Source: Roseateles saccharophilus (GTDB lineage Bacteria > Pseudomonadota > Gammaproteobacteria > Burkholderiales > Burkholderiaceae_C). From it: a stretch of 52,900 nucleotides of DNA. The translations under genes and the position numbers were made by a program. The stretch lies in the NCBI RefSeq assembly GCF_004342485.1, contig NZ_SMBU01000036.1:1-52900 (forward strand), given 5' to 3'. The notes beneath the pieces were generated by a model that searched no databases, was not told the DNA's origin, and saw only the letters and a program-made list of their open reading frames with translations. This document shows positions 1 to 52,900 of this stretch, one piece after another; position 1 is the stretch's first letter; the number at the start of each line of letters is the position of its first letter.

Positions 1-90
1 GCCATCAATAAATTGATCGACCTCTACCCGCGCTGGCCCGCACACCCCAGTGTCTTCCATCATCCAGGGTGCTCGCCTGGTTCATGCCAC

Positions 91-1020
91 TTAGATCGGT
101 GTCGGCAGCGCCTCGCCGCGCTGCAGGGCCTCGACGTTGGCGATGAAGTTCTCCACCGTCGCGCGCACCGACTGCGGCGACCAGCCGGCGATGTGGGGCG
201 TCAGGATGACGTTGCCCAGGCCCAGCAGCTCCTGCGGCGGGCGCGGCTCGCTCTCATAGACGTCCAGGGCCGCGCCAGCGATAAGGCCGGCCGCCAGCGC
301 CGCGGCCAGTGCCGCCGTGTCCACGCAGCTGCCGCGCGCGATGTTGACGACATGGCCGCCGGGGCCGAGGGCCGCCAGCACCTCGGCGTCGACGATGTGC
401 CTGGTGGCCGCGCCGCCCGGCGTCGCGACGACGAGGTCGTCGGCCCATGCGGCCAGGCCCGCCGCGCTGTCGAAATAGGCGCCATCGGCGTCCTCGCGCG
501 GGTGGCGGTTGTGATAGCCGATGAGCATGCCGAAGGCCGTTGCGCGGCGGGCGATCTTGCGGCCTATGGTGCCGAATCCGAGCACCCCGAGGCGCCGGCC
601 GCGGCAGTTGGGGTACAGGGGCAGGTCGTCGCGCCAGATGCCGGCGCGCAGCGCGGCGCCCTGCTGGGGCAGCGCGCGCAGGCTGGACAGCAGCAGGGCC
701 AGCGCATGGTCGGCCACGCAGTCGTCGTTGGTGCCGGCGCCGTTGCAGGTGGCGACGCCCTGGGCTCGGGCGGCGGCCAGGTCGAGGTTCTCGTAGCCGG
801 CGCCCTGGGCGGCCAGCAGTTTCAGCCCGGTGCAGGCGGCGATCTCGTCGGCGCGAAAGCCGGTGCTGCCATTGGTCAGCACCAGGTCGACCTCGGCCGC
901 ATGGGCGGCGATGGCCGCGGCGCGCGCGGCGGCGTCGGTGGCCTCGATGACGCGAAAGCGCTCCAGCAGCAGGGCCTTGTGTTCGGCGGCGATGGGGACG
1001 AGCAGCAGCAGCGTGAGCAT
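91..1020 (-). CDS. D-isomer-specific 2-hydroxyacid dehydrogenase
   Basis: A 309-residue cytosolic NAD(P)H-dependent oxidoreductase that interconverts a 2-keto acid and a D-2-hydroxy acid, probably glyoxylate or hydroxypyruvate. The nucleotide-binding loop GxGxxG is seen at residues 148-153 (GFGTIG). The expected catalytic triad is present: Arg229 in NIARG, Glu258 in ESEP and His276 in TPHIAG. Length is normal for the family. It is transcribed away from the M13 peptidase gene, with about 150 bases between the two starts. The exact substrate cannot be read from sequence. The 90 bases to its left show no gene that can be supported. Confidence 0.9.
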   Translation of the reverse strand: MLTLLLLVPIAAEHKALLLERFRVIEATDAAARAAAIAAHAAEVDLVLTNGSTGFRADEIAACTGLKLLAAQGAGYENLDLAAARAQGVATCNGAGTNDDCVADHALALLLSSLRALPQQGAALRAGIWRDDLPLYPNCRGRRLGVLGFGTIGRKIARRATAFGMLIGYHNRHPREDADGAYFDSAAGLAAWADDLVVATPGGAATRHIVDAEVLAALGPGGHVVNIARGSCVDTAALAAALAAGLIAGAALDVYESEPRPPQELLGLGNVILTPHIAGWSPQSVRATVENFIANVEALQRGEALPTPI

Positions 1021-1168
1021 GGCGGAACGGTTGCGAGGCGCGAAAGGCGCCCATCATGGCCGAAGGCCCGGTCCTGCATCTCCGGGAACCTGATTCGGGG
1101 GGCATGCCGAATGGCCCCGGGGTGGGCTGCGCCCACAATCGGCGCCACTTCAAATTCCCCTGCCCGCC

Positions 1169-5267
<4,099 letters not shown>

Positions 5268-5278
5268 GAGATAGCGGC

Positions 5279-6706
5279 ATGGGCAAGTCCGACCGCCACG
5301 CGCCGGCCGCTGGAAGCGGCACGGTGCTGGCCATCATCGTGGCCAGCTATCTGATGATCGTGGTGGACATCTCCATCGTCATCACCGGCCTGCCCCGCAT
5401 CCAGGCCGAGCTGGGCTTCAGCGCGGCCCGGCTCTCCTGGGTCAGCAATGCCTACACCCTGGCCTTCGGCGGCCTGCTGCTGCTGGGGGCCCGCGCGGGC
5501 GACATCCTGGGCCGGCGGCGCATGTTCATCGGCGGCCTGTCGCTGTTCACGCTGGCGTCGGTGGCCATCGGCCTGAGCCCGTCGGCGGCCTGGCTGTTGG
5601 CGGCGCGCGCCGTGCAGGGGGCGGGCGCCGCCGTGCTGGCGCCGTCCACGCTGGCCCTGCTGTCCACCCATTTCGCCGAGGGGCCGGCGCGCACCCGCGC
5701 ACTGTCCCTGTACGCCGCTGCGGCCGGCATCGGCGCCACGCTCGGCCTTGTGCTGGGCGGCCTGTTCGCGGACCTGCTGTCCTGGCGCGCCGGCTTCTTC
5801 GTCAACCTGCCCATCGGCCTCGCGCTGGTCGCCGCAGCGAGGAAGCACGTCGCCGAGACGCCCGTGCAGGCCGGCCGCTTCGACCTGGCCGGTGCCGCCA
5901 GCGCCACGCTGGGCATGACGAGCCTCGTCTACGGCCTGGTGAGGGCCGCGGAAGCCGGCTGGCAGGAGCCGGCGGCGCTGGCCGCCCTGGCCGGCGGCGC
6001 ACTGATGCTGGCGGCCTTCGTCGCGATCGAGCGGCGTGTCGGCCAGCCAGTGCTGCCGCTGCGCCTGCTGGCCCACCGGGAGCGCGCCGGCGCCTACGCC
6101 GCCCGCATGCTCTTCATGGCGGGTGCGGTGGGCTTCTGGTTCTTCTCCACGCAGTTCCTGCAGGGCGTGCTGCAGCTGCGCCCGCTGCAGGCCGGCCTGG
6201 CCTTCCTGCCGGTCACGCTGCCCAATTTCGCGTCGGCCATGGCCGTGCCGCGGCTGGCGCGCCGCCATGGCGGTGGCAGCCTGCTGCTGGCGGGCCTGCT
6301 CCTCGGCGCCATCGGTCTGCTCTGGCTGGGCCAGGCCGACACCCATGCAAGCTACTGGCTGGACGTGGCGCCGCCGATGGCCCTCATCGGTCTCGGCCAG
6401 GGCCTGCTGCTGGGGCCGCTGACCGCAGCCGGCGTCGCCGGCGTCGCGCCGAGGGACGCGGGTGCGGCGTCCGGCCTCGTGAACGTGGCGCACCAGCTGG
6501 GCGGCGCGCTGGGCCTCGGCGTGCTGGTGCTGATCGCTGCCGCGGCGGCGCCGGCCACGGCCCCTGGCATCGACGCCCTGGCGCATCGGGTCTCGGCGGT
6601 CATGGATGCCGGCGCCCTGCTGCTGGCCCTGGCGCTGCTCGTGGCCTGGGCCTGCATCGTGAGGCCGCGCCGCCGTCCCGCCCATCGACAGGAGACCCTG
6701 GCATGA
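5279..6706 (+). CDS. MFS drug/metabolite exporter, DHA2 (14-TM) type
   Basis: A 475-residue inner-membrane proton antiporter. The first membrane helix carries LMIVVDISIVITGLPRI, the DHA2 'motif D1' region, and GARAGDILGRRRMF is the conserved loop 2-3 motif A. About 14 hydrophobic helices can be counted. The ATG lies 11 bases after the aldo-keto reductase stop, so the two are likely co-transcribed. The stop overlaps the cupin start (ATGA). Exported compound unknown; efflux of a toxic or signal molecule is the usual role of such LysR-linked sets. Confidence 0.9.
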   Translation: MGKSDRHAPAAGSGTVLAIIVASYLMIVVDISIVITGLPRIQAELGFSAARLSWVSNAYTLAFGGLLLLGARAGDILGRRRMFIGGLSLFTLASVAIGLSPSAAWLLAARAVQGAGAAVLAPSTLALLSTHFAEGPARTRALSLYAAAAGIGATLGLVLGGLFADLLSWRAGFFVNLPIGLALVAAARKHVAETPVQAGRFDLAGAASATLGMTSLVYGLVRAAEAGWQEPAALAALAGGALMLAAFVAIERRVGQPVLPLRLLAHRERAGAYAARMLFMAGAVGFWFFSTQFLQGVLQLRPLQAGLAFLPVTLPNFASAMAVPRLARRHGGGSLLLAGLLLGAIGLLWLGQADTHASYWLDVAPPMALIGLGQGLLLGPLTAAGVAGVAPRDAGAASGLVNVAHQLGGALGLGVLVLIAAAAAPATAPGIDALAHRVSAVMDAGALLLALALLVAWACIVRPRRRPAHRQETLA

Positions 6707-7398
6707 AGACCCTCGTTTGCATGGCGCTCGCCGGCGCGGCCAACGCGACGCAGGCGCAGCTGCCCGCCGTAGCCCGGGTTACGGTCCGCACGGCGGCGTC
6801 CTCGCCCGCGGCCATCGGGCCGAGCGAGAACTTCACCGGCACCGTGCGCGTCACCGCGCCCTTCCAGGCCCTGCTGCCGGGCAGGGCCGGCGGCGCGACG
6901 GTGAGCTTCGAGCCGCGCGCCCGCACGGCCTGGCACAGCCATCCGCTCGGGCAGACGCTGGTCGTCACGGCCGGGCTGGGCCTGGTCCAGCAGGCAGGGC
7001 AGCCGGCGCTGGTGATCCGCCCCGGCGACGTCGTCACCATCCCCGCCAACGTGCGGCATTGGCATGGCGCCGGCCCCGACACGGCGATGACCCATGTGGC
7101 CATCGCCGAAAAGGCGGAAGACGGCAACGCGGTGACCTGGCGCGACAAGGTCGGCGACGCCGACTACCAGGCCGCACTGGTCAGCGCCGGCCTCGTCGCG
7201 GGCGGCCCTGAACGGCGGCCACAGCTCGGTCAACGCGGCGGCGCTGGCTTCCTTGCGGGCTTCGGTCGCGCGGTCGACGAGGTCCTTGGGGTCGAGATCC
7301 ATGGCGGGGCGGGCAGCGGTGTTGGCCAGGAGTCTGAACCCCTGTACGCCCGGCTGTGGCAATCTCGCGGCCCGACCGCAACGCTGCTAGCCCGATGA
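6703..7398 (+). CDS. Secreted cupin-domain protein with a chimeric C-terminus
   Basis: A 231-residue protein. A signal peptide (MKTLVCMALAGAANATQAQ) is followed by a single cupin barrel. The metal ligands of cupin motif 1 are seen in WHSHPLGQ and those of motif 2 in the HWHGAGPDTAMTH region. The core resembles manganese cupins of the hydroxynitrile-lyase/YhhW type. Family members normally end shortly after VxDxxY (here VGDADYQ, about residue 155). The last 65 or so residues do not look like cupin sequence and are antisense to what looks like the start of another gene. The stop overlaps the esterase ATG. The core is certain; the tail is probably a rearrangement product. Confidence 0.8.
   Translation: MKTLVCMALAGAANATQAQLPAVARVTVRTAASSPAAIGPSENFTGTVRVTAPFQALLPGRAGGATVSFEPRARTAWHSHPLGQTLVVTAGLGLVQQAGQPALVIRPGDVVTIPANVRHWHGAGPDTAMTHVAIAEKAEDGNAVTWRDKVGDADYQAALVSAGLVAGGPERRPQLGQRGGAGFLAGFGRAVDEVLGVEIHGGAGSGVGQESEPLYARLWQSRGPTATLLAR
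7205..7302 (-). pseudogene. Possible N-terminal gene fragment antisense to the cupin tail
   Basis: On the minus strand an ATG at 7302 opens MDLDPKDLVDRATEARKEAS and about 13 further natural-looking residues, after which the frame runs into sequence antisense to the cupin gene. It looks like the first 33 codons of an oppositely oriented gene joined to the cupin 3' end. The family is not recognised and the fragment could be chance. Confidence 0.3.
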
Positions 7399-8423
7399 AA
7401 CCCAAGTCGCCGTCCTGTCTGGCCGCCTGTCTCGCCCTGTCCTGCGCGGCGGGCGTGCAGGCCGATCCCGTCACCTTCGCGATTGCTGGGCCCGCGGCGC
7501 GCCAGGTCTTGCTTGCCGGCGAGATGACGGACTGGGACGCGCACAAGCAGGCGATGGTGCGCGGGGCCGACGGCGTCTGGCGCCTGCGCCTGGACCTGGC
7601 GCCCGGGCAATGGCTCTACAAGTTCGTCGTCGACGGCCGCTGGCTGCCCGACCCGGCCACGCCCGACCACGATGCCGACGGGCGCGGTGGCGAGCATTCC
7701 TTCGTCTTCGTCGGCGAGGGACCGTGGACGCCGCCGGCGGCGGGAGCTGGGCGGGTCGAGACGCAGCAGGTGCCGTCGGCCGCATTCGGCCAGGCGGTCA
7801 AGGTCAACGTCTACCTGCCACCCGGCTTCGAACGCGGCCAGGCGCTGCCCGTGCTGACGCTGCTGCACGGCGGCGGCATGGACGCCGACCAGTGGTGGCG
7901 CACCGGCCATGTCGAGCGTTATGCCGACCGGCTGATCGCGTCCGGCCGCATGCGGCCCCTGGTCATCGTCATGCCGAGCAGCAACGGCCGCCGCTACGAC
8001 GGCCCGGCCGAGCGCTTCATCGTGGAGGAGCTGCCGGCCTGGTTGCAGGAGCGCTACGGCCTGGCGCCGTCGCGGGCGCAGTCGGCCATCACGGGCATGT
8101 CGATGGGCGGCTATGGCGCGGTCAAGCTGCCGCTGGCCGCGCCGCTGCGCTGGGGCTATGCCTACGCACTGAGCGGCTACTACCCGCCCGAACTGGTCGA
8201 GCAGCTGCGTCGTGCCGGCCCGCCGGTCGAGCTGGTGCTGCGCTGCGGCACCGAAGACGAGCTGCTGCCGACCAACCGTGCCCTCGTCGCCGCGCTGCGC
8301 GAGCGCGGCCAGTCGCCGGACTACCGCGAGGACGCGGGCGGCCACAGCTTCCACTACTGGAGCCAGGTCACGGCGGAGATGCTGATGGCGGTGGACGCCT
8401 TCTTCCGCCGCGCAGACTTCTAG
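7395..8423 (+). CDS. Secreted alpha/beta-hydrolase esterase with N-terminal glycogen-binding-like domain
   Basis: A 342-residue exported enzyme. A signal peptide (MKPKSPSCLAACLALSCAAGVQA) precedes an early-set/CBM48-like domain at about residues 24-105 (QVLLAGEMTDWD, then WLYKFVVDGRWLPDP), and then an esterase-D/enterochelin-esterase domain. The nucleophile Ser is in GMSMGG, an acid is likely in CGTEDE and the His in GGHSFHYW. The domain order matches Fes/XynZ-like esterases that cut siderophore or feruloyl esters. Substrate not determined. The start at 7395 overlaps the cupin stop. Confidence 0.85.
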   Translation: MKPKSPSCLAACLALSCAAGVQADPVTFAIAGPAARQVLLAGEMTDWDAHKQAMVRGADGVWRLRLDLAPGQWLYKFVVDGRWLPDPATPDHDADGRGGEHSFVFVGEGPWTPPAAGAGRVETQQVPSAAFGQAVKVNVYLPPGFERGQALPVLTLLHGGGMDADQWWRTGHVERYADRLIASGRMRPLVIVMPSSNGRRYDGPAERFIVEELPAWLQERYGLAPSRAQSAITGMSMGGYGAVKLPLAAPLRWGYAYALSGYYPPELVEQLRRAGPPVELVLRCGTEDELLPTNRALVAALRERGQSPDYREDAGGHSFHYWSQVTAEMLMAVDAFFRRADF

Positions 8424-8571
8424 CCCCGCAGCCAGCACAGCAGGCACGGCCAGGCCGGCGGCGCCGGCGACGAGGCGGATGCCCGGCAGGAAGCCGTCGG
8501 CCGGCACCTCGCCCTCGCGCACGGCGATGCCGATGCCGGCAGCAGCCGGGTCGTGGCGGTCTGGGCGTGCG
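8424..8571. other. Short gap between esterase and diguanylate cyclase stops
   Basis: 148 bases between convergent genes. A 51-codon minus-strand frame begins with an ATG overlapping the cyclase stop, but its composition is unlike a real protein. Nothing else is seen. Confidence 0.4.
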
Positions 8572-9735
8572 TCATCCCTGGACCAGGTTGCGGCCCTGGT
8601 GCTTGGCGCGGTAGAGGGCCGCGTCGGCGCGCGCCAGCACGGCGTCGGCACCCGTGTCGCCGCGCTCGGCCTCGGCGATGCCGAAGCTGGCGCTGAGCGG
8701 CCAGTCCTGTTCCAGCCAGCGCAGCGGCGCCGCGTCGATGAGGCAGCGCATGCGCTCGGCCACCAGGGCCGCGCCGGCGATGTCGGTGTCGGGCAGCAGC
8801 ACGCAGAACTCCTCGCCACCCAGGCGCCCGAAGCGGTCCACCTCGCGCAGGCAGGGCTGCAGCTCCTTCACCATCTGGCGCAGCGCGGCGTCGCCGGCGG
8901 CGTGGCCCAGGCTGTCGTTGAGCTGCTTGAAGCGGTCCATGTCGATCATGACGAGGGCGTAGCCGCGCCCGCGCGCCAGCCAGGCATGGGCGCTGGCCAG
9001 GGCCTGGTCGAAGGCGCGGCGGTTCAGCGTGTCGGTCAGCGGGTCGCGCTCGAGCAGGCGCTCGATGCGCAGGATCAGGCGCATCAGCACGAGGAAGGCC
9101 AGCGTCGCGTTCTGCAGCAGCAGCAGCACCAGGCCCGTCCACAGGAAGACGAGGTTGAAGCCGGTGGGCAGGCGCAGGTCGGGCGTGGCGCCGGGATTGG
9201 CGAAGCTCTCGGCGCAGCGCAACGCCATCAGCGCCGCGATGAGGAACAGGGGCAGGGCCAGCGGCGCGGGCGTGCGCCGGCCGCTGGCCGAGCGGCCCAG
9301 GCTGCGCCAGGCCGTGAGGCCGGCCATCAGCGTGAGGCCGGCGGCGGCCGCGCTGATCAGGCGGGCCTGCCAGCGCAGGTCGCCGCCATAGGGCAGGGCG
9401 AGCAGGGCCAGCGCACAGGCGGCGACGGCGGCGGCGGCCGGCTTCCAGGGCAGCTCGCGCGTCGTGATGGCGGGCACGGCCGCGCCGAGCAGGGCGAAGG
9501 AAGCCACGGCCAGCACGTCGCTGGGCCAATAGGTGAAGGCGTCGGGCAGGGTGCCGCGCAGCACGTGCAGGGTCAGCGACAGCGCATTGGCGGCGTTGGC
9601 GCAGGCCATGGTCAGCGAGGCCCGGGGCGCGATGCGCGCGGTCCAGGCCAGGGCCGTCCAGACCAGCGCGGCCACGCCGGCCACCAGGATGAGGGCGGCC
9701 AGCAGGGTCTGGGTCTGGGCGGTGGTGACGCTCAC
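8572..9735 (-). CDS. Membrane diguanylate cyclase (GGDEF)
   Basis: A 387-residue inner-membrane enzyme making cyclic di-GMP from two GTP. Residues 1-210 hold about six or seven hydrophobic helices forming a putative sensor. The C-terminal GGDEF domain contains DPLTDTLNRRAFD, the metal/GTP region DMDRFKQLND, and an active GGEEF signature. REVD lies five residues before GGEEF, the classical RxxD inhibitory site, so product inhibition is expected. The start is a GTG at 9735, 28 bases after the stop of a paralogous cyclase; longer versions would overlap that gene out of frame. Probably one operon with it. Confidence 0.88.
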   Translation of the reverse strand: MSVTTAQTQTLLAALILVAGVAALVWTALAWTARIAPRASLTMACANAANALSLTLHVLRGTLPDAFTYWPSDVLAVASFALLGAAVPAITTRELPWKPAAAAVAACALALLALPYGGDLRWQARLISAAAAGLTLMAGLTAWRSLGRSASGRRTPAPLALPLFLIAALMALRCAESFANPGATPDLRLPTGFNLVFLWTGLVLLLLQNATLAFLVLMRLILRIERLLERDPLTDTLNRRAFDQALASAHAWLARGRGYALVMIDMDRFKQLNDSLGHAAGDAALRQMVKELQPCLREVDRFGRLGGEEFCVLLPDTDIAGAALVAERMRCLIDAAPLRWLEQDWPLSASFGIAEAERGDTGADAVLARADAALYRAKHQGRNLVQG

Positions 9736-9763
9736 GGGCGCCCTCGGTGCGGCAGTCCGGCGC

Positions 9764-10957
9764 TCATGCCGCAACGGCCCCGGACAGGTCTGGCGCCACG
9801 CAGACGCGGTTGCGGCCCTCGCCCTTGGCGCGGTAGAGCTCGGCATCGGCGCGCGCCAGGCCGACGTCGCCGGCCGCGTCGCCGAGCACCGGCAGGGCCA
9901 CGCCGAAGCTGGCCGACAGGCGCAGCTCCGCGCCCTTCCAGTGCAGCGGCTCGGCGGCAAGGCTGGCGCGCAGCCGCTCGGCCACGGCGGCAGCGTCGGC
10001 CAGGTTGGCGGGGTTGTCGAGCGGCAGCAGCGCGCAGAACTCCTCGCCGCCCAGGCGCCCGAGGCGGTCCACCTCGCGCAGGCCGGCCTGCCAGATGCGC
10101 ACGCAACGCTGCAGCGCCGCGTCGCCGGCGAGGTGGCCGTGCTCGTCGTTGATGCGCTTGAAGTGGTCGATGTCGATCATCGCGACCGCGAAGCCGTGGC
10201 CGCGCCGCAGCTGGGCCTGGGCCTCGGCCAGGGCCTGCTCGAAGGCGCGGCGGTTCAGCGCGCCGGTCAGGGAGTCGCGGTGGGTGAGATGCTGGATGCG
10301 GGTGACGAGGCGCCAGATCATCAGCGCGATGAGGCTGAGCGTGATGCTGGCCGTGATGACGAAGCCCAGCACGGCGCGCGCCGGCGAGGGCAGTGCACCG
10401 CTGAGGACGTGGTCGCCCCAGCCGGGCACGAGCAGCAGCTCGGCCGCATGGGCCAGGCTCACGACGGCCAGCGTGGCGAAGGGCAGGGTGGTGAGGGCGG
10501 TGACGACGGGCGTGAGGTGCCGGCTGACGCCGCGCAGCACCTCGCGCACGGCCAGGGCGGCCAGCAGCGCGACGCTGGCCGTGCCGGCGAGCTGGGGCGC
10601 CAGGCCCGAGCCGCTGGCGAGGCCGGCCGTGATGGCCAGCGCGCCCAGGCCGCCCAGCCAGGCGATGTCGCGCGGGTGCCGGCGGTTGCGCAGCATGCGC
10701 CGCAGCGCGAGCAACAGCAGCAGCATGCAGGCCAGCTGGCCGAATTCGGGCACGGCCTGGCGCAGCAGCGCGGGCCAGCCGGCCATGCAGTCGCCGCAGT
10801 CCTGCGTCGCGATCCGCAGCAGATGCCCCGCCGCCATCAGCTGGCCGGCGCGCGGCGCGATGCGGAACAGTTGGGCGAGCAGCAGCCAGGCCAGCGCCGC
10901 CATCGCGTTGAAGAGGGCGCTGACCTTGAGGACGGTGGGGACGTCGATGAAATCCAT
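9764..10957 (-). CDS. Membrane diguanylate cyclase (GGDEF), paralogue
   Basis: A 397-residue protein with the same layout as the downstream cyclase: about six hydrophobic helices up to residue 225, then a GGDEF domain with DSLTGALNRRAFE, DIDHFKRIND and RLGGEEF. It has the same REVD inhibitory site. The ATG at 10957 (MDFIDVPTVLKV) is chosen because the upstream extension lies in the divergent SDR gene. The two cyclases are similar along the GGDEF domain and in tandem, so a local duplication is likely. The sensor halves differ more, which suggests different input signals. Confidence 0.88.
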   Translation of the reverse strand: MDFIDVPTVLKVSALFNAMAALAWLLLAQLFRIAPRAGQLMAAGHLLRIATQDCGDCMAGWPALLRQAVPEFGQLACMLLLLLALRRMLRNRRHPRDIAWLGGLGALAITAGLASGSGLAPQLAGTASVALLAALAVREVLRGVSRHLTPVVTALTTLPFATLAVVSLAHAAELLLVPGWGDHVLSGALPSPARAVLGFVITASITLSLIALMIWRLVTRIQHLTHRDSLTGALNRRAFEQALAEAQAQLRRGHGFAVAMIDIDHFKRINDEHGHLAGDAALQRCVRIWQAGLREVDRLGRLGGEEFCALLPLDNPANLADAAAVAERLRASLAAEPLHWKGAELRLSASFGVALPVLGDAAGDVGLARADAELYRAKGEGRNRVCVAPDLSGAVAA

Positions 10958-11000
10958 GCGGTGGGCCGGGTAGGGGCAGATCTTCTCCGACAACGCCACA

Positions 11001-11759
11001 ATGCCGGCCATGACGGCCTGGGTCCTGATCACCGGCGGCTCGCGCGGCATTGGCGCCGCGACGGCCCTGCGCTGTGCGCAGGCGGGCTGGGACGTGGCCA
11101 TCAACTATGCGCGGGATCATGCCGCTGCCGAGCTGCTGACGTCCAGACTGCGCGCATCCGGCCGGCGCGCGCTGGCGCTGCAGGCCGACGTGGCGGACGA
11201 GGCCCAGGTGGCCGCGATGTTCGAGCGCCTGGACGCGGCCGGTGGGCCCGGCGCGAGGCTGGCGGGCCTGGTCAACAACGCCGGCATCGTCGCGCCGGCC
11301 GCGCGGCTGGAGGCGATGGACATGGCGCGCTGGCGCCGCCTCTTCGACGTCAACGTCATCGGCACGCTGCTGTGCTGCCAGCAGGCCGCGCGGCGCATGA
11401 GCACGGCGCGCGGCGGCGCGGGCGGTGCCATCGTCAACCTGAGCTCGCGTGCGGCCGAGTTCGGCTCGGCCGGCGTCTACGTGGACTACGCGGCCACCAA
11501 GGGCGCCGTGGATACGCTGACCAAGGGCCTGGCGCGCGAGCTGATCGCCGAGGGCATACGCGTCAACGGCGTGCGGCCCGGCATCATCGAGACCGACATC
11601 CATGCGGCCAGCGGCATGGATGCCGGCGCCGCCGCCGCCGGCATTCCCATCCAGCGCCTGGGCCGCGCCGAGGAGGTGGCCGAGGCCATCGCCTGGCTGC
11701 TCAGCGATGCGGCCAGCTACACGGTGGGCGCGCTGCTGGACGTGGCCGGCGGCCGTTAG
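11001..11759 (+). CDS. Short-chain dehydrogenase/reductase (SDR, YgfF/glucose-dehydrogenase-like)
   Basis: A 252-residue classical SDR. The cofactor loop TGGSRGIG is at residues 10-17, NNAG follows near residue 93, the catalytic Ser is in NLSSRAAEF, and YxxxK appears as YAATK. PG-x-ETD after the active site is typical. NADP preference is suggested by the Arg in the glycine loop. The start could be 11001 or the ATG at 11010; neither has a strong ribosome site. It is divergent from the diguanylate cyclase pair and converges on rlpA. Substrate unknown. Confidence 0.88.
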   Translation: MPAMTAWVLITGGSRGIGAATALRCAQAGWDVAINYARDHAAAELLTSRLRASGRRALALQADVADEAQVAAMFERLDAAGGPGARLAGLVNNAGIVAPAARLEAMDMARWRRLFDVNVIGTLLCCQQAARRMSTARGGAGGAIVNLSSRAAEFGSAGVYVDYAATKGAVDTLTKGLARELIAEGIRVNGVRPGIIETDIHAASGMDAGAAAAGIPIQRLGRAEEVAEAIAWLLSDAASYTVGALLDVAGGR

Positions 11760-11763
11760 ACGC

Positions 11764-12678
11764 CTAACGCTTTTCCACCAGGCTGGACTCCAGCCCGCTC
11801 TCGGTGCGCAGCTTGTCGGCCATGGAGCGCGCCTCGTCGGCGCTCGGGAAGGGGCCGGCGCGCAGCCGGTTCAGGCCGGCCTCGCGCACGATGGTCAGCA
11901 GCGGCAGCAGGCCGAGGTCGGCCTCGGCGACGCGCTGGCGCAGCGCCTCGGCGCCGTCGAGCCGGCCGAAAGCGCCGAACTGCAGCCAGTAGCCCGGGCC
12001 GGTGGTGACCGTGGCCGCGACGGTGGCCGTCGTCTCGCGCTGCGGTGAACCGGGCGGCACCTCGGGCACGAAGGTGGGCGGTGGCTCGTTCGCCGGCTTC
12101 TGCCAGGCGCCGGCGCGGATCTCGGCATAGGTGATGCGCTTGACCTCCACCGGCGCCACGCCGCGCAGCAGGTCGAGCTTGAGCGCGGCGGTGTAGCTGA
12201 GGTCGATGATGCGGCCCTTGTGGAAGGGGCCGCGGTCGTTGATGCGCACGACGACCTCGCGGCCGTTGGCCGGGTTGCGCACGCGGGCATAGCTCGGGAT
12301 GGGCAGTGTCGCGTGCGCGGCCGTCATCGCATACATGTTGTAGACCTCGCCGCTGGAGGTCGGCCGGCCGTGGAACTTGTTGCCGTACCAGGAGGCCAGG
12401 CCGCGCTCGGCATAGGGCGCGTCCGTCGTGATGGGCTCGTAGTGCTCGCCCGCCACCTCGTAGGGCTTGTTCGGGCCGCCGCTGCGGATGGGCTCGACGC
12501 GCGGTTCGGCGTCGGGCACCTTGTGCAGCTCGGCCGGCGGGCTGGCCGGCGCGCCGTCACGATCGGCGGCGGGGGCCACCGGGCGCGTCGCGCAGCCGGT
12601 CATCAAGGCCAGCATGAGCAGCGCCAGGGCCAGCCCAGTATGCTGCGCGCTGTTCTTCCATCGTCGATGCCATGCCAT
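11764..12678 (-). CDS. rlpA: Septal-ring lytic transglycosylase RlpA (lipoprotein)
   Basis: A 304-residue outer-membrane lipoprotein that cleaves denuded peptidoglycan glycan strands. The lipobox LALMTGC sits after a basic, hydrophobic signal (MAWHRRWKNSAQHTGLALALL). The double-psi barrel follows with GLASWYGNKFHGRPTSSGE, MTAAHATLP and the catalytic region VRINDRGPF. A C-terminal SPOR domain (about residues 225-304) begins GYWLQFGAF and ends in ESSLVEKR. The ATG overlaps the start codon of the divergent FAH gene. A GGAGG in that gene is better spaced for an in-frame TTG at 12684, which would add two residues. Confidence 0.92.
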   Translation of the reverse strand: MAWHRRWKNSAQHTGLALALLMLALMTGCATRPVAPAADRDGAPASPPAELHKVPDAEPRVEPIRSGGPNKPYEVAGEHYEPITTDAPYAERGLASWYGNKFHGRPTSSGEVYNMYAMTAAHATLPIPSYARVRNPANGREVVVRINDRGPFHKGRIIDLSYTAALKLDLLRGVAPVEVKRITYAEIRAGAWQKPANEPPPTFVPEVPPGSPQRETTATVAATVTTGPGYWLQFGAFGRLDGAEALRQRVAEADLGLLPLLTIVREAGLNRLRAGPFPSADEARSMADKLRTESGLESSLVEKR

Positions 12679-13375
12679 GAGCAATTTCGTCTTTCCTCCG
12701 GCCGAGATTCCCAGCGCCGCCGTGCGCGGCACTGACGCCCGCTACGCGGTCCGCCGCATCTTCTGCGTCGGCCGCAACTATGCCGATCATGCCCGCGAGA
12801 TGGGCTCGGACCCGAGCCGCGAGGCGCCGTTTTACTTCACGAAACCGACGACGGCCCTGACGCCCTCGGGCAGCACCGTGCCCTACCCGACCGAAACCCG
12901 CAACTACCACTACGAGATGGAGCTGGTGCTGGCCATCGGCGCGCCGGTGTTCAAGCTCACGCCCGAGGCCGCCATGGCCGCGATCTGGGGCTATGCCGCG
13001 GGCCTGGACATGACGCGCCGCGACCTGCAGGCCGCGGCCAAGGCGGCCGGCAAGCCCTGGGACACGGCCAAGGGCTTCGACCAGTCCGCCATCCTCGGCG
13101 ACATCGTGCGCGTGTCCGACGTCGGCCGCCTCGAGCGCGGCGCGATCACGCTGGCCGTGAACGGCGTCGAGAAGCAGCGCGGCGACCTGGCCGACATGAT
13201 CTGGAACCCCGCCGAGATCGTGTCCAACCTGTCCCACCTCTACCGCCTGCATCCGGGCGACCTGATCTACACGGGCACGCCGGCCGGCGTGGGCGCCGTC
13301 GTGCCGGGCGACGTGCTGGTCGGCCGCATCGAGGGCCTGGGCGAGATCACGTTGACCGTGGGGCAGGCCGAGTGA
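12677..13375 (+). CDS. Fumarylacetoacetate hydrolase family protein
   Basis: A 232-residue enzyme of the FAH superfamily (fumarylpyruvate hydrolase, acylpyruvase or oxaloacetate decarboxylase). The signature RRIFCVGRNYADHAREMG is at residues 27-44. The metal-binding acidic residues lie in HYEMELVLAIG and the D of AAGLDMTRRDLQ. The ending GDLIYTGTPAGVG is typical. It is followed by nadC with a TGATG overlap. The start codon overlaps that of rlpA on the other strand, so each gene's leader lies inside the other's coding sequence. The substrate is not certain. Confidence 0.9.
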   Translation: MSNFVFPPAEIPSAAVRGTDARYAVRRIFCVGRNYADHAREMGSDPSREAPFYFTKPTTALTPSGSTVPYPTETRNYHYEMELVLAIGAPVFKLTPEAAMAAIWGYAAGLDMTRRDLQAAAKAAGKPWDTAKGFDQSAILGDIVRVSDVGRLERGAITLAVNGVEKQRGDLADMIWNPAEIVSNLSHLYRLHPGDLIYTGTPAGVGAVVPGDVLVGRIEGLGEITLTVGQAE

Positions 13376-14238
13376 TGTACACGCAAGAAACCCTGGAGCT
13401 GGCCCGCGCGCGCAACATCCACGAGGCCCTGGCCGAGGACATCGGCGGCTGCGACTGGACGGCCCGGCTCGTGCCCGCGGGCCGGCGCGTGGCCGCCCAG
13501 GTGCGCGTGCGCGAGCCTGCCGTGCTGTGCGGCCGCGACTGGTTCGACGGCGTGTTCGCCGCGCTGGACGCGTCCAGCCGCATCGAATGGCTCTACGACG
13601 AAGGCGCGGCGATGACGGCCGACAGCATCGTCTGCCGCATCGAGGCCGATGGCCGCGCGCTGCTCAGCGCCGAGCGGCCGGCGCTGAACTTCCTGCAGCT
13701 GCTGTCGGCCACGGCCACGCTCACGCGCGCCCATGTCGACGCGGTGGCCGGCGCCAGCCCCAACCCGCGCGGCTGCGCCATCCTCGACACGCGCAAGACC
13801 ATCCCGGGCCTGCGCCTGGCGCAGAAGTACGCGGTGCGCGTCGGCGGCGGCCAGAACCAGCGGCTGGCGCTGTACGACGGCATCCTCATCAAGGAGAACC
13901 ACATCGCCGCGGCCGGCGGCGTGGGCGAGGCGCTGCGCGCGGCGCAGGCGCTGAACTCGGGCGTGGACATCCAGATCGAGGTCGAGACCATCGCGCAGCT
14001 GGACGAGGCGCTGGCGGCCGGCGCGGTCAGCGTGCTGCTGGACAACTTCAGCGAGGCCATGATGCGCGAGGCCGTCGCGATGAATGCCGGCCGTGCCCTG
14101 CTGGAGGTGTCGGGCGGCGTCGCGCTGGAGCAGCTGCGCTGGATCGCCGCGACCGGCGTGGACCGCATTTCCATCGGCCGGCTGACCAAGGACGTGCGCG
14201 CGGTGGACTACTCGATGCGGGTGCTGGGGCCGGTGTGA
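13375..14238 (+). CDS. nadC: Nicotinate-nucleotide pyrophosphorylase (carboxylating)
   Basis: A 287-residue cytosolic enzyme that makes nicotinate mononucleotide from quinolinate and PRPP, in de novo NAD synthesis. Diagnostic stretches are AERPALNFLQLLS (about residues 101-113), LDTRKTIPGLRLAQKYAVRVGGG with the substrate-binding basic residues, LIKENHI, and the late VLLDNF and EVSGGV. Length is normal. The ATG overlaps the stop of the FAH gene, so they are translationally coupled. nadA and nadB are not in the window. Confidence 0.95.
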   Translation: MYTQETLELARARNIHEALAEDIGGCDWTARLVPAGRRVAAQVRVREPAVLCGRDWFDGVFAALDASSRIEWLYDEGAAMTADSIVCRIEADGRALLSAERPALNFLQLLSATATLTRAHVDAVAGASPNPRGCAILDTRKTIPGLRLAQKYAVRVGGGQNQRLALYDGILIKENHIAAAGGVGEALRAAQALNSGVDIQIEVETIAQLDEALAAGAVSVLLDNFSEAMMREAVAMNAGRALLEVSGGVALEQLRWIAATGVDRISIGRLTKDVRAVDYSMRVLGPV

Positions 14239-14262
14239 GCCGGCTGCCGTAGCGGCGGCAGG
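14236..14262. terminator. Hairpin between convergent nadC and binding-protein genes
   Basis: GCTGCCG and CGGCAG(G)C arms with a six-base loop lie in the 26-base gap between the two stop codons. It could serve both strands; no T-tract is present. Confidence 0.35.
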
Positions 14263-14264
14263 CG

Positions 14265-15029
14265 CTAGCGTGCGTCGTAGCGGGCGGCGATGCGCTGGAG
14301 GCTGCCGTCCGCCTGCAGCCTGTCGAGCGCGCTGCGCAGCCGCTCGACGGTGGCTTCCGGCAAGTCCCGGCGGTAGGCGAACAGCGGGCGGTCTTCGTGG
14401 AAGACCTGGGGCAGGAGCCGGACCTTGTCCTGGAGCCGCTCGCGCTTGATGTAGTAGTTCAGCTCCATGTCGCTGAAGTAGTAGGCCCGGCCGCGGTGGT
14501 TGATCAGCTTGCGAAGGCTGAGGGCCGGGTCGGAAACGCTGGCATCGAGCGGGATGCCGCCGACATCCTGCAGGACCTGCTCATAGAGGCTGCTGCGGTT
14601 GACCATGATCGGCTCATCGGGCGGCAGCCGGCGCAGCTCTTCCAGCTTCTCGATGTGCAGGGGGTCGTCGGCCCGCACGGCGAGCCTGTGCCGGGTGACG
14701 TAGACGACGTGCGGCAGGAAGCTGATCCTGGCCTCGCGAGCCGGTGTGAGCGCCAGGCCGCAGAAAACATCGACCCGCCCGCTTTCCAGCAGGCCTTCGA
14801 TGCGCTTGAGGGGCAGGGCCTGGTCGAGGCCCTCGAAGCGCACGGTGGCTTCGGTGGCCTCGATGGCGCGCAGCATCTCCACGCAGTAGCCCGGCCTGTA
14901 GGTGTCGCCGGTGTTGAACTTGGGCAGGTTGCCGGACTGGGCCACCGTGCGCAACAGGGTGATGTCCTGCGCCGTGCAGGACAGCGCCACCCCGAGGGCG
15001 CAACTGGTCAGGAGCCGGTGCCACTGCAT
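14265..15029 (-). CDS. Periplasmic solute-binding protein, family 3 type
   Basis: A 254-residue exported protein with a signal peptide (MQWHRLLTSCALGVALSCTAQ). The fold reads as the SBP_bac_3 class: GYCVEMLRAIE, then RVDVFCGLALTPARE, and ALDRLQADGSLQRIAARY at the end. Unlike transporter binding proteins it has no permease or ATPase beside it, so a sensing or accessory role is possible. The start lies 3 bases after the stop of the Anbu protease gene, so it is co-transcribed with it. Confidence 0.82.
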   Translation of the reverse strand: MQWHRLLTSCALGVALSCTAQDITLLRTVAQSGNLPKFNTGDTYRPGYCVEMLRAIEATEATVRFEGLDQALPLKRIEGLLESGRVDVFCGLALTPAREARISFLPHVVYVTRHRLAVRADDPLHIEKLEELRRLPPDEPIMVNRSSLYEQVLQDVGGIPLDASVSDPALSLRKLINHRGRAYYFSDMELNYYIKRERLQDKVRLLPQVFHEDRPLFAYRRDLPEATVERLRSALDRLQADGSLQRIAARYDAR

Positions 15030-15031
15030 GG

Positions 15032-15775
15032 TCAGTTGTCGAACCAGGGTTCGTTCGGCAGTTCGTCGAAGACCTTGCGCAGCCCCTTGCTCCAGCCGTC
15101 GCGCAGCGACAGGAAATAGGGGTCGTCGCGGCCGATGCGGTGCGGCGGCTTCATCGCCTGCTCGAACTGGTTGGCGCGCAGCATCAGCATGTCGATGGGC
15201 AGGCCCACCGACAGGTTGGAGCGGATCGTCGAGTCGAAGCTCACTAGCGTGCACTTGGCGGCCTCGTCCAGCGGCGTCGTCTCGTAGTTGATGACGCGGT
15301 CGATGATGGGCTTGCCGTACTTGCTCTCGCCGATCTGGAAGTAGGGCGTGTCCTCGGTGGCCTCGATGAAATTGCCCTGCGGGTAGACGTGGAAGAGGCG
15401 CGGGCCCTCGCCCCGGATCTGGCCGCCGAGCAGGAAGTTGGCGCCGAAGTCCACGCCCTGGCTCTGCATGCCGCCGCCGGAGTCGCGCGCGACGACCTCC
15501 TTCAGCGTGCGGCCGAGCAGCACGGCGCCGTCGTAGAGGCTGGGCACGTTGAGCAGGTGCTCGCCCTCGCCGTTCAGGCGCGCGTTCAGCAGCGAGAGCA
15601 CGGACTGCGTCGTCGCCAGGTTGCCGGCCGCCAGGATGACGATCTCGCGCTGGTGCGGGATCTGGAACTGGTACATCTTGCGAAAGCTCGCGATGTGATC
15701 CACGCCCGCATTGGTGCGGGTGTCGGAGGCGAACAGCAGGCCCGAGCGCAGGCGCATCGCGACGCAATAGGTCAT
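15032..15775 (-). CDS. Proteasome-type protease Anbu (ancestral beta subunit)
   Basis: A 247-residue Ntn-hydrolase. MTYCVAMRLRSGLLFASDTRTNAG gives the expected Thr2 nucleophile once Met is removed, followed by the Asp of SDTR. Lys35-like residues and the late GGQIRGEGPRLFHVYPQGNF and SVGLPIDMLML blocks are those of Anbu. Family members self-assemble into cytosolic rings. Anbu is often next to an alpha-E protein, an ATP-grasp protein and a transglutaminase-like protein; none of these is here, where its partner is a periplasmic binding protein gene. Confidence 0.9.
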   Translation of the reverse strand: MTYCVAMRLRSGLLFASDTRTNAGVDHIASFRKMYQFQIPHQREIVILAAGNLATTQSVLSLLNARLNGEGEHLLNVPSLYDGAVLLGRTLKEVVARDSGGGMQSQGVDFGANFLLGGQIRGEGPRLFHVYPQGNFIEATEDTPYFQIGESKYGKPIIDRVINYETTPLDEAAKCTLVSFDSTIRSNLSVGLPIDMLMLRANQFEQAMKPPHRIGRDDPYFLSLRDGWSKGLRKVFDELPNEPWFDN

Positions 15776-15905
15776 GGGGAGGTCGTGGCAGACAAGCTGG
15801 CTCGATTATCGTGATTGCCTCCGTGGCCGGCATTGCCGCCGGAACTGCGGCCGGCGCAAGGCCTCAGGCAGCCGCCACAATCCGCCCAAACTCACCCCAT
15901 GCACC

Positions 15906-16475
15906 ATGGCCCAACCGATGCCCACTCCCCGCTATGACCCGATCAGCCGCGCCCTGCACTGGCTGACGGCCATCGCCGCGACCATCGCCTTCATCCTGGG
16001 CCCGGGGGGCTTCGGGCGGCTGATGCACGACGGCGTCGACCCGGCCACGCGGCTGGACATCGTCTGGCACGAGTCCTTGGGCCTGCTGGTGTTCGCGATG
16101 ACGCTGCTGCGCCTGCTGTGGGTGGCCCTGCGCCCGGGCAAGCCGCATTTCGAGATGCCGATGTGGATGCGGGTGCCGGCGCTGCTGGTGCATGGCGCGC
16201 TGTGGGCCCTGCTGCTGGTCCTGCCGCTGACGGCCCTGCTGGCCCTGGGTAGCGAAAGCCACCCGCTGACCCTGCTGGGCGGCGTGCGGGTGGACCAACT
16301 GCCCTGGATCGCCGGCTCGCCGCTGGGCGAGGCGGCGGACTGGGGCGACGTGCACGGCGTTCTGGGCGACGCGCTGATGTGGCTGGCCGGCCTGCATGCG
16401 CTGGCCGCGCTTTATCACCACTTTGCGCGCAAGGATGGCGTGCTGGCGTCCATGCTGCCCTGGCGACTGAAGTGA
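15906..16475 (+). CDS. Cytochrome b561
   Basis: A 189-residue inner-membrane dihaem cytochrome with four helices. The N-terminal YDPISRALHWLTAIA supplies the first haem His, WHESLGLLVFAMTLLRL the second, and VHGVLGDALMWLAGLHALAALYHHF the remaining two. Such proteins pass electrons from ubiquinol to acceptors such as superoxide. The ATG at 15906 gives the usual N-terminus; a second ATG at 15918 is possible. It is divergent from the Anbu gene (130-base gap, nothing recognisable). Confidence 0.9.
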   Translation: MAQPMPTPRYDPISRALHWLTAIAATIAFILGPGGFGRLMHDGVDPATRLDIVWHESLGLLVFAMTLLRLLWVALRPGKPHFEMPMWMRVPALLVHGALWALLLVLPLTALLALGSESHPLTLLGGVRVDQLPWIAGSPLGEAADWGDVHGVLGDALMWLAGLHALAALYHHFARKDGVLASMLPWRLK

Positions 16476-16476
16476 G

Positions 16477-16696
16477 CCCCTCGCCCATTCTCGCCGCGCT
16501 GGACGCGGGCGAGCCTGGTCGGTCTTGCAGACCGCGCTGCGGCCTGGGCCGCAGCCCTTCGCCAGACACATTCCGCCCACTGGGCGGAATGTGTCCGGGC
16601 TCAGCCCCCCGGGGGGCGGCGATGCTTGCGGCATTGAGCCGCAAGCACATCGCCTGCGCGGGCCGGCTTGGGAGCGGCCCGGCGCTCGGCCCGCAA
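16477..16696 (+). repeat. Dispersed intergenic repeat, copy A
   Basis: The whole gap between the convergent b561 and porin genes is a repeat. Its two ends (16477-16523 and about 16608-16696) closely match the reverse complement of 39804-39941, for example ggcttgggagcggcccggcg and cccctcgccc. Copy A has an extra block of about 85 bases in the middle that includes a perfect palindrome. Spurious reading frames in both copies give the same peptide (AGRLGSGPALGPQ), which shows the match independently. Confidence 0.85.
16565..16595. terminator. Perfect 31-base palindrome
   Basis: GACACATTCCGCCCA, one base, then TGGGCGGAATGTGTC: 15 perfect pairs. It lies between convergent genes in the extra block of repeat copy A. 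It could be a bidirectional terminator or a protein-binding site; no T-tract follows. Confidence 0.55.
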
Positions 16697-16720
16697 TAGC
16701 CTCCTACGGTTCGTCAGGCT

Positions 16721-17854
16721 TCAGAAGAACACGATCCCGCCAAAGGCGAAGCCGTTCATCCTGGCCTCGCTGCCCACGACGGGCTTGGAGGTCGTGCGGC
16801 TGATCTCCGTCACCAGCGTCACGCTCTTGGTCAGGCCGTAGTAGAGGCCGGCCGTCACGTTGCTGTTGCTGCGCAGGTCGGTCGTCGCGCCGTCCTTGAG
16901 CCGGCTCTCGCCCCAGTTCAGGCCGAGCTTGGCCTTGGGCGTGGCCTGCCAGGTGGCCTGGACCAGCAGATTGGTCTGCTTGCGGTCGCCGCTGTCGCCG
17001 TCGGACAGCACGCCCAGGCCCTTGCCGCTCTGCACATTGGCCGCGAGGCCGAAGGCGCCGGCCGTGATGCTGGCGCCCAGCTCGCCGCCGCTCATCGTGA
17101 AGCCGGCCGTGTTGTTCGGGCCCTCGAACTTCTGGTGCTTCAGGCCGGCCCAGACCTTGCCGCCGTCGAACTTGGCCGACACCAGGGCCTGCAGCTGGGG
17201 TTCGCTGCGGCCGATGAAGCTGGTGCCGCTGGCGTCCACCGGGCTCATCAGCGCGATGGTGGCCGAGAAGCCGCCGCTGGTGGGCAGGCTGTAGGCCATC
17301 TGGCCATAGGTGCCGAGGTAGGTGTAGCCGGAGCCGATGTGGCCCAGCGTGACGCGGTTGCGTTGGGTGGCGCTGACGGGCGCGCCGGCGCCGAGCAGGG
17401 TCATGTCGCCGAGGATGGCGGACTGGCCGAACAGGCCGTAGTCGCGGCCGAGCTTGACGCTGCCCATGTCGGCATTGCCGATGGTGACGAAGCCCTGGCG
17501 CACGTCGACATTGCTGTTGTTGGAGATGGCGTCGCCGGCCGCCACGGCCGCGCCGATCATCAGCGTGGCGCTGATGTCATAGCCCTCCTGGCGGGTCTTG
17601 GCCGTCGTGGTCAGCGCATTGGGCAGCAGGCCGTTGCCGATGACGGTGCGGCCTTCGGTGCCGGCGCAGCCCAGCGCCTGGCTGGCCAGGGCCAGGCCGG
17701 TGACGGCCTGTGAGCCGCTGCAGCTGGTGTGGGTGTAGTAGGCGTTGACGATGCCGCCGACGCTGAGGTCCCACTCGCCGGCCTTGAAGTCGGCGGCATG
17801 GGCGGCGCCTGCGGTGGCGAGCAGGGCGGCGATGAGGATGTGGCTGTGCTTCAT
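16721..17854 (-). CDS. Outer-membrane porin (Gram-negative general porin family)
   Basis: A 377-residue trimeric beta-barrel porin. It has a signal peptide (MKHSHILIAALLATAGAAHA), short beta-strand repeats throughout, the loop-3-like SVKLGRDYGLFGQ region, and the C-terminal aromatic residue needed for barrel assembly (GGIVFF). A GGAGACA ribosome site precedes the ATG. A near-consensus sigma-54 promoter 40 bases upstream links it to the neighbouring alcohol-oxidation genes, which suggests it admits their substrate or cofactor. Confidence 0.9.
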   Translation of the reverse strand: MKHSHILIAALLATAGAAHAADFKAGEWDLSVGGIVNAYYTHTSCSGSQAVTGLALASQALGCAGTEGRTVIGNGLLPNALTTTAKTRQEGYDISATLMIGAAVAAGDAISNNSNVDVRQGFVTIGNADMGSVKLGRDYGLFGQSAILGDMTLLGAGAPVSATQRNRVTLGHIGSGYTYLGTYGQMAYSLPTSGGFSATIALMSPVDASGTSFIGRSEPQLQALVSAKFDGGKVWAGLKHQKFEGPNNTAGFTMSGGELGASITAGAFGLAANVQSGKGLGVLSDGDSGDRKQTNLLVQATWQATPKAKLGLNWGESRLKDGATTDLRSNSNVTAGLYYGLTKSVTLVTEISRTTSKPVVGSEARMNGFAFGGIVFF

Positions 17855-17893
17855 GTTGTCTCCAGTGGTTGTGATGTGGCCGCTGCTGCCTGC

Positions 17894-17908
17894 GCAAGCG
17901 CTGTGCCA
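17894..17908 (-). promoter_or_regulatory. Sigma-54 promoter of the porin gene
   Basis: Read on the minus strand: TGGCACAGCGCTTGC, with GG and GC ten bases apart. It matches the -24/-12 consensus TGGCACG-N4-TTGC at all but one position and lies about 40 bases before the ATG. The rest of the gap (17909-18094) shows no gene. Confidence 0.75.
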
Positions 17909-18094
17909 GTGCCGGCCTGGAGCGGGCGGGGGCGTGGGATGCTGCGGCGCGGCGCAGCGGGCGGGGCAGAACGTGTCGTGCTGGCACGCGGCTGCGGGTC
18001 GCACCGGACGCCGGTTGTGGCGCGGGCCGCGTCGCGCGCTGCGCCGCGTTGCAGCGCGGCTGTGGCGGCGCGGAGCAGTGCCCGAGGGGTTTTG

Positions 18095-20407
18095 CTAGAA
18101 GCCGAGCTTCAGGCCGACGGACACGCTGCGCGGCGCGCCCGGCGCGAAGAAGGTCGCGTGGCGCAGCGGGTGGTCGCCGTTGGCGTTGGCCGGGAAGGGC
18201 TGGCCCTGGAAATTGCCCGCGGCGTCGAAGCCGGTGGGGCCGAGCTGGGCGGCCGTGCTGTAGGCGCGGTCCAGCAGATTGGCGACCTGGGCGAAGAGCT
18301 TGATGCCCTTCGCCGGCTTCCAGGCCGCCGTGACATTGAGCACCGCATGGCCGGCGCTGCGGCCGGGGCCGAGGTAGTAGACGCCGTCGGGCCGGTGCTG
18401 GCCGTTCTCGTTGCCGCGCGCGGGCGCGCCGCTCGTCGCGATGGCGTCGGCGCCGAGGCTCCAGGCCTCGCCGAGGTCCAGGTCGGCATAGAGCTTGAGC
18501 ATGCGGCGCGGCACCAGGGGGATGCGGTCGCCGGGGCGGATGGCGATGTTGCCGTCCACGCCGGGCCGGCCGGCACTGGCCGTGTCGTTGCTGCTGTTGG
18601 ACGCGCCGTTGACGGTCTCGGCCGAGCGGTAGCTGGCGTCCAGCAGCGTCAGGTTGGCGCCCGCCGTGAGCCCCCGGGCCGGCTGGACGCTCAGGCCCAG
18701 CTCAATGCCCTGGCGGCGCGTCCTGCCGAAGTTCTTGAAGTAGCCGAAGCCGGCCGCATCGTCGGCGACGAAGAGCAGGTCGTCGCGGTTGTCGGAGCGG
18801 AACAGGCCCAGGTTCCAGGCCAGCGGCGCGCCGGCCGCGCTGCGCAGGCCCGCCTCGACCGTGGTCGTGACGACCTGCTTGAGCGGCGGGTCGCCGGCGA
18901 AGGCATTGGGCAGCCGGCAGGGGTTGGCCGGGTCGGCGCAGCCGAGCTCGACGGAGGACGGGTCGCGGCTGCCCTGGCCGATGCCGGCCCAGGCATTGAC
19001 GCCGGCCACGGGGTCGAAGCTCAGGCCGATGGCCGGGTTGAAGCGGCTGAAGCGCTGCCTGCCGTCCAGCGAGCCGGGGCCGCCGCCGGGGTTGATGGCA
19101 TCGCGGTTGCGCAGGCGGCTGTCGTTGTAGCGGCCGGACAGGCTCAGGTGGGTGGCCGGGCCGAGCGTCAGCACGCTGCTCGCGAACAGGCTGAGCGTGC
19201 GCGTGCGGCCGAGCAAGTCCACGCGGCTATCGGCCGGCATCTCGCCGCTGCCGCTGACGCTGCGGTCGGGGTTGAGGTCGCCCAGCTCGGCGTCCTGCGT
19301 GAAATGGCTGGCGCTGAAATCGGCCGCGGCGCCGAGCAGCGATTTGCTCGCCAGCCCGAGCAGCGGGCCGTCGTAGCCGAGCTGGGCATTGAAGCCGGCG
19401 TTGCGCTGCTGGGTGCGGCTGCGGTGGATGACGCCGTTGGGGATGCCGGCGTCGCCGGGCTGGCCGAGCGCGTCGTCGTTGAGGTCGCCGTTGAAGCTGC
19501 GGCTGAGGATGGCGCGCGCGTAGGCGTTGCCGGCCAGCGTCCAGTGCTCGCCGAGGGCCTGCGACAGCGCGAGATTGACGAGGGCGGCGCGGTTCTTCGT
19601 GTTGTCGGGCCGGGTGTAGACGCTGGCGCGGTCGCGGGCCAGCAGGCGCTGCTCCTGCAGGCCGTTGCCGTTGAGGTCGGTGCTGGCCAGCGCGGCGCTC
19701 AGCGTCAGCTCGGAGTCGGCGCCGCGGTGGCCGAGCTTGCCGAACAGCTGGTTCACGTCGGAGGGCGAATCCACCCGCCAGCCGTCCTCGCGGAACTTGT
19801 TGCCGGCCACGAACCAGTGCCCGCCCTCGTCCGTGCTGCCGCCGTGCTCGAACTCCGCCGTGCGGCGGCCGAAGGCGCCGGCCTGCAGCTGCAGCGCGCT
19901 GCCGGCGTTCTTCAGCCCGTCCTTGGTCTGCACGCTGAGGGCGCCGCCCAGCGTGTTGAGGCCGAACAGCGGGTTGGAGCCGGGGTTGAGCGTGACGGAG
20001 GCGATGGCCACCTTGGGCACGAGGTCCCAGCTGACGACGTCGCCGAAGGGCTGGTTCAGGCGCACGCCGTCGACGTAGAGCGACAGGCCCTGCTGCGAGC
20101 CCAGCAGCGGCGAGGCCGTGTAGCCGCGGAAGTTCACGTCGGGCTGCAGCGGGTTGCCCTGCATCTCGTTGAGGTAGACGCTGCCCAGGCGCCGGTTCAT
20201 GAAGCTGGTGAGGTCCGCGGCCTGGCTGCGCTCGATGTCGGCCGCGCGGGCGGTCTGCACATTGGCGGCGATCTGGTCGCGCGGCAGGCCCAGGCCGGCG
20301 ACCGGCGACATGCCGACGACCTCGACCCGCTCGAGCTGGATCTGTGCATTCGCGGCCGATGCCGTGGCCAGGGCCAGCAGGGCCCAGCAGCGCCCGTTGC
20401 GGTGCAT
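18095..20407 (-). CDS. TonB-dependent outer-membrane receptor (first)
   Basis: A 770-residue receptor. A signal peptide (MHRNGRCWALLALATASAANA) precedes a TonB-box-like segment (RVEVVGMSP), a plug domain (IERSQAADLTSFMNRRLGSV, DGVRLNQPFGDVVSWDLVP, GLNTLGGALSVQTKDG) and a 22-strand barrel ending in Phe (SVSVGLKLGF). Cargo is unknown; in an island with a lanthanide-type quinoprotein, a metal complex, metallophore or PQQ are reasonable guesses. It lacks the GGAGACA ribosome site of its neighbours, because a palindromic element begins 7 bases upstream of the ATG. Confidence 0.88.
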   Translation of the reverse strand: MHRNGRCWALLALATASAANAQIQLERVEVVGMSPVAGLGLPRDQIAANVQTARAADIERSQAADLTSFMNRRLGSVYLNEMQGNPLQPDVNFRGYTASPLLGSQQGLSLYVDGVRLNQPFGDVVSWDLVPKVAIASVTLNPGSNPLFGLNTLGGALSVQTKDGLKNAGSALQLQAGAFGRRTAEFEHGGSTDEGGHWFVAGNKFREDGWRVDSPSDVNQLFGKLGHRGADSELTLSAALASTDLNGNGLQEQRLLARDRASVYTRPDNTKNRAALVNLALSQALGEHWTLAGNAYARAILSRSFNGDLNDDALGQPGDAGIPNGVIHRSRTQQRNAGFNAQLGYDGPLLGLASKSLLGAAADFSASHFTQDAELGDLNPDRSVSGSGEMPADSRVDLLGRTRTLSLFASSVLTLGPATHLSLSGRYNDSRLRNRDAINPGGGPGSLDGRQRFSRFNPAIGLSFDPVAGVNAWAGIGQGSRDPSSVELGCADPANPCRLPNAFAGDPPLKQVVTTTVEAGLRSAAGAPLAWNLGLFRSDNRDDLLFVADDAAGFGYFKNFGRTRRQGIELGLSVQPARGLTAGANLTLLDASYRSAETVNGASNSSNDTASAGRPGVDGNIAIRPGDRIPLVPRRMLKLYADLDLGEAWSLGADAIATSGAPARGNENGQHRPDGVYYLGPGRSAGHAVLNVTAAWKPAKGIKLFAQVANLLDRAYSTAAQLGPTGFDAAGNFQGQPFPANANGDHPLRHATFFAPGAPRSVSVGLKLGF

Positions 20408-20414
20408 GGAGTTA

Positions 20415-20577
20415 AGGCAACGCTGAACGAGTCCCTCGCGCGCAGCGCATCCCTGCTTGGGGCGGTCTGCTGCGTTGCAAATCCTCGCCGTAGCCCCAGC
20501 TACGGCTGCGGTTTGCGCCTTGCAGCCCATCCCCAACCAGGGCGCGCTGCATCGCGGGGACTTGTTCAACGTCGCCT
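20415..20577. mobile_element. MITE-like palindromic element
   Basis: The entire gap between the YVTN gene and the first receptor gene is one imperfect inverted repeat. The outer arms AGGCAACGCTGAACGAGTCC and (reverse complement of the right end) AGGCGACGTTGAACAAGTCC match at 17 of 20 positions. Inner arms continue (CCCTGCTTGGGG with CCCCAACCAGGG; CGCCGTAGC with GCTACGGC), so the RNA would fold into one long hairpin. No transposase is inside. It ends exactly at the YVTN stop codon. Confidence 0.8.
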
Positions 20578-21518
20578 CAGTGGATCACGACGCCCCAGGG
20601 CAGCTTGCCCACCGCCACGTCGGCCACCTTCTTCTGTGTCTCGGTGTCGATGACCGACACGGCGCCCGAGCGCCCGCAGGCGACATAGAGCTTGCGGCCG
20701 TCGGGCGTCAGCGCCATGTTCCAGGGCCGCTGGCCGACCGGGATGGTGGCGATGAAGGCCATGCGGTCCACGTCCAGCACCGAGACGGTGGCGTCGCCGC
20801 CGTTGGAGATGAAGACGCGCCGGCCGTCGGGGTGCACGCTGATGCCGTTGCTCTTGGGCCCGGCCATCAGCTTGTCCTGCACCGTGAAGCTCTGCGTGTC
20901 GATGACGTAGATCTCGCTGGACATCTCGGAGGCGACGAAGGCACGCCGCCCGTCCGGCGAGAAGCCGATGCCGCGCGGCCGCGTGCCCACCGGGATCTGC
21001 GCCACCTGGGCGCGCTTGGCCACGTCGATGACGTCCACCGCGCTGCCCTCCTCGGCACTGACCAGCACCCAGCGCCCGTCGGGGCTGAAGACGGCGTGCT
21101 CGGGGTTCTTGCCCTTCACCTTGACGCCGAAGCTGCGCGCCATCGTGCGCGTGTCGACGAAGACCACCTCGTTGCTCTCCTCCACGGCGGCCACCACCCA
21201 GCGGCCGTCGGGCGACTGGCCCAGGCCCTCGGGCGATTCGCCGAGCGGGATCTCGCCGGCCTGGCGGCGCGCGGCCAGGTCCAGCACGACGAGGCGGTTG
21301 CCGGGCTGGTCGCTGACGTAGGCGCGTCGGCCGTCGGGGCTGACGACGGCACCGCGCGGTTTGGCGCCGGCGGGCAGCTCGTAGAGCACGGCGTCGGTCG
21401 CCGTGTCGATGACGCTGAGCGTGCCCGAGCCCTCGTTGGAGACGTAGGCGAGCGGGCCTGCGTGCGCCGAGGCGATGGCCGCGGCGAGCAGGGTGAGGGT
21501 GGGCAGGACGCGGCGCAT
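20577..21518 (-). CDS. PQQ-catabolism-associated YVTN beta-propeller protein
   Basis: A 313-residue periplasmic protein with a signal peptide (MRRVLPTLTLLAAAIASAHA) and about seven YVTN-type blades (YVSNEGSGTLSVID, YVSDQPGNRLVVLD, FVASEMSSEIYVID, FISNGGDATVSVLD, YVACGRSGAVSVID), each with an SPDGR loop. Proteins of this kind form a known family encoded beside PQQ-dependent alcohol catabolism genes; their biochemical job is unknown. The start has GGAGACC eight bases upstream. It follows the second receptor gene by 13 bases and is last in the pedF operon before the palindromic element. Confidence 0.9.
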   Translation of the reverse strand: MRRVLPTLTLLAAAIASAHAGPLAYVSNEGSGTLSVIDTATDAVLYELPAGAKPRGAVVSPDGRRAYVSDQPGNRLVVLDLAARRQAGEIPLGESPEGLGQSPDGRWVVAAVEESNEVVFVDTRTMARSFGVKVKGKNPEHAVFSPDGRWVLVSAEEGSAVDVIDVAKRAQVAQIPVGTRPRGIGFSPDGRRAFVASEMSSEIYVIDTQSFTVQDKLMAGPKSNGISVHPDGRRVFISNGGDATVSVLDVDRMAFIATIPVGQRPWNMALTPDGRKLYVACGRSGAVSVIDTETQKKVADVAVGKLPWGVVIH

Positions 21519-21531
21519 GGCGGTCTCCGGT

Positions 21532-23658
21532 TCAGAAGCGGTAGGAAGCGTTGGCGCTGGCCAGCCAGCTGCGGCCCGGCGCGGGCTCGAAGAAGCGGCC
21601 GTTGCCGTCGTTGACGATGACCGAGCCGGCGTAGCGGCGGTTGGCCAGGTTGTCCACGCGCAGCAGCGCGCCGAAGTCCCAGGCGCCCAGGCTGAGCTGG
21701 TAGCCGGCATAGCTGGCCAGCGTCGCGTAGCCGGGTGCGGCGTCGCTGTTCAGGTCGTTGACATAGACCTTGCTCAGAGCCCGGCCTTCGAGGCCCACCC
21801 GCCAGCCGCCGCTGGGCAGCCAGGTCAGCGCGCCGTACAGCGCCGTCTTCGCGATGCCGGGGATGTGGTTGCCGGCGGCCACGGCCTGGTTGGCCGTGGC
21901 GCAGGGCGTGGCGGTGCAGGTCAGGAAGCCGTCGCGGTAGACGGCGTCCAGCCAGGTCGCGGCGAGCTGGGCCTGCAGCGTGGCGCCGAGCTGGAAGGCG
22001 CCCGAGGCCTCCAGCCCGCGGCGGCGGGTGGCGCCGGCGTTCTGGTAGGTGGCGCGGCCGGCCAGGTTGGTCTGCGTGACGATCTCGTGCTCGGTGCCGG
22101 TCTCGAACAGGGCCAGCGTGAGTTCGGCGCCCGCCCAGGGCCTGGCCTTGAGGCCGGCCTCGACGCTGTGGCTGAGCGAGGCCTGCAGGCCGAAGTTCAG
22201 GCCGGTGGCGCCGCTGGGCCGGTAGGCCAGCTCGTTGAGCGTGGGCGTCTCGAAGCCGCGGCCGGCGCTGGCGTAGGCGTGCAGGGCCTCGCTGAACGCA
22301 TAGCTCGCGCCCAGCACCGGCAGCGTGGCAGCGTAGTGCGCGCTGCCGCTGTCGTCGGGGTTGGTCTTGGTGATGTAGGCGTCCCTGGAGTTGAAGCCCA
22401 CGCTGGCGCGGCGCACGCCGGCGCTGAGCAGCCAGGCCGGCGTGGGCTGCCACTGGGCCTGGAGATAGGGGTCGGCGCTGCTGACGTCGTTGGTCTCGTT
22501 GCGGCGCAGCGCGCCTTGAACTCCCAATGCAGCACCGAGCGTCGTGCCGATGAAGTTCTGGTAGCCCAGGCGGTGCTCGCGCAGCTCGTCCGCGGCGATG
22601 CCGGCGACCAGGCTGGCCGTGCTGCCCTTCCAGCGCCAGCGCAGGTCGGCGCCCTCGTAGTCGCGCGCCAGGTCGATGACGCCGCCCGGGTGCAGCGGGT
22701 TGGCCTGGGTCGCGACCGGGATGGACTGGAGCTGCGCCGTCGTGCGGTGGCCGCGGTAGACCATCAGGCGCAGGCTGTTCTGCGCGTCGATACCGTGCTC
22801 CAGCACCAGGCCGCCCTGGTCCTGCTTCATCGTCTTGCGGGTGTTGAAGCTGATGGCCGATGGGTCCACGCCGCGCGGGTCGGCCTGCCATTGCGCCCGG
22901 CTCAGGCCCAGCGGGTCCTGGGCCTCGGGCAGCTCGACGCTGTTGGCGATGAGGGTCAGCTGGGTGTCGCTGCCCAGCTTCCAGTTCAGCCGTGCATTGC
23001 CCAGGCGGCGCTCGGCCTGGCTGTGCTGGCGGTAGCCGTCGGTCTCGAAGCGGCTGGCGCCCAGCGTGTAGGCGAAGCCGCCGGTCTTGCCGCTGGCGGA
23101 CGCGGCCACGCGGCGCAGGCCGTCGCTGCCGAAGGCCACGCCGGCGTCCACGCGCGGCGGGCCGCTGGGGGTCTCGGAATAGATGCTGATGACGCCGCCC
23201 GAGGAGTTGCCGTACAGCGCCGAGAACGGCCCGCGCAGCACCTCCACGCGGCCCACCGTGCCGAGCTCGACATTGGTGATCTGGCCCTGGCCGTCGGGCA
23301 GCGTGGCGGGGATGTCGTCCACATAGACGCGCACGCCGCGGATGCCGAAGTTGGCCCGCGCGCCGAAGCCGCGCACCGAGATCTGCACGTCCTGGGCGTA
23401 GTTCTGGCGGTCGCGCGCCAGCAGGCCCGGCACGGCGCCCAGGCCCTCGGAGATGTTGACTTGGGGCTTGCCGGCGCGCAGCGCGTCGCCGTCGATGCGG
23501 TCGACCGAGGCGGGCAGGTCGTAGGGCGAGGTCTCGGTGCGCGTGGCCGTGACGACGACGGGCTCGAGGACGGCGGGCGTGGCGTGGGCGGAGGCTGCCG
23601 TGGCTGCCGCCAGCGCGAGGGCCGTCCTTCGCGCCTGCTGCGCGAATCTGGTGTTCAT
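21532..23658 (-). CDS. TonB-dependent outer-membrane receptor (second, in the pedF operon)
   Basis: A 708-residue receptor. Signal peptide MNTRFAQQARRTALALAAATAASAHA, TonB box in EPVVVTATRTE, plug domain (NISEGLGAVPGLLARDRQNYAQDVQISVRGFGARANFGIRG is typical of PqqU/YncD-like and siderophore receptors), and a barrel ending SYRF. The start has GGAGACA. It sits 32 bases after the XoxJ-like gene and 13 before the YVTN gene. Cargo is not known; PQQ or a lanthanide complex fit the context, copper or iron complexes cannot be excluded. Confidence 0.9.
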   Translation of the reverse strand: MNTRFAQQARRTALALAAATAASAHATPAVLEPVVVTATRTETSPYDLPASVDRIDGDALRAGKPQVNISEGLGAVPGLLARDRQNYAQDVQISVRGFGARANFGIRGVRVYVDDIPATLPDGQGQITNVELGTVGRVEVLRGPFSALYGNSSGGVISIYSETPSGPPRVDAGVAFGSDGLRRVAASASGKTGGFAYTLGASRFETDGYRQHSQAERRLGNARLNWKLGSDTQLTLIANSVELPEAQDPLGLSRAQWQADPRGVDPSAISFNTRKTMKQDQGGLVLEHGIDAQNSLRLMVYRGHRTTAQLQSIPVATQANPLHPGGVIDLARDYEGADLRWRWKGSTASLVAGIAADELREHRLGYQNFIGTTLGAALGVQGALRRNETNDVSSADPYLQAQWQPTPAWLLSAGVRRASVGFNSRDAYITKTNPDDSGSAHYAATLPVLGASYAFSEALHAYASAGRGFETPTLNELAYRPSGATGLNFGLQASLSHSVEAGLKARPWAGAELTLALFETGTEHEIVTQTNLAGRATYQNAGATRRRGLEASGAFQLGATLQAQLAATWLDAVYRDGFLTCTATPCATANQAVAAGNHIPGIAKTALYGALTWLPSGGWRVGLEGRALSKVYVNDLNSDAAPGYATLASYAGYQLSLGAWDFGALLRVDNLANRRYAGSVIVNDGNGRFFEPAPGRSWLASANASYRF

Positions 23659-23690
23659 GGCTGTCTCCGGATGTTTTCTTGTCGGGCGGC

Positions 23691-24554
23691 TCAGGCGGGG
23701 CGCCAGGCCACCTTGTATTTGGCAAAGATCTCGCCCACGCGGCCGGCCTTCTCCAGGTCGTTGAGGGCCTGCTGCAGGGCGTGAGCGAGGTCGGTGGCGT
23801 CGCGCTTCACGGCCATGCCGGCGGCCCAGCCGTCGCGCGGCGCGCGTGGCAGGGGCAGGGGCTCGATGCGGTAGGCCGCGTCGCCCGCCAGCACCGTCTC
23901 CAGCTCCGAGGCCAGGCCGGCCGCGGCGCTCACCTCGCCGCGCTGCAGCGCGCGCGCGGCCTCGCAGCCGTCCTTCCACTGCGTCAGCAGCTGCTCTCGG
24001 TAGGCGCCGCCGTCCGCGCCGATCAGCAGCCAGCCCGCCAGGGTCTGGCCGGCCACGGCGACGCGGCGCTTGCCGAGCTGGGCCAGGCTGTCCAGCACCG
24101 GCAGCTCGTCCACGCGGCGCGCCAGCACGACATGCTCGCGGTAGTAGGGGCCGAAGATGCTCGCCTGCGGCGTGGCCTCGATCAGCGGGCGGTCCACCGG
24201 CACGTGCATCAGCACGTCGGCGGGGCCGTAGCCGAGGTAGTGGCCCTTCCAGACCATGTTGCGCAGGTCGTCGCCCATGTTCTCGTCGGCATTGAAGGGC
24301 AGCGGCGAGAACTTGACGCCGATGGCCTCGGCCAGCGCCTGGCCCAGCTCCACGTCGATGCCCTGGCCCTTCACGTGGAAGGGCGGCATGTCCTCGTACA
24401 GGCCCACCAGCAGGCGGCCGCGCTCGCGCACCTGGGCCAGCGTCGTGGCGCCGGCCTGGTTGCCTGCGAGGGCGCCGGCGGCGGCCCAGGCCAGCAAGTG
24501 CCGGCGGCTCAGGGAACGGTGCGCCGCGACAGGTTTGGGGGCACCGTGGTTCAC
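23691..24554 (-). CDS. Quinoprotein-associated periplasmic binding protein (XoxJ/MxaJ/PedG-like)
   Basis: A 287-residue family-3 binding protein. It starts with a GTG that overlaps the pedF stop (GTGA). The signal contains SRRHLLAWAAAGALAG, close to a Tat motif. The mature part has RLLVGLYEDMPPFHVKGQGIDVELGQALAEAIG and PADVLMHVPVD, as in binding proteins of methanol and ethanol quinoprotein clusters. No ABC ATPase or permease is present. Known XoxJ proteins are proposed to activate the quinoprotein rather than feed a transporter; that role is inferred here. Confidence 0.87.
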   Translation of the reverse strand: MNHGAPKPVAAHRSLSRRHLLAWAAAGALAGNQAGATTLAQVRERGRLLVGLYEDMPPFHVKGQGIDVELGQALAEAIGVKFSPLPFNADENMGDDLRNMVWKGHYLGYGPADVLMHVPVDRPLIEATPQASIFGPYYREHVVLARRVDELPVLDSLAQLGKRRVAVAGQTLAGWLLIGADGGAYREQLLTQWKDGCEAARALQRGEVSAAAGLASELETVLAGDAAYRIEPLPLPRAPRDGWAAGMAVKRDATDLAHALQQALNDLEKAGRVGEIFAKYKVAWRPA

Positions 24555-25027
24555 AGCGGCTTCTCCCGGCGGGTTTCCAGGTAGGCCTTGATCGCCCACA
24601 TCGCTTCCTGCGTGAACACGCCCTCGAAGGGCGGCATGTAGACCGCGCCGTTGCGGCTGCGGCCGTGGCGGATGGTGGTCAGGAAGTAGTCGTCGTTCTC
24701 CTTCACGCAGGCAGCCTTCTTGGCCTCGTCCTTCAGTGAGGCACAGTCGTTGTCCAGGCGGCGCAGGTCGGGCGCGATGCCGCCGGAGATGGCCTCCAGG
24801 CCGTGGCAGCGCGCGCAGTTCTGGTTGAAGGCCGAGGTGCCGACCTTGATCGCGGCCTCGTTGCCGCGGTAGGGGTTCTCGGGCCGCCAGCCCTCGCCGA
24901 GCTGGGGCAGGCTGGTGGTGTCCACGGCCTGCGGCGTGACGTTGCCGTGGGCCCAGGCCTGCACGGTGACCATGACGGCGGCGATGCACAGGCTGCCGGC
25001 GATGACCAGGGGTTGATTGAACTTCAT
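24551..25027 (-). CDS. pedF: Cytochrome c-550, PedF type
   Basis: A 158-residue periplasmic monohaem cytochrome. After a signal peptide (to about residue 26) the haem site is CARCH (Cys71, Cys74, His75) and the likely axial Met is Met131 in VYMPPFEG. Two more cysteines, Cys95 and Cys107, can form the extra disulfide seen in cytochromes of alcohol quinoproteins. In related bacteria it takes electrons from the PQQ alcohol dehydrogenase. It is the first gene of the operon pedF, xoxJ-like, receptor, YVTN, driven by a sigma-54 promoter 61 bases upstream. Confidence 0.9.
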   Translation of the reverse strand: MKFNQPLVIAGSLCIAAVMVTVQAWAHGNVTPQAVDTTSLPQLGEGWRPENPYRGNEAAIKVGTSAFNQNCARCHGLEAISGGIAPDLRRLDNDCASLKDEAKKAACVKENDDYFLTTIRHGRSRNGAVYMPPFEGVFTQEAMWAIKAYLETRREKPL

Positions 25028-25086
25028 GGGGCTGTCTCCGTCTTTGTCGATGTCCGAGGGGGCCGCTGCGGGCTCAGCCACTGAAC

Positions 25087-25102
25087 TGCAAGCCACATGC
25101 CA
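25087..25102 (-). promoter_or_regulatory. Sigma-54 promoter of the pedF operon
   Basis: On the minus strand TGGCATGTGGCTTGCA: GG and GC ten bases apart, matching TGGCAYG-N4-TTGCA. It is nearly the same as the promoter of the alcohol dehydrogenase gene (TGGCATGGAGCTTGC). Confidence 0.8.
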
Positions 25103-25120
25103 GGGCCGGATTGCTCCAAG

Positions 25121-25149
25121 TTGACACAATGACCGCTCCGCGGTTTGAC
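25121..25149 (+). promoter_or_regulatory. Possible sigma-70 promoter of the regulator gene
   Basis: TTGACA, 17 bases, then TTTGAC, pointing toward the sigma-54 activator gene. The -35 is perfect, the -10 is poor. Confidence 0.3.
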
Positions 25150-25266
25150 GGCGCGGATGGACAGGCGAACTGCTTTGGGACACGATGCCCGCCAGACCCC
25201 ACGAGCGCGGCACCGACCGCGCACCTCCGGAGACAAGCCTGTGGAGGCAGGCCAAGGACAGCCTCT

Positions 25267-27324
25267 ATGCCCACCATCGAGACCGAAGCACCGGGCGGCG
25301 CGGCGCCGCTGGCGCCGCCGCGCCAGGCCTTTATCGAGCGCAGCCACCAGCGCAGCGAAGCCCTGGGCCTGAAGCGCCACGAGAAGAGCGGCTTCGATCC
25401 GCTGGTCCGCAGCGACCTCAACCTCGCGCGGGAGCGCAACCAGCGCCTCTACACCCATGCCGCGCCGGTGATGCAGCTGCTCTACGAGCAGATCGTCAAC
25501 ACCGAAAGCATGATCGTGCTGACCGACGCCCAGGGCACCATCCTGCATGCCGTCGGCGACGACAGCTTCCTGGCGCGCGCCCACCGCGTCGCGCTGGCGC
25601 CGGGCGAGAACTGGGCCGAACATGCCAAGGGCACCAATGCCATCGGCACGGCCCTGTTCGAGGAGGCACCGACGCTGGTCCACGGCGGCGAGCATTTCAT
25701 GCACGCCAACAGCTTCCTGACCTGCTCGGCCTCGCCCATCTTCGACCCGCGCGGCAACATGCTGGGCGTGCTGGACGTGACCGGCGACCACCGTGGCTAC
25801 CACCAGCACACCATGGGCCTGGTGCGCATGTCGGCGCGCATGATCGAGAACCACTGGCTCTCGGACGACTACAACAACCGCCTGCGCCTGCACTTCCACA
25901 CCCGGCCCGAGTTCATCGGCACGCTGCTGGAGGGCATCCTCGTCGTGTCGCCCGAGGGCCGGCTGCTGGGCGCCAACCGCGCCGCGCTGGACCAGCTCGG
26001 CATGAGCGGCGCCGAGTTGCGCGTGCGCAGCCTCAGCAGCCTGTTCGGCACGACGCCGGCGGCGATCTACGACCACTTCCGCATGCCGCTGTCGCCGCCC
26101 ATGCAGCTCAGCCTGCCGACCGGCCAGACCCTGTTCGTCAGCGCCCGCTTCGACTGGCCGTCGCGGCCCGTCGTGGCCGGCCTGCACGCGGCGACCGACA
26201 CGGTGGACATGCCGGGGGCGCGCGAGCCCGCGCCGGCCGTCCCCGCCGCCGATGCCGTCGCCGATGTCGCGTTGGACGCCACCGGCGCCCAGCGCTTCTC
26301 CGGCCTGCAATACCTGCGCACCGGCGACCCGCAGCTCGAGACCGTCATCCAGAAGGTCAAGCGTGTGCTGGACCGCGGCATCCCGCTGCTCGTGCTGGGC
26401 GAAACCGGCACCGGCAAGGAGCTGCTGGCCCGCGCTGTGCACCACGACTCCAACCGGGCCCGCCAGCCCTTCGTGGCCGTGAACTGCGCCTCCATCCCCG
26501 AGAGCCTGATCGAGGCCGAGCTGTTCGGCTACGAGGAGGGCGCCTTCACCGGCGCGCGCCGCAAGGGGGCGCCCGGGCGGCTGGTGCAGGCCAACGGCGG
26601 CACGCTCTTCCTCGACGAGATCGGCGACATGCCGCTGCCGCTGCAGGCGCGGCTGCTGCGCGCGCTGCAGGAGCGCAGCGTGACGCCGCTGGGCAGCACC
26701 AAGTCCATTGCGGTGGACATCGCCGTCATCGGCGCCACCCACCGCAATCTGCGCGAGATGATCGCGGCCCAGACCTTCCGCGAGGACCTCTACTACCGCC
26801 TCAACGGCCTGGCCCTGCGCCTGCCGGCGCTGCGCGAGCGCACCGACATCGAGGCCATCGTGCGCCGCATCCTGCAGGCCGAACGCCCGCAGGACACACC
26901 CGAGCTCAGCCCCCAGGTGCTGGCCATGTTCCGCCGCTACCAGTGGCCGGGCAACATCCGCCAACTGGCCAATGTGCTGCGCACGGCGGCCGTGATGTCG
27001 GCCGGCGAGCGCCTGGTGACGACGGCCCACCTGTCCGACGACTTCCTCGAGGACATCCAGCGTGTCGTGGGCGTGCTGACACCGCCGCCTGCGCCTGCCC
27101 CCATGCCTGCGTGGCCGGCCTACGAGGCGGCGCCCGCGCTGCCGGCTCCGCCGCCGGTCGCGTTCGCGACCGCCGAGCCCGCCACGGCGCGCACGCTGGG
27201 CCAGGCCGAGATCGACATGATCCGCAACACGCTGGATGCGGTGGGCGGCAACATCTCGCTGGCCTCCAAGCAGTTGGGCATCAGCCGCAACACGATCTAC
27301 CGCAAGCTGCGCTGGAACACATAG
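25267..27324 (+). CDS. Sigma-54-dependent transcriptional activator, AcoR type
   Basis: A 685-residue activator. Residues about 60-210 form a GAF sensor domain ([33 protein letters not shown], as in AcoR/AcxR). A PAS-like segment follows ([28 protein letters not shown]). The AAA+ domain has Walker A GETGTGKE (about residue 378), the sigma-54 contact loop GAFTGA (about 425) and Walker [14 protein letters not shown]. The Fis-type helix-turn-helix ends the protein ([21 protein letters not shown]). The ATG at 25267 has AAGGA nearby. It lies between the genes whose five promoters have -24/-12 elements and is the obvious regulator; its ligand (alcohol, aldehyde or acetoin-like) is unknown. Confidence 0.92.
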
Positions 27325-27587
27325 GAGCCTGCCCGGCAGAGCGTGACGCCTGCGCCGGGGCGAGTTGCGGGGCCAGGCCAGGCGCCGGCGAGGCGGTGGG
27401 TTGGGACCCACAACGAGCCGGCAACACCGCATGGCCCCGCAAATCGCCCCGGCCCTCCGGGTTGGGCCTGGCTGGGGCGCATGCGGCGTTGCTCGTCGTT
27501 GCGGGCGCGAGCCCGCGGCCTCGTCGCGCCTTGCCTGCGCCCCAGCCAGGCCCAACGCGGGCGCCACGCTCTGCCGCGCAGGCTCCT
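27323..27587. mobile_element. MITE-like element with near-perfect terminal inverted repeats
   Basis: The 23-base ends match at 22 positions (left AGGAGCCTGCCCGGCAGAGC...; the right end is its reverse complement with one change). The left end starts in the stop codon of the regulator gene. Inside are two more stem-loops: GCCGGGGCGA/TCGCCCCGGC with TGCGGGGCCA/TGGCCCCGCA, and GGGCCTGGCTGGGGCGCA/TGCGCCCCAGCCAGGCCC. There is no reading frame for a transposase. It fills most of the 459-base gap before pqqB. Confidence 0.8.
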
Positions 27588-27605
27588 CGGGCGAGTGAAC
27601 GTTGT

Positions 27606-27631
27606 TCCCGGGCCGCAAAACCGGCCCGGGA
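27606..27631. terminator. Hairpin upstream of pqqB
   Basis: TCCCGGGCCG-caaaac-CGGCCCGGGA: ten perfect pairs, followed by CTTT. It could end transcription of the regulator gene or be an activator site; it lies about 75 bases upstream of the sigma-54 promoter. Confidence 0.4.
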
Positions 27632-27705
27632 CTTTCCCGAGGGGGTGGGGGCCAAACCCTGTGCCGATCTGGAGCAAAAACCCCGATTGATGGCGCTACT
27701 GCGCA

Positions 27706-27721
27706 AGGCACGGGTTTTGCA
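27706..27721 (+). promoter_or_regulatory. Sigma-54 promoter of the pqqB operon
   Basis: AGGCACGGGTTTTGCA, GG and GC ten bases apart, 63 bases before the pqqB ATG. It shares GGCACGGGTTYTGC with the aldehyde dehydrogenase promoter. Confidence 0.8.
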
Positions 27722-27783
27722 CCCGTTGGGGCATCGCCCTGAATCCCTGCTCCCATGTCCCGATTCCTTCTGCGGGGCTTCCC

Positions 27784-28719
27784 ATGAAGCTCCTCGTGCT
27801 CGGCTCCGGCGCCGGCGGCGGCTTCCCGCTGTGGAACTGCCATTGCCGGCAGTGCAGCGCCTGGCGTCGCGGCGAACTCGACGCCAGCGCGCGCACGCAA
27901 AGCTCCATCGCCATCTCGCAGGACGGCCTGCCCGGCGAGGGCTGGCTGCTCGTCAACGCCAGCCCCGACCTGCCCCAGCAGATCCGCGCCACCAAGGCCC
28001 TGCAGCCTGGCCACGCGGGTGACGTACCCATCCGCGCCGTCGTGCTGCTGGACTCGCGGCTGCACCATGTGGCCGGCCTGCTGTCGCTGCGCGAGAGCCG
28101 CGAGCTGGAGGTCTATGCCACGCCGCTGGTCTTCGAGGACCTGACGGCCGAGCTGCCACTGCTCAACGTGCTGGAGAGCTACTGCCGCGTGCGCTGGCGC
28201 ATGCTGCCCATCGCCGGCGACACGCGCAGCGCGAGCTTCGAGATCCCGGGCTTCCCGGCGCTGAGTTTTGCCGCCGTGGCCGTGCCGGCGCAGGCGCCGC
28301 GGCATGCGCGGCTGCGCAGCGACGCGGCCGGCGAATGCATTGCGCTGCAGGTGCAGGACAGGCGCACGGGCCGGCGCCTGTTCCTGTCGCCCGCCCTGGC
28401 CGGCGTGGGCGAGCCGGAGCTGGCCTGTATGCGCGAGTCCGACTGCGTCGTCGTCGACGGCAGCTTCTGGACCGAGCACGGCCCGCGCGAGGCCGGCGTA
28501 GGTCGTGAAAGCGCCAGCGACAAGGGCCATCTGCCGCAGCGCCGCCACGGCGAGCGCCCCGGGATGATCGACGTGCTGCGCTCCAGCGGCGCGCCGCGCA
28601 AGGTGCTGACCCACATCCGCCACAGCAACCCCATCCTCGACCGCGGCGGCGCCCAGCGCCGCGAGCTGGCCGAGCAGGGCATCGAGGTGGCGCACGACGG
28701 CATGGTGATCGAGCTGTGA
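27784..28719 (+). CDS. pqqB: PqqB, PQQ biosynthesis metallo-hydrolase
   Basis: A 311-residue metallo-beta-lactamase-fold protein that hydroxylates the PqqA-derived Tyr during PQQ synthesis. The N-terminus MKLLVLGSGAGGGFPLWNCHCRQC is diagnostic, as are LLVNASPDLPQQI, LLDSRLHHVAGLLSLRES and the ending HIRHSNPILD. Length is normal. pqqA, C, D and E are not in the window, so pqqB is separated from them. Its stop overlaps the next gene's GTG, which couples it to the NosR-like protein. Confidence 0.95.
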   Translation: MKLLVLGSGAGGGFPLWNCHCRQCSAWRRGELDASARTQSSIAISQDGLPGEGWLLVNASPDLPQQIRATKALQPGHAGDVPIRAVVLLDSRLHHVAGLLSLRESRELEVYATPLVFEDLTAELPLLNVLESYCRVRWRMLPIAGDTRSASFEIPGFPALSFAAVAVPAQAPRHARLRSDAAGECIALQVQDRRTGRRLFLSPALAGVGEPELACMRESDCVVVDGSFWTEHGPREAGVGRESASDKGHLPQRRHGERPGMIDVLRSSGAPRKVLTHIRHSNPILDRGGAQRRELAEQGIEVAHDGMVIEL

Positions 28720-30797
28720 GCTACATGGTCCGGCTGGTGTTGCTGCTGCTCATCGCCCTGGCGCCGCAGGCCCGGGCCGGCGTGATGACGCGCGAGGCCT
28801 TGCAGGGCCACTTCCCCGCGCCGCTGAGCGTGGGCGAGAAGGACGCCCAGCTGCCTGTCTGGCCCATCTTCAGGCAGGAGCTGACGAGCACCGTGCTGGC
28901 CGGCTATGTCTTCGAGTCCATCGATTTCGCGCCCATCCCCGGCTTCTCCGGCACGCCCATCAACCTGCTGGTGGCGCTGGACACCAAGGGGCAGTTCCTG
29001 GACGTGAAGGTGCTGTCGCACCACGAGCCGGTCTTCCTCGACGGGCTGGGGCCGGCACCGCTGTTCGCCTTTGCCGGCCAGTACGCGGGCCTGTCGCTGC
29101 GGCAGAACATCAAGATCGGTTCCAACAGCAACCGGGGCAGCCAGGCCGGCAGCGCCAACGTCTACATCGACGGCGTCAGCAAGGCCACGGCCTCGGTGCG
29201 CATCCTCAACCAGAGCCTGCTGGCCAGCGCGCTGCGGGTGGCGCGCGCCAAGCTGGGCTTTGCCGCCGGCGCCGACCCGGACCGCGTGGCGCGGGTGCGG
29301 CAGGACACGTTCAGGCCCATGGACTGGCAGGCCCTCGTCGCAGCCGGGCTGGTGCAGCGGGTGCGCATCACGCGCGGCACCGTCGAGCAGGCCTTCGCGG
29401 GCAGCGGCGTGGAGGAGGGCGTCGATGCGGGCCGCGCCCAGGACAGCTTCAGCGAGCTCTACCTGGCCTATCTGAACGACCCGGCCGTGGGCCGCAACCT
29501 GCTGAGCGAAGGCGGCTGGCAGCATTTGCTGGGCCGCATCGAGGAAGGCGACCACGCGCTGCTCGTCATCGCCACGGGGGCCTACAGCTTCGTGGACGAC
29601 AGGTTCGTGCGTGGCGCGGTGCCCGACCGGCTGACGCTGCAGCAGGGCGAGCTGCCGCTGGAGCTGCGCGACCTCGATCTGGACGACCCGCTGAAACTGC
29701 CGCCCGCGCTGCAGGGCGCCGACAGCAAGGTCTTGCGCGTCATCGGCCCGGCCGGGCTGGACCCGGCGCGCCGGCTGGACTTCGCGCTGCGCGTGACGCG
29801 CCAGAAGGGCATGCTGTTCGGCGAGCGCGTCAGCCGCAGCTTCGCCGTGCCCTACCAGCTGCCGGCCGACCAGGTCATCGTGCCGGAAAGCACCGACAAG
29901 GGCTGGCAGGCCATCTGGCGCTCGCGCGCCTGGGAGCTGGCCGTGCTGGCCGCCGCGCTGGCGCTGCTGGCCATGGTGCTGGCGCGGCCGCGCTGGATCG
30001 TTGCCACGCCGGCGCGGCTGGCGCGCTTTCGCACCGCCTATCTGGTCTTCACGCTGGGCTTCATCGGCTGGTGGGCGCAGGGGCAGCTGTCCATCGTCAA
30101 CCTGACGGCCACGATCCAGGCCCTCGTGGCCGGGCGCTCGCTGGACTTCCTGCTCTACGACCCCATCAGCGTGGCGCTGTGGGCCTTCACGGCCGTCACG
30201 CTGCTGGTCTGGGGGCGCGGCACTTTCTGCGGCTGGCTGTGTCCCTTCGGTGCGCTGCAGGAGCTGGTGGCGCAGGCCGCCCAGCGCCTGGGCCTGCGGC
30301 GCATCCGGCTGCATCGCAGCACCGATGCGCGGCTCAAGCGGCTCAAGTACGTCGTGCTCGTGCTGATCCTGGCGCTGGCCTTCAGCTCGCCGGTGTGGAC
30401 GGACCGGGCCGTGGAGGTCGAGCCCTTCAAGACCGTCATCACGCTGAACTTCGTGCGCGCCTGGCCCTTCGTGGCCTGGGCGGTCGGCCTGCTGCTGCTC
30501 AATGCCTTCGTCTACAAGGGCTTCTGCCGCTATCTGTGCCCGCTGGGTGCGGGGCTGAACCTGCTGGGTCGCGTGCGGCTGCTGCGCTGGATACCGCGCC
30601 GCGCCGAATGCGGCACGCCCTGCCAGACCTGCCGCCACCGCTGCGACTACCAGGCCATCCGCCCGGGTGGCGCCATCGTCTACGAGGAGTGCTTTCAATG
30701 CCTGGACTGCGTTGCCATCCACGACAGCCCGCAGCGCTGCGCGCCGCTGATCGCACAGGGGCGCCAGCGGGTGATTCCGCTGGCACCGGCGGCATGA
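28716..30797 (+). CDS. NosR/NirI-like FMN-binding, [4Fe-4S] polyferredoxin membrane protein
   Basis: A 693-residue inner-membrane electron-transfer protein. After a signal peptide a periplasmic FMN domain carries DGVSKATAS, close to the (S/T)GAT flavinylation motif; Thr158 would hold the FMN. About six membrane helices follow from residue 405. Two CxxxCP motifs (Cys505-Cys509 and Cys604-Cys608) and two ferredoxin-type clusters (Cys632/636/639/643 and Cys659/662/665 plus a Cys near 674) are seen. NosR moves electrons between quinol and periplasm for N2O reductase; no nos genes are here. The start is GTG 28716 or ATG 28725. Next to ApbE and pqqB it probably serves the quinoprotein system. Confidence 0.88.
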   Translation: MSYMVRLVLLLLIALAPQARAGVMTREALQGHFPAPLSVGEKDAQLPVWPIFRQELTSTVLAGYVFESIDFAPIPGFSGTPINLLVALDTKGQFLDVKVLSHHEPVFLDGLGPAPLFAFAGQYAGLSLRQNIKIGSNSNRGSQAGSANVYIDGVSKATASVRILNQSLLASALRVARAKLGFAAGADPDRVARVRQDTFRPMDWQALVAAGLVQRVRITRGTVEQAFAGSGVEEGVDAGRAQDSFSELYLAYLNDPAVGRNLLSEGGWQHLLGRIEEGDHALLVIATGAYSFVDDRFVRGAVPDRLTLQQGELPLELRDLDLDDPLKLPPALQGADSKVLRVIGPAGLDPARRLDFALRVTRQKGMLFGERVSRSFAVPYQLPADQVIVPESTDKGWQAIWRSRAWELAVLAAALALLAMVLARPRWIVATPARLARFRTAYLVFTLGFIGWWAQGQLSIVNLTATIQALVAGRSLDFLLYDPISVALWAFTAVTLLVWGRGTFCGWLCPFGALQELVAQAAQRLGLRRIRLHRSTDARLKRLKYVVLVLILALAFSSPVWTDRAVEVEPFKTVITLNFVRAWPFVAWAVGLLLLNAFVYKGFCRYLCPLGAGLNLLGRVRLLRWIPRRAECGTPCQTCRHRCDYQAIRPGGAIVYEECFQCLDCVAIHDSPQRCAPLIAQGRQRVIPLAPAA

Positions 30798-31780
30798 AGC
30801 GGCGCCAGGCGCTGCGGCTGGCGCTGGGCCTGGGCGCCCTGGCGGCCATGCCCGGGGCTGGCGCTGCCGCGCTGCACTGGGAGCGCCGCAGCCTGCTGGG
30901 CTTCGGCACCACGCTGAGCCTGCAGGCCGGGCACGAGAGCGCCGCCACCGCGCAGCGCGCGCTGGACGCCGCCGTGGCCGCGCTGCGCCGCATCGAGGCG
31001 CAGATGAACCTTTTCGACGCCGGCAGCGCGCTGGCGCGCCTGAACCGCGACGGCGAACTGCGCGACCCGCCGCCCGAGCTGCTGGCCGTGCTGCGCATCG
31101 CGCGGGACGTGTCGCAACGCAGCGGTGGCGCCTTCGACGTGACGGTGCAGCCGCTGTGGGAGGCCTGGGCCAGGGCCCAGCGCGAAGGCCGCCTGCCCGG
31201 CCCGCAGGAAGTGGCGGTGGCGCGTGCGCGGGTGGGTTGGCAGGCGCTGGAGCTGGGACCTGAGCGGCTGCGCTTCACCGCGCCCGGCCGGGCCGCCACC
31301 CTCAACGGCATCGCGCGCGGCTATGCGGCCGAACGCGTGCGCGAGGTGCTGGCCGCGCAGGGCATAAGGCATGCGCTGGTCGACGTGGACGGCTTCGCGC
31401 CACTGGGCCGCAATGCCGAGGGCCGGCCCTGGGCGCTCGGCATCGCCGACCCGCGCGCCGAATCCGCCTTGCTGGCCCGCCTGCTGACCGACGGCCGCTG
31501 CGTCTGCACCTCGGCCGACAGCCAGACCTTCTTCAGCCCCGACTACCGCCACCACCACATCTTCGACCCGCGCACCGGCTATTCACCGCCCCAGCTGTCC
31601 AGCGTCACCGTGGCTGCGGCCAGCGGCGCGCTGGCCGATGCGCTGACCAAGGTCTTCTTCATGGCCGGCCCCGCTCGGGCGCGCGAGGTGGCGCGGCAGT
31701 GGCAGGTCGATGCGCTGTGGGTGGACAAGGCCGGGCGCTGGGCCGCCACGCCCGGCTTGCGCAGCGTGCTGGCTGCTTAG
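30794..31780 (+). CDS. apbE: FAD:protein FMN transferase ApbE
   Basis: A 328-residue periplasmic flavin transferase that attaches FMN to Thr/Ser of exported proteins. An RR-containing signal (MKRRQALRLALGLGALAAMPGAGA) is followed by family motifs MNLFDAGSALARLNR, GGAFDVTVQPLWEAW, LNGIARGYAAERV, DVDGFAPLG and HHIFDPRTGYSP with the Mg-binding Asp region ALADALTKVFF. It overlaps the NosR-like gene (ATGA), so that protein's Thr158 is the obvious target. Its stop overlaps the convergent HiPIP stop by three bases. Confidence 0.93.
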   Translation: MKRRQALRLALGLGALAAMPGAGAAALHWERRSLLGFGTTLSLQAGHESAATAQRALDAAVAALRRIEAQMNLFDAGSALARLNRDGELRDPPPELLAVLRIARDVSQRSGGAFDVTVQPLWEAWARAQREGRLPGPQEVAVARARVGWQALELGPERLRFTAPGRAATLNGIARGYAAERVREVLAAQGIRHALVDVDGFAPLGRNAEGRPWALGIADPRAESALLARLLTDGRCVCTSADSQTFFSPDYRHHHIFDPRTGYSPPQLSSVTVAAASGALADALTKVFFMAGPARAREVARQWQVDALWVDKAGRWAATPGLRSVLAA

Positions 31781-32085
31781 CCCGGCGCCTTGGCCCAGGC
31801 GTTGCACCAGCCGTTTTTGGCGACCTGGGCCTTGCGCCCGAACATCGCGCAATTGCTCCACGCGTCGGTCGGCTTGGCCTGCCAGAACTGGCAGTTGGCG
31901 CAGTGCTGGCTGGCCTGGTGCTTGGGGAATTTGGCGGGGTCGACCAGCGTCGTGTCGTGCTTGTAGCCCAGCGCGACGGCGGTCTCGCTGGCTTCGTCGA
32001 CCGGGGTGGTCTGGGCCAGGGCCGGGACGGCCAGGCAGGCCGTGGTGGCCTGGAACATGAAAATGCGGCGGGTGGGGTGGGACAT
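31777..32085 (-). CDS. High-potential iron-sulfur protein (HiPIP)
   Basis: A 102-residue periplasmic electron carrier with one [4Fe-4S] cluster. Tat-like signal TRRIFMFQATTACLAVPALA; cluster ligands Cys62, Cys65, Cys79 and Cys94 in the HiPIP spacing (CxxC, then 13 and 14 residues). The start at 32085 was chosen because it gives the signal peptide; longer versions read into repeat sequence. It lies downstream of the alcohol dehydrogenase on the same strand. It may relay its electrons to an oxidase; this is inference. Confidence 0.9.
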   Translation of the reverse strand: MSHPTRRIFMFQATTACLAVPALAQTTPVDEASETAVALGYKHDTTLVDPAKFPKHQASQHCANCQFWQAKPTDAWSNCAMFGRKAQVAKNGWCNAWAKAPG

Positions 32086-32102
32086 GCTCGTTTCCAGATG
32101 CG

Positions 32103-32200
32103 AAGCGGAACGCGAGCCCCTCGAGCGACCGTCGTGGAACCGGCTTTGCCGGGCCACTGACGGTGCCCCCTGGGGGGCTCGCGAAGCGAGTACGGGGGGT
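32103..32200. repeat. G/C-run hairpin repeat between alcohol dehydrogenase and HiPIP
   Basis: GCCCCCTGGGGGGC next to CTCGC-gaa-GCGAG and a run of G. This sequence style also appears near 3030 and 16610. The hairpins may reduce read-through from the dehydrogenase to the HiPIP gene. Confidence 0.5.
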
Positions 32201-32201
32201 C

Positions 32202-33950
32202 TTATTTCGGCAGCTTGAAGACCCAGACCATGCCGCCCTGCTCCAGGTAGTTGACCTTCTTGGCCACGTCACCGCCCCACAGCGGCACCGCACCGCCCCA
32301 GCCGGACACGACGCTGATGTACTGCTCGCCGTTCTGCTGCCAGGACACCGGCGGCGCGACGACGCCCGAGCCGGTCTGGAATTGCCAGACCACCTTGCCG
32401 GTCTTGGCGTCGGCGGCCTTGAGCCAGCCTTCCGGCGTGCCCCAGAACACCAGGTTGCCGGCCGTGGTCAGCACGCCGCCCCACAGCGGCGCGCCGTTCT
32501 TGACCTCCCAGACGATCTTGCCGGTCTTGGGGTCCATCGCACGCAGCGCGCCGATGTAGTCGTCGTTGAGCGTCTTGATCGTGAAGCCGGCGCCCAGGTA
32601 GGCCGCGCCCTTCTTGTAGGCGATGGGCTCGTTCCAGATCTCCATGCCCCATTCGTTGGCGGGCACATAGAAGAGCTTGGTGTCGGGGCTGTAGGCCATC
32701 GGCATCTGGTTCTTGCCGCCCAGGAAGGAGGGCGCCGAGAACACCGAGTTGCCCTTCTTGCCGTCGGCCGCGGCGGTCGGGTCGCCGGGGCGGTTCTCGG
32801 CCACGAAGTTCGGGCGGCCGGTCTTCAGGTCGATGCCGGTGGCCCAGGTGATCTTCTTGACGAAGGGGAAGGCATTGGCCAGCTGGCCGTTGTTGGCGTC
32901 GATGGAGTAGAAGAAGCCGTTGCGGTCGGCCTTGCCGCCCATGCGCTTGCCGTCCATGTCGAAGGTGACGAACTCGTTCACGCCGTCGAAGTCCCAGCCG
33001 TCGTTGGGCGTGCCCTGGTAGTGCCACTTGATCTGGCCGGTCTTCACGTCGATGGCGACGGTGGAGCAGCTGAACAGGTTGTCGCCCTGGCGCAGGTGGC
33101 TGTTCCACGGTGCGGGGTTGCCGGCGCCGAAATAGGCCAGGCCGGTCTTGGGGTCGTAGGTGCCGCCCAGCCAGGTGGCCGCGCCGCCGGTCTTCCACAG
33201 GTCGCCCGGCCAGCTCTTGCCGGGCGTGCCGGACACGCCGTTCTCGATCTTCTTGCCGTCCTTGTCCCAGCGATAGCCCATGTGGCCTTCCACCGTCGGG
33301 CGGGTCCAGACCATCTTGCCGGTGCGCGGGTCGCGCGCCTCGACGCGGCCGACCACGCCGAACTCGCCGCCCGACACGCCGGTCAGCAGCAGGCCGTCCG
33401 CGATGATGGGCGCGGCCGTGGCCGAGTAGCCGGCGGCGTAGTCATCGACCTTTTCCTTCCAGACCACGTCGCCGGTGTTCTGGTCCAGCGCCACGAGCTG
33501 GGCGTCCAGCGTCGCGAAGATGACGAGGTTGTCGTAGAGCGCCGCGCCGCGGTTGACGACGTCGCAGCAGGGCATGATGCCCTCGGGCAGGCGGTGCTCG
33601 TACTTCCAGAGCTTTTTGCCGGTGGCGGCGTCCAGCGCGAAGATGCGCGAGTAGGAGGCCGTCACGAACATCTTGCCGTTGTGGATCAGCGGCTGCGACT
33701 CCTGGCCGCGCTGCTTCTCGCCGCCGAAGGAGAAGGCCCAGGCCGGCACCAGCTTGGCGGCGTTGCCGGTGTTGATCTGCTTGAGCGCCGAGTAGCGCTG
33801 GCCCTGCGTGCCCAGGCCCCAGGACAGGACTTCCTGGCCGGACTTGGCCGAGGTCTCGATCATCTGGTCGGTCACGGCGGCAGTGGCGCCGCCGGCGGCC
33901 GCGAGGCCGAAACTCATGGACAGCAATGCGGCGAGAGGTTTGAGTTGCAT
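32202..33950 (-). CDS. PQQ-dependent alcohol dehydrogenase, lanthanide-type (PedH/ExaA family)
   Basis: A 582-residue periplasmic quinoprotein oxidising primary alcohols to aldehydes. It has a signal peptide, the vicinal disulfide Cys128-Cys129 ([10 protein letters not shown]), tryptophan-docking blades, and the metal ligands Glu196 (GGEFG), Asn278 (GAGNPAPWN) and catalytic Asp320. Two residues on is Asp322 (GWDFDG). An Asp there marks lanthanide-dependent enzymes (PedH, XoxF); calcium enzymes have Ser or Ala. No haem c motif is present, so it is a quinoprotein, not a quinohaemoprotein. The start has AGGAGACA upstream and a sigma-54 promoter 70 bases away. Confidence 0.93.
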
Positions 33951-34019
33951 GGTGTTGTCTCCTGTGTTGGATGCGATGCACCGCCATGCCGATGCGGCGA
34001 GCGGATCACCCGCCAAAGC

Positions 34020-34034
34020 GCAAGCTCCATGCCA
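34020..34034 (-). promoter_or_regulatory. Sigma-54 promoter of the PQQ alcohol dehydrogenase
   Basis: Minus strand TGGCATGGAGCTTGC, GG and GC ten bases apart, matching TGGCAYG-N4-TTGC. The transcript would carry a leader of about 58 bases. Confidence 0.8.
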
Positions 34035-34288
34035 GTCGAAATCGCGGCGAGATGGAGCAGTCCAGGGGCTTGCCGGCCGCCGGCATGCAGGGTTCCACCG
34101 GGGCCGCTGTCAGCGCCGTGAGCAGGCTGCGCCGTGCTGTGACAGCGGGGGCGTGGAGCACCGCCGGCCGCGGCGCCGGCGCCGGGCTGTGCCGTCCTGT
34201 GCGTCACTGCTCCAGGCTGCAACAGCCGGCGGGTGATTTCCCTTGGCCCGGCGGCCCGCGGCAGGCCCGGAAGCCGTCTTCTGCGGCC

Positions 34289-34303
34289 TGGCACGGGTTC
34301 TGC
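34289..34303 (+). promoter_or_regulatory. Sigma-54 promoter of the aldehyde dehydrogenase
   Basis: TGGCACGGGTTCTGC, GG and GC ten bases apart; only one base (C for T before the GC) departs from the consensus. It lies 48 bases before the ATG. Confidence 0.78.
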
Positions 34304-34350
34304 GAAGAGAGCCTGTCCCAACCCTCATCTGACACCGCAGGAGACAAGCC

Positions 34351-35874
<1,524 letters not shown>

Positions 35875-35893
35875 GCGGTCCGAAGAGAGAACA

Positions 35894-35917
35894 AGGGCGG
35901 CCTCGGCCGCCCTTTTT
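35894..35917 (+). terminator. Intrinsic terminator of the aldehyde dehydrogenase gene
   Basis: AGGGCGGCC-tc-GGCCGCCCT followed directly by TTTTT: a nine-pair stem and T-tract, 20 bases after the stop codon. A group IIC intron fragment begins one base after the T-tract. Confidence 0.92.
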
Positions 35918-35918
35918 G

Positions 35919-36200
35919 GTGCGCCCAGCATGGGCGCACTCTTGCGGGTGCAAGTCCCGCCGTAAGTTGGTCACGACGAACGAAGCAAAGCGCAACTGCA
36001 CGAGGGCGACCGAGTGTGGGGAGGAAGCGTGGAGCGAAGCTGCGAGCCGATGAACAAGAACTGGATAGAAGGCGCTGTTACGTCCCGCGTAGATTTCGGC
36101 TCGCGATCCCAAGCTATTCGAGGTTGAGTCAAGGCTGCTGTCTCGCGAAGAATTGGACGGGACTCGCACCGTGGGCAACGTGGGACGCGATGTGCCTGAC
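35919..36200 (+). ncRNA. Group IIC intron, 5' fragment (domain I)
   Basis: The sequence begins GTGCGCCCAGCATGGGCG, the typical 5' end of bacterial class C group II introns, then GGGTGCAAGTCCCGCC, GGAGGAAGCGTGGAGCGAAGC and GATGAACAAGAACTGGAT, which correspond in order to domain I of the known IIC ribozyme. It lies right behind a terminator, the preferred target of class C introns. No maturase frame, domain V or domain VI follows, so it is a dead fragment. The 3' limit (about 36200) is estimated. Confidence 0.8.
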
Positions 36201-36209
36201 ACGAAGAAC

Positions 36210-36236
36210 AACGCCGCCAGGAGAGATGGCGGCGTT
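36210..36236 (-). terminator. Hairpin after the minus-strand gene fragment
   Basis: AACGCCGCC-N9-GGCGGCGTT, a perfect nine-pair stem, about 28 bases beyond the stop at 36264; a T-rich stretch (GTTCTTCG) follows on the minus strand. Confidence 0.5.
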
Positions 36237-36263
36237 GGGTGGTTGAGCGCTTGGACGTCGTCG

Positions 36264-36423
36264 TCAGAACGGCGGATCGTCGGGCGGCTGGTCGAAGTCC
36301 GGCTCGATGAGGTTGTGGCGGTCGCGATCGTCGAAGTGACGCCGGATCTGGTTGGCATAGCGCGACTCAACGAGCAGGAACAGGTGCTCGACGAAGAGGT
36401 AAAGCTCGACGGCCAATCGTCAA
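36264..36423 (-). pseudogene. C-terminal gene fragment, unidentified
   Basis: On the minus strand a frame of about 51 codons reads LAVELYLFVEHLFLLVESRY and onward to an acidic, Pro-rich tail (DFDQPPDDPPF, then stop). It looks like the end of a real protein. It has no start codon other than a TTG beside a stop and is cut at about 36423, where the next fragment begins. The family is not recognised. Confidence 0.5.
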
Positions 36424-36426
36424 GAC

Positions 36427-36891
36427 TTGTCCCAAACCATTAACGGTGCACTGTGGGGCATCTTCTTTCATGAGCTAGGGCACGCGATCATCGGAGTGAA
36501 TCGTGTTCCGATCACAGGCCGTGAGGAGGATGTAGCGGACCAGTTTGCGCTCTACTTCTCCACCCACTTCATCGAATCGCAAGGCACGCCAGTGGTGCAA
36601 CCGACCATCTGGCTTTTCACACAAATGGCCAAGGGGCACGACATTGCGTCTGCCGATCAGGACACCTTGAAGCGGCTCATGTCGAACGAGCACAGTCTGG
36701 ACCAGCAACGCGTATACAACCTCGCTTGCTGGGCGCTCGGCGCGAATGCCAGCCGTGGATACGCGAGTGCTCAATACGTCGGACTTCCGCAGGACAGGGC
36801 AAGCCGATGCTCAAGCGAATTCGACACGCTGGACAGGGGTGTGAGGAAGCAGTTTCAGAAATATCTGAAGATCAAGCCGCAGCAGTCCTAG
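36427..36891 (+). pseudogene. Truncated DUF4344-like metallopeptidase
   Basis: A 154-codon frame with FFHELGHAIIG (zinc HExxH) and GREEDVADQFALYFST, the arrangement of DUF4344 putative metallopeptidases, and a C-terminal region with several cysteines. The N-terminal part normally present before HExxH is missing: the frame opens only about 15 codons earlier. Base composition is clearly less GC-rich than the neighbours, which suggests horizontal origin. It may be dead, or it could use the ATG-like start at 36427. Confidence 0.7.
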
Positions 36892-36952
36892 AGGATGCAC
36901 CGGCGGTCAGATCGTCCTTGTCGCTCTGACCGCGCCGTGTTCATTTGTCGGC

Positions 36953-38815
36953 TCAAGCGTCTTCGAGCTTGCTCAAATCCCTCACCGCCCCCTTGTCCGC
37001 CGACGTCGCCAGCAGCGCATAGGCCTTCAGCGCCGCCGACACCTTGCGCGGACGCGCCTCGACCGGCTTCCAGCCCTTCGCATCCTGCTCGGCGCGGCGC
37101 TTCGCCAGTTCCTCATCGCTGAGCAGCACGTCGATCGTCCGGTTGGGGATGTCGATGCGGATGCGGTCGCCGTTGCGCACCAGGCCGATCGCGCCGCCCG
37201 CCGCCGCCTCGGGCGAGCAGTGGCCGATGGACAGGCCCGAGGTGCCGCCGGAGAAGCGGCCGTCGGTCAGCAACGCGCAGGCCTTGCCCAGGCCCTTGCT
37301 CTTGATGTAGCTGGTCGGGTAGAGCATCTCCTGCATGCCGGGGCCGCCCTTGGGGCCTTCGTAGCGCACCACCACCACGTCGCCGGCCTTGACCTTGTCG
37401 TCCAGGATGTTGGCGACCGCCTCGTCCTGGCTCTCGACCACATGGGCCGGGCCTTCGAAGACCATCAGGCTGTCGTCCACACCCGCGGTCTTCACGACGC
37501 AGCCGTCCAGCGCGATATTGCCGCGCAGCACGGCCAGGCCGCCTTCCAGTGAGAACGCGTGCTTCACCGCGCGGATGCAGCCCTCGGCGCGGTCCACGTC
37601 AAGGCTGGGCCAGCGGCTGTTCTGGCTGAACGCCACCTGCGTGGGGATGCCGGCCGGGCCGGCCATGTAGAAGGTCTTGACGGCTTCGCTCGGCGCGCGG
37701 GCGATGTCCCACTGGTCCAGCGCGTCCTTCATCGTCGGGGCGTGCACGGTGGGCACGTCGGTGTGCAGCTTGCCGGCGCGGTCCAGCTCGCCCAGGATGG
37801 CCATGATGCCGCCGGCGCGGTGCACGTCCTCGATGTGGTACTTGTTGGTGTTGGGCGCCACCTTGCACAGCTGCGGCACGTCGCGCGACAGACGGTCGAT
37901 GTCCGTCATGTCGAAGGCGATGCCGGCCTCCTGGGCCGTGGCCAGGATGTGCAGGATGGTGTTGGTGGAGCCGCCCATCGCGATGTCCAGCGTCATCGCG
38001 TTCTCGAAGGCCTTCTTGCCGATGGCACGCGGCAGCACGCTCTCCTCGCCCTGCTCGTAGTAGCGGCGGCACAGCTCGACGGCCGTGCGGCCGGCGCGCT
38101 TGAACAGGGCCTCGCGGTCCGCATGCGTGGCGACCACCGTGCCGTTGCCGGGCAGCGAAAGGCCCAGCGCCTCGGTCAGGCAGTTCATGGAGTTGGCCGT
38201 GAACATGCCCGAGCAGCTGCCGCAGGTGGGGCAGGCCGAGCGCTCGACCTCGGCGAGGTCGGCGTCGCTGACCTTGCTGTCCGCGGCCATGACCATCGCG
38301 TCGATCAGGTCCAGCTTCTTGATCTCGATCTTGCTCGTGCCGGGCACGGCCAGCCTCACCTTGCCGGCCTCCATCGGGCCACCGCTGATGAACACGACGG
38401 GGATGTTGAGCCGCATCGCGGCCATCAGCATGCCGGGGGTGATCTTGTCGCAGTTGGAGATGCACACCAGCGCGTCGGCGCAGTGGGCGTTGACCATGTA
38501 CTCGACCGAGTCGGCAATGATGTCGCGGCTGGGCAGCGAATACAGCATGCCGTCATGGCCCATCGCGATGCCGTCGTCCACGGCGATGGTGTTGAACTCC
38601 TTGGCCACGCCGCCGGCGGCCTCGATCTCGCGCGCGACGAGCTGGCCCAGGTCCTTCAGGTGCACATGGCCGGGCACGAACTGGGTGAAGGAGTTGGCGA
38701 TGGCGATGATGGGCTTGGAGAAGTCATCGTCCTTCATGCCGGTGGCGCGCCACAGCGAGCGGGCGCCGGCCATGTTGCGGCCGGCGGTGGAGGTCTTGGA
38801 GCGGTAGGCGGGCAT
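36953..38815 (-). CDS. ilvD: Dihydroxy-acid dehydratase
   Basis: A 620-residue cytosolic Fe-S dehydratase, third common step of isoleucine, valine and leucine synthesis. Family blocks: [19 protein letters not shown] (residues 8-26), [27 protein letters not shown] and [19 protein letters not shown] with cluster cysteines, and [20 protein letters not shown] near the end. Length equals the E. coli IlvD type. It stands alone; ilvBHC are not in the window. The 133-base gap to the next gene contains a stem GCTTTC/GAAAGC with GGGG/CCCC (38885-38908). Confidence 0.96.
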
Positions 38816-38948
38816 GGCGGGCGATGCGGAATCCGGAAGCCGCCGATTTTCCGGCAGGCCGCGCCCGGCGTCTCGGCCGCGAGGGCTTTCCGGGGTCGCC
38901 CCGAAAGCTCGGTTGCGGCATGCCGAACGCTCAGCGCGCCCGCACGGG

Positions 38949-39332
38949 TCACAGCTGCAGGACCGCCCAGGCCAGTTCCGGGACGAGGAAGAGCGCCAGC
39001 ACGGGCAGCCCGCCCTGCGCCCAGGCCCAGCCCATCCAAAGGCTGAACAGCAGCCGGCCGGCGGCGTCGTAGCGGCCGAGGCGCAGCGTCGCCCCGCGCA
39101 GCCGCAGCACGGCCCAGACCAGCACGAGGCTGCCCATCAGCAGCGCAAACAGCGTCTGCACGGTGGCGAAGCCGGGCAGCGCCGGCCCGCCCAGCGACTG
39201 GTTGACGGCGCTGAGCTGGGCCCGGCTCAGCTCGAAGGTCCAGGGCGTGGCAAAGGGCGCGGTGACGACGAGGTCATAGAGCGCACTGAGCCAGACGACG
39301 CGCAGGAAACGGGCGGTGCTGAAGGAGGGCAT
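38949..39332 (-). CDS. Small membrane protein of unknown function
   Basis: A 127-residue protein with three or four hydrophobic helices ([76 protein letters not shown]). No family is recognised with confidence. It is divergent from a MerR regulator gene and a MerR-style dyad lies between them, so it is the likely target of that regulator. Confidence 0.75.
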
Positions 39333-39371
39333 GGAGGGGCCTGGACAAGGATAGTGACGAAGGCCGTCATG

Positions 39372-39401
39372 CTCGACCCTCGACTACGCTCCAGGGTCAA
39401 G
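39372..39401. promoter_or_regulatory. Candidate MerR operator/promoter
   Basis: CTCGACCCT and AGGGTCAAG form an inverted repeat across 30 bases in the divergent gap. On the minus strand TTGACC is followed after 19-20 bases by a weak -10 (GAGCAT), the long spacer expected of MerR-activated promoters, pointing to the membrane protein gene. Confidence 0.45.
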
Positions 39402-39421
39402 CCCCGGATTCATCATTGCCC

Positions 39422-39793
39422 ATGCGAATCGGCACCCTCGCCTCCCTGACCGGCCTCAGCCGCGACAGCCTGCGCTTCTACGAGAAGCGCGGCCTGTTGC
39501 AGGCGCGCCGTGCCAGCAACGGCTACCGCGACTACCCCGAGGAGGCGGTGCAATGGCTGGGCTATGTGCGCACGGCCCAGCAGCTGGGCTTCACGCTGGC
39601 CGAGATCGCGGCCGACCTGCCCCTGCTGGCCGAAGGGCAGGACGCCGGCCCCGCGCTGCGCGCCACGCTGGCGCGCAAGCTGGCGGACATCGACGCGCGC
39701 ATTGCCGCGCTGCAAAGCCTGCGCACAGGGTTGGCCGCACGCCTGGCAGAAACGCCGGAGACTGGCGCGAGCTGCCCGCTGCGGCCCACTTGA
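39422..39793 (+). CDS. MerR-family transcriptional regulator
   Basis: A 123-residue regulator. The N-terminal winged HTH reads MRIGTLASLTGLSRDSLRFYEKRGLLQARRASNGYRDYPEEAV, followed by a dimerisation coiled coil (about residues 75-110). Unlike CueR or SoxR, the C-terminus has one cysteine only (GASCPL), so a metal ligand site is not obvious. The ATG at 39422 is preferred over a TTG at 39416. Confidence 0.9.
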   Translation: MRIGTLASLTGLSRDSLRFYEKRGLLQARRASNGYRDYPEEAVQWLGYVRTAQQLGFTLAEIAADLPLLAEGQDAGPALRATLARKLADIDARIAALQSLRTGLAARLAETPETGASCPLRPT

Positions 39794-39803
39794 GATGGCG
39801 GAT

Positions 39804-39941
39804 TTGCGGGCCGAGCGCCGGGCCGCTCCCAAGCCGGCCCGCGTAGGCGATGTGCCTGCGGCTCAATGGCGCAGGCATCGCCGTCCCCCCGGGGGACCGA
39901 CTGGGCTTGCCCGCGTTCAGCGGGGCAAGACCGGGCGAGGG
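39804..39941 (-). repeat. Dispersed intergenic repeat, copy B
   Basis: In reverse complement it aligns with both ends of 16477-16696 and lacks that copy's central palindrome block. Like copy A it lies exactly between two convergent genes (MerR and the PilJ-like gene). Confidence 0.85.
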
Positions 39942-39947
39942 GCTGAT

Positions 39948-40631
39948 CTATGCCACCGCGCTGCGCACCGCCTCGCGCACGAGGCCGTCGAGCTTGCCGG
40001 TGATCTGCGTGAACTCGCCCGACACGACGGCGAACTCGCGGCCCGACACGCCGGCGCGGGCCGCCACGACCTGGGCGTTGAAGGACACGATGCGGGCGTG
40101 CCTGGCAATCAGCTCGATGTCGCCCATGACGGCCGTCAGCTGCTTCCTGGCCGAGGCAGCCTGCCGACGGGCGAGGTCTTCATAGACCTGGGTCAGCTTG
40201 TTCAGCGTGGCCAGCAGCGGCGTGGCGCTTTCCACCAGGGCCTCGAGCAGATCCGGCGTGCCCTGGGCCTGGGAGGCTATGGCATCGAGCCCGCGCTGCG
40301 CCAGTTCGATGAAGTGGGCGATGCGCTCGTCGGCGCGGTCGGGTCCGAAATAGGCCTGCTTGAGCTCGCCCCCGAGCGCGGCCGGCGAGAGCTCGCCGTC
40401 GAGCAGGGTGCGATGGGCGTCGCGAAAGGTCGCGAGCGCGTCGCGCGCCGTGGCCAGGGCGCCTTCGCGGCCCTGCGAGGCCAGCAGCGCATACAGCACG
40501 AGGCGCTGCGACGTGAAGCGGCGGCGGCCGGACAGGTTGATGCTCCTGCCGTACAGCTCGCCCGCCGTCTGCCGCGGTGCAGAGGGCGCTCGCTTTGGTG
40601 CATCGTCGAGGGCACGCGATTGGTGCAGCAT
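39948..40631 (-). CDS. Soluble PilJ-like mini-chemoreceptor
   Basis: A 227-residue cytosolic protein. Residues about 22-110 resemble the PilJ-type N-terminal sensor (SINLSGRRRFTSQRLVLYALLAS). The C-terminal 60 residues look like half of a methyl-accepting signalling hairpin (IELIARHARIVSFNAQVVAARAG, GREFAVVSGEF). There is no membrane helix, HAMP domain or complete signalling tip. The ATG at 40631 has GGAG upstream. It may be a small signalling adaptor; no chemotaxis genes are adjacent. Confidence 0.75.
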   Translation of the reverse strand: MLHQSRALDDAPKRAPSAPRQTAGELYGRSINLSGRRRFTSQRLVLYALLASQGREGALATARDALATFRDAHRTLLDGELSPAALGGELKQAYFGPDRADERIAHFIELAQRGLDAIASQAQGTPDLLEALVESATPLLATLNKLTQVYEDLARRQAASARKQLTAVMGDIELIARHARIVSFNAQVVAARAGVSGREFAVVSGEFTQITGKLDGLVREAVRSAVA

Positions 40632-40729
40632 GGGTGTCTCCGTGAGCTGGGTCACGACCGACGCCTCCCCAGGCGGGGCCGTCGGTCCTGTCACCCTAGG
40701 GTTAGCACGGGGCGTGCCAACCCCCTCGC

Positions 40730-41881
40730 TCAGCCAGCCAGGCCGCGCCGCAGCCGCCGTGCGGCCTCGGCCAGCGTGTCATCCCGCTTCGCGAAGCAGA
40801 ACCTCACATGGCGGCGCTCCTGGGGCCGCTGGTAGAAGACCGACAGCGGGATGGCGGCGACGCCGATCTCGGTGGTCAGCCATTTCGCGAAGTCCAGTTC
40901 GGGCAGGTCGCTGATCGCGCCGTAGTCCACGGTCTGGAAGTAGGTGCCATCGCAGGGCAGCAGCCTCAGCTTGGTGCCCGCCAGCGCGGCACGGAAGCCG
41001 TCGCGCTTGGCCTGGTAGAAGTCGCCCAGGCCCTGCCATGGCGCCGGGTGGGCCAGATAGGCGGCGAGCGCATGCTGGGTCGGCGTGTGCACGGTGAACA
41101 CCGTGTACTGGTGCAGGCGCCGGAAGGCCGCGGAGAGCGCCGCCGGCGCGGCGACATAACCCACCTTCCAGCCGGTGACGTGGAAGGTCTTGCCGAAGCT
41201 GCCGACGAGGAAGCTGCGCGCCGCCAGGCCGGGATGGCGCGCCACGCTCTGGTGGCGCTCGCCGTCGAAGACCATGTGCTCGTAGACCTCGTCGCTGATG
41301 ACGAAGAGGTCGTGCTGCTCGGCGATGCGCTCCAGTTCGCGCAGGTCGTCCTCCGTGGCGACGCGACCGCTGGGGTTGTGCGGCGTGTTCAGCACGAGGG
41401 CTCGCGTGCGCGGCGTGACGGCGGCGCGCACGGCCGTCCAGTCCAGCCGATAGTCCGCCGTCATCGGCACGCCCACCGGCACCGCGCCGGCCAGGCGGAT
41501 GGCGGGGTCGTAGCTGTCATAGGCCGGCTCGATGATGATGACCTCGTCGCCCGTGCCCACGCAGCACTGCAGGGCCGTGAACAGGGCCTGCGTGCCGCCG
41601 GCCGTGATGGTGATGTCGCGGTCCGCGTCGTAGGCCGACCCGTAGAGGGCATTGAGCTTGGCCGCCACCGCCTGGCGCAGCGCCGGCACGCCGGTCATCG
41701 GCGGGTATTGGTTGTGGCCGGCGGCCATCGCATCGGTAACGGCCTGCAGCAGGGCCGGGTCGGCGCCGAAGTCCGGGAAGCCCTGGCCGAGGTTGACGGC
41801 GCCATGCTCGGCGGCCAGCGCCGACATGACGGTGAAGATGGTGGTGCCGGCGTTGGGCAGCTTGGAGGGCAGGACAGGCAT
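40730..41881 (-). CDS. Methionine aminotransferase (YbdL-like), PLP-dependent
   Basis: A 383-residue class I aminotransferase. Markers: NLGQGFPDF (residues 29-37), NQYPPMTGVPALR, TAGGTQALFTAL, LNTPHNPSG, ISDEVYEH and the PLP-lysine region GSFGKTFHVTGWKVGY. The combination matches YbdL/kynurenine aminotransferase-like enzymes acting on methionine or 2-oxo-4-methylthiobutyrate. A sulfur-related role agrees with the metH half-gene 2 kb away. Downstream genes on the same strand are 29 bases or more apart. Confidence 0.92.
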   Translation of the reverse strand: MPVLPSKLPNAGTTIFTVMSALAAEHGAVNLGQGFPDFGADPALLQAVTDAMAAGHNQYPPMTGVPALRQAVAAKLNALYGSAYDADRDITITAGGTQALFTALQCCVGTGDEVIIIEPAYDSYDPAIRLAGAVPVGVPMTADYRLDWTAVRAAVTPRTRALVLNTPHNPSGRVATEDDLRELERIAEQHDLFVISDEVYEHMVFDGERHQSVARHPGLAARSFLVGSFGKTFHVTGWKVGYVAAPAALSAAFRRLHQYTVFTVHTPTQHALAAYLAHPAPWQGLGDFYQAKRDGFRAALAGTKLRLLPCDGTYFQTVDYGAISDLPELDFAKWLTTEIGVAAIPLSVFYQRPQERRHVRFCFAKRDDTLAEAARRLRRGLAG

Positions 41882-41910
41882 GGCCCGATTTTGCAGGCCA
41901 GCCCTGCCGC

Positions 41911-42513
41911 TCAATGGGCGGACCCGATGGGGTCGTAGCGCTGGCCGCGCAGCAGCGCCAGCGGCGAGCGCCAGTAGATGTCGATGTTGTGCAGCGGGTC
42001 GGTCAGGATCTTGACGACCCAGGCCAGGCCCCAGCCCGGCCCGCGCAGCACGGCCAGTTGCAGGCCGCGCAGCACCAGGCCCGAGGCGCCGAGCATCAGC
42101 CAGGCCAGGCCCACGTCGTGCGCCCAGCCGGCCAGGCCCTGGGCCGGCGCTATGAGGCCGAACAGGCTGGGGCTGAGGGCCAGCAGCACCGGCAGCGTCA
42201 GCCAGACGCCGATCAGCACGGCCTTGCGGCGCATGTTGTAGCCGGCCTTGATGGACTCCTTGTGTTCGTCCGTGGCCTGGTTGACATGGTCGTAGCCACG
42301 CGGCTCGAAGAAGATGTGGCCGCTCTGGCGCGTGACCATGCCGACGCACCAGCCCACCCAGGCCGCCGCGGCGGGGTCGACGAAGAGCAGGCCGTAGGCG
42401 ACCAGGAAGCTGATCGCGCTGACGAGGTGCAGCGTCTGGTTGATGCGGCACTGGTGGTAGTAGCGGTGGTCGTCCCAGCGCAGGGTGCGGACCTGGTCCC
42501 AGAACTTGGCCAT
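41911..42513 (-). CDS. Membrane protein of unknown function
   Basis: A 200-residue protein with about four hydrophobic helices (LHLVSAISFLVAYGLLFV; AWVGWCVGMVTR; AVLIGVWLTLPVLLALSPSLFGLIA; GLAWLMLGASGLVLRGLQLAVL). A His-rich stretch (RWDDHRYYHQCRINQTLH) precedes the first and GHIFFEPRGYDHVNQATDEHKE follows the second, reminiscent of DUF962/Mpo1-like proteins, but this is not certain. The ATG at 42513 is chosen as the one giving this N-terminus. Confidence 0.78.
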   Translation of the reverse strand: MAKFWDQVRTLRWDDHRYYHQCRINQTLHLVSAISFLVAYGLLFVDPAAAAWVGWCVGMVTRQSGHIFFEPRGYDHVNQATDEHKESIKAGYNMRRKAVLIGVWLTLPVLLALSPSLFGLIAPAQGLAGWAHDVGLAWLMLGASGLVLRGLQLAVLRGPGWGLAWVVKILTDPLHNIDIYWRSPLALLRGQRYDPIGSAH

Positions 42514-42660
42514 GATGGTGAAGCCTTCTCGATCACGCGCAACGCGTGGCGACAGCCTGACCGGCCTGCATGAAATTCCGGTTACGCGCCGGGTGCCGAA
42601 TCGCCGCGGCTTGACCCAGCGCAAGAGCGGGCCGCGCGCGGCGCGGCTGTCATGACGCCG

Positions 42661-43017
42661 TCACCGGGGCTCGTGCTCGCCGCCGTATTGCTCGAACGCA
42701 TCGAAGGCATGGGCCGCGTACATCAGCGCCGGGCCGCCGCCCATGTAGACGCAGACGGCCAGCATCTCCTCCAGCTCGGCCCGCGTGCAGCCGAGCTTGA
42801 CGAGGGCCTCGGCGTGGAAGGCCAGGCAGGGGTCGCAGCGCGCCGCGACGCCGAGGGCCATCGCGATGAGCTCCTTGGTCTTGCGGTCGAGGACGCCGTC
42901 GCGCATCGCGGCCTGGGACAGCGAGCCGAAGCCGCGGGTCGTGTCGGGGATGTCGGCGCGCAGCTGCGCGAGCGTCGCCGAGACGTCGCCGGCAAGGGCG
43001 CGGTAGTTGGTGCTCAT
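42661..43017 (-). CDS. Carboxymuconolactone decarboxylase/AhpD-like protein
   Basis: A 118-residue all-helical protein. The redox motif CDPC with a following His (AARCDPCLAFHAEAL, about residues 60-74) is the CxxC-xxxH of AhpD-type peroxidase partners, so an antioxidant thiol role is more likely than decarboxylation. MYAAHAFDAFEQ closes the domain. The ATG at 43017 has a GGAG-like site (AGGAGCC) upstream. Confidence 0.88.
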   Translation of the reverse strand: MSTNYRALAGDVSATLAQLRADIPDTTRGFGSLSQAAMRDGVLDRKTKELIAMALGVAARCDPCLAFHAEALVKLGCTRAELEEMLAVCVYMGGGPALMYAAHAFDAFEQYGGEHEPR

Positions 43018-43098
43018 CGGGGGCTCCTGGCCATCTGTGCCGTGCCCATGCTGGCGGCAACGCGTGCCGCCAGCATTGATCTGAGGCAAAGGCCGGCT

Positions 43099-43512
43099 TC
43101 AGAGCTGGCCGGCGGCCGGGCCCTTGAGCTCGACGACATTGCCCTCGGGGTCGCTGACGTAGAGGGACGGCCCCTCGCCCTCGGCGCCGTAGCGGCTCTC
43201 GACCCCGCCGGCGTCGATGCCGTGCGACGCCAGATGGGCGCGGATGGCGGCCGCGTCGAAGGGCTCGACGCGCAGGCAGAAGTGGTCGAGGTTGCGGCCC
43301 TCGGCGCCCGGTGCCGCGCCGCCCATGCGGCCGAGCTTGCCGGCCACGGGCACGAGGTCGATCAGCGAGCGCCCCGCGCGCAGCTGCACGAGGCCGATCT
43401 CGTCTTGGCGGCGCTCGACGGTGCAGCCCAGGGTGTCGACGTAGAAGCGCAGCATCGCGTCGAGGTCGACGACGCGCAGCACGAGATGGTCCAGGCCTTG
43501 GAGCTTGAGCAT
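43099..43512 (-). CDS. VOC-superfamily (glyoxalase/dioxygenase-like) protein
   Basis: A 137-residue vicinal-oxygen-chelate fold protein. The first module starts LDHLVLRVVDLDAMLRFYVDTLGC with the metal His, the second gives LDHFCLRVEPFD, and the last strand ends SLYVSDPEGNVVELKGP with the Glu ligand. Small proteins of this class are hard to assign; lactoylglutathione-lyase-like or virulence-factor-like enzymes are options. Confidence 0.9.
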   Translation of the reverse strand: MLKLQGLDHLVLRVVDLDAMLRFYVDTLGCTVERRQDEIGLVQLRAGRSLIDLVPVAGKLGRMGGAAPGAEGRNLDHFCLRVEPFDAAAIRAHLASHGIDAGGVESRYGAEGEGPSLYVSDPEGNVVELKGPAAGQL

Positions 43513-43548
43513 GAGGGTGTCGTCAGCGCAGGCCCGCCCCCGCCGCGT

Positions 43549-44601
43549 TCAGGCGGCATCGAGCATCTGGCTGAAGAACTTCTCGCCGCTGGCCCGCGGC
43601 TTGTAGGCCGACACGGCCTTGGCGATGGCCGCGATATGGTCGGGCGTGGTGCCGCAGCAGCCGCCGGCGATGTTCAGGAAGCCGGCCTGGGCAAACTCGC
43701 CGACCAGGCGGGCCGTCACGTCCGGCGTCTCGTCGAAGCCGGTGTCGCTCATCGGGTTGGGCAGGCCGGCATTGGGGTAGCAGCTCACCGCCACCTCGCC
43801 CGCCACCTTGGACAGCTCCTCGATATAGGGCCGCATCAGCGTGGCGCCCAGCGCGCAGTTCAGGCCGATGGCGATGGGCCGCGCGTGGCGCACCGAGTGC
43901 CAGAAGGCGGTGACCGTCTGGCCGGACAGGATGCGGCCGGAGGCGTCGGTCACCGTGCCCGAGATGATGACGGGCAGGCGTTCGCCGGTGTCTTCCATCA
44001 GCTCGTCCAGCGCGAAGATGGCGGCCTTGGCGTTCAGCGTGTCGAAGATGGTTTCGACGAGGAAGAGGTCGGCGCCGCCATCCAGCAGGCCCTTGGCCTG
44101 CTCGTAGTAGGCGGCGCGCAGCGTGTCGAAGTCGATGTTGCGGGCGCCGGGGTCGTTCACGTCGGGGCTGATGGACGCGGTGCGCGGCGTCGGGCCCAGG
44201 GCGCCGGCGACATAGCGGGGCTTGTCGGGCGTCGAGTATTTGTCGCAGGCGGCACGGGCAATCTGCGCGGCGACGAGGTTCATCTCGTAGGCCAGCCCGG
44301 CCAGGTCGTAGTCTTCCTGAGCGACGGAGGTGGCGCCGAAGGTGTTGGTCTCGATGAGGTCGGCGCCGGCCGCGAGGTATTGCTCGTGGATCTCGCGGAT
44401 GACGTCGGGCCGCGTGAACAGCAGCAGCTCGTTGTTGCCCTTCAGGTCCTTGCCATGGTCCTTGAAGCGCTCGCCGCGGTAGTCGGCCTCGGTGAGCTTG
44501 TAGCGCTGGATCATCGTGCCCATCGCGCCGTCGAGCACGGCGATGCGTTGCTGGAGCAGGGCCGGCAGGCCCTGGGCACGGGTGTAGGCGATGGGCTTCA
44601 T
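43549..44601 (-). CDS. metH: Homocysteine S-methyltransferase domain of methionine synthase (split MetH)
   Basis: A 350-residue protein equal to the N-terminal module of cobalamin-dependent methionine synthase ([57 protein letters not shown]). The zinc cysteines are in LNCALG and GGCCGT. The folate, cobalamin and activation modules are not present in the window, so it is the first half of a split MetH, an arrangement known in Burkholderiales. The start overlaps the stop of the tartrate-dehydrogenase-like gene (ATGA). Confidence 0.92.
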
Positions 44602-45674
44602 GATCGGGCGATTCTCGCAGCCCGGGCAATGGCCTCGCCCAGTTGGGCACATGAGGCCGTGCCACCCAGGTCGGGCGTCCGGGGCGCGGCGGGGTCGGCC
44701 AGCACCGCCTCGATGGCCGCCATGACGGCGTCGTGGGCGGCGCGGTGGCCGAGGAAGTCCAGCATCATCGCGCCGGCCCAGATCTGGCCGATGGGGTTGG
44801 CGATGCCCTTCCCGGCAATGTCCGGCGCCGAGCCGTGCACCGGCTCGAACAGGCTGGGCCATTCGCGCGTCGGGTTCAGGTTGGCCGAGGGCGCGACGGC
44901 GATGGTGCCGGTGCAGGCGGGGCCGAGGTCGGACAGGATGTCGCCGAACAGGTTGCTCGCGACGACGACGTCGAAGTGCTGCGGCCGCTGCACGAAGTGG
45001 GCGCAGAGGATGTCGATGTGGAATTTGTCGACGGCCACGCCGGGGTACTGCGCGGCCATGGCCTCGACGCGCTCGTCCCAGTAGGGCATGGTGATGGCGA
45101 TGCCGTTGCTCTTGGTGGCCGACGTGAGCCTGGCGCGCGGGCGCGAGGCGGCCAGCTCGAAGGCGAAGTGCAGCACGCGGTCCACGCCGACGCGGCTCAT
45201 CACCGTCTCCTGGATGACGATCTCGCGCTCCGTGCCGGCATACATGCGCCCGCCGACGCTGGAGTATTCGCCCTCGGTGTTCTCGCGCACGATCCACATG
45301 TCGATGTCGCCGGGGCCGCGCCCCGCCAGCGGCGAACGCACGCCGGGCAGCAGGCGCGCCGGGCGCAGGTTCACGAACTGGTCGAACTCGCGGCGGAACT
45401 TCAGCAGCGAGCCCCACAGCGAGACATGGTCGGGCACCGTGGCCGGCCAGCCGACCGCGCCGAAGAAGATGGCGTCGTGGCCGCCGATCCGGTCCTTCCA
45501 GTCGTCGGGCAGCATCTGGCCATGCTGCTCGTAATAGCGGCAATGCGCGAAGTCGAACTCGTCGAAGCGCAAAGCCAGGCCGAAGCGCTCCGCCACCGCA
45601 CGCAGCACGCGCAGGCCCTCGGGCATGACCTCGGTACCGATGCCGTCACCGGCGATGACTGCGATCTTCTGCAT
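44598..45674 (-). CDS. Tartrate/D-malate dehydrogenase-like (isocitrate/isopropylmalate dehydrogenase family)
   Basis: A 358-residue beta-decarboxylating dehydrogenase, NAD- and Mn/Mg-dependent. [17 protein letters not shown] at the N-terminus, [18 protein letters not shown] in the centre, and the metal motif [12 protein letters not shown] are those of tartrate dehydrogenase (TtuC/DmlA) rather than LeuB. The segment [22 protein letters not shown] is universal in the family. It is coupled to the metH half-gene by a 4-base overlap, with no known metabolic link. Confidence 0.9.
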
Positions 45675-45728
45675 CGGGAATCCTCGTTGAGAACGTGGCG
45701 GCCTCGGACCGCATGGACGGATTCTGAT

Positions 45729-48700
45729 TCAGGCGGTACGCAGGAAATAGAGGTTGGCGCTGCTGCGGGCCAGTAGCACGATGCCGCGCAGGGCCGGCAC
45801 ATAGCGCATGCGGTTCTGCATGCCGCTGCCGCCGCTCGGCGAGCCCGGGACCCTCACGCTGCCGGCGCGGAGGATGCCCATGTCCCAGGTATCGCCATCG
45901 TTGGGCTGGATCAGATAGACCCGGCCCGCCGCGTCGCCCTGGCCGGCGTAGAAAAGGAAACGATCGTTGTCCGGGTCGTAATCCATCGCGGCGTAGGCGG
46001 GCTTGTCGGCCAGCCACTGGGTCAGCGCCGGGCTCGAATTGAAGCTGACCGTGATCTGCTGATCACTGCCCAGCGGCACGCGGCTGGCGAACAGCCGGAA
46101 GGGGTCGTAGCCCTGGCCGTCGCCCCATTGCAGACAGAAGAGCTGCCCCCGGCGCGAATCGAAGGCGACCGGCCAACGTACCCTGTCGCCCTTGGTACTG
46201 GTGACGAGATCCGTCCATTTACGGTCCACCGGCGACCACTTCTTCAGGCCGTTGCTGATGACTTCGCCGGTGGCTCGGATCTGGCCCGCGCCGTACACGC
46301 CGACCGGCATGTCGACGAAACTGCCCTTGGCATCCCACTTGTTCGTGTCGAGGTTGAAGGCGTCGACCCTGGGGAAGTTCACGGCGGCGCCGTAAGCCGC
46401 GCGCACGCCGAACAGGATCAGGCGGTTGACCTGAGGCACGAAATGCAGCGAGCTGTAGATGTGGCGCGACGTGGGCTTGCCATCGCTGTAGTAGTCGACG
46501 TCCCGTGCGAAGGACGTGCTGGGTGCCTGGCGCTGCGTCCAGCTCGGCGTGTCGGCCGCCAGGCTCAGGGAGACGACACGGTTGTCGGCGGAGTCGTTGT
46601 GACCTCCCGCGGCCGCGATGAGGATCTCGCTGGTCAGCTCGTTGATGGCCATGCCGCTGTAGGCCTCGACCGCCGCCCCGCCGGCACCCGCCGTGCCCGG
46701 GATCTCGAACCATTCGCCGACGGGCTTGCCCGCCATCCAGGCCGGCGTGATGCGGGCCGGCGCAACGGACCAGACCGGTGCGCCATGGAAGGCGTCGCGC
46801 AGCGCGGGATAGTTGCTCGCCGTCGTCAGGCGCTGGTAGGCCGCCACGGCGCCGCTGACGCCGTGGCGGACCGCGTAGGCCAGCGCCGTCGCCAGATTGC
46901 CCCAGGCGGCCCGGTCGCCCGGCATGATCTCGCCGGCCAGCCGGCCTTCGACGCTGCCGAACCAGCTCGGCGCGCTGGCATAGGTCGCCGCATAGACGGC
47001 GGCATCGGTCGGATACCAGGGGCCCTTGCCGCCCTGGAAGTCGGGCACACGCACCGGCGAAATGCTCACCGTGTACTGGGCCGCGTTGACATACCAGAAG
47101 CCGGAGGCCGGCCCCAGGCGCATGACGGCACTGCGCGCCTTCCAGCGGAAGAAGGCCTCGTGCTTGGCCGCCACAGCCGGGGAGACCGGCAGGCCCATCG
47201 CCAGCGAATAGCCGAAGGCTGCGGTGACGAAGTCCTGCTGCCAGGACGCACCGAACTGCATGGCATTCTGGTAGCCCTCGCCGGGCTGGACCCAGCCATA
47301 GGGATTGTTCGGCTGGGCGACGTAGACGGCGTGGAAGCTCTCGATGTTGGACTGCACGCAGTCGATGAACTCCTGCCGCAGCACGGTGTCGCTGTCCGGC
47401 GTCACGTTCAGCGCCTGAGTCAGCGTGCGCCACTGCCAGGCGCAGGCCCGGGTCTGCCAGCCGCCAAAGCAGGACTGCACCAGGCCCTGGGCGCCGCGGC
47501 GCATATTGGGCTCGTCGGTCTTGGTCAGGTAGTTCAGCGTCGCGGCGAACTGCACCTGCTCCATGAAGTACCAGCGCCCGGTCAGCAGATAGGCCATATA
47601 GCCCACCGAGGGGCTGTGGGCACAGTCCCACTTGGGGGACTGCGTGCCCGCAGGCTTGGGCGTGTACTGGCTGCGCGTCGAGCCGCCGAGGTCGCTGACG
47701 CGGCTATCGCGGTTCAGCACGAGGTTGGGGTGGTCGGAGAAGCGCACCGGGCGCTGCGTCTTCTCGTCGCGGTAGTACAGCGGATAGCGGCCGGCGGCGA
47801 AGCCGTTGCGCACGACGGCGGCATAGGTGTTGGCGCTGTCGCAGGTCAGGTAGAGGGCGTCGTGCTGCGGCAGCAGGCCGATGGATTCCTGGTAGCCCGA
47901 GGCCGGCATGGAGTCGCCGTCATAGCTGAAATTGGCCTTGTCCATCGGCACAAAGCTCTTCACCAGGCCCTGCGCGGCAACGGCAGTGGGCGGCACCCGG
48001 GCGCTATAGGTCGGCACCTGCTCGGTCGCCTGCAGGTAGGCGACGTCGTGGCGCAGCGTGACGCCGGGGTCTTCGCCCAGCCAGTAGGACAGTTCCGGGC
48101 CGCTGATCAGCGGCGTGCGGCAATGGTGGGGCAGATCGATGGCCGCGTTGAATCGTTCGCTGCCGCCGAGCTTGAAGCCGTAGGTCGCGGCCTTGTTCAC
48201 CGGGCCGGCCACCATCAGATAGCCGTTCTCGATCCAGGGCAGCACCTCGACGGCACCATTGGCGAAAAGCCGTACCTCGAGCCAGGCGACGAGGTGGGCA
48301 TCGCTGCCAATCGGCTTGCGATAGACCCAGGACGACATCTGCGGGCCGCTGACCCAGGTCTGGAAGGGGGTGTCCCAATCGGATGCCCCGAAGCTGGCCG
48401 TGCCCAGCGCACCGGCCACGAATTCGGCCGTCACATGGGTCTTCTTCAGATCGGCCAGGCCCAACGCGGCAACCGTGCCGGCGCCTGGCGCGGCGCGGCG
48501 CAGTCGCACCGTCAGCATCGTATCGGCCGTCAGGTCGGCAAGCCCGGCCAGCTGCGCGAACTTCAGCGAGCCGTCCGGCCAGCTCGTGCGCGCAGTGACC
48601 TGCAGCGTGCCCAGGCTGCCGGCCACCGTCGAGCCGGCCGGAATGTCGCCACGCTTGAATGCGAAGCCGAGGGCAAACGGGGATCTGGCCTGCGTCTTCG

Positions 48701-48914
48701 CGCCGATGAGGCTGAACTGCATCGCACCGGTTCTGAAACCCAGCACAGCGGCCGACACGGCGGGCACGGAAGCAGGGGGGGGCCGTCGCGAAGCAGCCCC
48801 GCCTTCCGTGGCGGGCAACGCCGTTGCGGCGTCGCCGCAGCGCCCACCCCAGGGCAGGCCAGCGCTCATGGCGGTCGAATACTGGAGGAATCTGCGACGT
48901 TGGAAGCCGTTCAT
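45729..48914 (-). CDS. Large Tat-exported protein: barrel-like N-domain, helical centre, kelch-type C-domain
   Basis: A 1061-residue exported protein. The start MNGFQRRRFLQYSTAMSAGLP is a twin-arginine signal. Residues about 60-140 resemble the N-terminal barrel of YetA/PcRGLX-like polysaccharide lyases (FAFKRGDIPAGS, TSWPDGSLKFAQL). The middle (about 330-760) is Trp- and aromatic-rich and looks helical (SVGYMAYLLTGRWYFMEQVQ, GGWQTRACAWQWRTLTQAL). From about residue 790 kelch-like repeats appear (AAAGGHNDSADNRVVSLSL, YDPDNDRFLFYAG). The gene is somewhat less GC-rich than its neighbours and stands alone. A glycan-active role is inferred from the N-domain only. Confidence 0.78.
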   Translation of the reverse strand: MNGFQRRRFLQYSTAMSAGLPWGGRCGDAATALPATEGGAASRRPPPASVPAVSAAVLGFRTGAMQFSLIGAKTQARSPFALGFAFKRGDIPAGSTVAGSLGTLQVTARTSWPDGSLKFAQLAGLADLTADTMLTVRLRRAAPGAGTVAALGLADLKKTHVTAEFVAGALGTASFGASDWDTPFQTWVSGPQMSSWVYRKPIGSDAHLVAWLEVRLFANGAVEVLPWIENGYLMVAGPVNKAATYGFKLGGSERFNAAIDLPHHCRTPLISGPELSYWLGEDPGVTLRHDVAYLQATEQVPTYSARVPPTAVAAQGLVKSFVPMDKANFSYDGDSMPASGYQESIGLLPQHDALYLTCDSANTYAAVVRNGFAAGRYPLYYRDEKTQRPVRFSDHPNLVLNRDSRVSDLGGSTRSQYTPKPAGTQSPKWDCAHSPSVGYMAYLLTGRWYFMEQVQFAATLNYLTKTDEPNMRRGAQGLVQSCFGGWQTRACAWQWRTLTQALNVTPDSDTVLRQEFIDCVQSNIESFHAVYVAQPNNPYGWVQPGEGYQNAMQFGASWQQDFVTAAFGYSLAMGLPVSPAVAAKHEAFFRWKARSAVMRLGPASGFWYVNAAQYTVSISPVRVPDFQGGKGPWYPTDAAVYAATYASAPSWFGSVEGRLAGEIMPGDRAAWGNLATALAYAVRHGVSGAVAAYQRLTTASNYPALRDAFHGAPVWSVAPARITPAWMAGKPVGEWFEIPGTAGAGGAAVEAYSGMAINELTSEILIAAAGGHNDSADNRVVSLSLAADTPSWTQRQAPSTSFARDVDYYSDGKPTSRHIYSSLHFVPQVNRLILFGVRAAYGAAVNFPRVDAFNLDTNKWDAKGSFVDMPVGVYGAGQIRATGEVISNGLKKWSPVDRKWTDLVTSTKGDRVRWPVAFDSRRGQLFCLQWGDGQGYDPFRLFASRVPLGSDQQITVSFNSSPALTQWLADKPAYAAMDYDPDNDRFLFYAGQGDAAGRVYLIQPNDGDTWDMGILRAGSVRVPGSPSGGSGMQNRMRYVPALRGIVLLARSSANLYFLRTA

Positions 48915-48927
48915 GGCAATTGAATCC

Positions 48928-48950
48928 TTTGTAGCCGCATGGGCTACAAA
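48928..48950. promoter_or_regulatory. Palindrome upstream of the large Tat protein gene
   Basis: TTTGTAGCC-gcatg-GGCTACAAA, nine perfect pairs, 14 bases upstream of the ATG. It is AT-rich compared with the surroundings and could be an operator or a leader hairpin. Confidence 0.45.
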
Positions 48951-49133
48951 CAGAACGAGACGGCTGCAGCGGCAGCGCGAAATTCTCTCTCCGGCCCTCG
49001 CCAACATCGTGGCGAGTTGTTACCGGGGCAGGATTGCCCAACGTATAACTTTGCGTTATCGAATCAAATGACCGGAGCGCTTGCCCTGAAGGGGCCCGCT
49101 CCGAACAATCCCGGCTCCTGCCTCGCCCGCGCC

Positions 49134-50735
49134 ATGTTTCCCCTCCTGATGAAGTCCCTCGCTCCCGTCCTGCTGACCGCCTTCGCCCTTGCCGCCGTCA
49201 CGCCGGCAGCACAGGCCCAGGGCAAGCCCCTGGTCTATTGCGCCGACGCCAGCCCCGAGGGCTTCGACCCCGGCATGTGGGACGGCGCCAGCACCAATAT
49301 CGTCAGCGCCCAGATGTTCGACGGCCTGCTGGGCTTCAAGCGGCCGACGACGGAGCTGGCGCCCAAGCTCGCCGAGAGCTGGGAGATCTCGCCCGATGCG
49401 AAGAGCTTCACCTTCAAGCTGCGCCGCGGCGTGAAGTTCCACAGCACGGCCTGGTTCAAGCCCACGCGTGACCTCAACGCCGACGATGTGATCTTCACCT
49501 TCACGCGCTTCATCGATCCAACTACGCCGTTCAACAAAGCCTTCCCGGCCACCTTCGTCTACCCGCAAAACCTCGGCCTGGCCAAGCTGATCGACGGCAT
49601 CGACAAGGTCGATGACATGACGGTGCGCTTCCGCCTGAAGCAGCCCAATGTGACCTTCGTCGCGAACTTCGCCTTCGCCTGGGCGGGCATCCAGTCCGCC
49701 GAGTACGCGGCCCAGTTGCTGAAGCAGGGCAAGGCCTCGCAGATCAATGTGCAGCCGGTCGGCACCGGGCCCTTCATGTTCAAGAGCTATGCGAAGGACG
49801 ACGTACTGCGCATGACCGCTAACCCCGACTACTGGGGCGGCAGGCAGCCCACGCAGGCCCTGGTGTTCAGCATCAGCCGCGAGCCCAATGTGCGGGTGCA
49901 GAAGATCGCGTTGGGCGAATGCCATGTGGCGGCGGCGCTGCGCGACGTGGACGTCGGCACGCTGGCCGGCAACCCCAACATCAGCATCGAGAAGATCCAG
50001 GCGCTGAACGTCTCCTACCTGAGCTTCAACCTGAAGAAGCCGCCCACCGACAGGCGCGAGGTGCGCGAGGCGCTGGACATCGCCATCGACCGCGACGCCA
50101 TCTTCAAGGCGCTGTTCCCGCGCGGCGACGCGATGCAGGCCGTCAGCGCCTTCCCGCCCTCCATCCCCGGCTACAACAAGAAGCTGAAGAACGAGTTCGA
50201 CCCGGCCAGGGCCAAGGCCCTGCTGGCCAAGGCGGGCTTCCCCAACGGCTTCGACATCGACCTCTGGGCCCTGCCCGTGCAACGCCCCACCAACCCCAAC
50301 GGCCAGCTGATGGCCCAGCTCATCCAGCAGGACTGGGCCAGGATAGGCGTCAGGGCCCACATCAAGACCTATGAATGGGGCGAGTACCTGAAGCGCGCCA
50401 ACAACGGCGAGCACAACGTCTACATGAGCGGCTGGAGCGGCGAGACCGGCGACGCCGACGACTTCCTGACGCCCAACCTCAGCTGCGCGGCCAACAAAAG
50501 CGGCATCAAGTTCTGCAACGCCGAGTTCGAGAAGCTGATCGACGAGGCCCGCGCCACGCCCGATCCGAAGAAGCGCATCGCCCTCTACGAAAAGGCCCAG
50601 GAGATCTTCAAGCGCGAACGGCCGTGGATCACGATGGCCCACTCCACCGTCTACATCCCGATCCGCAAGGATGTCGTCGGCTTCAAGATGGCGCCCAACG
50701 GCAGCGTCGACTTCGAAGGGGTGTATCGCAAGTGA
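49134..50735 (+). CDS. Dipeptide-type ABC transporter substrate-binding protein (DppA-like)
   Basis: A 533-residue periplasmic protein (528 if ATG 49149 is used, which gives the cleaner signal peptide MKSLAPVLLTAFALAAVTPAAQAQ). Typical SBP_bac_5 blocks: VYCADASPEGFDPGMWDGASTNIVSAQMFDGL, PVGTGPFMFKSYAKDDVLRMTANPDYWG, and YMSGWSGETGDADDFL. It binds peptides. No permease or ATPase genes follow. Its stop overlaps the LysR start and that gene overlaps ddpX, so peptide binding, regulation and D-Ala-D-Ala hydrolysis are one unit. Confidence 0.92.
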   Translation: MFPLLMKSLAPVLLTAFALAAVTPAAQAQGKPLVYCADASPEGFDPGMWDGASTNIVSAQMFDGLLGFKRPTTELAPKLAESWEISPDAKSFTFKLRRGVKFHSTAWFKPTRDLNADDVIFTFTRFIDPTTPFNKAFPATFVYPQNLGLAKLIDGIDKVDDMTVRFRLKQPNVTFVANFAFAWAGIQSAEYAAQLLKQGKASQINVQPVGTGPFMFKSYAKDDVLRMTANPDYWGGRQPTQALVFSISREPNVRVQKIALGECHVAAALRDVDVGTLAGNPNISIEKIQALNVSYLSFNLKKPPTDRREVREALDIAIDRDAIFKALFPRGDAMQAVSAFPPSIPGYNKKLKNEFDPARAKALLAKAGFPNGFDIDLWALPVQRPTNPNGQLMAQLIQQDWARIGVRAHIKTYEWGEYLKRANNGEHNVYMSGWSGETGDADDFLTPNLSCAANKSGIKFCNAEFEKLIDEARATPDPKKRIALYEKAQEIFKRERPWITMAHSTVYIPIRKDVVGFKMAPNGSVDFEGVYRK

Positions 50736-51631
50736 GGCTCAGACACATCGAGGTCTTCCACGCCATCATGCAGGCCGGCACCATCAGCGGCGCGGCCCAA
50801 CTGCTGCACATCTCGCAACCCGCCGTGACCAAGGTGCTGCAGCACTGCGAGTTGCAGCTCGGCATGCCGCTGTTCGACCGCGTGCGCGGCAAGCTCTACC
50901 CGACGCCCGAGGCCCAGCGCCTCTTCGTCGAGATCGACAAGCTCAACCGCGACCTCGTCGGCATCCGCCGCCTGGCCGCCAACCTGAAGAGCGGCGAGAG
51001 CGAGCAGGTGCGCCTGGTCGTCACGCCGGCCCTGGCCCTGGCCATCGTGCCCGCCGCGATGACGCCCTGGTGCAAGGCCTTCCCGCACGCCAGCTGCTCG
51101 CTGGCCACCCATCACACGCGCGAGATCGTGTCCGCGCTGCTGCTCGGCGAGGCCGACCTGGCCCTGTCGCTGCAGGACCCGCGCCACCCCGGCATCAAGG
51201 CCGAGGCCATCGCCGGCGGGCCTATGGTCGCGCTCTGCCCCTTAAACAGCCCCGAGGCCAGGGGCGAAGGCCCGCTGGGCCTGGCCGACATCCGCACCGA
51301 GATCGTCGGCCTGCAGAGCGACGACCCGCTGGCCGGCCTGCTCCACCATGCCGGCGAGGCGCTGGGCCAACCGCTCGCCAGCCGCATCACCGTGCAAACC
51401 TACCAGCTCGCCCGCGCGCTGGTGGAGGCCGGTGTCGGCATGACGCTGGTGGACCCCTTCACCGCTGCCAGCGCCGACCCCGGCCGCGTGCGCGTGCGCC
51501 CGCTGAACCCGGCCGTCAACGTCAACCTCTACCTGCTCAGCGCCGCCAGCGCGCCGCTGGGCCAGGCCTCGCGCCGCCTCGTCAAGTTCATCACCGCCGC
51601 CGCTCAAGAGCATCTGGCAAGACTGCCTTGA
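50732..51631 (+). CDS. LysR-family regulator of the dipeptide operon
   Basis: A 299-residue regulator starting with a GTG that overlaps the upstream stop (GTGA). The HTH reads HAIMQAGTISGAAQLLHISQPAVTKVLQHCELQLG; the effector domain begins near residue 90 (EQVRLVVTPALAL). It is close to LysR proteins that answer to amino acids or peptides. Being inside the operon it controls, it probably regulates its own expression. Its stop overlaps the TTG start of the dipeptidase gene. Confidence 0.9.
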   Translation: MRLRHIEVFHAIMQAGTISGAAQLLHISQPAVTKVLQHCELQLGMPLFDRVRGKLYPTPEAQRLFVEIDKLNRDLVGIRRLAANLKSGESEQVRLVVTPALALAIVPAAMTPWCKAFPHASCSLATHHTREIVSALLLGEADLALSLQDPRHPGIKAEAIAGGPMVALCPLNSPEARGEGPLGLADIRTEIVGLQSDDPLAGLLHHAGEALGQPLASRITVQTYQLARALVEAGVGMTLVDPFTAASADPGRVRVRPLNPAVNVNLYLLSAASAPLGQASRRLVKFITAAAQEHLARLP

Positions 51632-52239
51632 ACTCCATCCGCATCGAAGACATCGCCAGCCACCCTGACTTCCGCCGCCTGGCCACGCTGCAGCACGGCA
51701 TCGCCGTGGACCTGCGCTATGCGACGCCCGACAATTTCGTCGGCCACTCGGTCTATGCCGGCATAGCCTGCGACTGGCTGCGCCGCGAAGCCGCCGACGC
51801 GCTGGAGCAGGCCGCCGCCTGGCTGGCCGGGCGCCGGCCCGGCTACCGCCTGCTCGTGCTGGACGCGCTGCGCCCCCAGCGCGTCCAGCAGCGTCTGTGG
51901 GACGAACTGCAGGGCACGCCGCTGACCCTCTACCTCGCCCATCCGGAGCGCGGCTCCATCCACAGCTACGGCATGGCCGTGGACATCACGCTGCTGGACC
52001 CGGCCGGCCGCGAGGTCGACATGGGCAGCGGCTTCGACGAGATGACGCTGGCCTCCCACCCCGACCACGAGGCCGAGCACCTGGCCCTGGGCGCGCTGAC
52101 GGCCCGGCACCTCGTCGAGCGCGGCTGGCTGCGCGCGGCCATGCGCGAGGCGGGCTTTCACGGCATCCCGACCGAGTGGTGGCATTTCGACTTCGGCGAC
52201 CGCGTGGCGGTGCGGCGGGACCTGCCAAGGGTGCTGTGA
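51628..52239 (+). CDS. ddpX: D-alanyl-D-alanine dipeptidase (DdpX/VanX family)
   Basis: A 203-residue zinc dipeptidase that splits D-Ala-D-Ala. Zinc ligands His112 and Asp119 (SIHSYGMAVDITL) and His186, the base Glu183 (PTEWWHFDFG) and the oxyanion Arg82 (DALRPQ) are all seen. No signal peptide, so cytosolic, as in DdpX. The start is TTG overlapping the LysR stop (TTGA); no ATG occurs in a suitable place. No van resistance genes are present, so use of cell-wall dipeptide as a nutrient is the likely role. Confidence 0.92.
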   Translation: MNSIRIEDIASHPDFRRLATLQHGIAVDLRYATPDNFVGHSVYAGIACDWLRREAADALEQAAAWLAGRRPGYRLLVLDALRPQRVQQRLWDELQGTPLTLYLAHPERGSIHSYGMAVDITLLDPAGREVDMGSGFDEMTLASHPDHEAEHLALGALTARHLVERGWLRAAMREAGFHGIPTEWWHFDFGDRVAVRRDLPRVL

Positions 52240-52416
52240 GGGCGGGGCTGGGGACTGATGGGCTGCTTGCGGCCAGCACCGGAGGCGGGCAGGCGCCTGC
52301 TTGGCGACGCTCAAACGTCGGGCACGAATCGCCAGCGATCAGTCCGAATCGGGGCGGCGACAAGCGTCTCAACTGAACCGGCTTGTGACTAGAGCCCGTT
52401 CGTAGTCAGGGAGGCC
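52240..52416. other. Gap between ddpX and the DUF779 gene
   Basis: 177 bases between convergent genes. No gene or clear terminator is seen. Confidence 0.5.
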
Positions 52417-52794
52417 CTAGACGGGCACGATCGGCGCCAGCCGCGGCAACTCCTCGTCCGTCCACAGCCTGAAGTGGGCGACGAAATGCTGGCCCGAGCC
52501 GTCCTCCAGGCCGAAGCTGCCGCTGTTGCCCGGCGCCACGTCCAACGTCATCTGCAGGCCGGCCAGGTAGTCGCACTGGGCCAGGCTGGCGTAGACGGGC
52601 ACACCGTCCACCGCGCCGAGGCGGCGGTCGTCGGCATTGAGCTTGAGCTCGTGCACGGCGAAGCACATCGGCGCGCTGCCGGCGCAGCAGCCGTGGGATT
52701 GGTAGAACAGCAGCTCGCCGTGCCGGGCCTGCAGTTGCCGGATCAGCGCCTGCGCGGCCTCGCTGGCCCGCACGCGGGGGATGGAAGTGCTCAT
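52417..52794 (-). CDS. DUF779 protein
   Basis: A 125-residue protein. HGELLFYQSHGCCAGSAPMCF with two adjacent Cys and a third, and YLAGLQMTLDVAPGNSGSFGLEDG, are the DUF779 signature. The family is usually found next to acetaldehyde dehydrogenase genes. Here the aldehyde dehydrogenase at 34.4 kb is 17 kb away, so its usual partner may lie outside the window. The ATG at 52794 is only 11 bases from the end of an intron, and no clear ribosome site lies between. Confidence 0.88.
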   Translation of the reverse strand: MSTSIPRVRASEAAQALIRQLQARHGELLFYQSHGCCAGSAPMCFAVHELKLNADDRRLGAVDGVPVYASLAQCDYLAGLQMTLDVAPGNSGSFGLEDGSGQHFVAHFRLWTDEELPRLAPIVPV

Positions 52795-52805
52795 GACGGG
52801 TTCCA

Positions 52806-52900
52806 ATCGGGATAGGGGCCGGCCATTGACGGCCGAACCCCTCCCACACCACCCGGCATGCGGGTCCGCACCGGGCGGTTCGAGAAGTTGAGGTCATGAG
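52806..52900 (-). ncRNA. Group IIC intron, 3' end (domains V and VI), continues beyond the window
   Basis: On the minus strand GAACCGCCCGGTGCGGACCC is followed by GCATGCCGGGTGGTGTGGGA: a class C domain V (52847-52881) with its GNRA-free four-base cap, matching the known IIC pattern GAACCGCC...GGTGGTGTGAGAGG. Domain VI is the stem GGGGTTCGGCCGTC/GGCCGGCCCCT, and the intron ends near ...CCCGAT. The body and any maturase gene lie to the right of the window. Confidence 0.8.

Follow-up and report, generated by a model that had tools for sequence, protein, structure and literature searches.

How are the genes for alcohol oxidation in this part of the Roseateles saccharophilus genome controlled, and could a single activator switch them on together? 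The stretch that we analyzed (GCF_004342485.1, NZ_SMBU01000036.1; 52,900 nt, hereafter “the window”, from a 5.77-Mb genome; 70.6% GC DNA) had been credited in a preliminary description with five GG-N10-GC elements, located 40 to 70 bases before the starts of five genes. We recovered all five within one base of where they had been placed, and their coordinates give spacings to the start codon of 38 (porin), 59 (pedF), 62 (pqqB), 68 (alcohol dehydrogenase, ADH), and 46 bases (aldehyde dehydrogenase, ALDH), i.e., a range of 38 to 68 bases. Scored against the sigma-54 consensus YTGGCACG-N4-TTGCW (13 scored positions), every element matches 11 or 12 positions: CTGGCACAGCGCTTGCG before the porin gene (17893..17909, minus strand), CTGGCATGTGGCTTGCA before the pedF operon (25087..25103, minus), AAGGCACGGGTTTTGCA before a pqqB operon (27705..27721, plus), and CTGGCATGGAGCTTGCG (34019..34035, minus) and CTGGCACGGGTTCTGCG (34288..34304, plus) as the −24/−12 elements of ADH and ALDH. 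The window holds 10 sites scoring at least 11, of which five are these and five belong to none of the promoters described before, so that score alone is no proof of a promoter. The pattern TGGCAY-N5-YTGC yields 87 matches in the 5.77-Mb genome versus 64 for the reversed control; within the window it occurs six times versus 0.8 expected from the genome average, and four of these six are sites of the original set, the pqqB element falling outside the pattern as it begins with AGGC (AGGCAC). The genome contains one match to rpoN. From the sequence, the alcohol oxidation genes of the window appear to be co-activated by one sensor protein through sigma-54 promoters.

The ADH (32202..33950, minus strand) exceeds the TIGR03075 cut-off, as the only protein of the genome to do so, and its best PDB matches are 6zcv and 6zcw. 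An additional aspartate two residues after the catalytic one is the mark of lanthanide-dependent PQQ alcohol dehydrogenases; it is found in the window's enzyme (GWDFDG) and in 30 of 30 loci, which bears out the earlier assignment to the lanthanide-type quinoproteins and makes the enzyme probably rare-earth-dependent. It is flanked by a high-potential iron-sulfur protein (31777..32076, minus; PF01355) and by the acetaldehyde dehydrogenase ExaC (34351..35874, plus; NF050026 above cut-off), our ALDH. Cytochrome c-550 PedF (24551..25027, minus; TIGR04494 above cut-off) opens an operon in which it overlaps a periplasmic solute-binding protein (23691..24554, minus; PF00497). This operon possibly extends over a TonB-receptor-like protein (21532..23659, minus) and a beta-propeller-like protein (20577..21519, minus), both named by eye with no Pfam family at 0.001, to a TonB-dependent receptor as its last gene (18095..20407, minus; PF00593, PF07715), which in relatives is preceded by sigma-54 scores of 8 or less. 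The porin-like gene (16721..17854, minus), named in the preliminary description and by eye, is an open reading frame with no Pfam family at 0.001. What had been called the pqqB operon does have its sigma-54 site, but the gene is a second pqqB (27784..28719, plus; TIGR02108 above cut-off), joined to a NosR-like membrane flavoprotein with 4Fe-4S motifs (28716..30797, plus; PF12801, PF04205, and NF046105 at 601 bits, below the cut-off of 1000) and an ApbE-type flavin transferase (30794..31780, plus; PF02424), and the main pqq genes are found on a different contig.

The candidate activator is a protein of 685 residues encoded at 25267..27324 on the plus strand (PF01590, PF00158, PF25601, PF02954). 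Its translation confirms the GAFTGA loop within the AAA+ domain, and by domain make-up it is indeed of the AcoR type, with a GAF/PAS N-terminus of the ligand type (PF01590; PF08448 at E 2.8e-5), no receiver domain in a Pfam profile search, and a C-terminal Fis-type helix-turn-helix (HTH). The gene lies divergent from pedF in 33 of the 40 stretches examined, as counted by eye. In Variovorax sp. WS11 (locus L039), a relative with these sites, the activator adjoins pedF, and palindromes are paired with sigma-54 sites. A close activator (best match of at least 786 bits) occurs in 40 of 299 family genomes, all 40 of which also encode a PQQ dehydrogenase, compared to 81 of the 259 genomes without a close activator. 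When any activator-like match at E 1e-150 is admitted, the number rises to 98 genomes, 23 of which lack a PQQ dehydrogenase at the cut-off applied.

We found that most of the sigma-54 sites are conserved. Counting sites that score at least 10 in relatives, which are akin to one another so that the counts are not independent, we observed retention upstream of pedF in 35/36, of ADH in 11/13, of ALDH in 8/10, of pqqB in 18/24, and of the porin gene in 2/2, versus a background of 9% (360 of 4000 random 300-base stretches). The porin site is conserved in the sister genome G030. Relatives with no site at this score are two for ADH (L041 and L160), two for ALDH (L178 and L187), one for pedF (again L187), and six for pqqB. 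Another ADH set, sharing four loci with the first, has the site in 29/30, although two of these 29 (L215 and L223) lie ~240 bases out and possibly arose by chance. A site precedes the activator gene itself in 9/43 relatives and nosR in 0/4.

Three intergenic regions of the window share a palindrome, TGYTCCA-N3-TGGARCA, which is probably the binding site of the activator. It reads TGTGTCAACTTGGAGCA on the minus strand at 25112..25128 (center at about −44 of pedF), TGTGCCGATCTGGAGCA at 27660..27676 (about −64 of pqqB), and TGCTCCAGGCTGCAACA at 34208..34224, where a single copy is common to ALDH (about −99) and ADH (about −208). Enhancers usually lie farther off than the ~44 bases that separate the pedF palindrome from its start. 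Across 90 upstream regions, matches of at least 11 of 14 positions number 83 versus 4.6 in shuffled sequences, and matches of at least 12 number 45 versus 0.2. The same holds for 26 ADH regions that had no part in the discovery, 22 of which carry the palindrome (at least 11) versus 1.5 in shuffles. Some relatives have a sigma-54 site yet no upstream palindrome of at least 11, namely, 7/35 for pedF, 2/8 for ALDH, 4/18 for pqqB, and 1/11 for ADH. Of 13 loci examined for both elements, 6 have them paired, so that the cis code fades with distance. At the porin promoter, neither the window nor G030 shows a palindrome of at least 11/14, and a second sister genome, G156, has no porin gene within the stretch examined; the porin is a probable member of the regulon, but its weakest. 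An earlier motif from a word count, GGAGACA, proved to be a ribosome-binding motif and no operator.

By itself, the palindrome is unspecific, given that a whole-genome scan allowing up to two mismatches returned 31 places versus 21 for the control. We set it aside as a pointer to further regulon members after reading 15 of the 31 places with their flanks: one is the ADH-ALDH site of the window, and four of the other 14 (L195, L202, L203, and L204) have a sigma-54 site of at least 10 within 350 bases. The best of these four sites, at L204, was taken as a chance match because it sits between open reading frames resembling clpX and lon.

The distance from palindrome to promoter follows the DNA helix, i.e., the palindromes keep to a fixed helix face. 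Across relatives, these distances show a period of 10.9 bp (R = 0.57, n = 94), a regularity reached by 0 of 5000 jittered sets and absent from look-alike palindromes scoring 8 to 9 (R = 0.09, n = 712). The ALDH distances taken alone are weakly phased (n = 9; 119 of 2000 jittered sets). In G030, the pqqB and ADH palindromes are each located 10 bp farther out than their counterparts in the window, a shift of roughly one turn of the helix.

We consider it highly probable that the one-component enhancer-binding protein at 25267-27324 turns on the regulon through the palindromes and sigma-54. Its N-terminal GAF/PAS part would bind an inducing compound, in all likelihood an alcohol or the corresponding aldehyde product, upon which the activator would assemble on the palindromes, contact the sigma-54 RNA polymerase poised at the GG-N10-GC elements, and open the promoters by ATP hydrolysis; we infer all of this, palindrome binding and the effect on expression included. 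Such a process would jointly activate the lanthanide-type PQQ ADH, the ALDH, the PedF operon, and the second pqqB with its NosR-like and ApbE partners, with one palindrome serving the divergent ADH and ALDH promoters, and probably the porin as well. The earlier proposal of one sigma-54 regulon around the activator thus gains from site conservation, the common palindrome, helical phasing, co-occurrence with PQQ dehydrogenases, and the lack of both elements at the P. putida ped promoters, and falls short at the porin with its missing palindrome. For a family in which the literature searched offered no regulatory model, it supplies lanthanide-type alcohol oxidation with a defined cis code and a candidate activator, and it predicts substrate induction through sigma-54.

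Might the sigma-54 promoters instead be driven by another activator, with the palindrome as that regulator's site? LuxR-type control of exaA has been reported in Azospirillum (in the passages available of PMC12826043), a PedR2-like regulator is present in the R. saccharophilus genome, and the AAA+ part of the window's activator has 13 other matches there. We nevertheless regard this as quite unlikely: pedF and the activator gene are divergently oriented in those 33/40 stretches; the palindrome belongs to the TGT-N11-ACA type, akin to the TGT/ACA repeats 10 to 12 bases apart reported for fifteen groups of such sigma-54 activators (PMC6615313, in the part consulted); it recurs next to dehydrogenases in the vicinity of AAA+-less relatives with the same Fis HTH; and no such palindrome precedes the ped genes in the P. 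putida stretch that encodes the kinase pair. Chance matches to a short GG-N10-GC pattern in DNA of such high GC content, of which the 87 versus 64 genome matches are a reminder, can be given next to no weight as the source of all five sites, in view of conservation, positions, and phasing, which speak for pedF, ADH, ALDH, and pqqB, the porin excepted.

It is also improbable that, within a real regulon, a kinase/regulator pair sets the on and off states while the sigma-54 activator only tunes them. A histidine kinase and a LuxR-type regulator do adjoin the main pqq genes and resemble PedS2/PedR2 of P. putida (29% and 37% identity), and the presence of this pair in the same genome makes the notion of sigma-54 control “instead of” two-component systems too strong. 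However, no link between these two proteins and the promoters of the window emerged from our analysis; all 10 kinase matches of the genome fall on contigs other than that of the window, so that no PedS2-like kinase lies beside the dehydrogenase; and our scan upstream of the main pqq genes gave neither a sigma-54 site of at least 10 nor a palindrome of at least 11, for which reason we rejected these genes as regulon members.

Comparison with known systems tempers the claim of a different regulatory logic, which has precedents in Azospirillum exaA and clostridial AdhR. In the available passages on A. brasilense Sp7, exaA depends on sigma-54 and the LuxR-type EraR (Singh et al. 2017, via PMC6115532 and PMC12826043), so that a quinoprotein alcohol dehydrogenase is under sigma-54 in both cases; unlike that LuxR-type response regulator, the candidate here is an enhancer-binding protein of the AAA+ class that has a palindrome of its own and at least four operons. 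AdhR of Clostridium beijerinckii is, as excerpted in PMC7017808 and PMC6615313, similarly a sigma-54 activator with upstream sites that controls alcohol dehydrogenases, but its targets are iron-containing enzymes of solvent-forming clostridia rather than periplasmic PQQ oxidation. Likened here by description, the BmoR protein from Thauera butanivorans is an alcohol-responsive sigma-54 activator and controls an alkane monooxygenase (passages of PMC6366067 and PMC8899819); TGTTCC and GGAACA are absent from the text of PMC8899819, the passages of which give no full operator sequence. The Ped system of P. putida, regulated by PedR1 and PedS2/PedR2 (PMC6115532 and PMC13390443, in part), comprises the same enzyme kinds (PedF, PQQ dehydrogenase, and aldehyde dehydrogenase), and in the stretch with the kinase pair neither a sigma-54 site of at least 10 nor a palindrome of at least 11 precedes its ped genes. 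That stretch encodes both an Asp-type (WDYDG) and a Ser-type (WDFSG) dehydrogenase, as compared to the single Asp-type enzyme of R. saccharophilus, which would thus not need to alternate with another enzyme by means of a rare-earth switch.

The palindrome also led to a second group of regulators. Among 20 control ADHs from genomes with no activator match at E 1e-150, 2 have a sigma-54 site and 7 have the palindrome, and these 7 brought about the discovery of activator relatives that lack the AAA+ domain and have in common with it the Fis HTH (GAF plus Fis HTH). Six other PQQ dehydrogenase loci combine such AAA+-less relatives with the same palindrome and no good sigma-54 site. We lean slightly toward the view that a single operator code and a single type of sensor are used in two promoter logics. 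At the lanthanide-type dehydrogenase, the full-length activator would act via sigma-54. Its AAA+-less twins would recognize the same palindrome (TGTTCC-N5-GGAACA) at promoters of a different PQQ dehydrogenase that lack a good sigma-54 site, where the palindrome precedes a second conserved element. Sensor and operator would then have persisted through a gain or loss of the sigma-54 machinery. Within the open-access literature, we found no description of these twins or of the regulon in this family, a weak absence as subscription papers are mostly outside it. If this view is true, then the twins would constitute a natural test of the gain or loss of sigma-54 control. For comparison, 19 other ADHs of activator-bearing genomes have the palindrome in 2 and a sigma-54 site in 6, the latter above the null for control ADHs, which is 11% for each element and was derived from loci with some true sites of their own.

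The five GG-N10-GC elements that the preliminary description had read as sigma-54 promoters were all present in a scan of the window, before a porin-like gene and the genes for PedF (24551-25027), PqqB (27784-28719), a PQQ alcohol dehydrogenase (ADH; 32202-33950) and an aldehyde dehydrogenase (ALDH; 34351-35874). The activator that it had set in the midst of these genes was equally borne out, the GAFTGA loop being read in the translation of 25267-27324, which carries GAF, AAA+ and Fis-type helix-turn-helix (HTH) domains. PedF (TIGR04494), PqqB (TIGR02108), the ADH (methanol/ethanol family, TIGR03075) and the ALDH (acetaldehyde dehydrogenase ExaC, NF050026) exceeded their curated cut-offs, and at 0.001 the porin-like gene matched nothing in Pfam or NCBIfam. 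Genome-wide, rpoN was a single match, only one dehydrogenase exceeded the TIGR03075 cut-off, and 13 of the 14 activator matches, all but the activator itself, covered only the AAA+ and C-terminal part. The pattern TGGCAY-N5-YTGC occurred 87 times in the 5.77 Mb genome versus 64 times for a reversed control, with 6 occurrences in the window, 4 of them among the five elements. Single sigma-54 matches carry little meaning, and we therefore compared relatives.

The comparison covered 40 stretches around activator orthologues from the same family, plus loci L039-L041, and 300 bases before each target gene were scanned; a site was counted at a score of at least 10 of the 13 positions of YTGGCACG-N4-TTGCW, with GG and GC obligatory. 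To be kept, a match had to reach 40% coverage and 50% identity, or 35% identity in the case of pqqB, nosR, the porin and the activator; alignments starting more than 40 residues in and genes with fewer than 120 upstream bases were dropped. A site preceded pedF in 35 of 36 cases, ADH in 11 of 13, ALDH in 8 of 10, the porin in 2 of 2 and pqqB in 18 of 24 (some of these only 35-45% identical, which may be other pqqB copies); the corresponding counts were 0 of 4 for nosR, 9 of 43 for the activator gene itself and 360 of 4000 for random stretches. A second ADH set, comprising the window's locus and the 29 best of a family search (four loci common to the first set), had the site in 29 of 30 loci, in two of which it lay roughly 240 bases out, perhaps by chance. 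One sister genome kept all five sites and another four, no porin being found in the stretch fetched from the latter, and inner genes of the pedF operon scored 9 or less in this comparison. By eye, pedF and the activator gene were divergently oriented in 33 of the 40 stretches. Other PQQ dehydrogenases of activator-bearing genomes had sigma-54-like sites in 6 of 19 cases (L278, L281, L284, L286, L291 and L292; null, 11%), mostly without the palindrome described below.

Word counts in 90 upstream regions yielded half sites of the TGCTCCA/TGGAACA type. The palindrome TGYTCCA-N3-TGGARCA, a candidate operator of the activator, was found 83 times at 11 or more of 14 positions (4.6 in shuffles) and 45 times at 12 or more (0.2 in shuffles). 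Because it was derived from these same regions, we retested it on 26 fresh ADH regions, where it occurred in 22, versus 1.5 in shuffles. The window has three copies, at 34208-34224 (common to ADH and ALDH), 25112-25128 (pedF) and 27660-27676 (pqqB). Among sigma-54-bearing relatives it was lacking upstream of the site in 7 of 35 cases for pedF, 4 of 18 for pqqB, 2 of 8 for ALDH and 1 of 11 for ADH. In a P. putida stretch, two PQQ dehydrogenases, PedF, an aldehyde dehydrogenase and PqqB had neither a sigma-54 site of at least 10 nor a palindrome of at least 11. The shape of the palindrome, TGT-N11-ACA, resembles the TGT/ACA repeats, 10-12 bases apart, that are reported for clostridial activators of fifteen groups and have been likened to FhlA and NifA sites (PMC6615313). 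In the window and 12 relatives, the center of the pedF palindrome is only about 44 bases before the predicted start, with greater distances elsewhere; the divergent activator gene may be a second target. A ribosome-binding-like GGAGACA stood at the starts of pedF, ADH, ALDH and relatives in 50 of 90 regions (3.6 expected).

The distances from palindrome center to promoter bunched with a period of about 10.9 bp (R 0.57, 94 unique sites), a value reached in 0 of 5000 jittered sets, although the relatedness of the genomes means that the phasing figures overstate independence. The bunching persisted when the promoter-nearest sites were left out (R 0.55, n = 79, 0 of 2000 jitters), for ADH alone (R 0.64, n = 33, 0 of 2000), for pedF without near sites (R 0.63, n = 22, 4 of 2000) and for pqqB (R 0.66, n = 15, 26 of 2000); for ALDH it was not convincing (R 0.74, n = 9, 119 of 2000). 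Look-alike palindromes scoring 8-9 displayed no phasing (R 0.09, n = 712).

As a control, we scanned 20 ADH upstream regions of genomes lacking any activator match at E 1e-150; a sigma-54 site appeared in 2 and the palindrome in 7, three of these at 13 or 14 of 14. We fetched eight loci, seven from those genomes and L301, whose genome also has the full activator. Six (L294-L298 and L301) contained a regulator gene whose match to the activator was confined to the N-terminal part. It lay near a PQQ dehydrogenase gene of a different sort, which in all six was preceded by the palindrome at 12 or more; the other two loci had neither a regulator gene of this type nor a palindrome at 12. Sigma-54 scores were 9 or less in five of the six, and L301 had no site of 11 or more, the lowest score listed there. 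Of five such proteins scanned, all had the Fis HTH, four GAF and none AAA+; aligned with the window's activator (29-32% identity), they lacked the whole AAA+ part. Their dehydrogenases were 35-38% identical to the window's ADH, with a CXXCH-bearing tail in the three read (L295, L301, L297), and by eye a GGGNAAWYCCGA-like stretch followed the palindrome in 6 of 6 loci. At the sequence level, these loci support the Fis-type domain as the candidate reader of the palindrome and suggest that promoter logic may have been swapped. At L294 and L298, a TonB-receptor-like gene lies between regulator and dehydrogenase.

The activator also tracked the dehydrogenases. A close activator (best match at least 786 bits) was present in 40 of 299 family genomes, and a PQQ dehydrogenase in 40 of these 40 versus 81 of the 259 others; with a looser activator set (E 1e-150), the figures were 75 of 98 versus 46 of 201. 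The window's ADH, whose top PDB matches are 6zcv and 6zcw, has the motif GWDFDG, and Asp occupied that place in 30 of 30 ADH loci; Asp there marks lanthanide enzymes. The two P. putida dehydrogenases read WDYDG and WDFSG.

Given the conserved sites and the palindrome, a regulon under sigma-54 and an activator of its own, covering the pedF, pqqB, ADH and ALDH operons, is very probably real; the porin, counted as a fifth member in the preliminary description, has no palindrome upstream and only perhaps belongs. That description had further proposed sigma-54 control instead of the two-component systems of Pseudomonas. The exclusivity is too strongly put: on another contig, C15, a histidine kinase and a LuxR-type regulator (locus L212, 7649-9010 and about 9010-9636, + strand) adjoin the main pqq genes (pqqE by TIGR02109, the remainder by eye), and this genome therefore has both regulator kinds. 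The two are 29% and 37% identical to a P. putida pair that we take, from its place beside a dehydrogenase, to be PedS2/PedR2; the top-scoring kinase match, on contig C6, covered the kinase core only. Nor is such control new in kind, since a quinoprotein dehydrogenase of Azospirillum is already reported to depend on sigma-54 (cited in PMC6115532 and PMC12826043); the regulon is a variant.

Between pqqB and ADH, 28716-32076 encodes a NosR-like flavoprotein, an ApbE flavin transferase and a HiPIP, a possible electron route absent from the preliminary description. Within the possible pedF operon, 18095-23659 encodes TonB-type receptors, one of them (21532-23659) receptor-like by reading yet without a Pfam match, and a propeller-like protein; these could serve metal uptake. 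A further sigma-54-like site (40704-40720, minus strand, 12 of 13) lies nine bases before the ORF 39948-40694.
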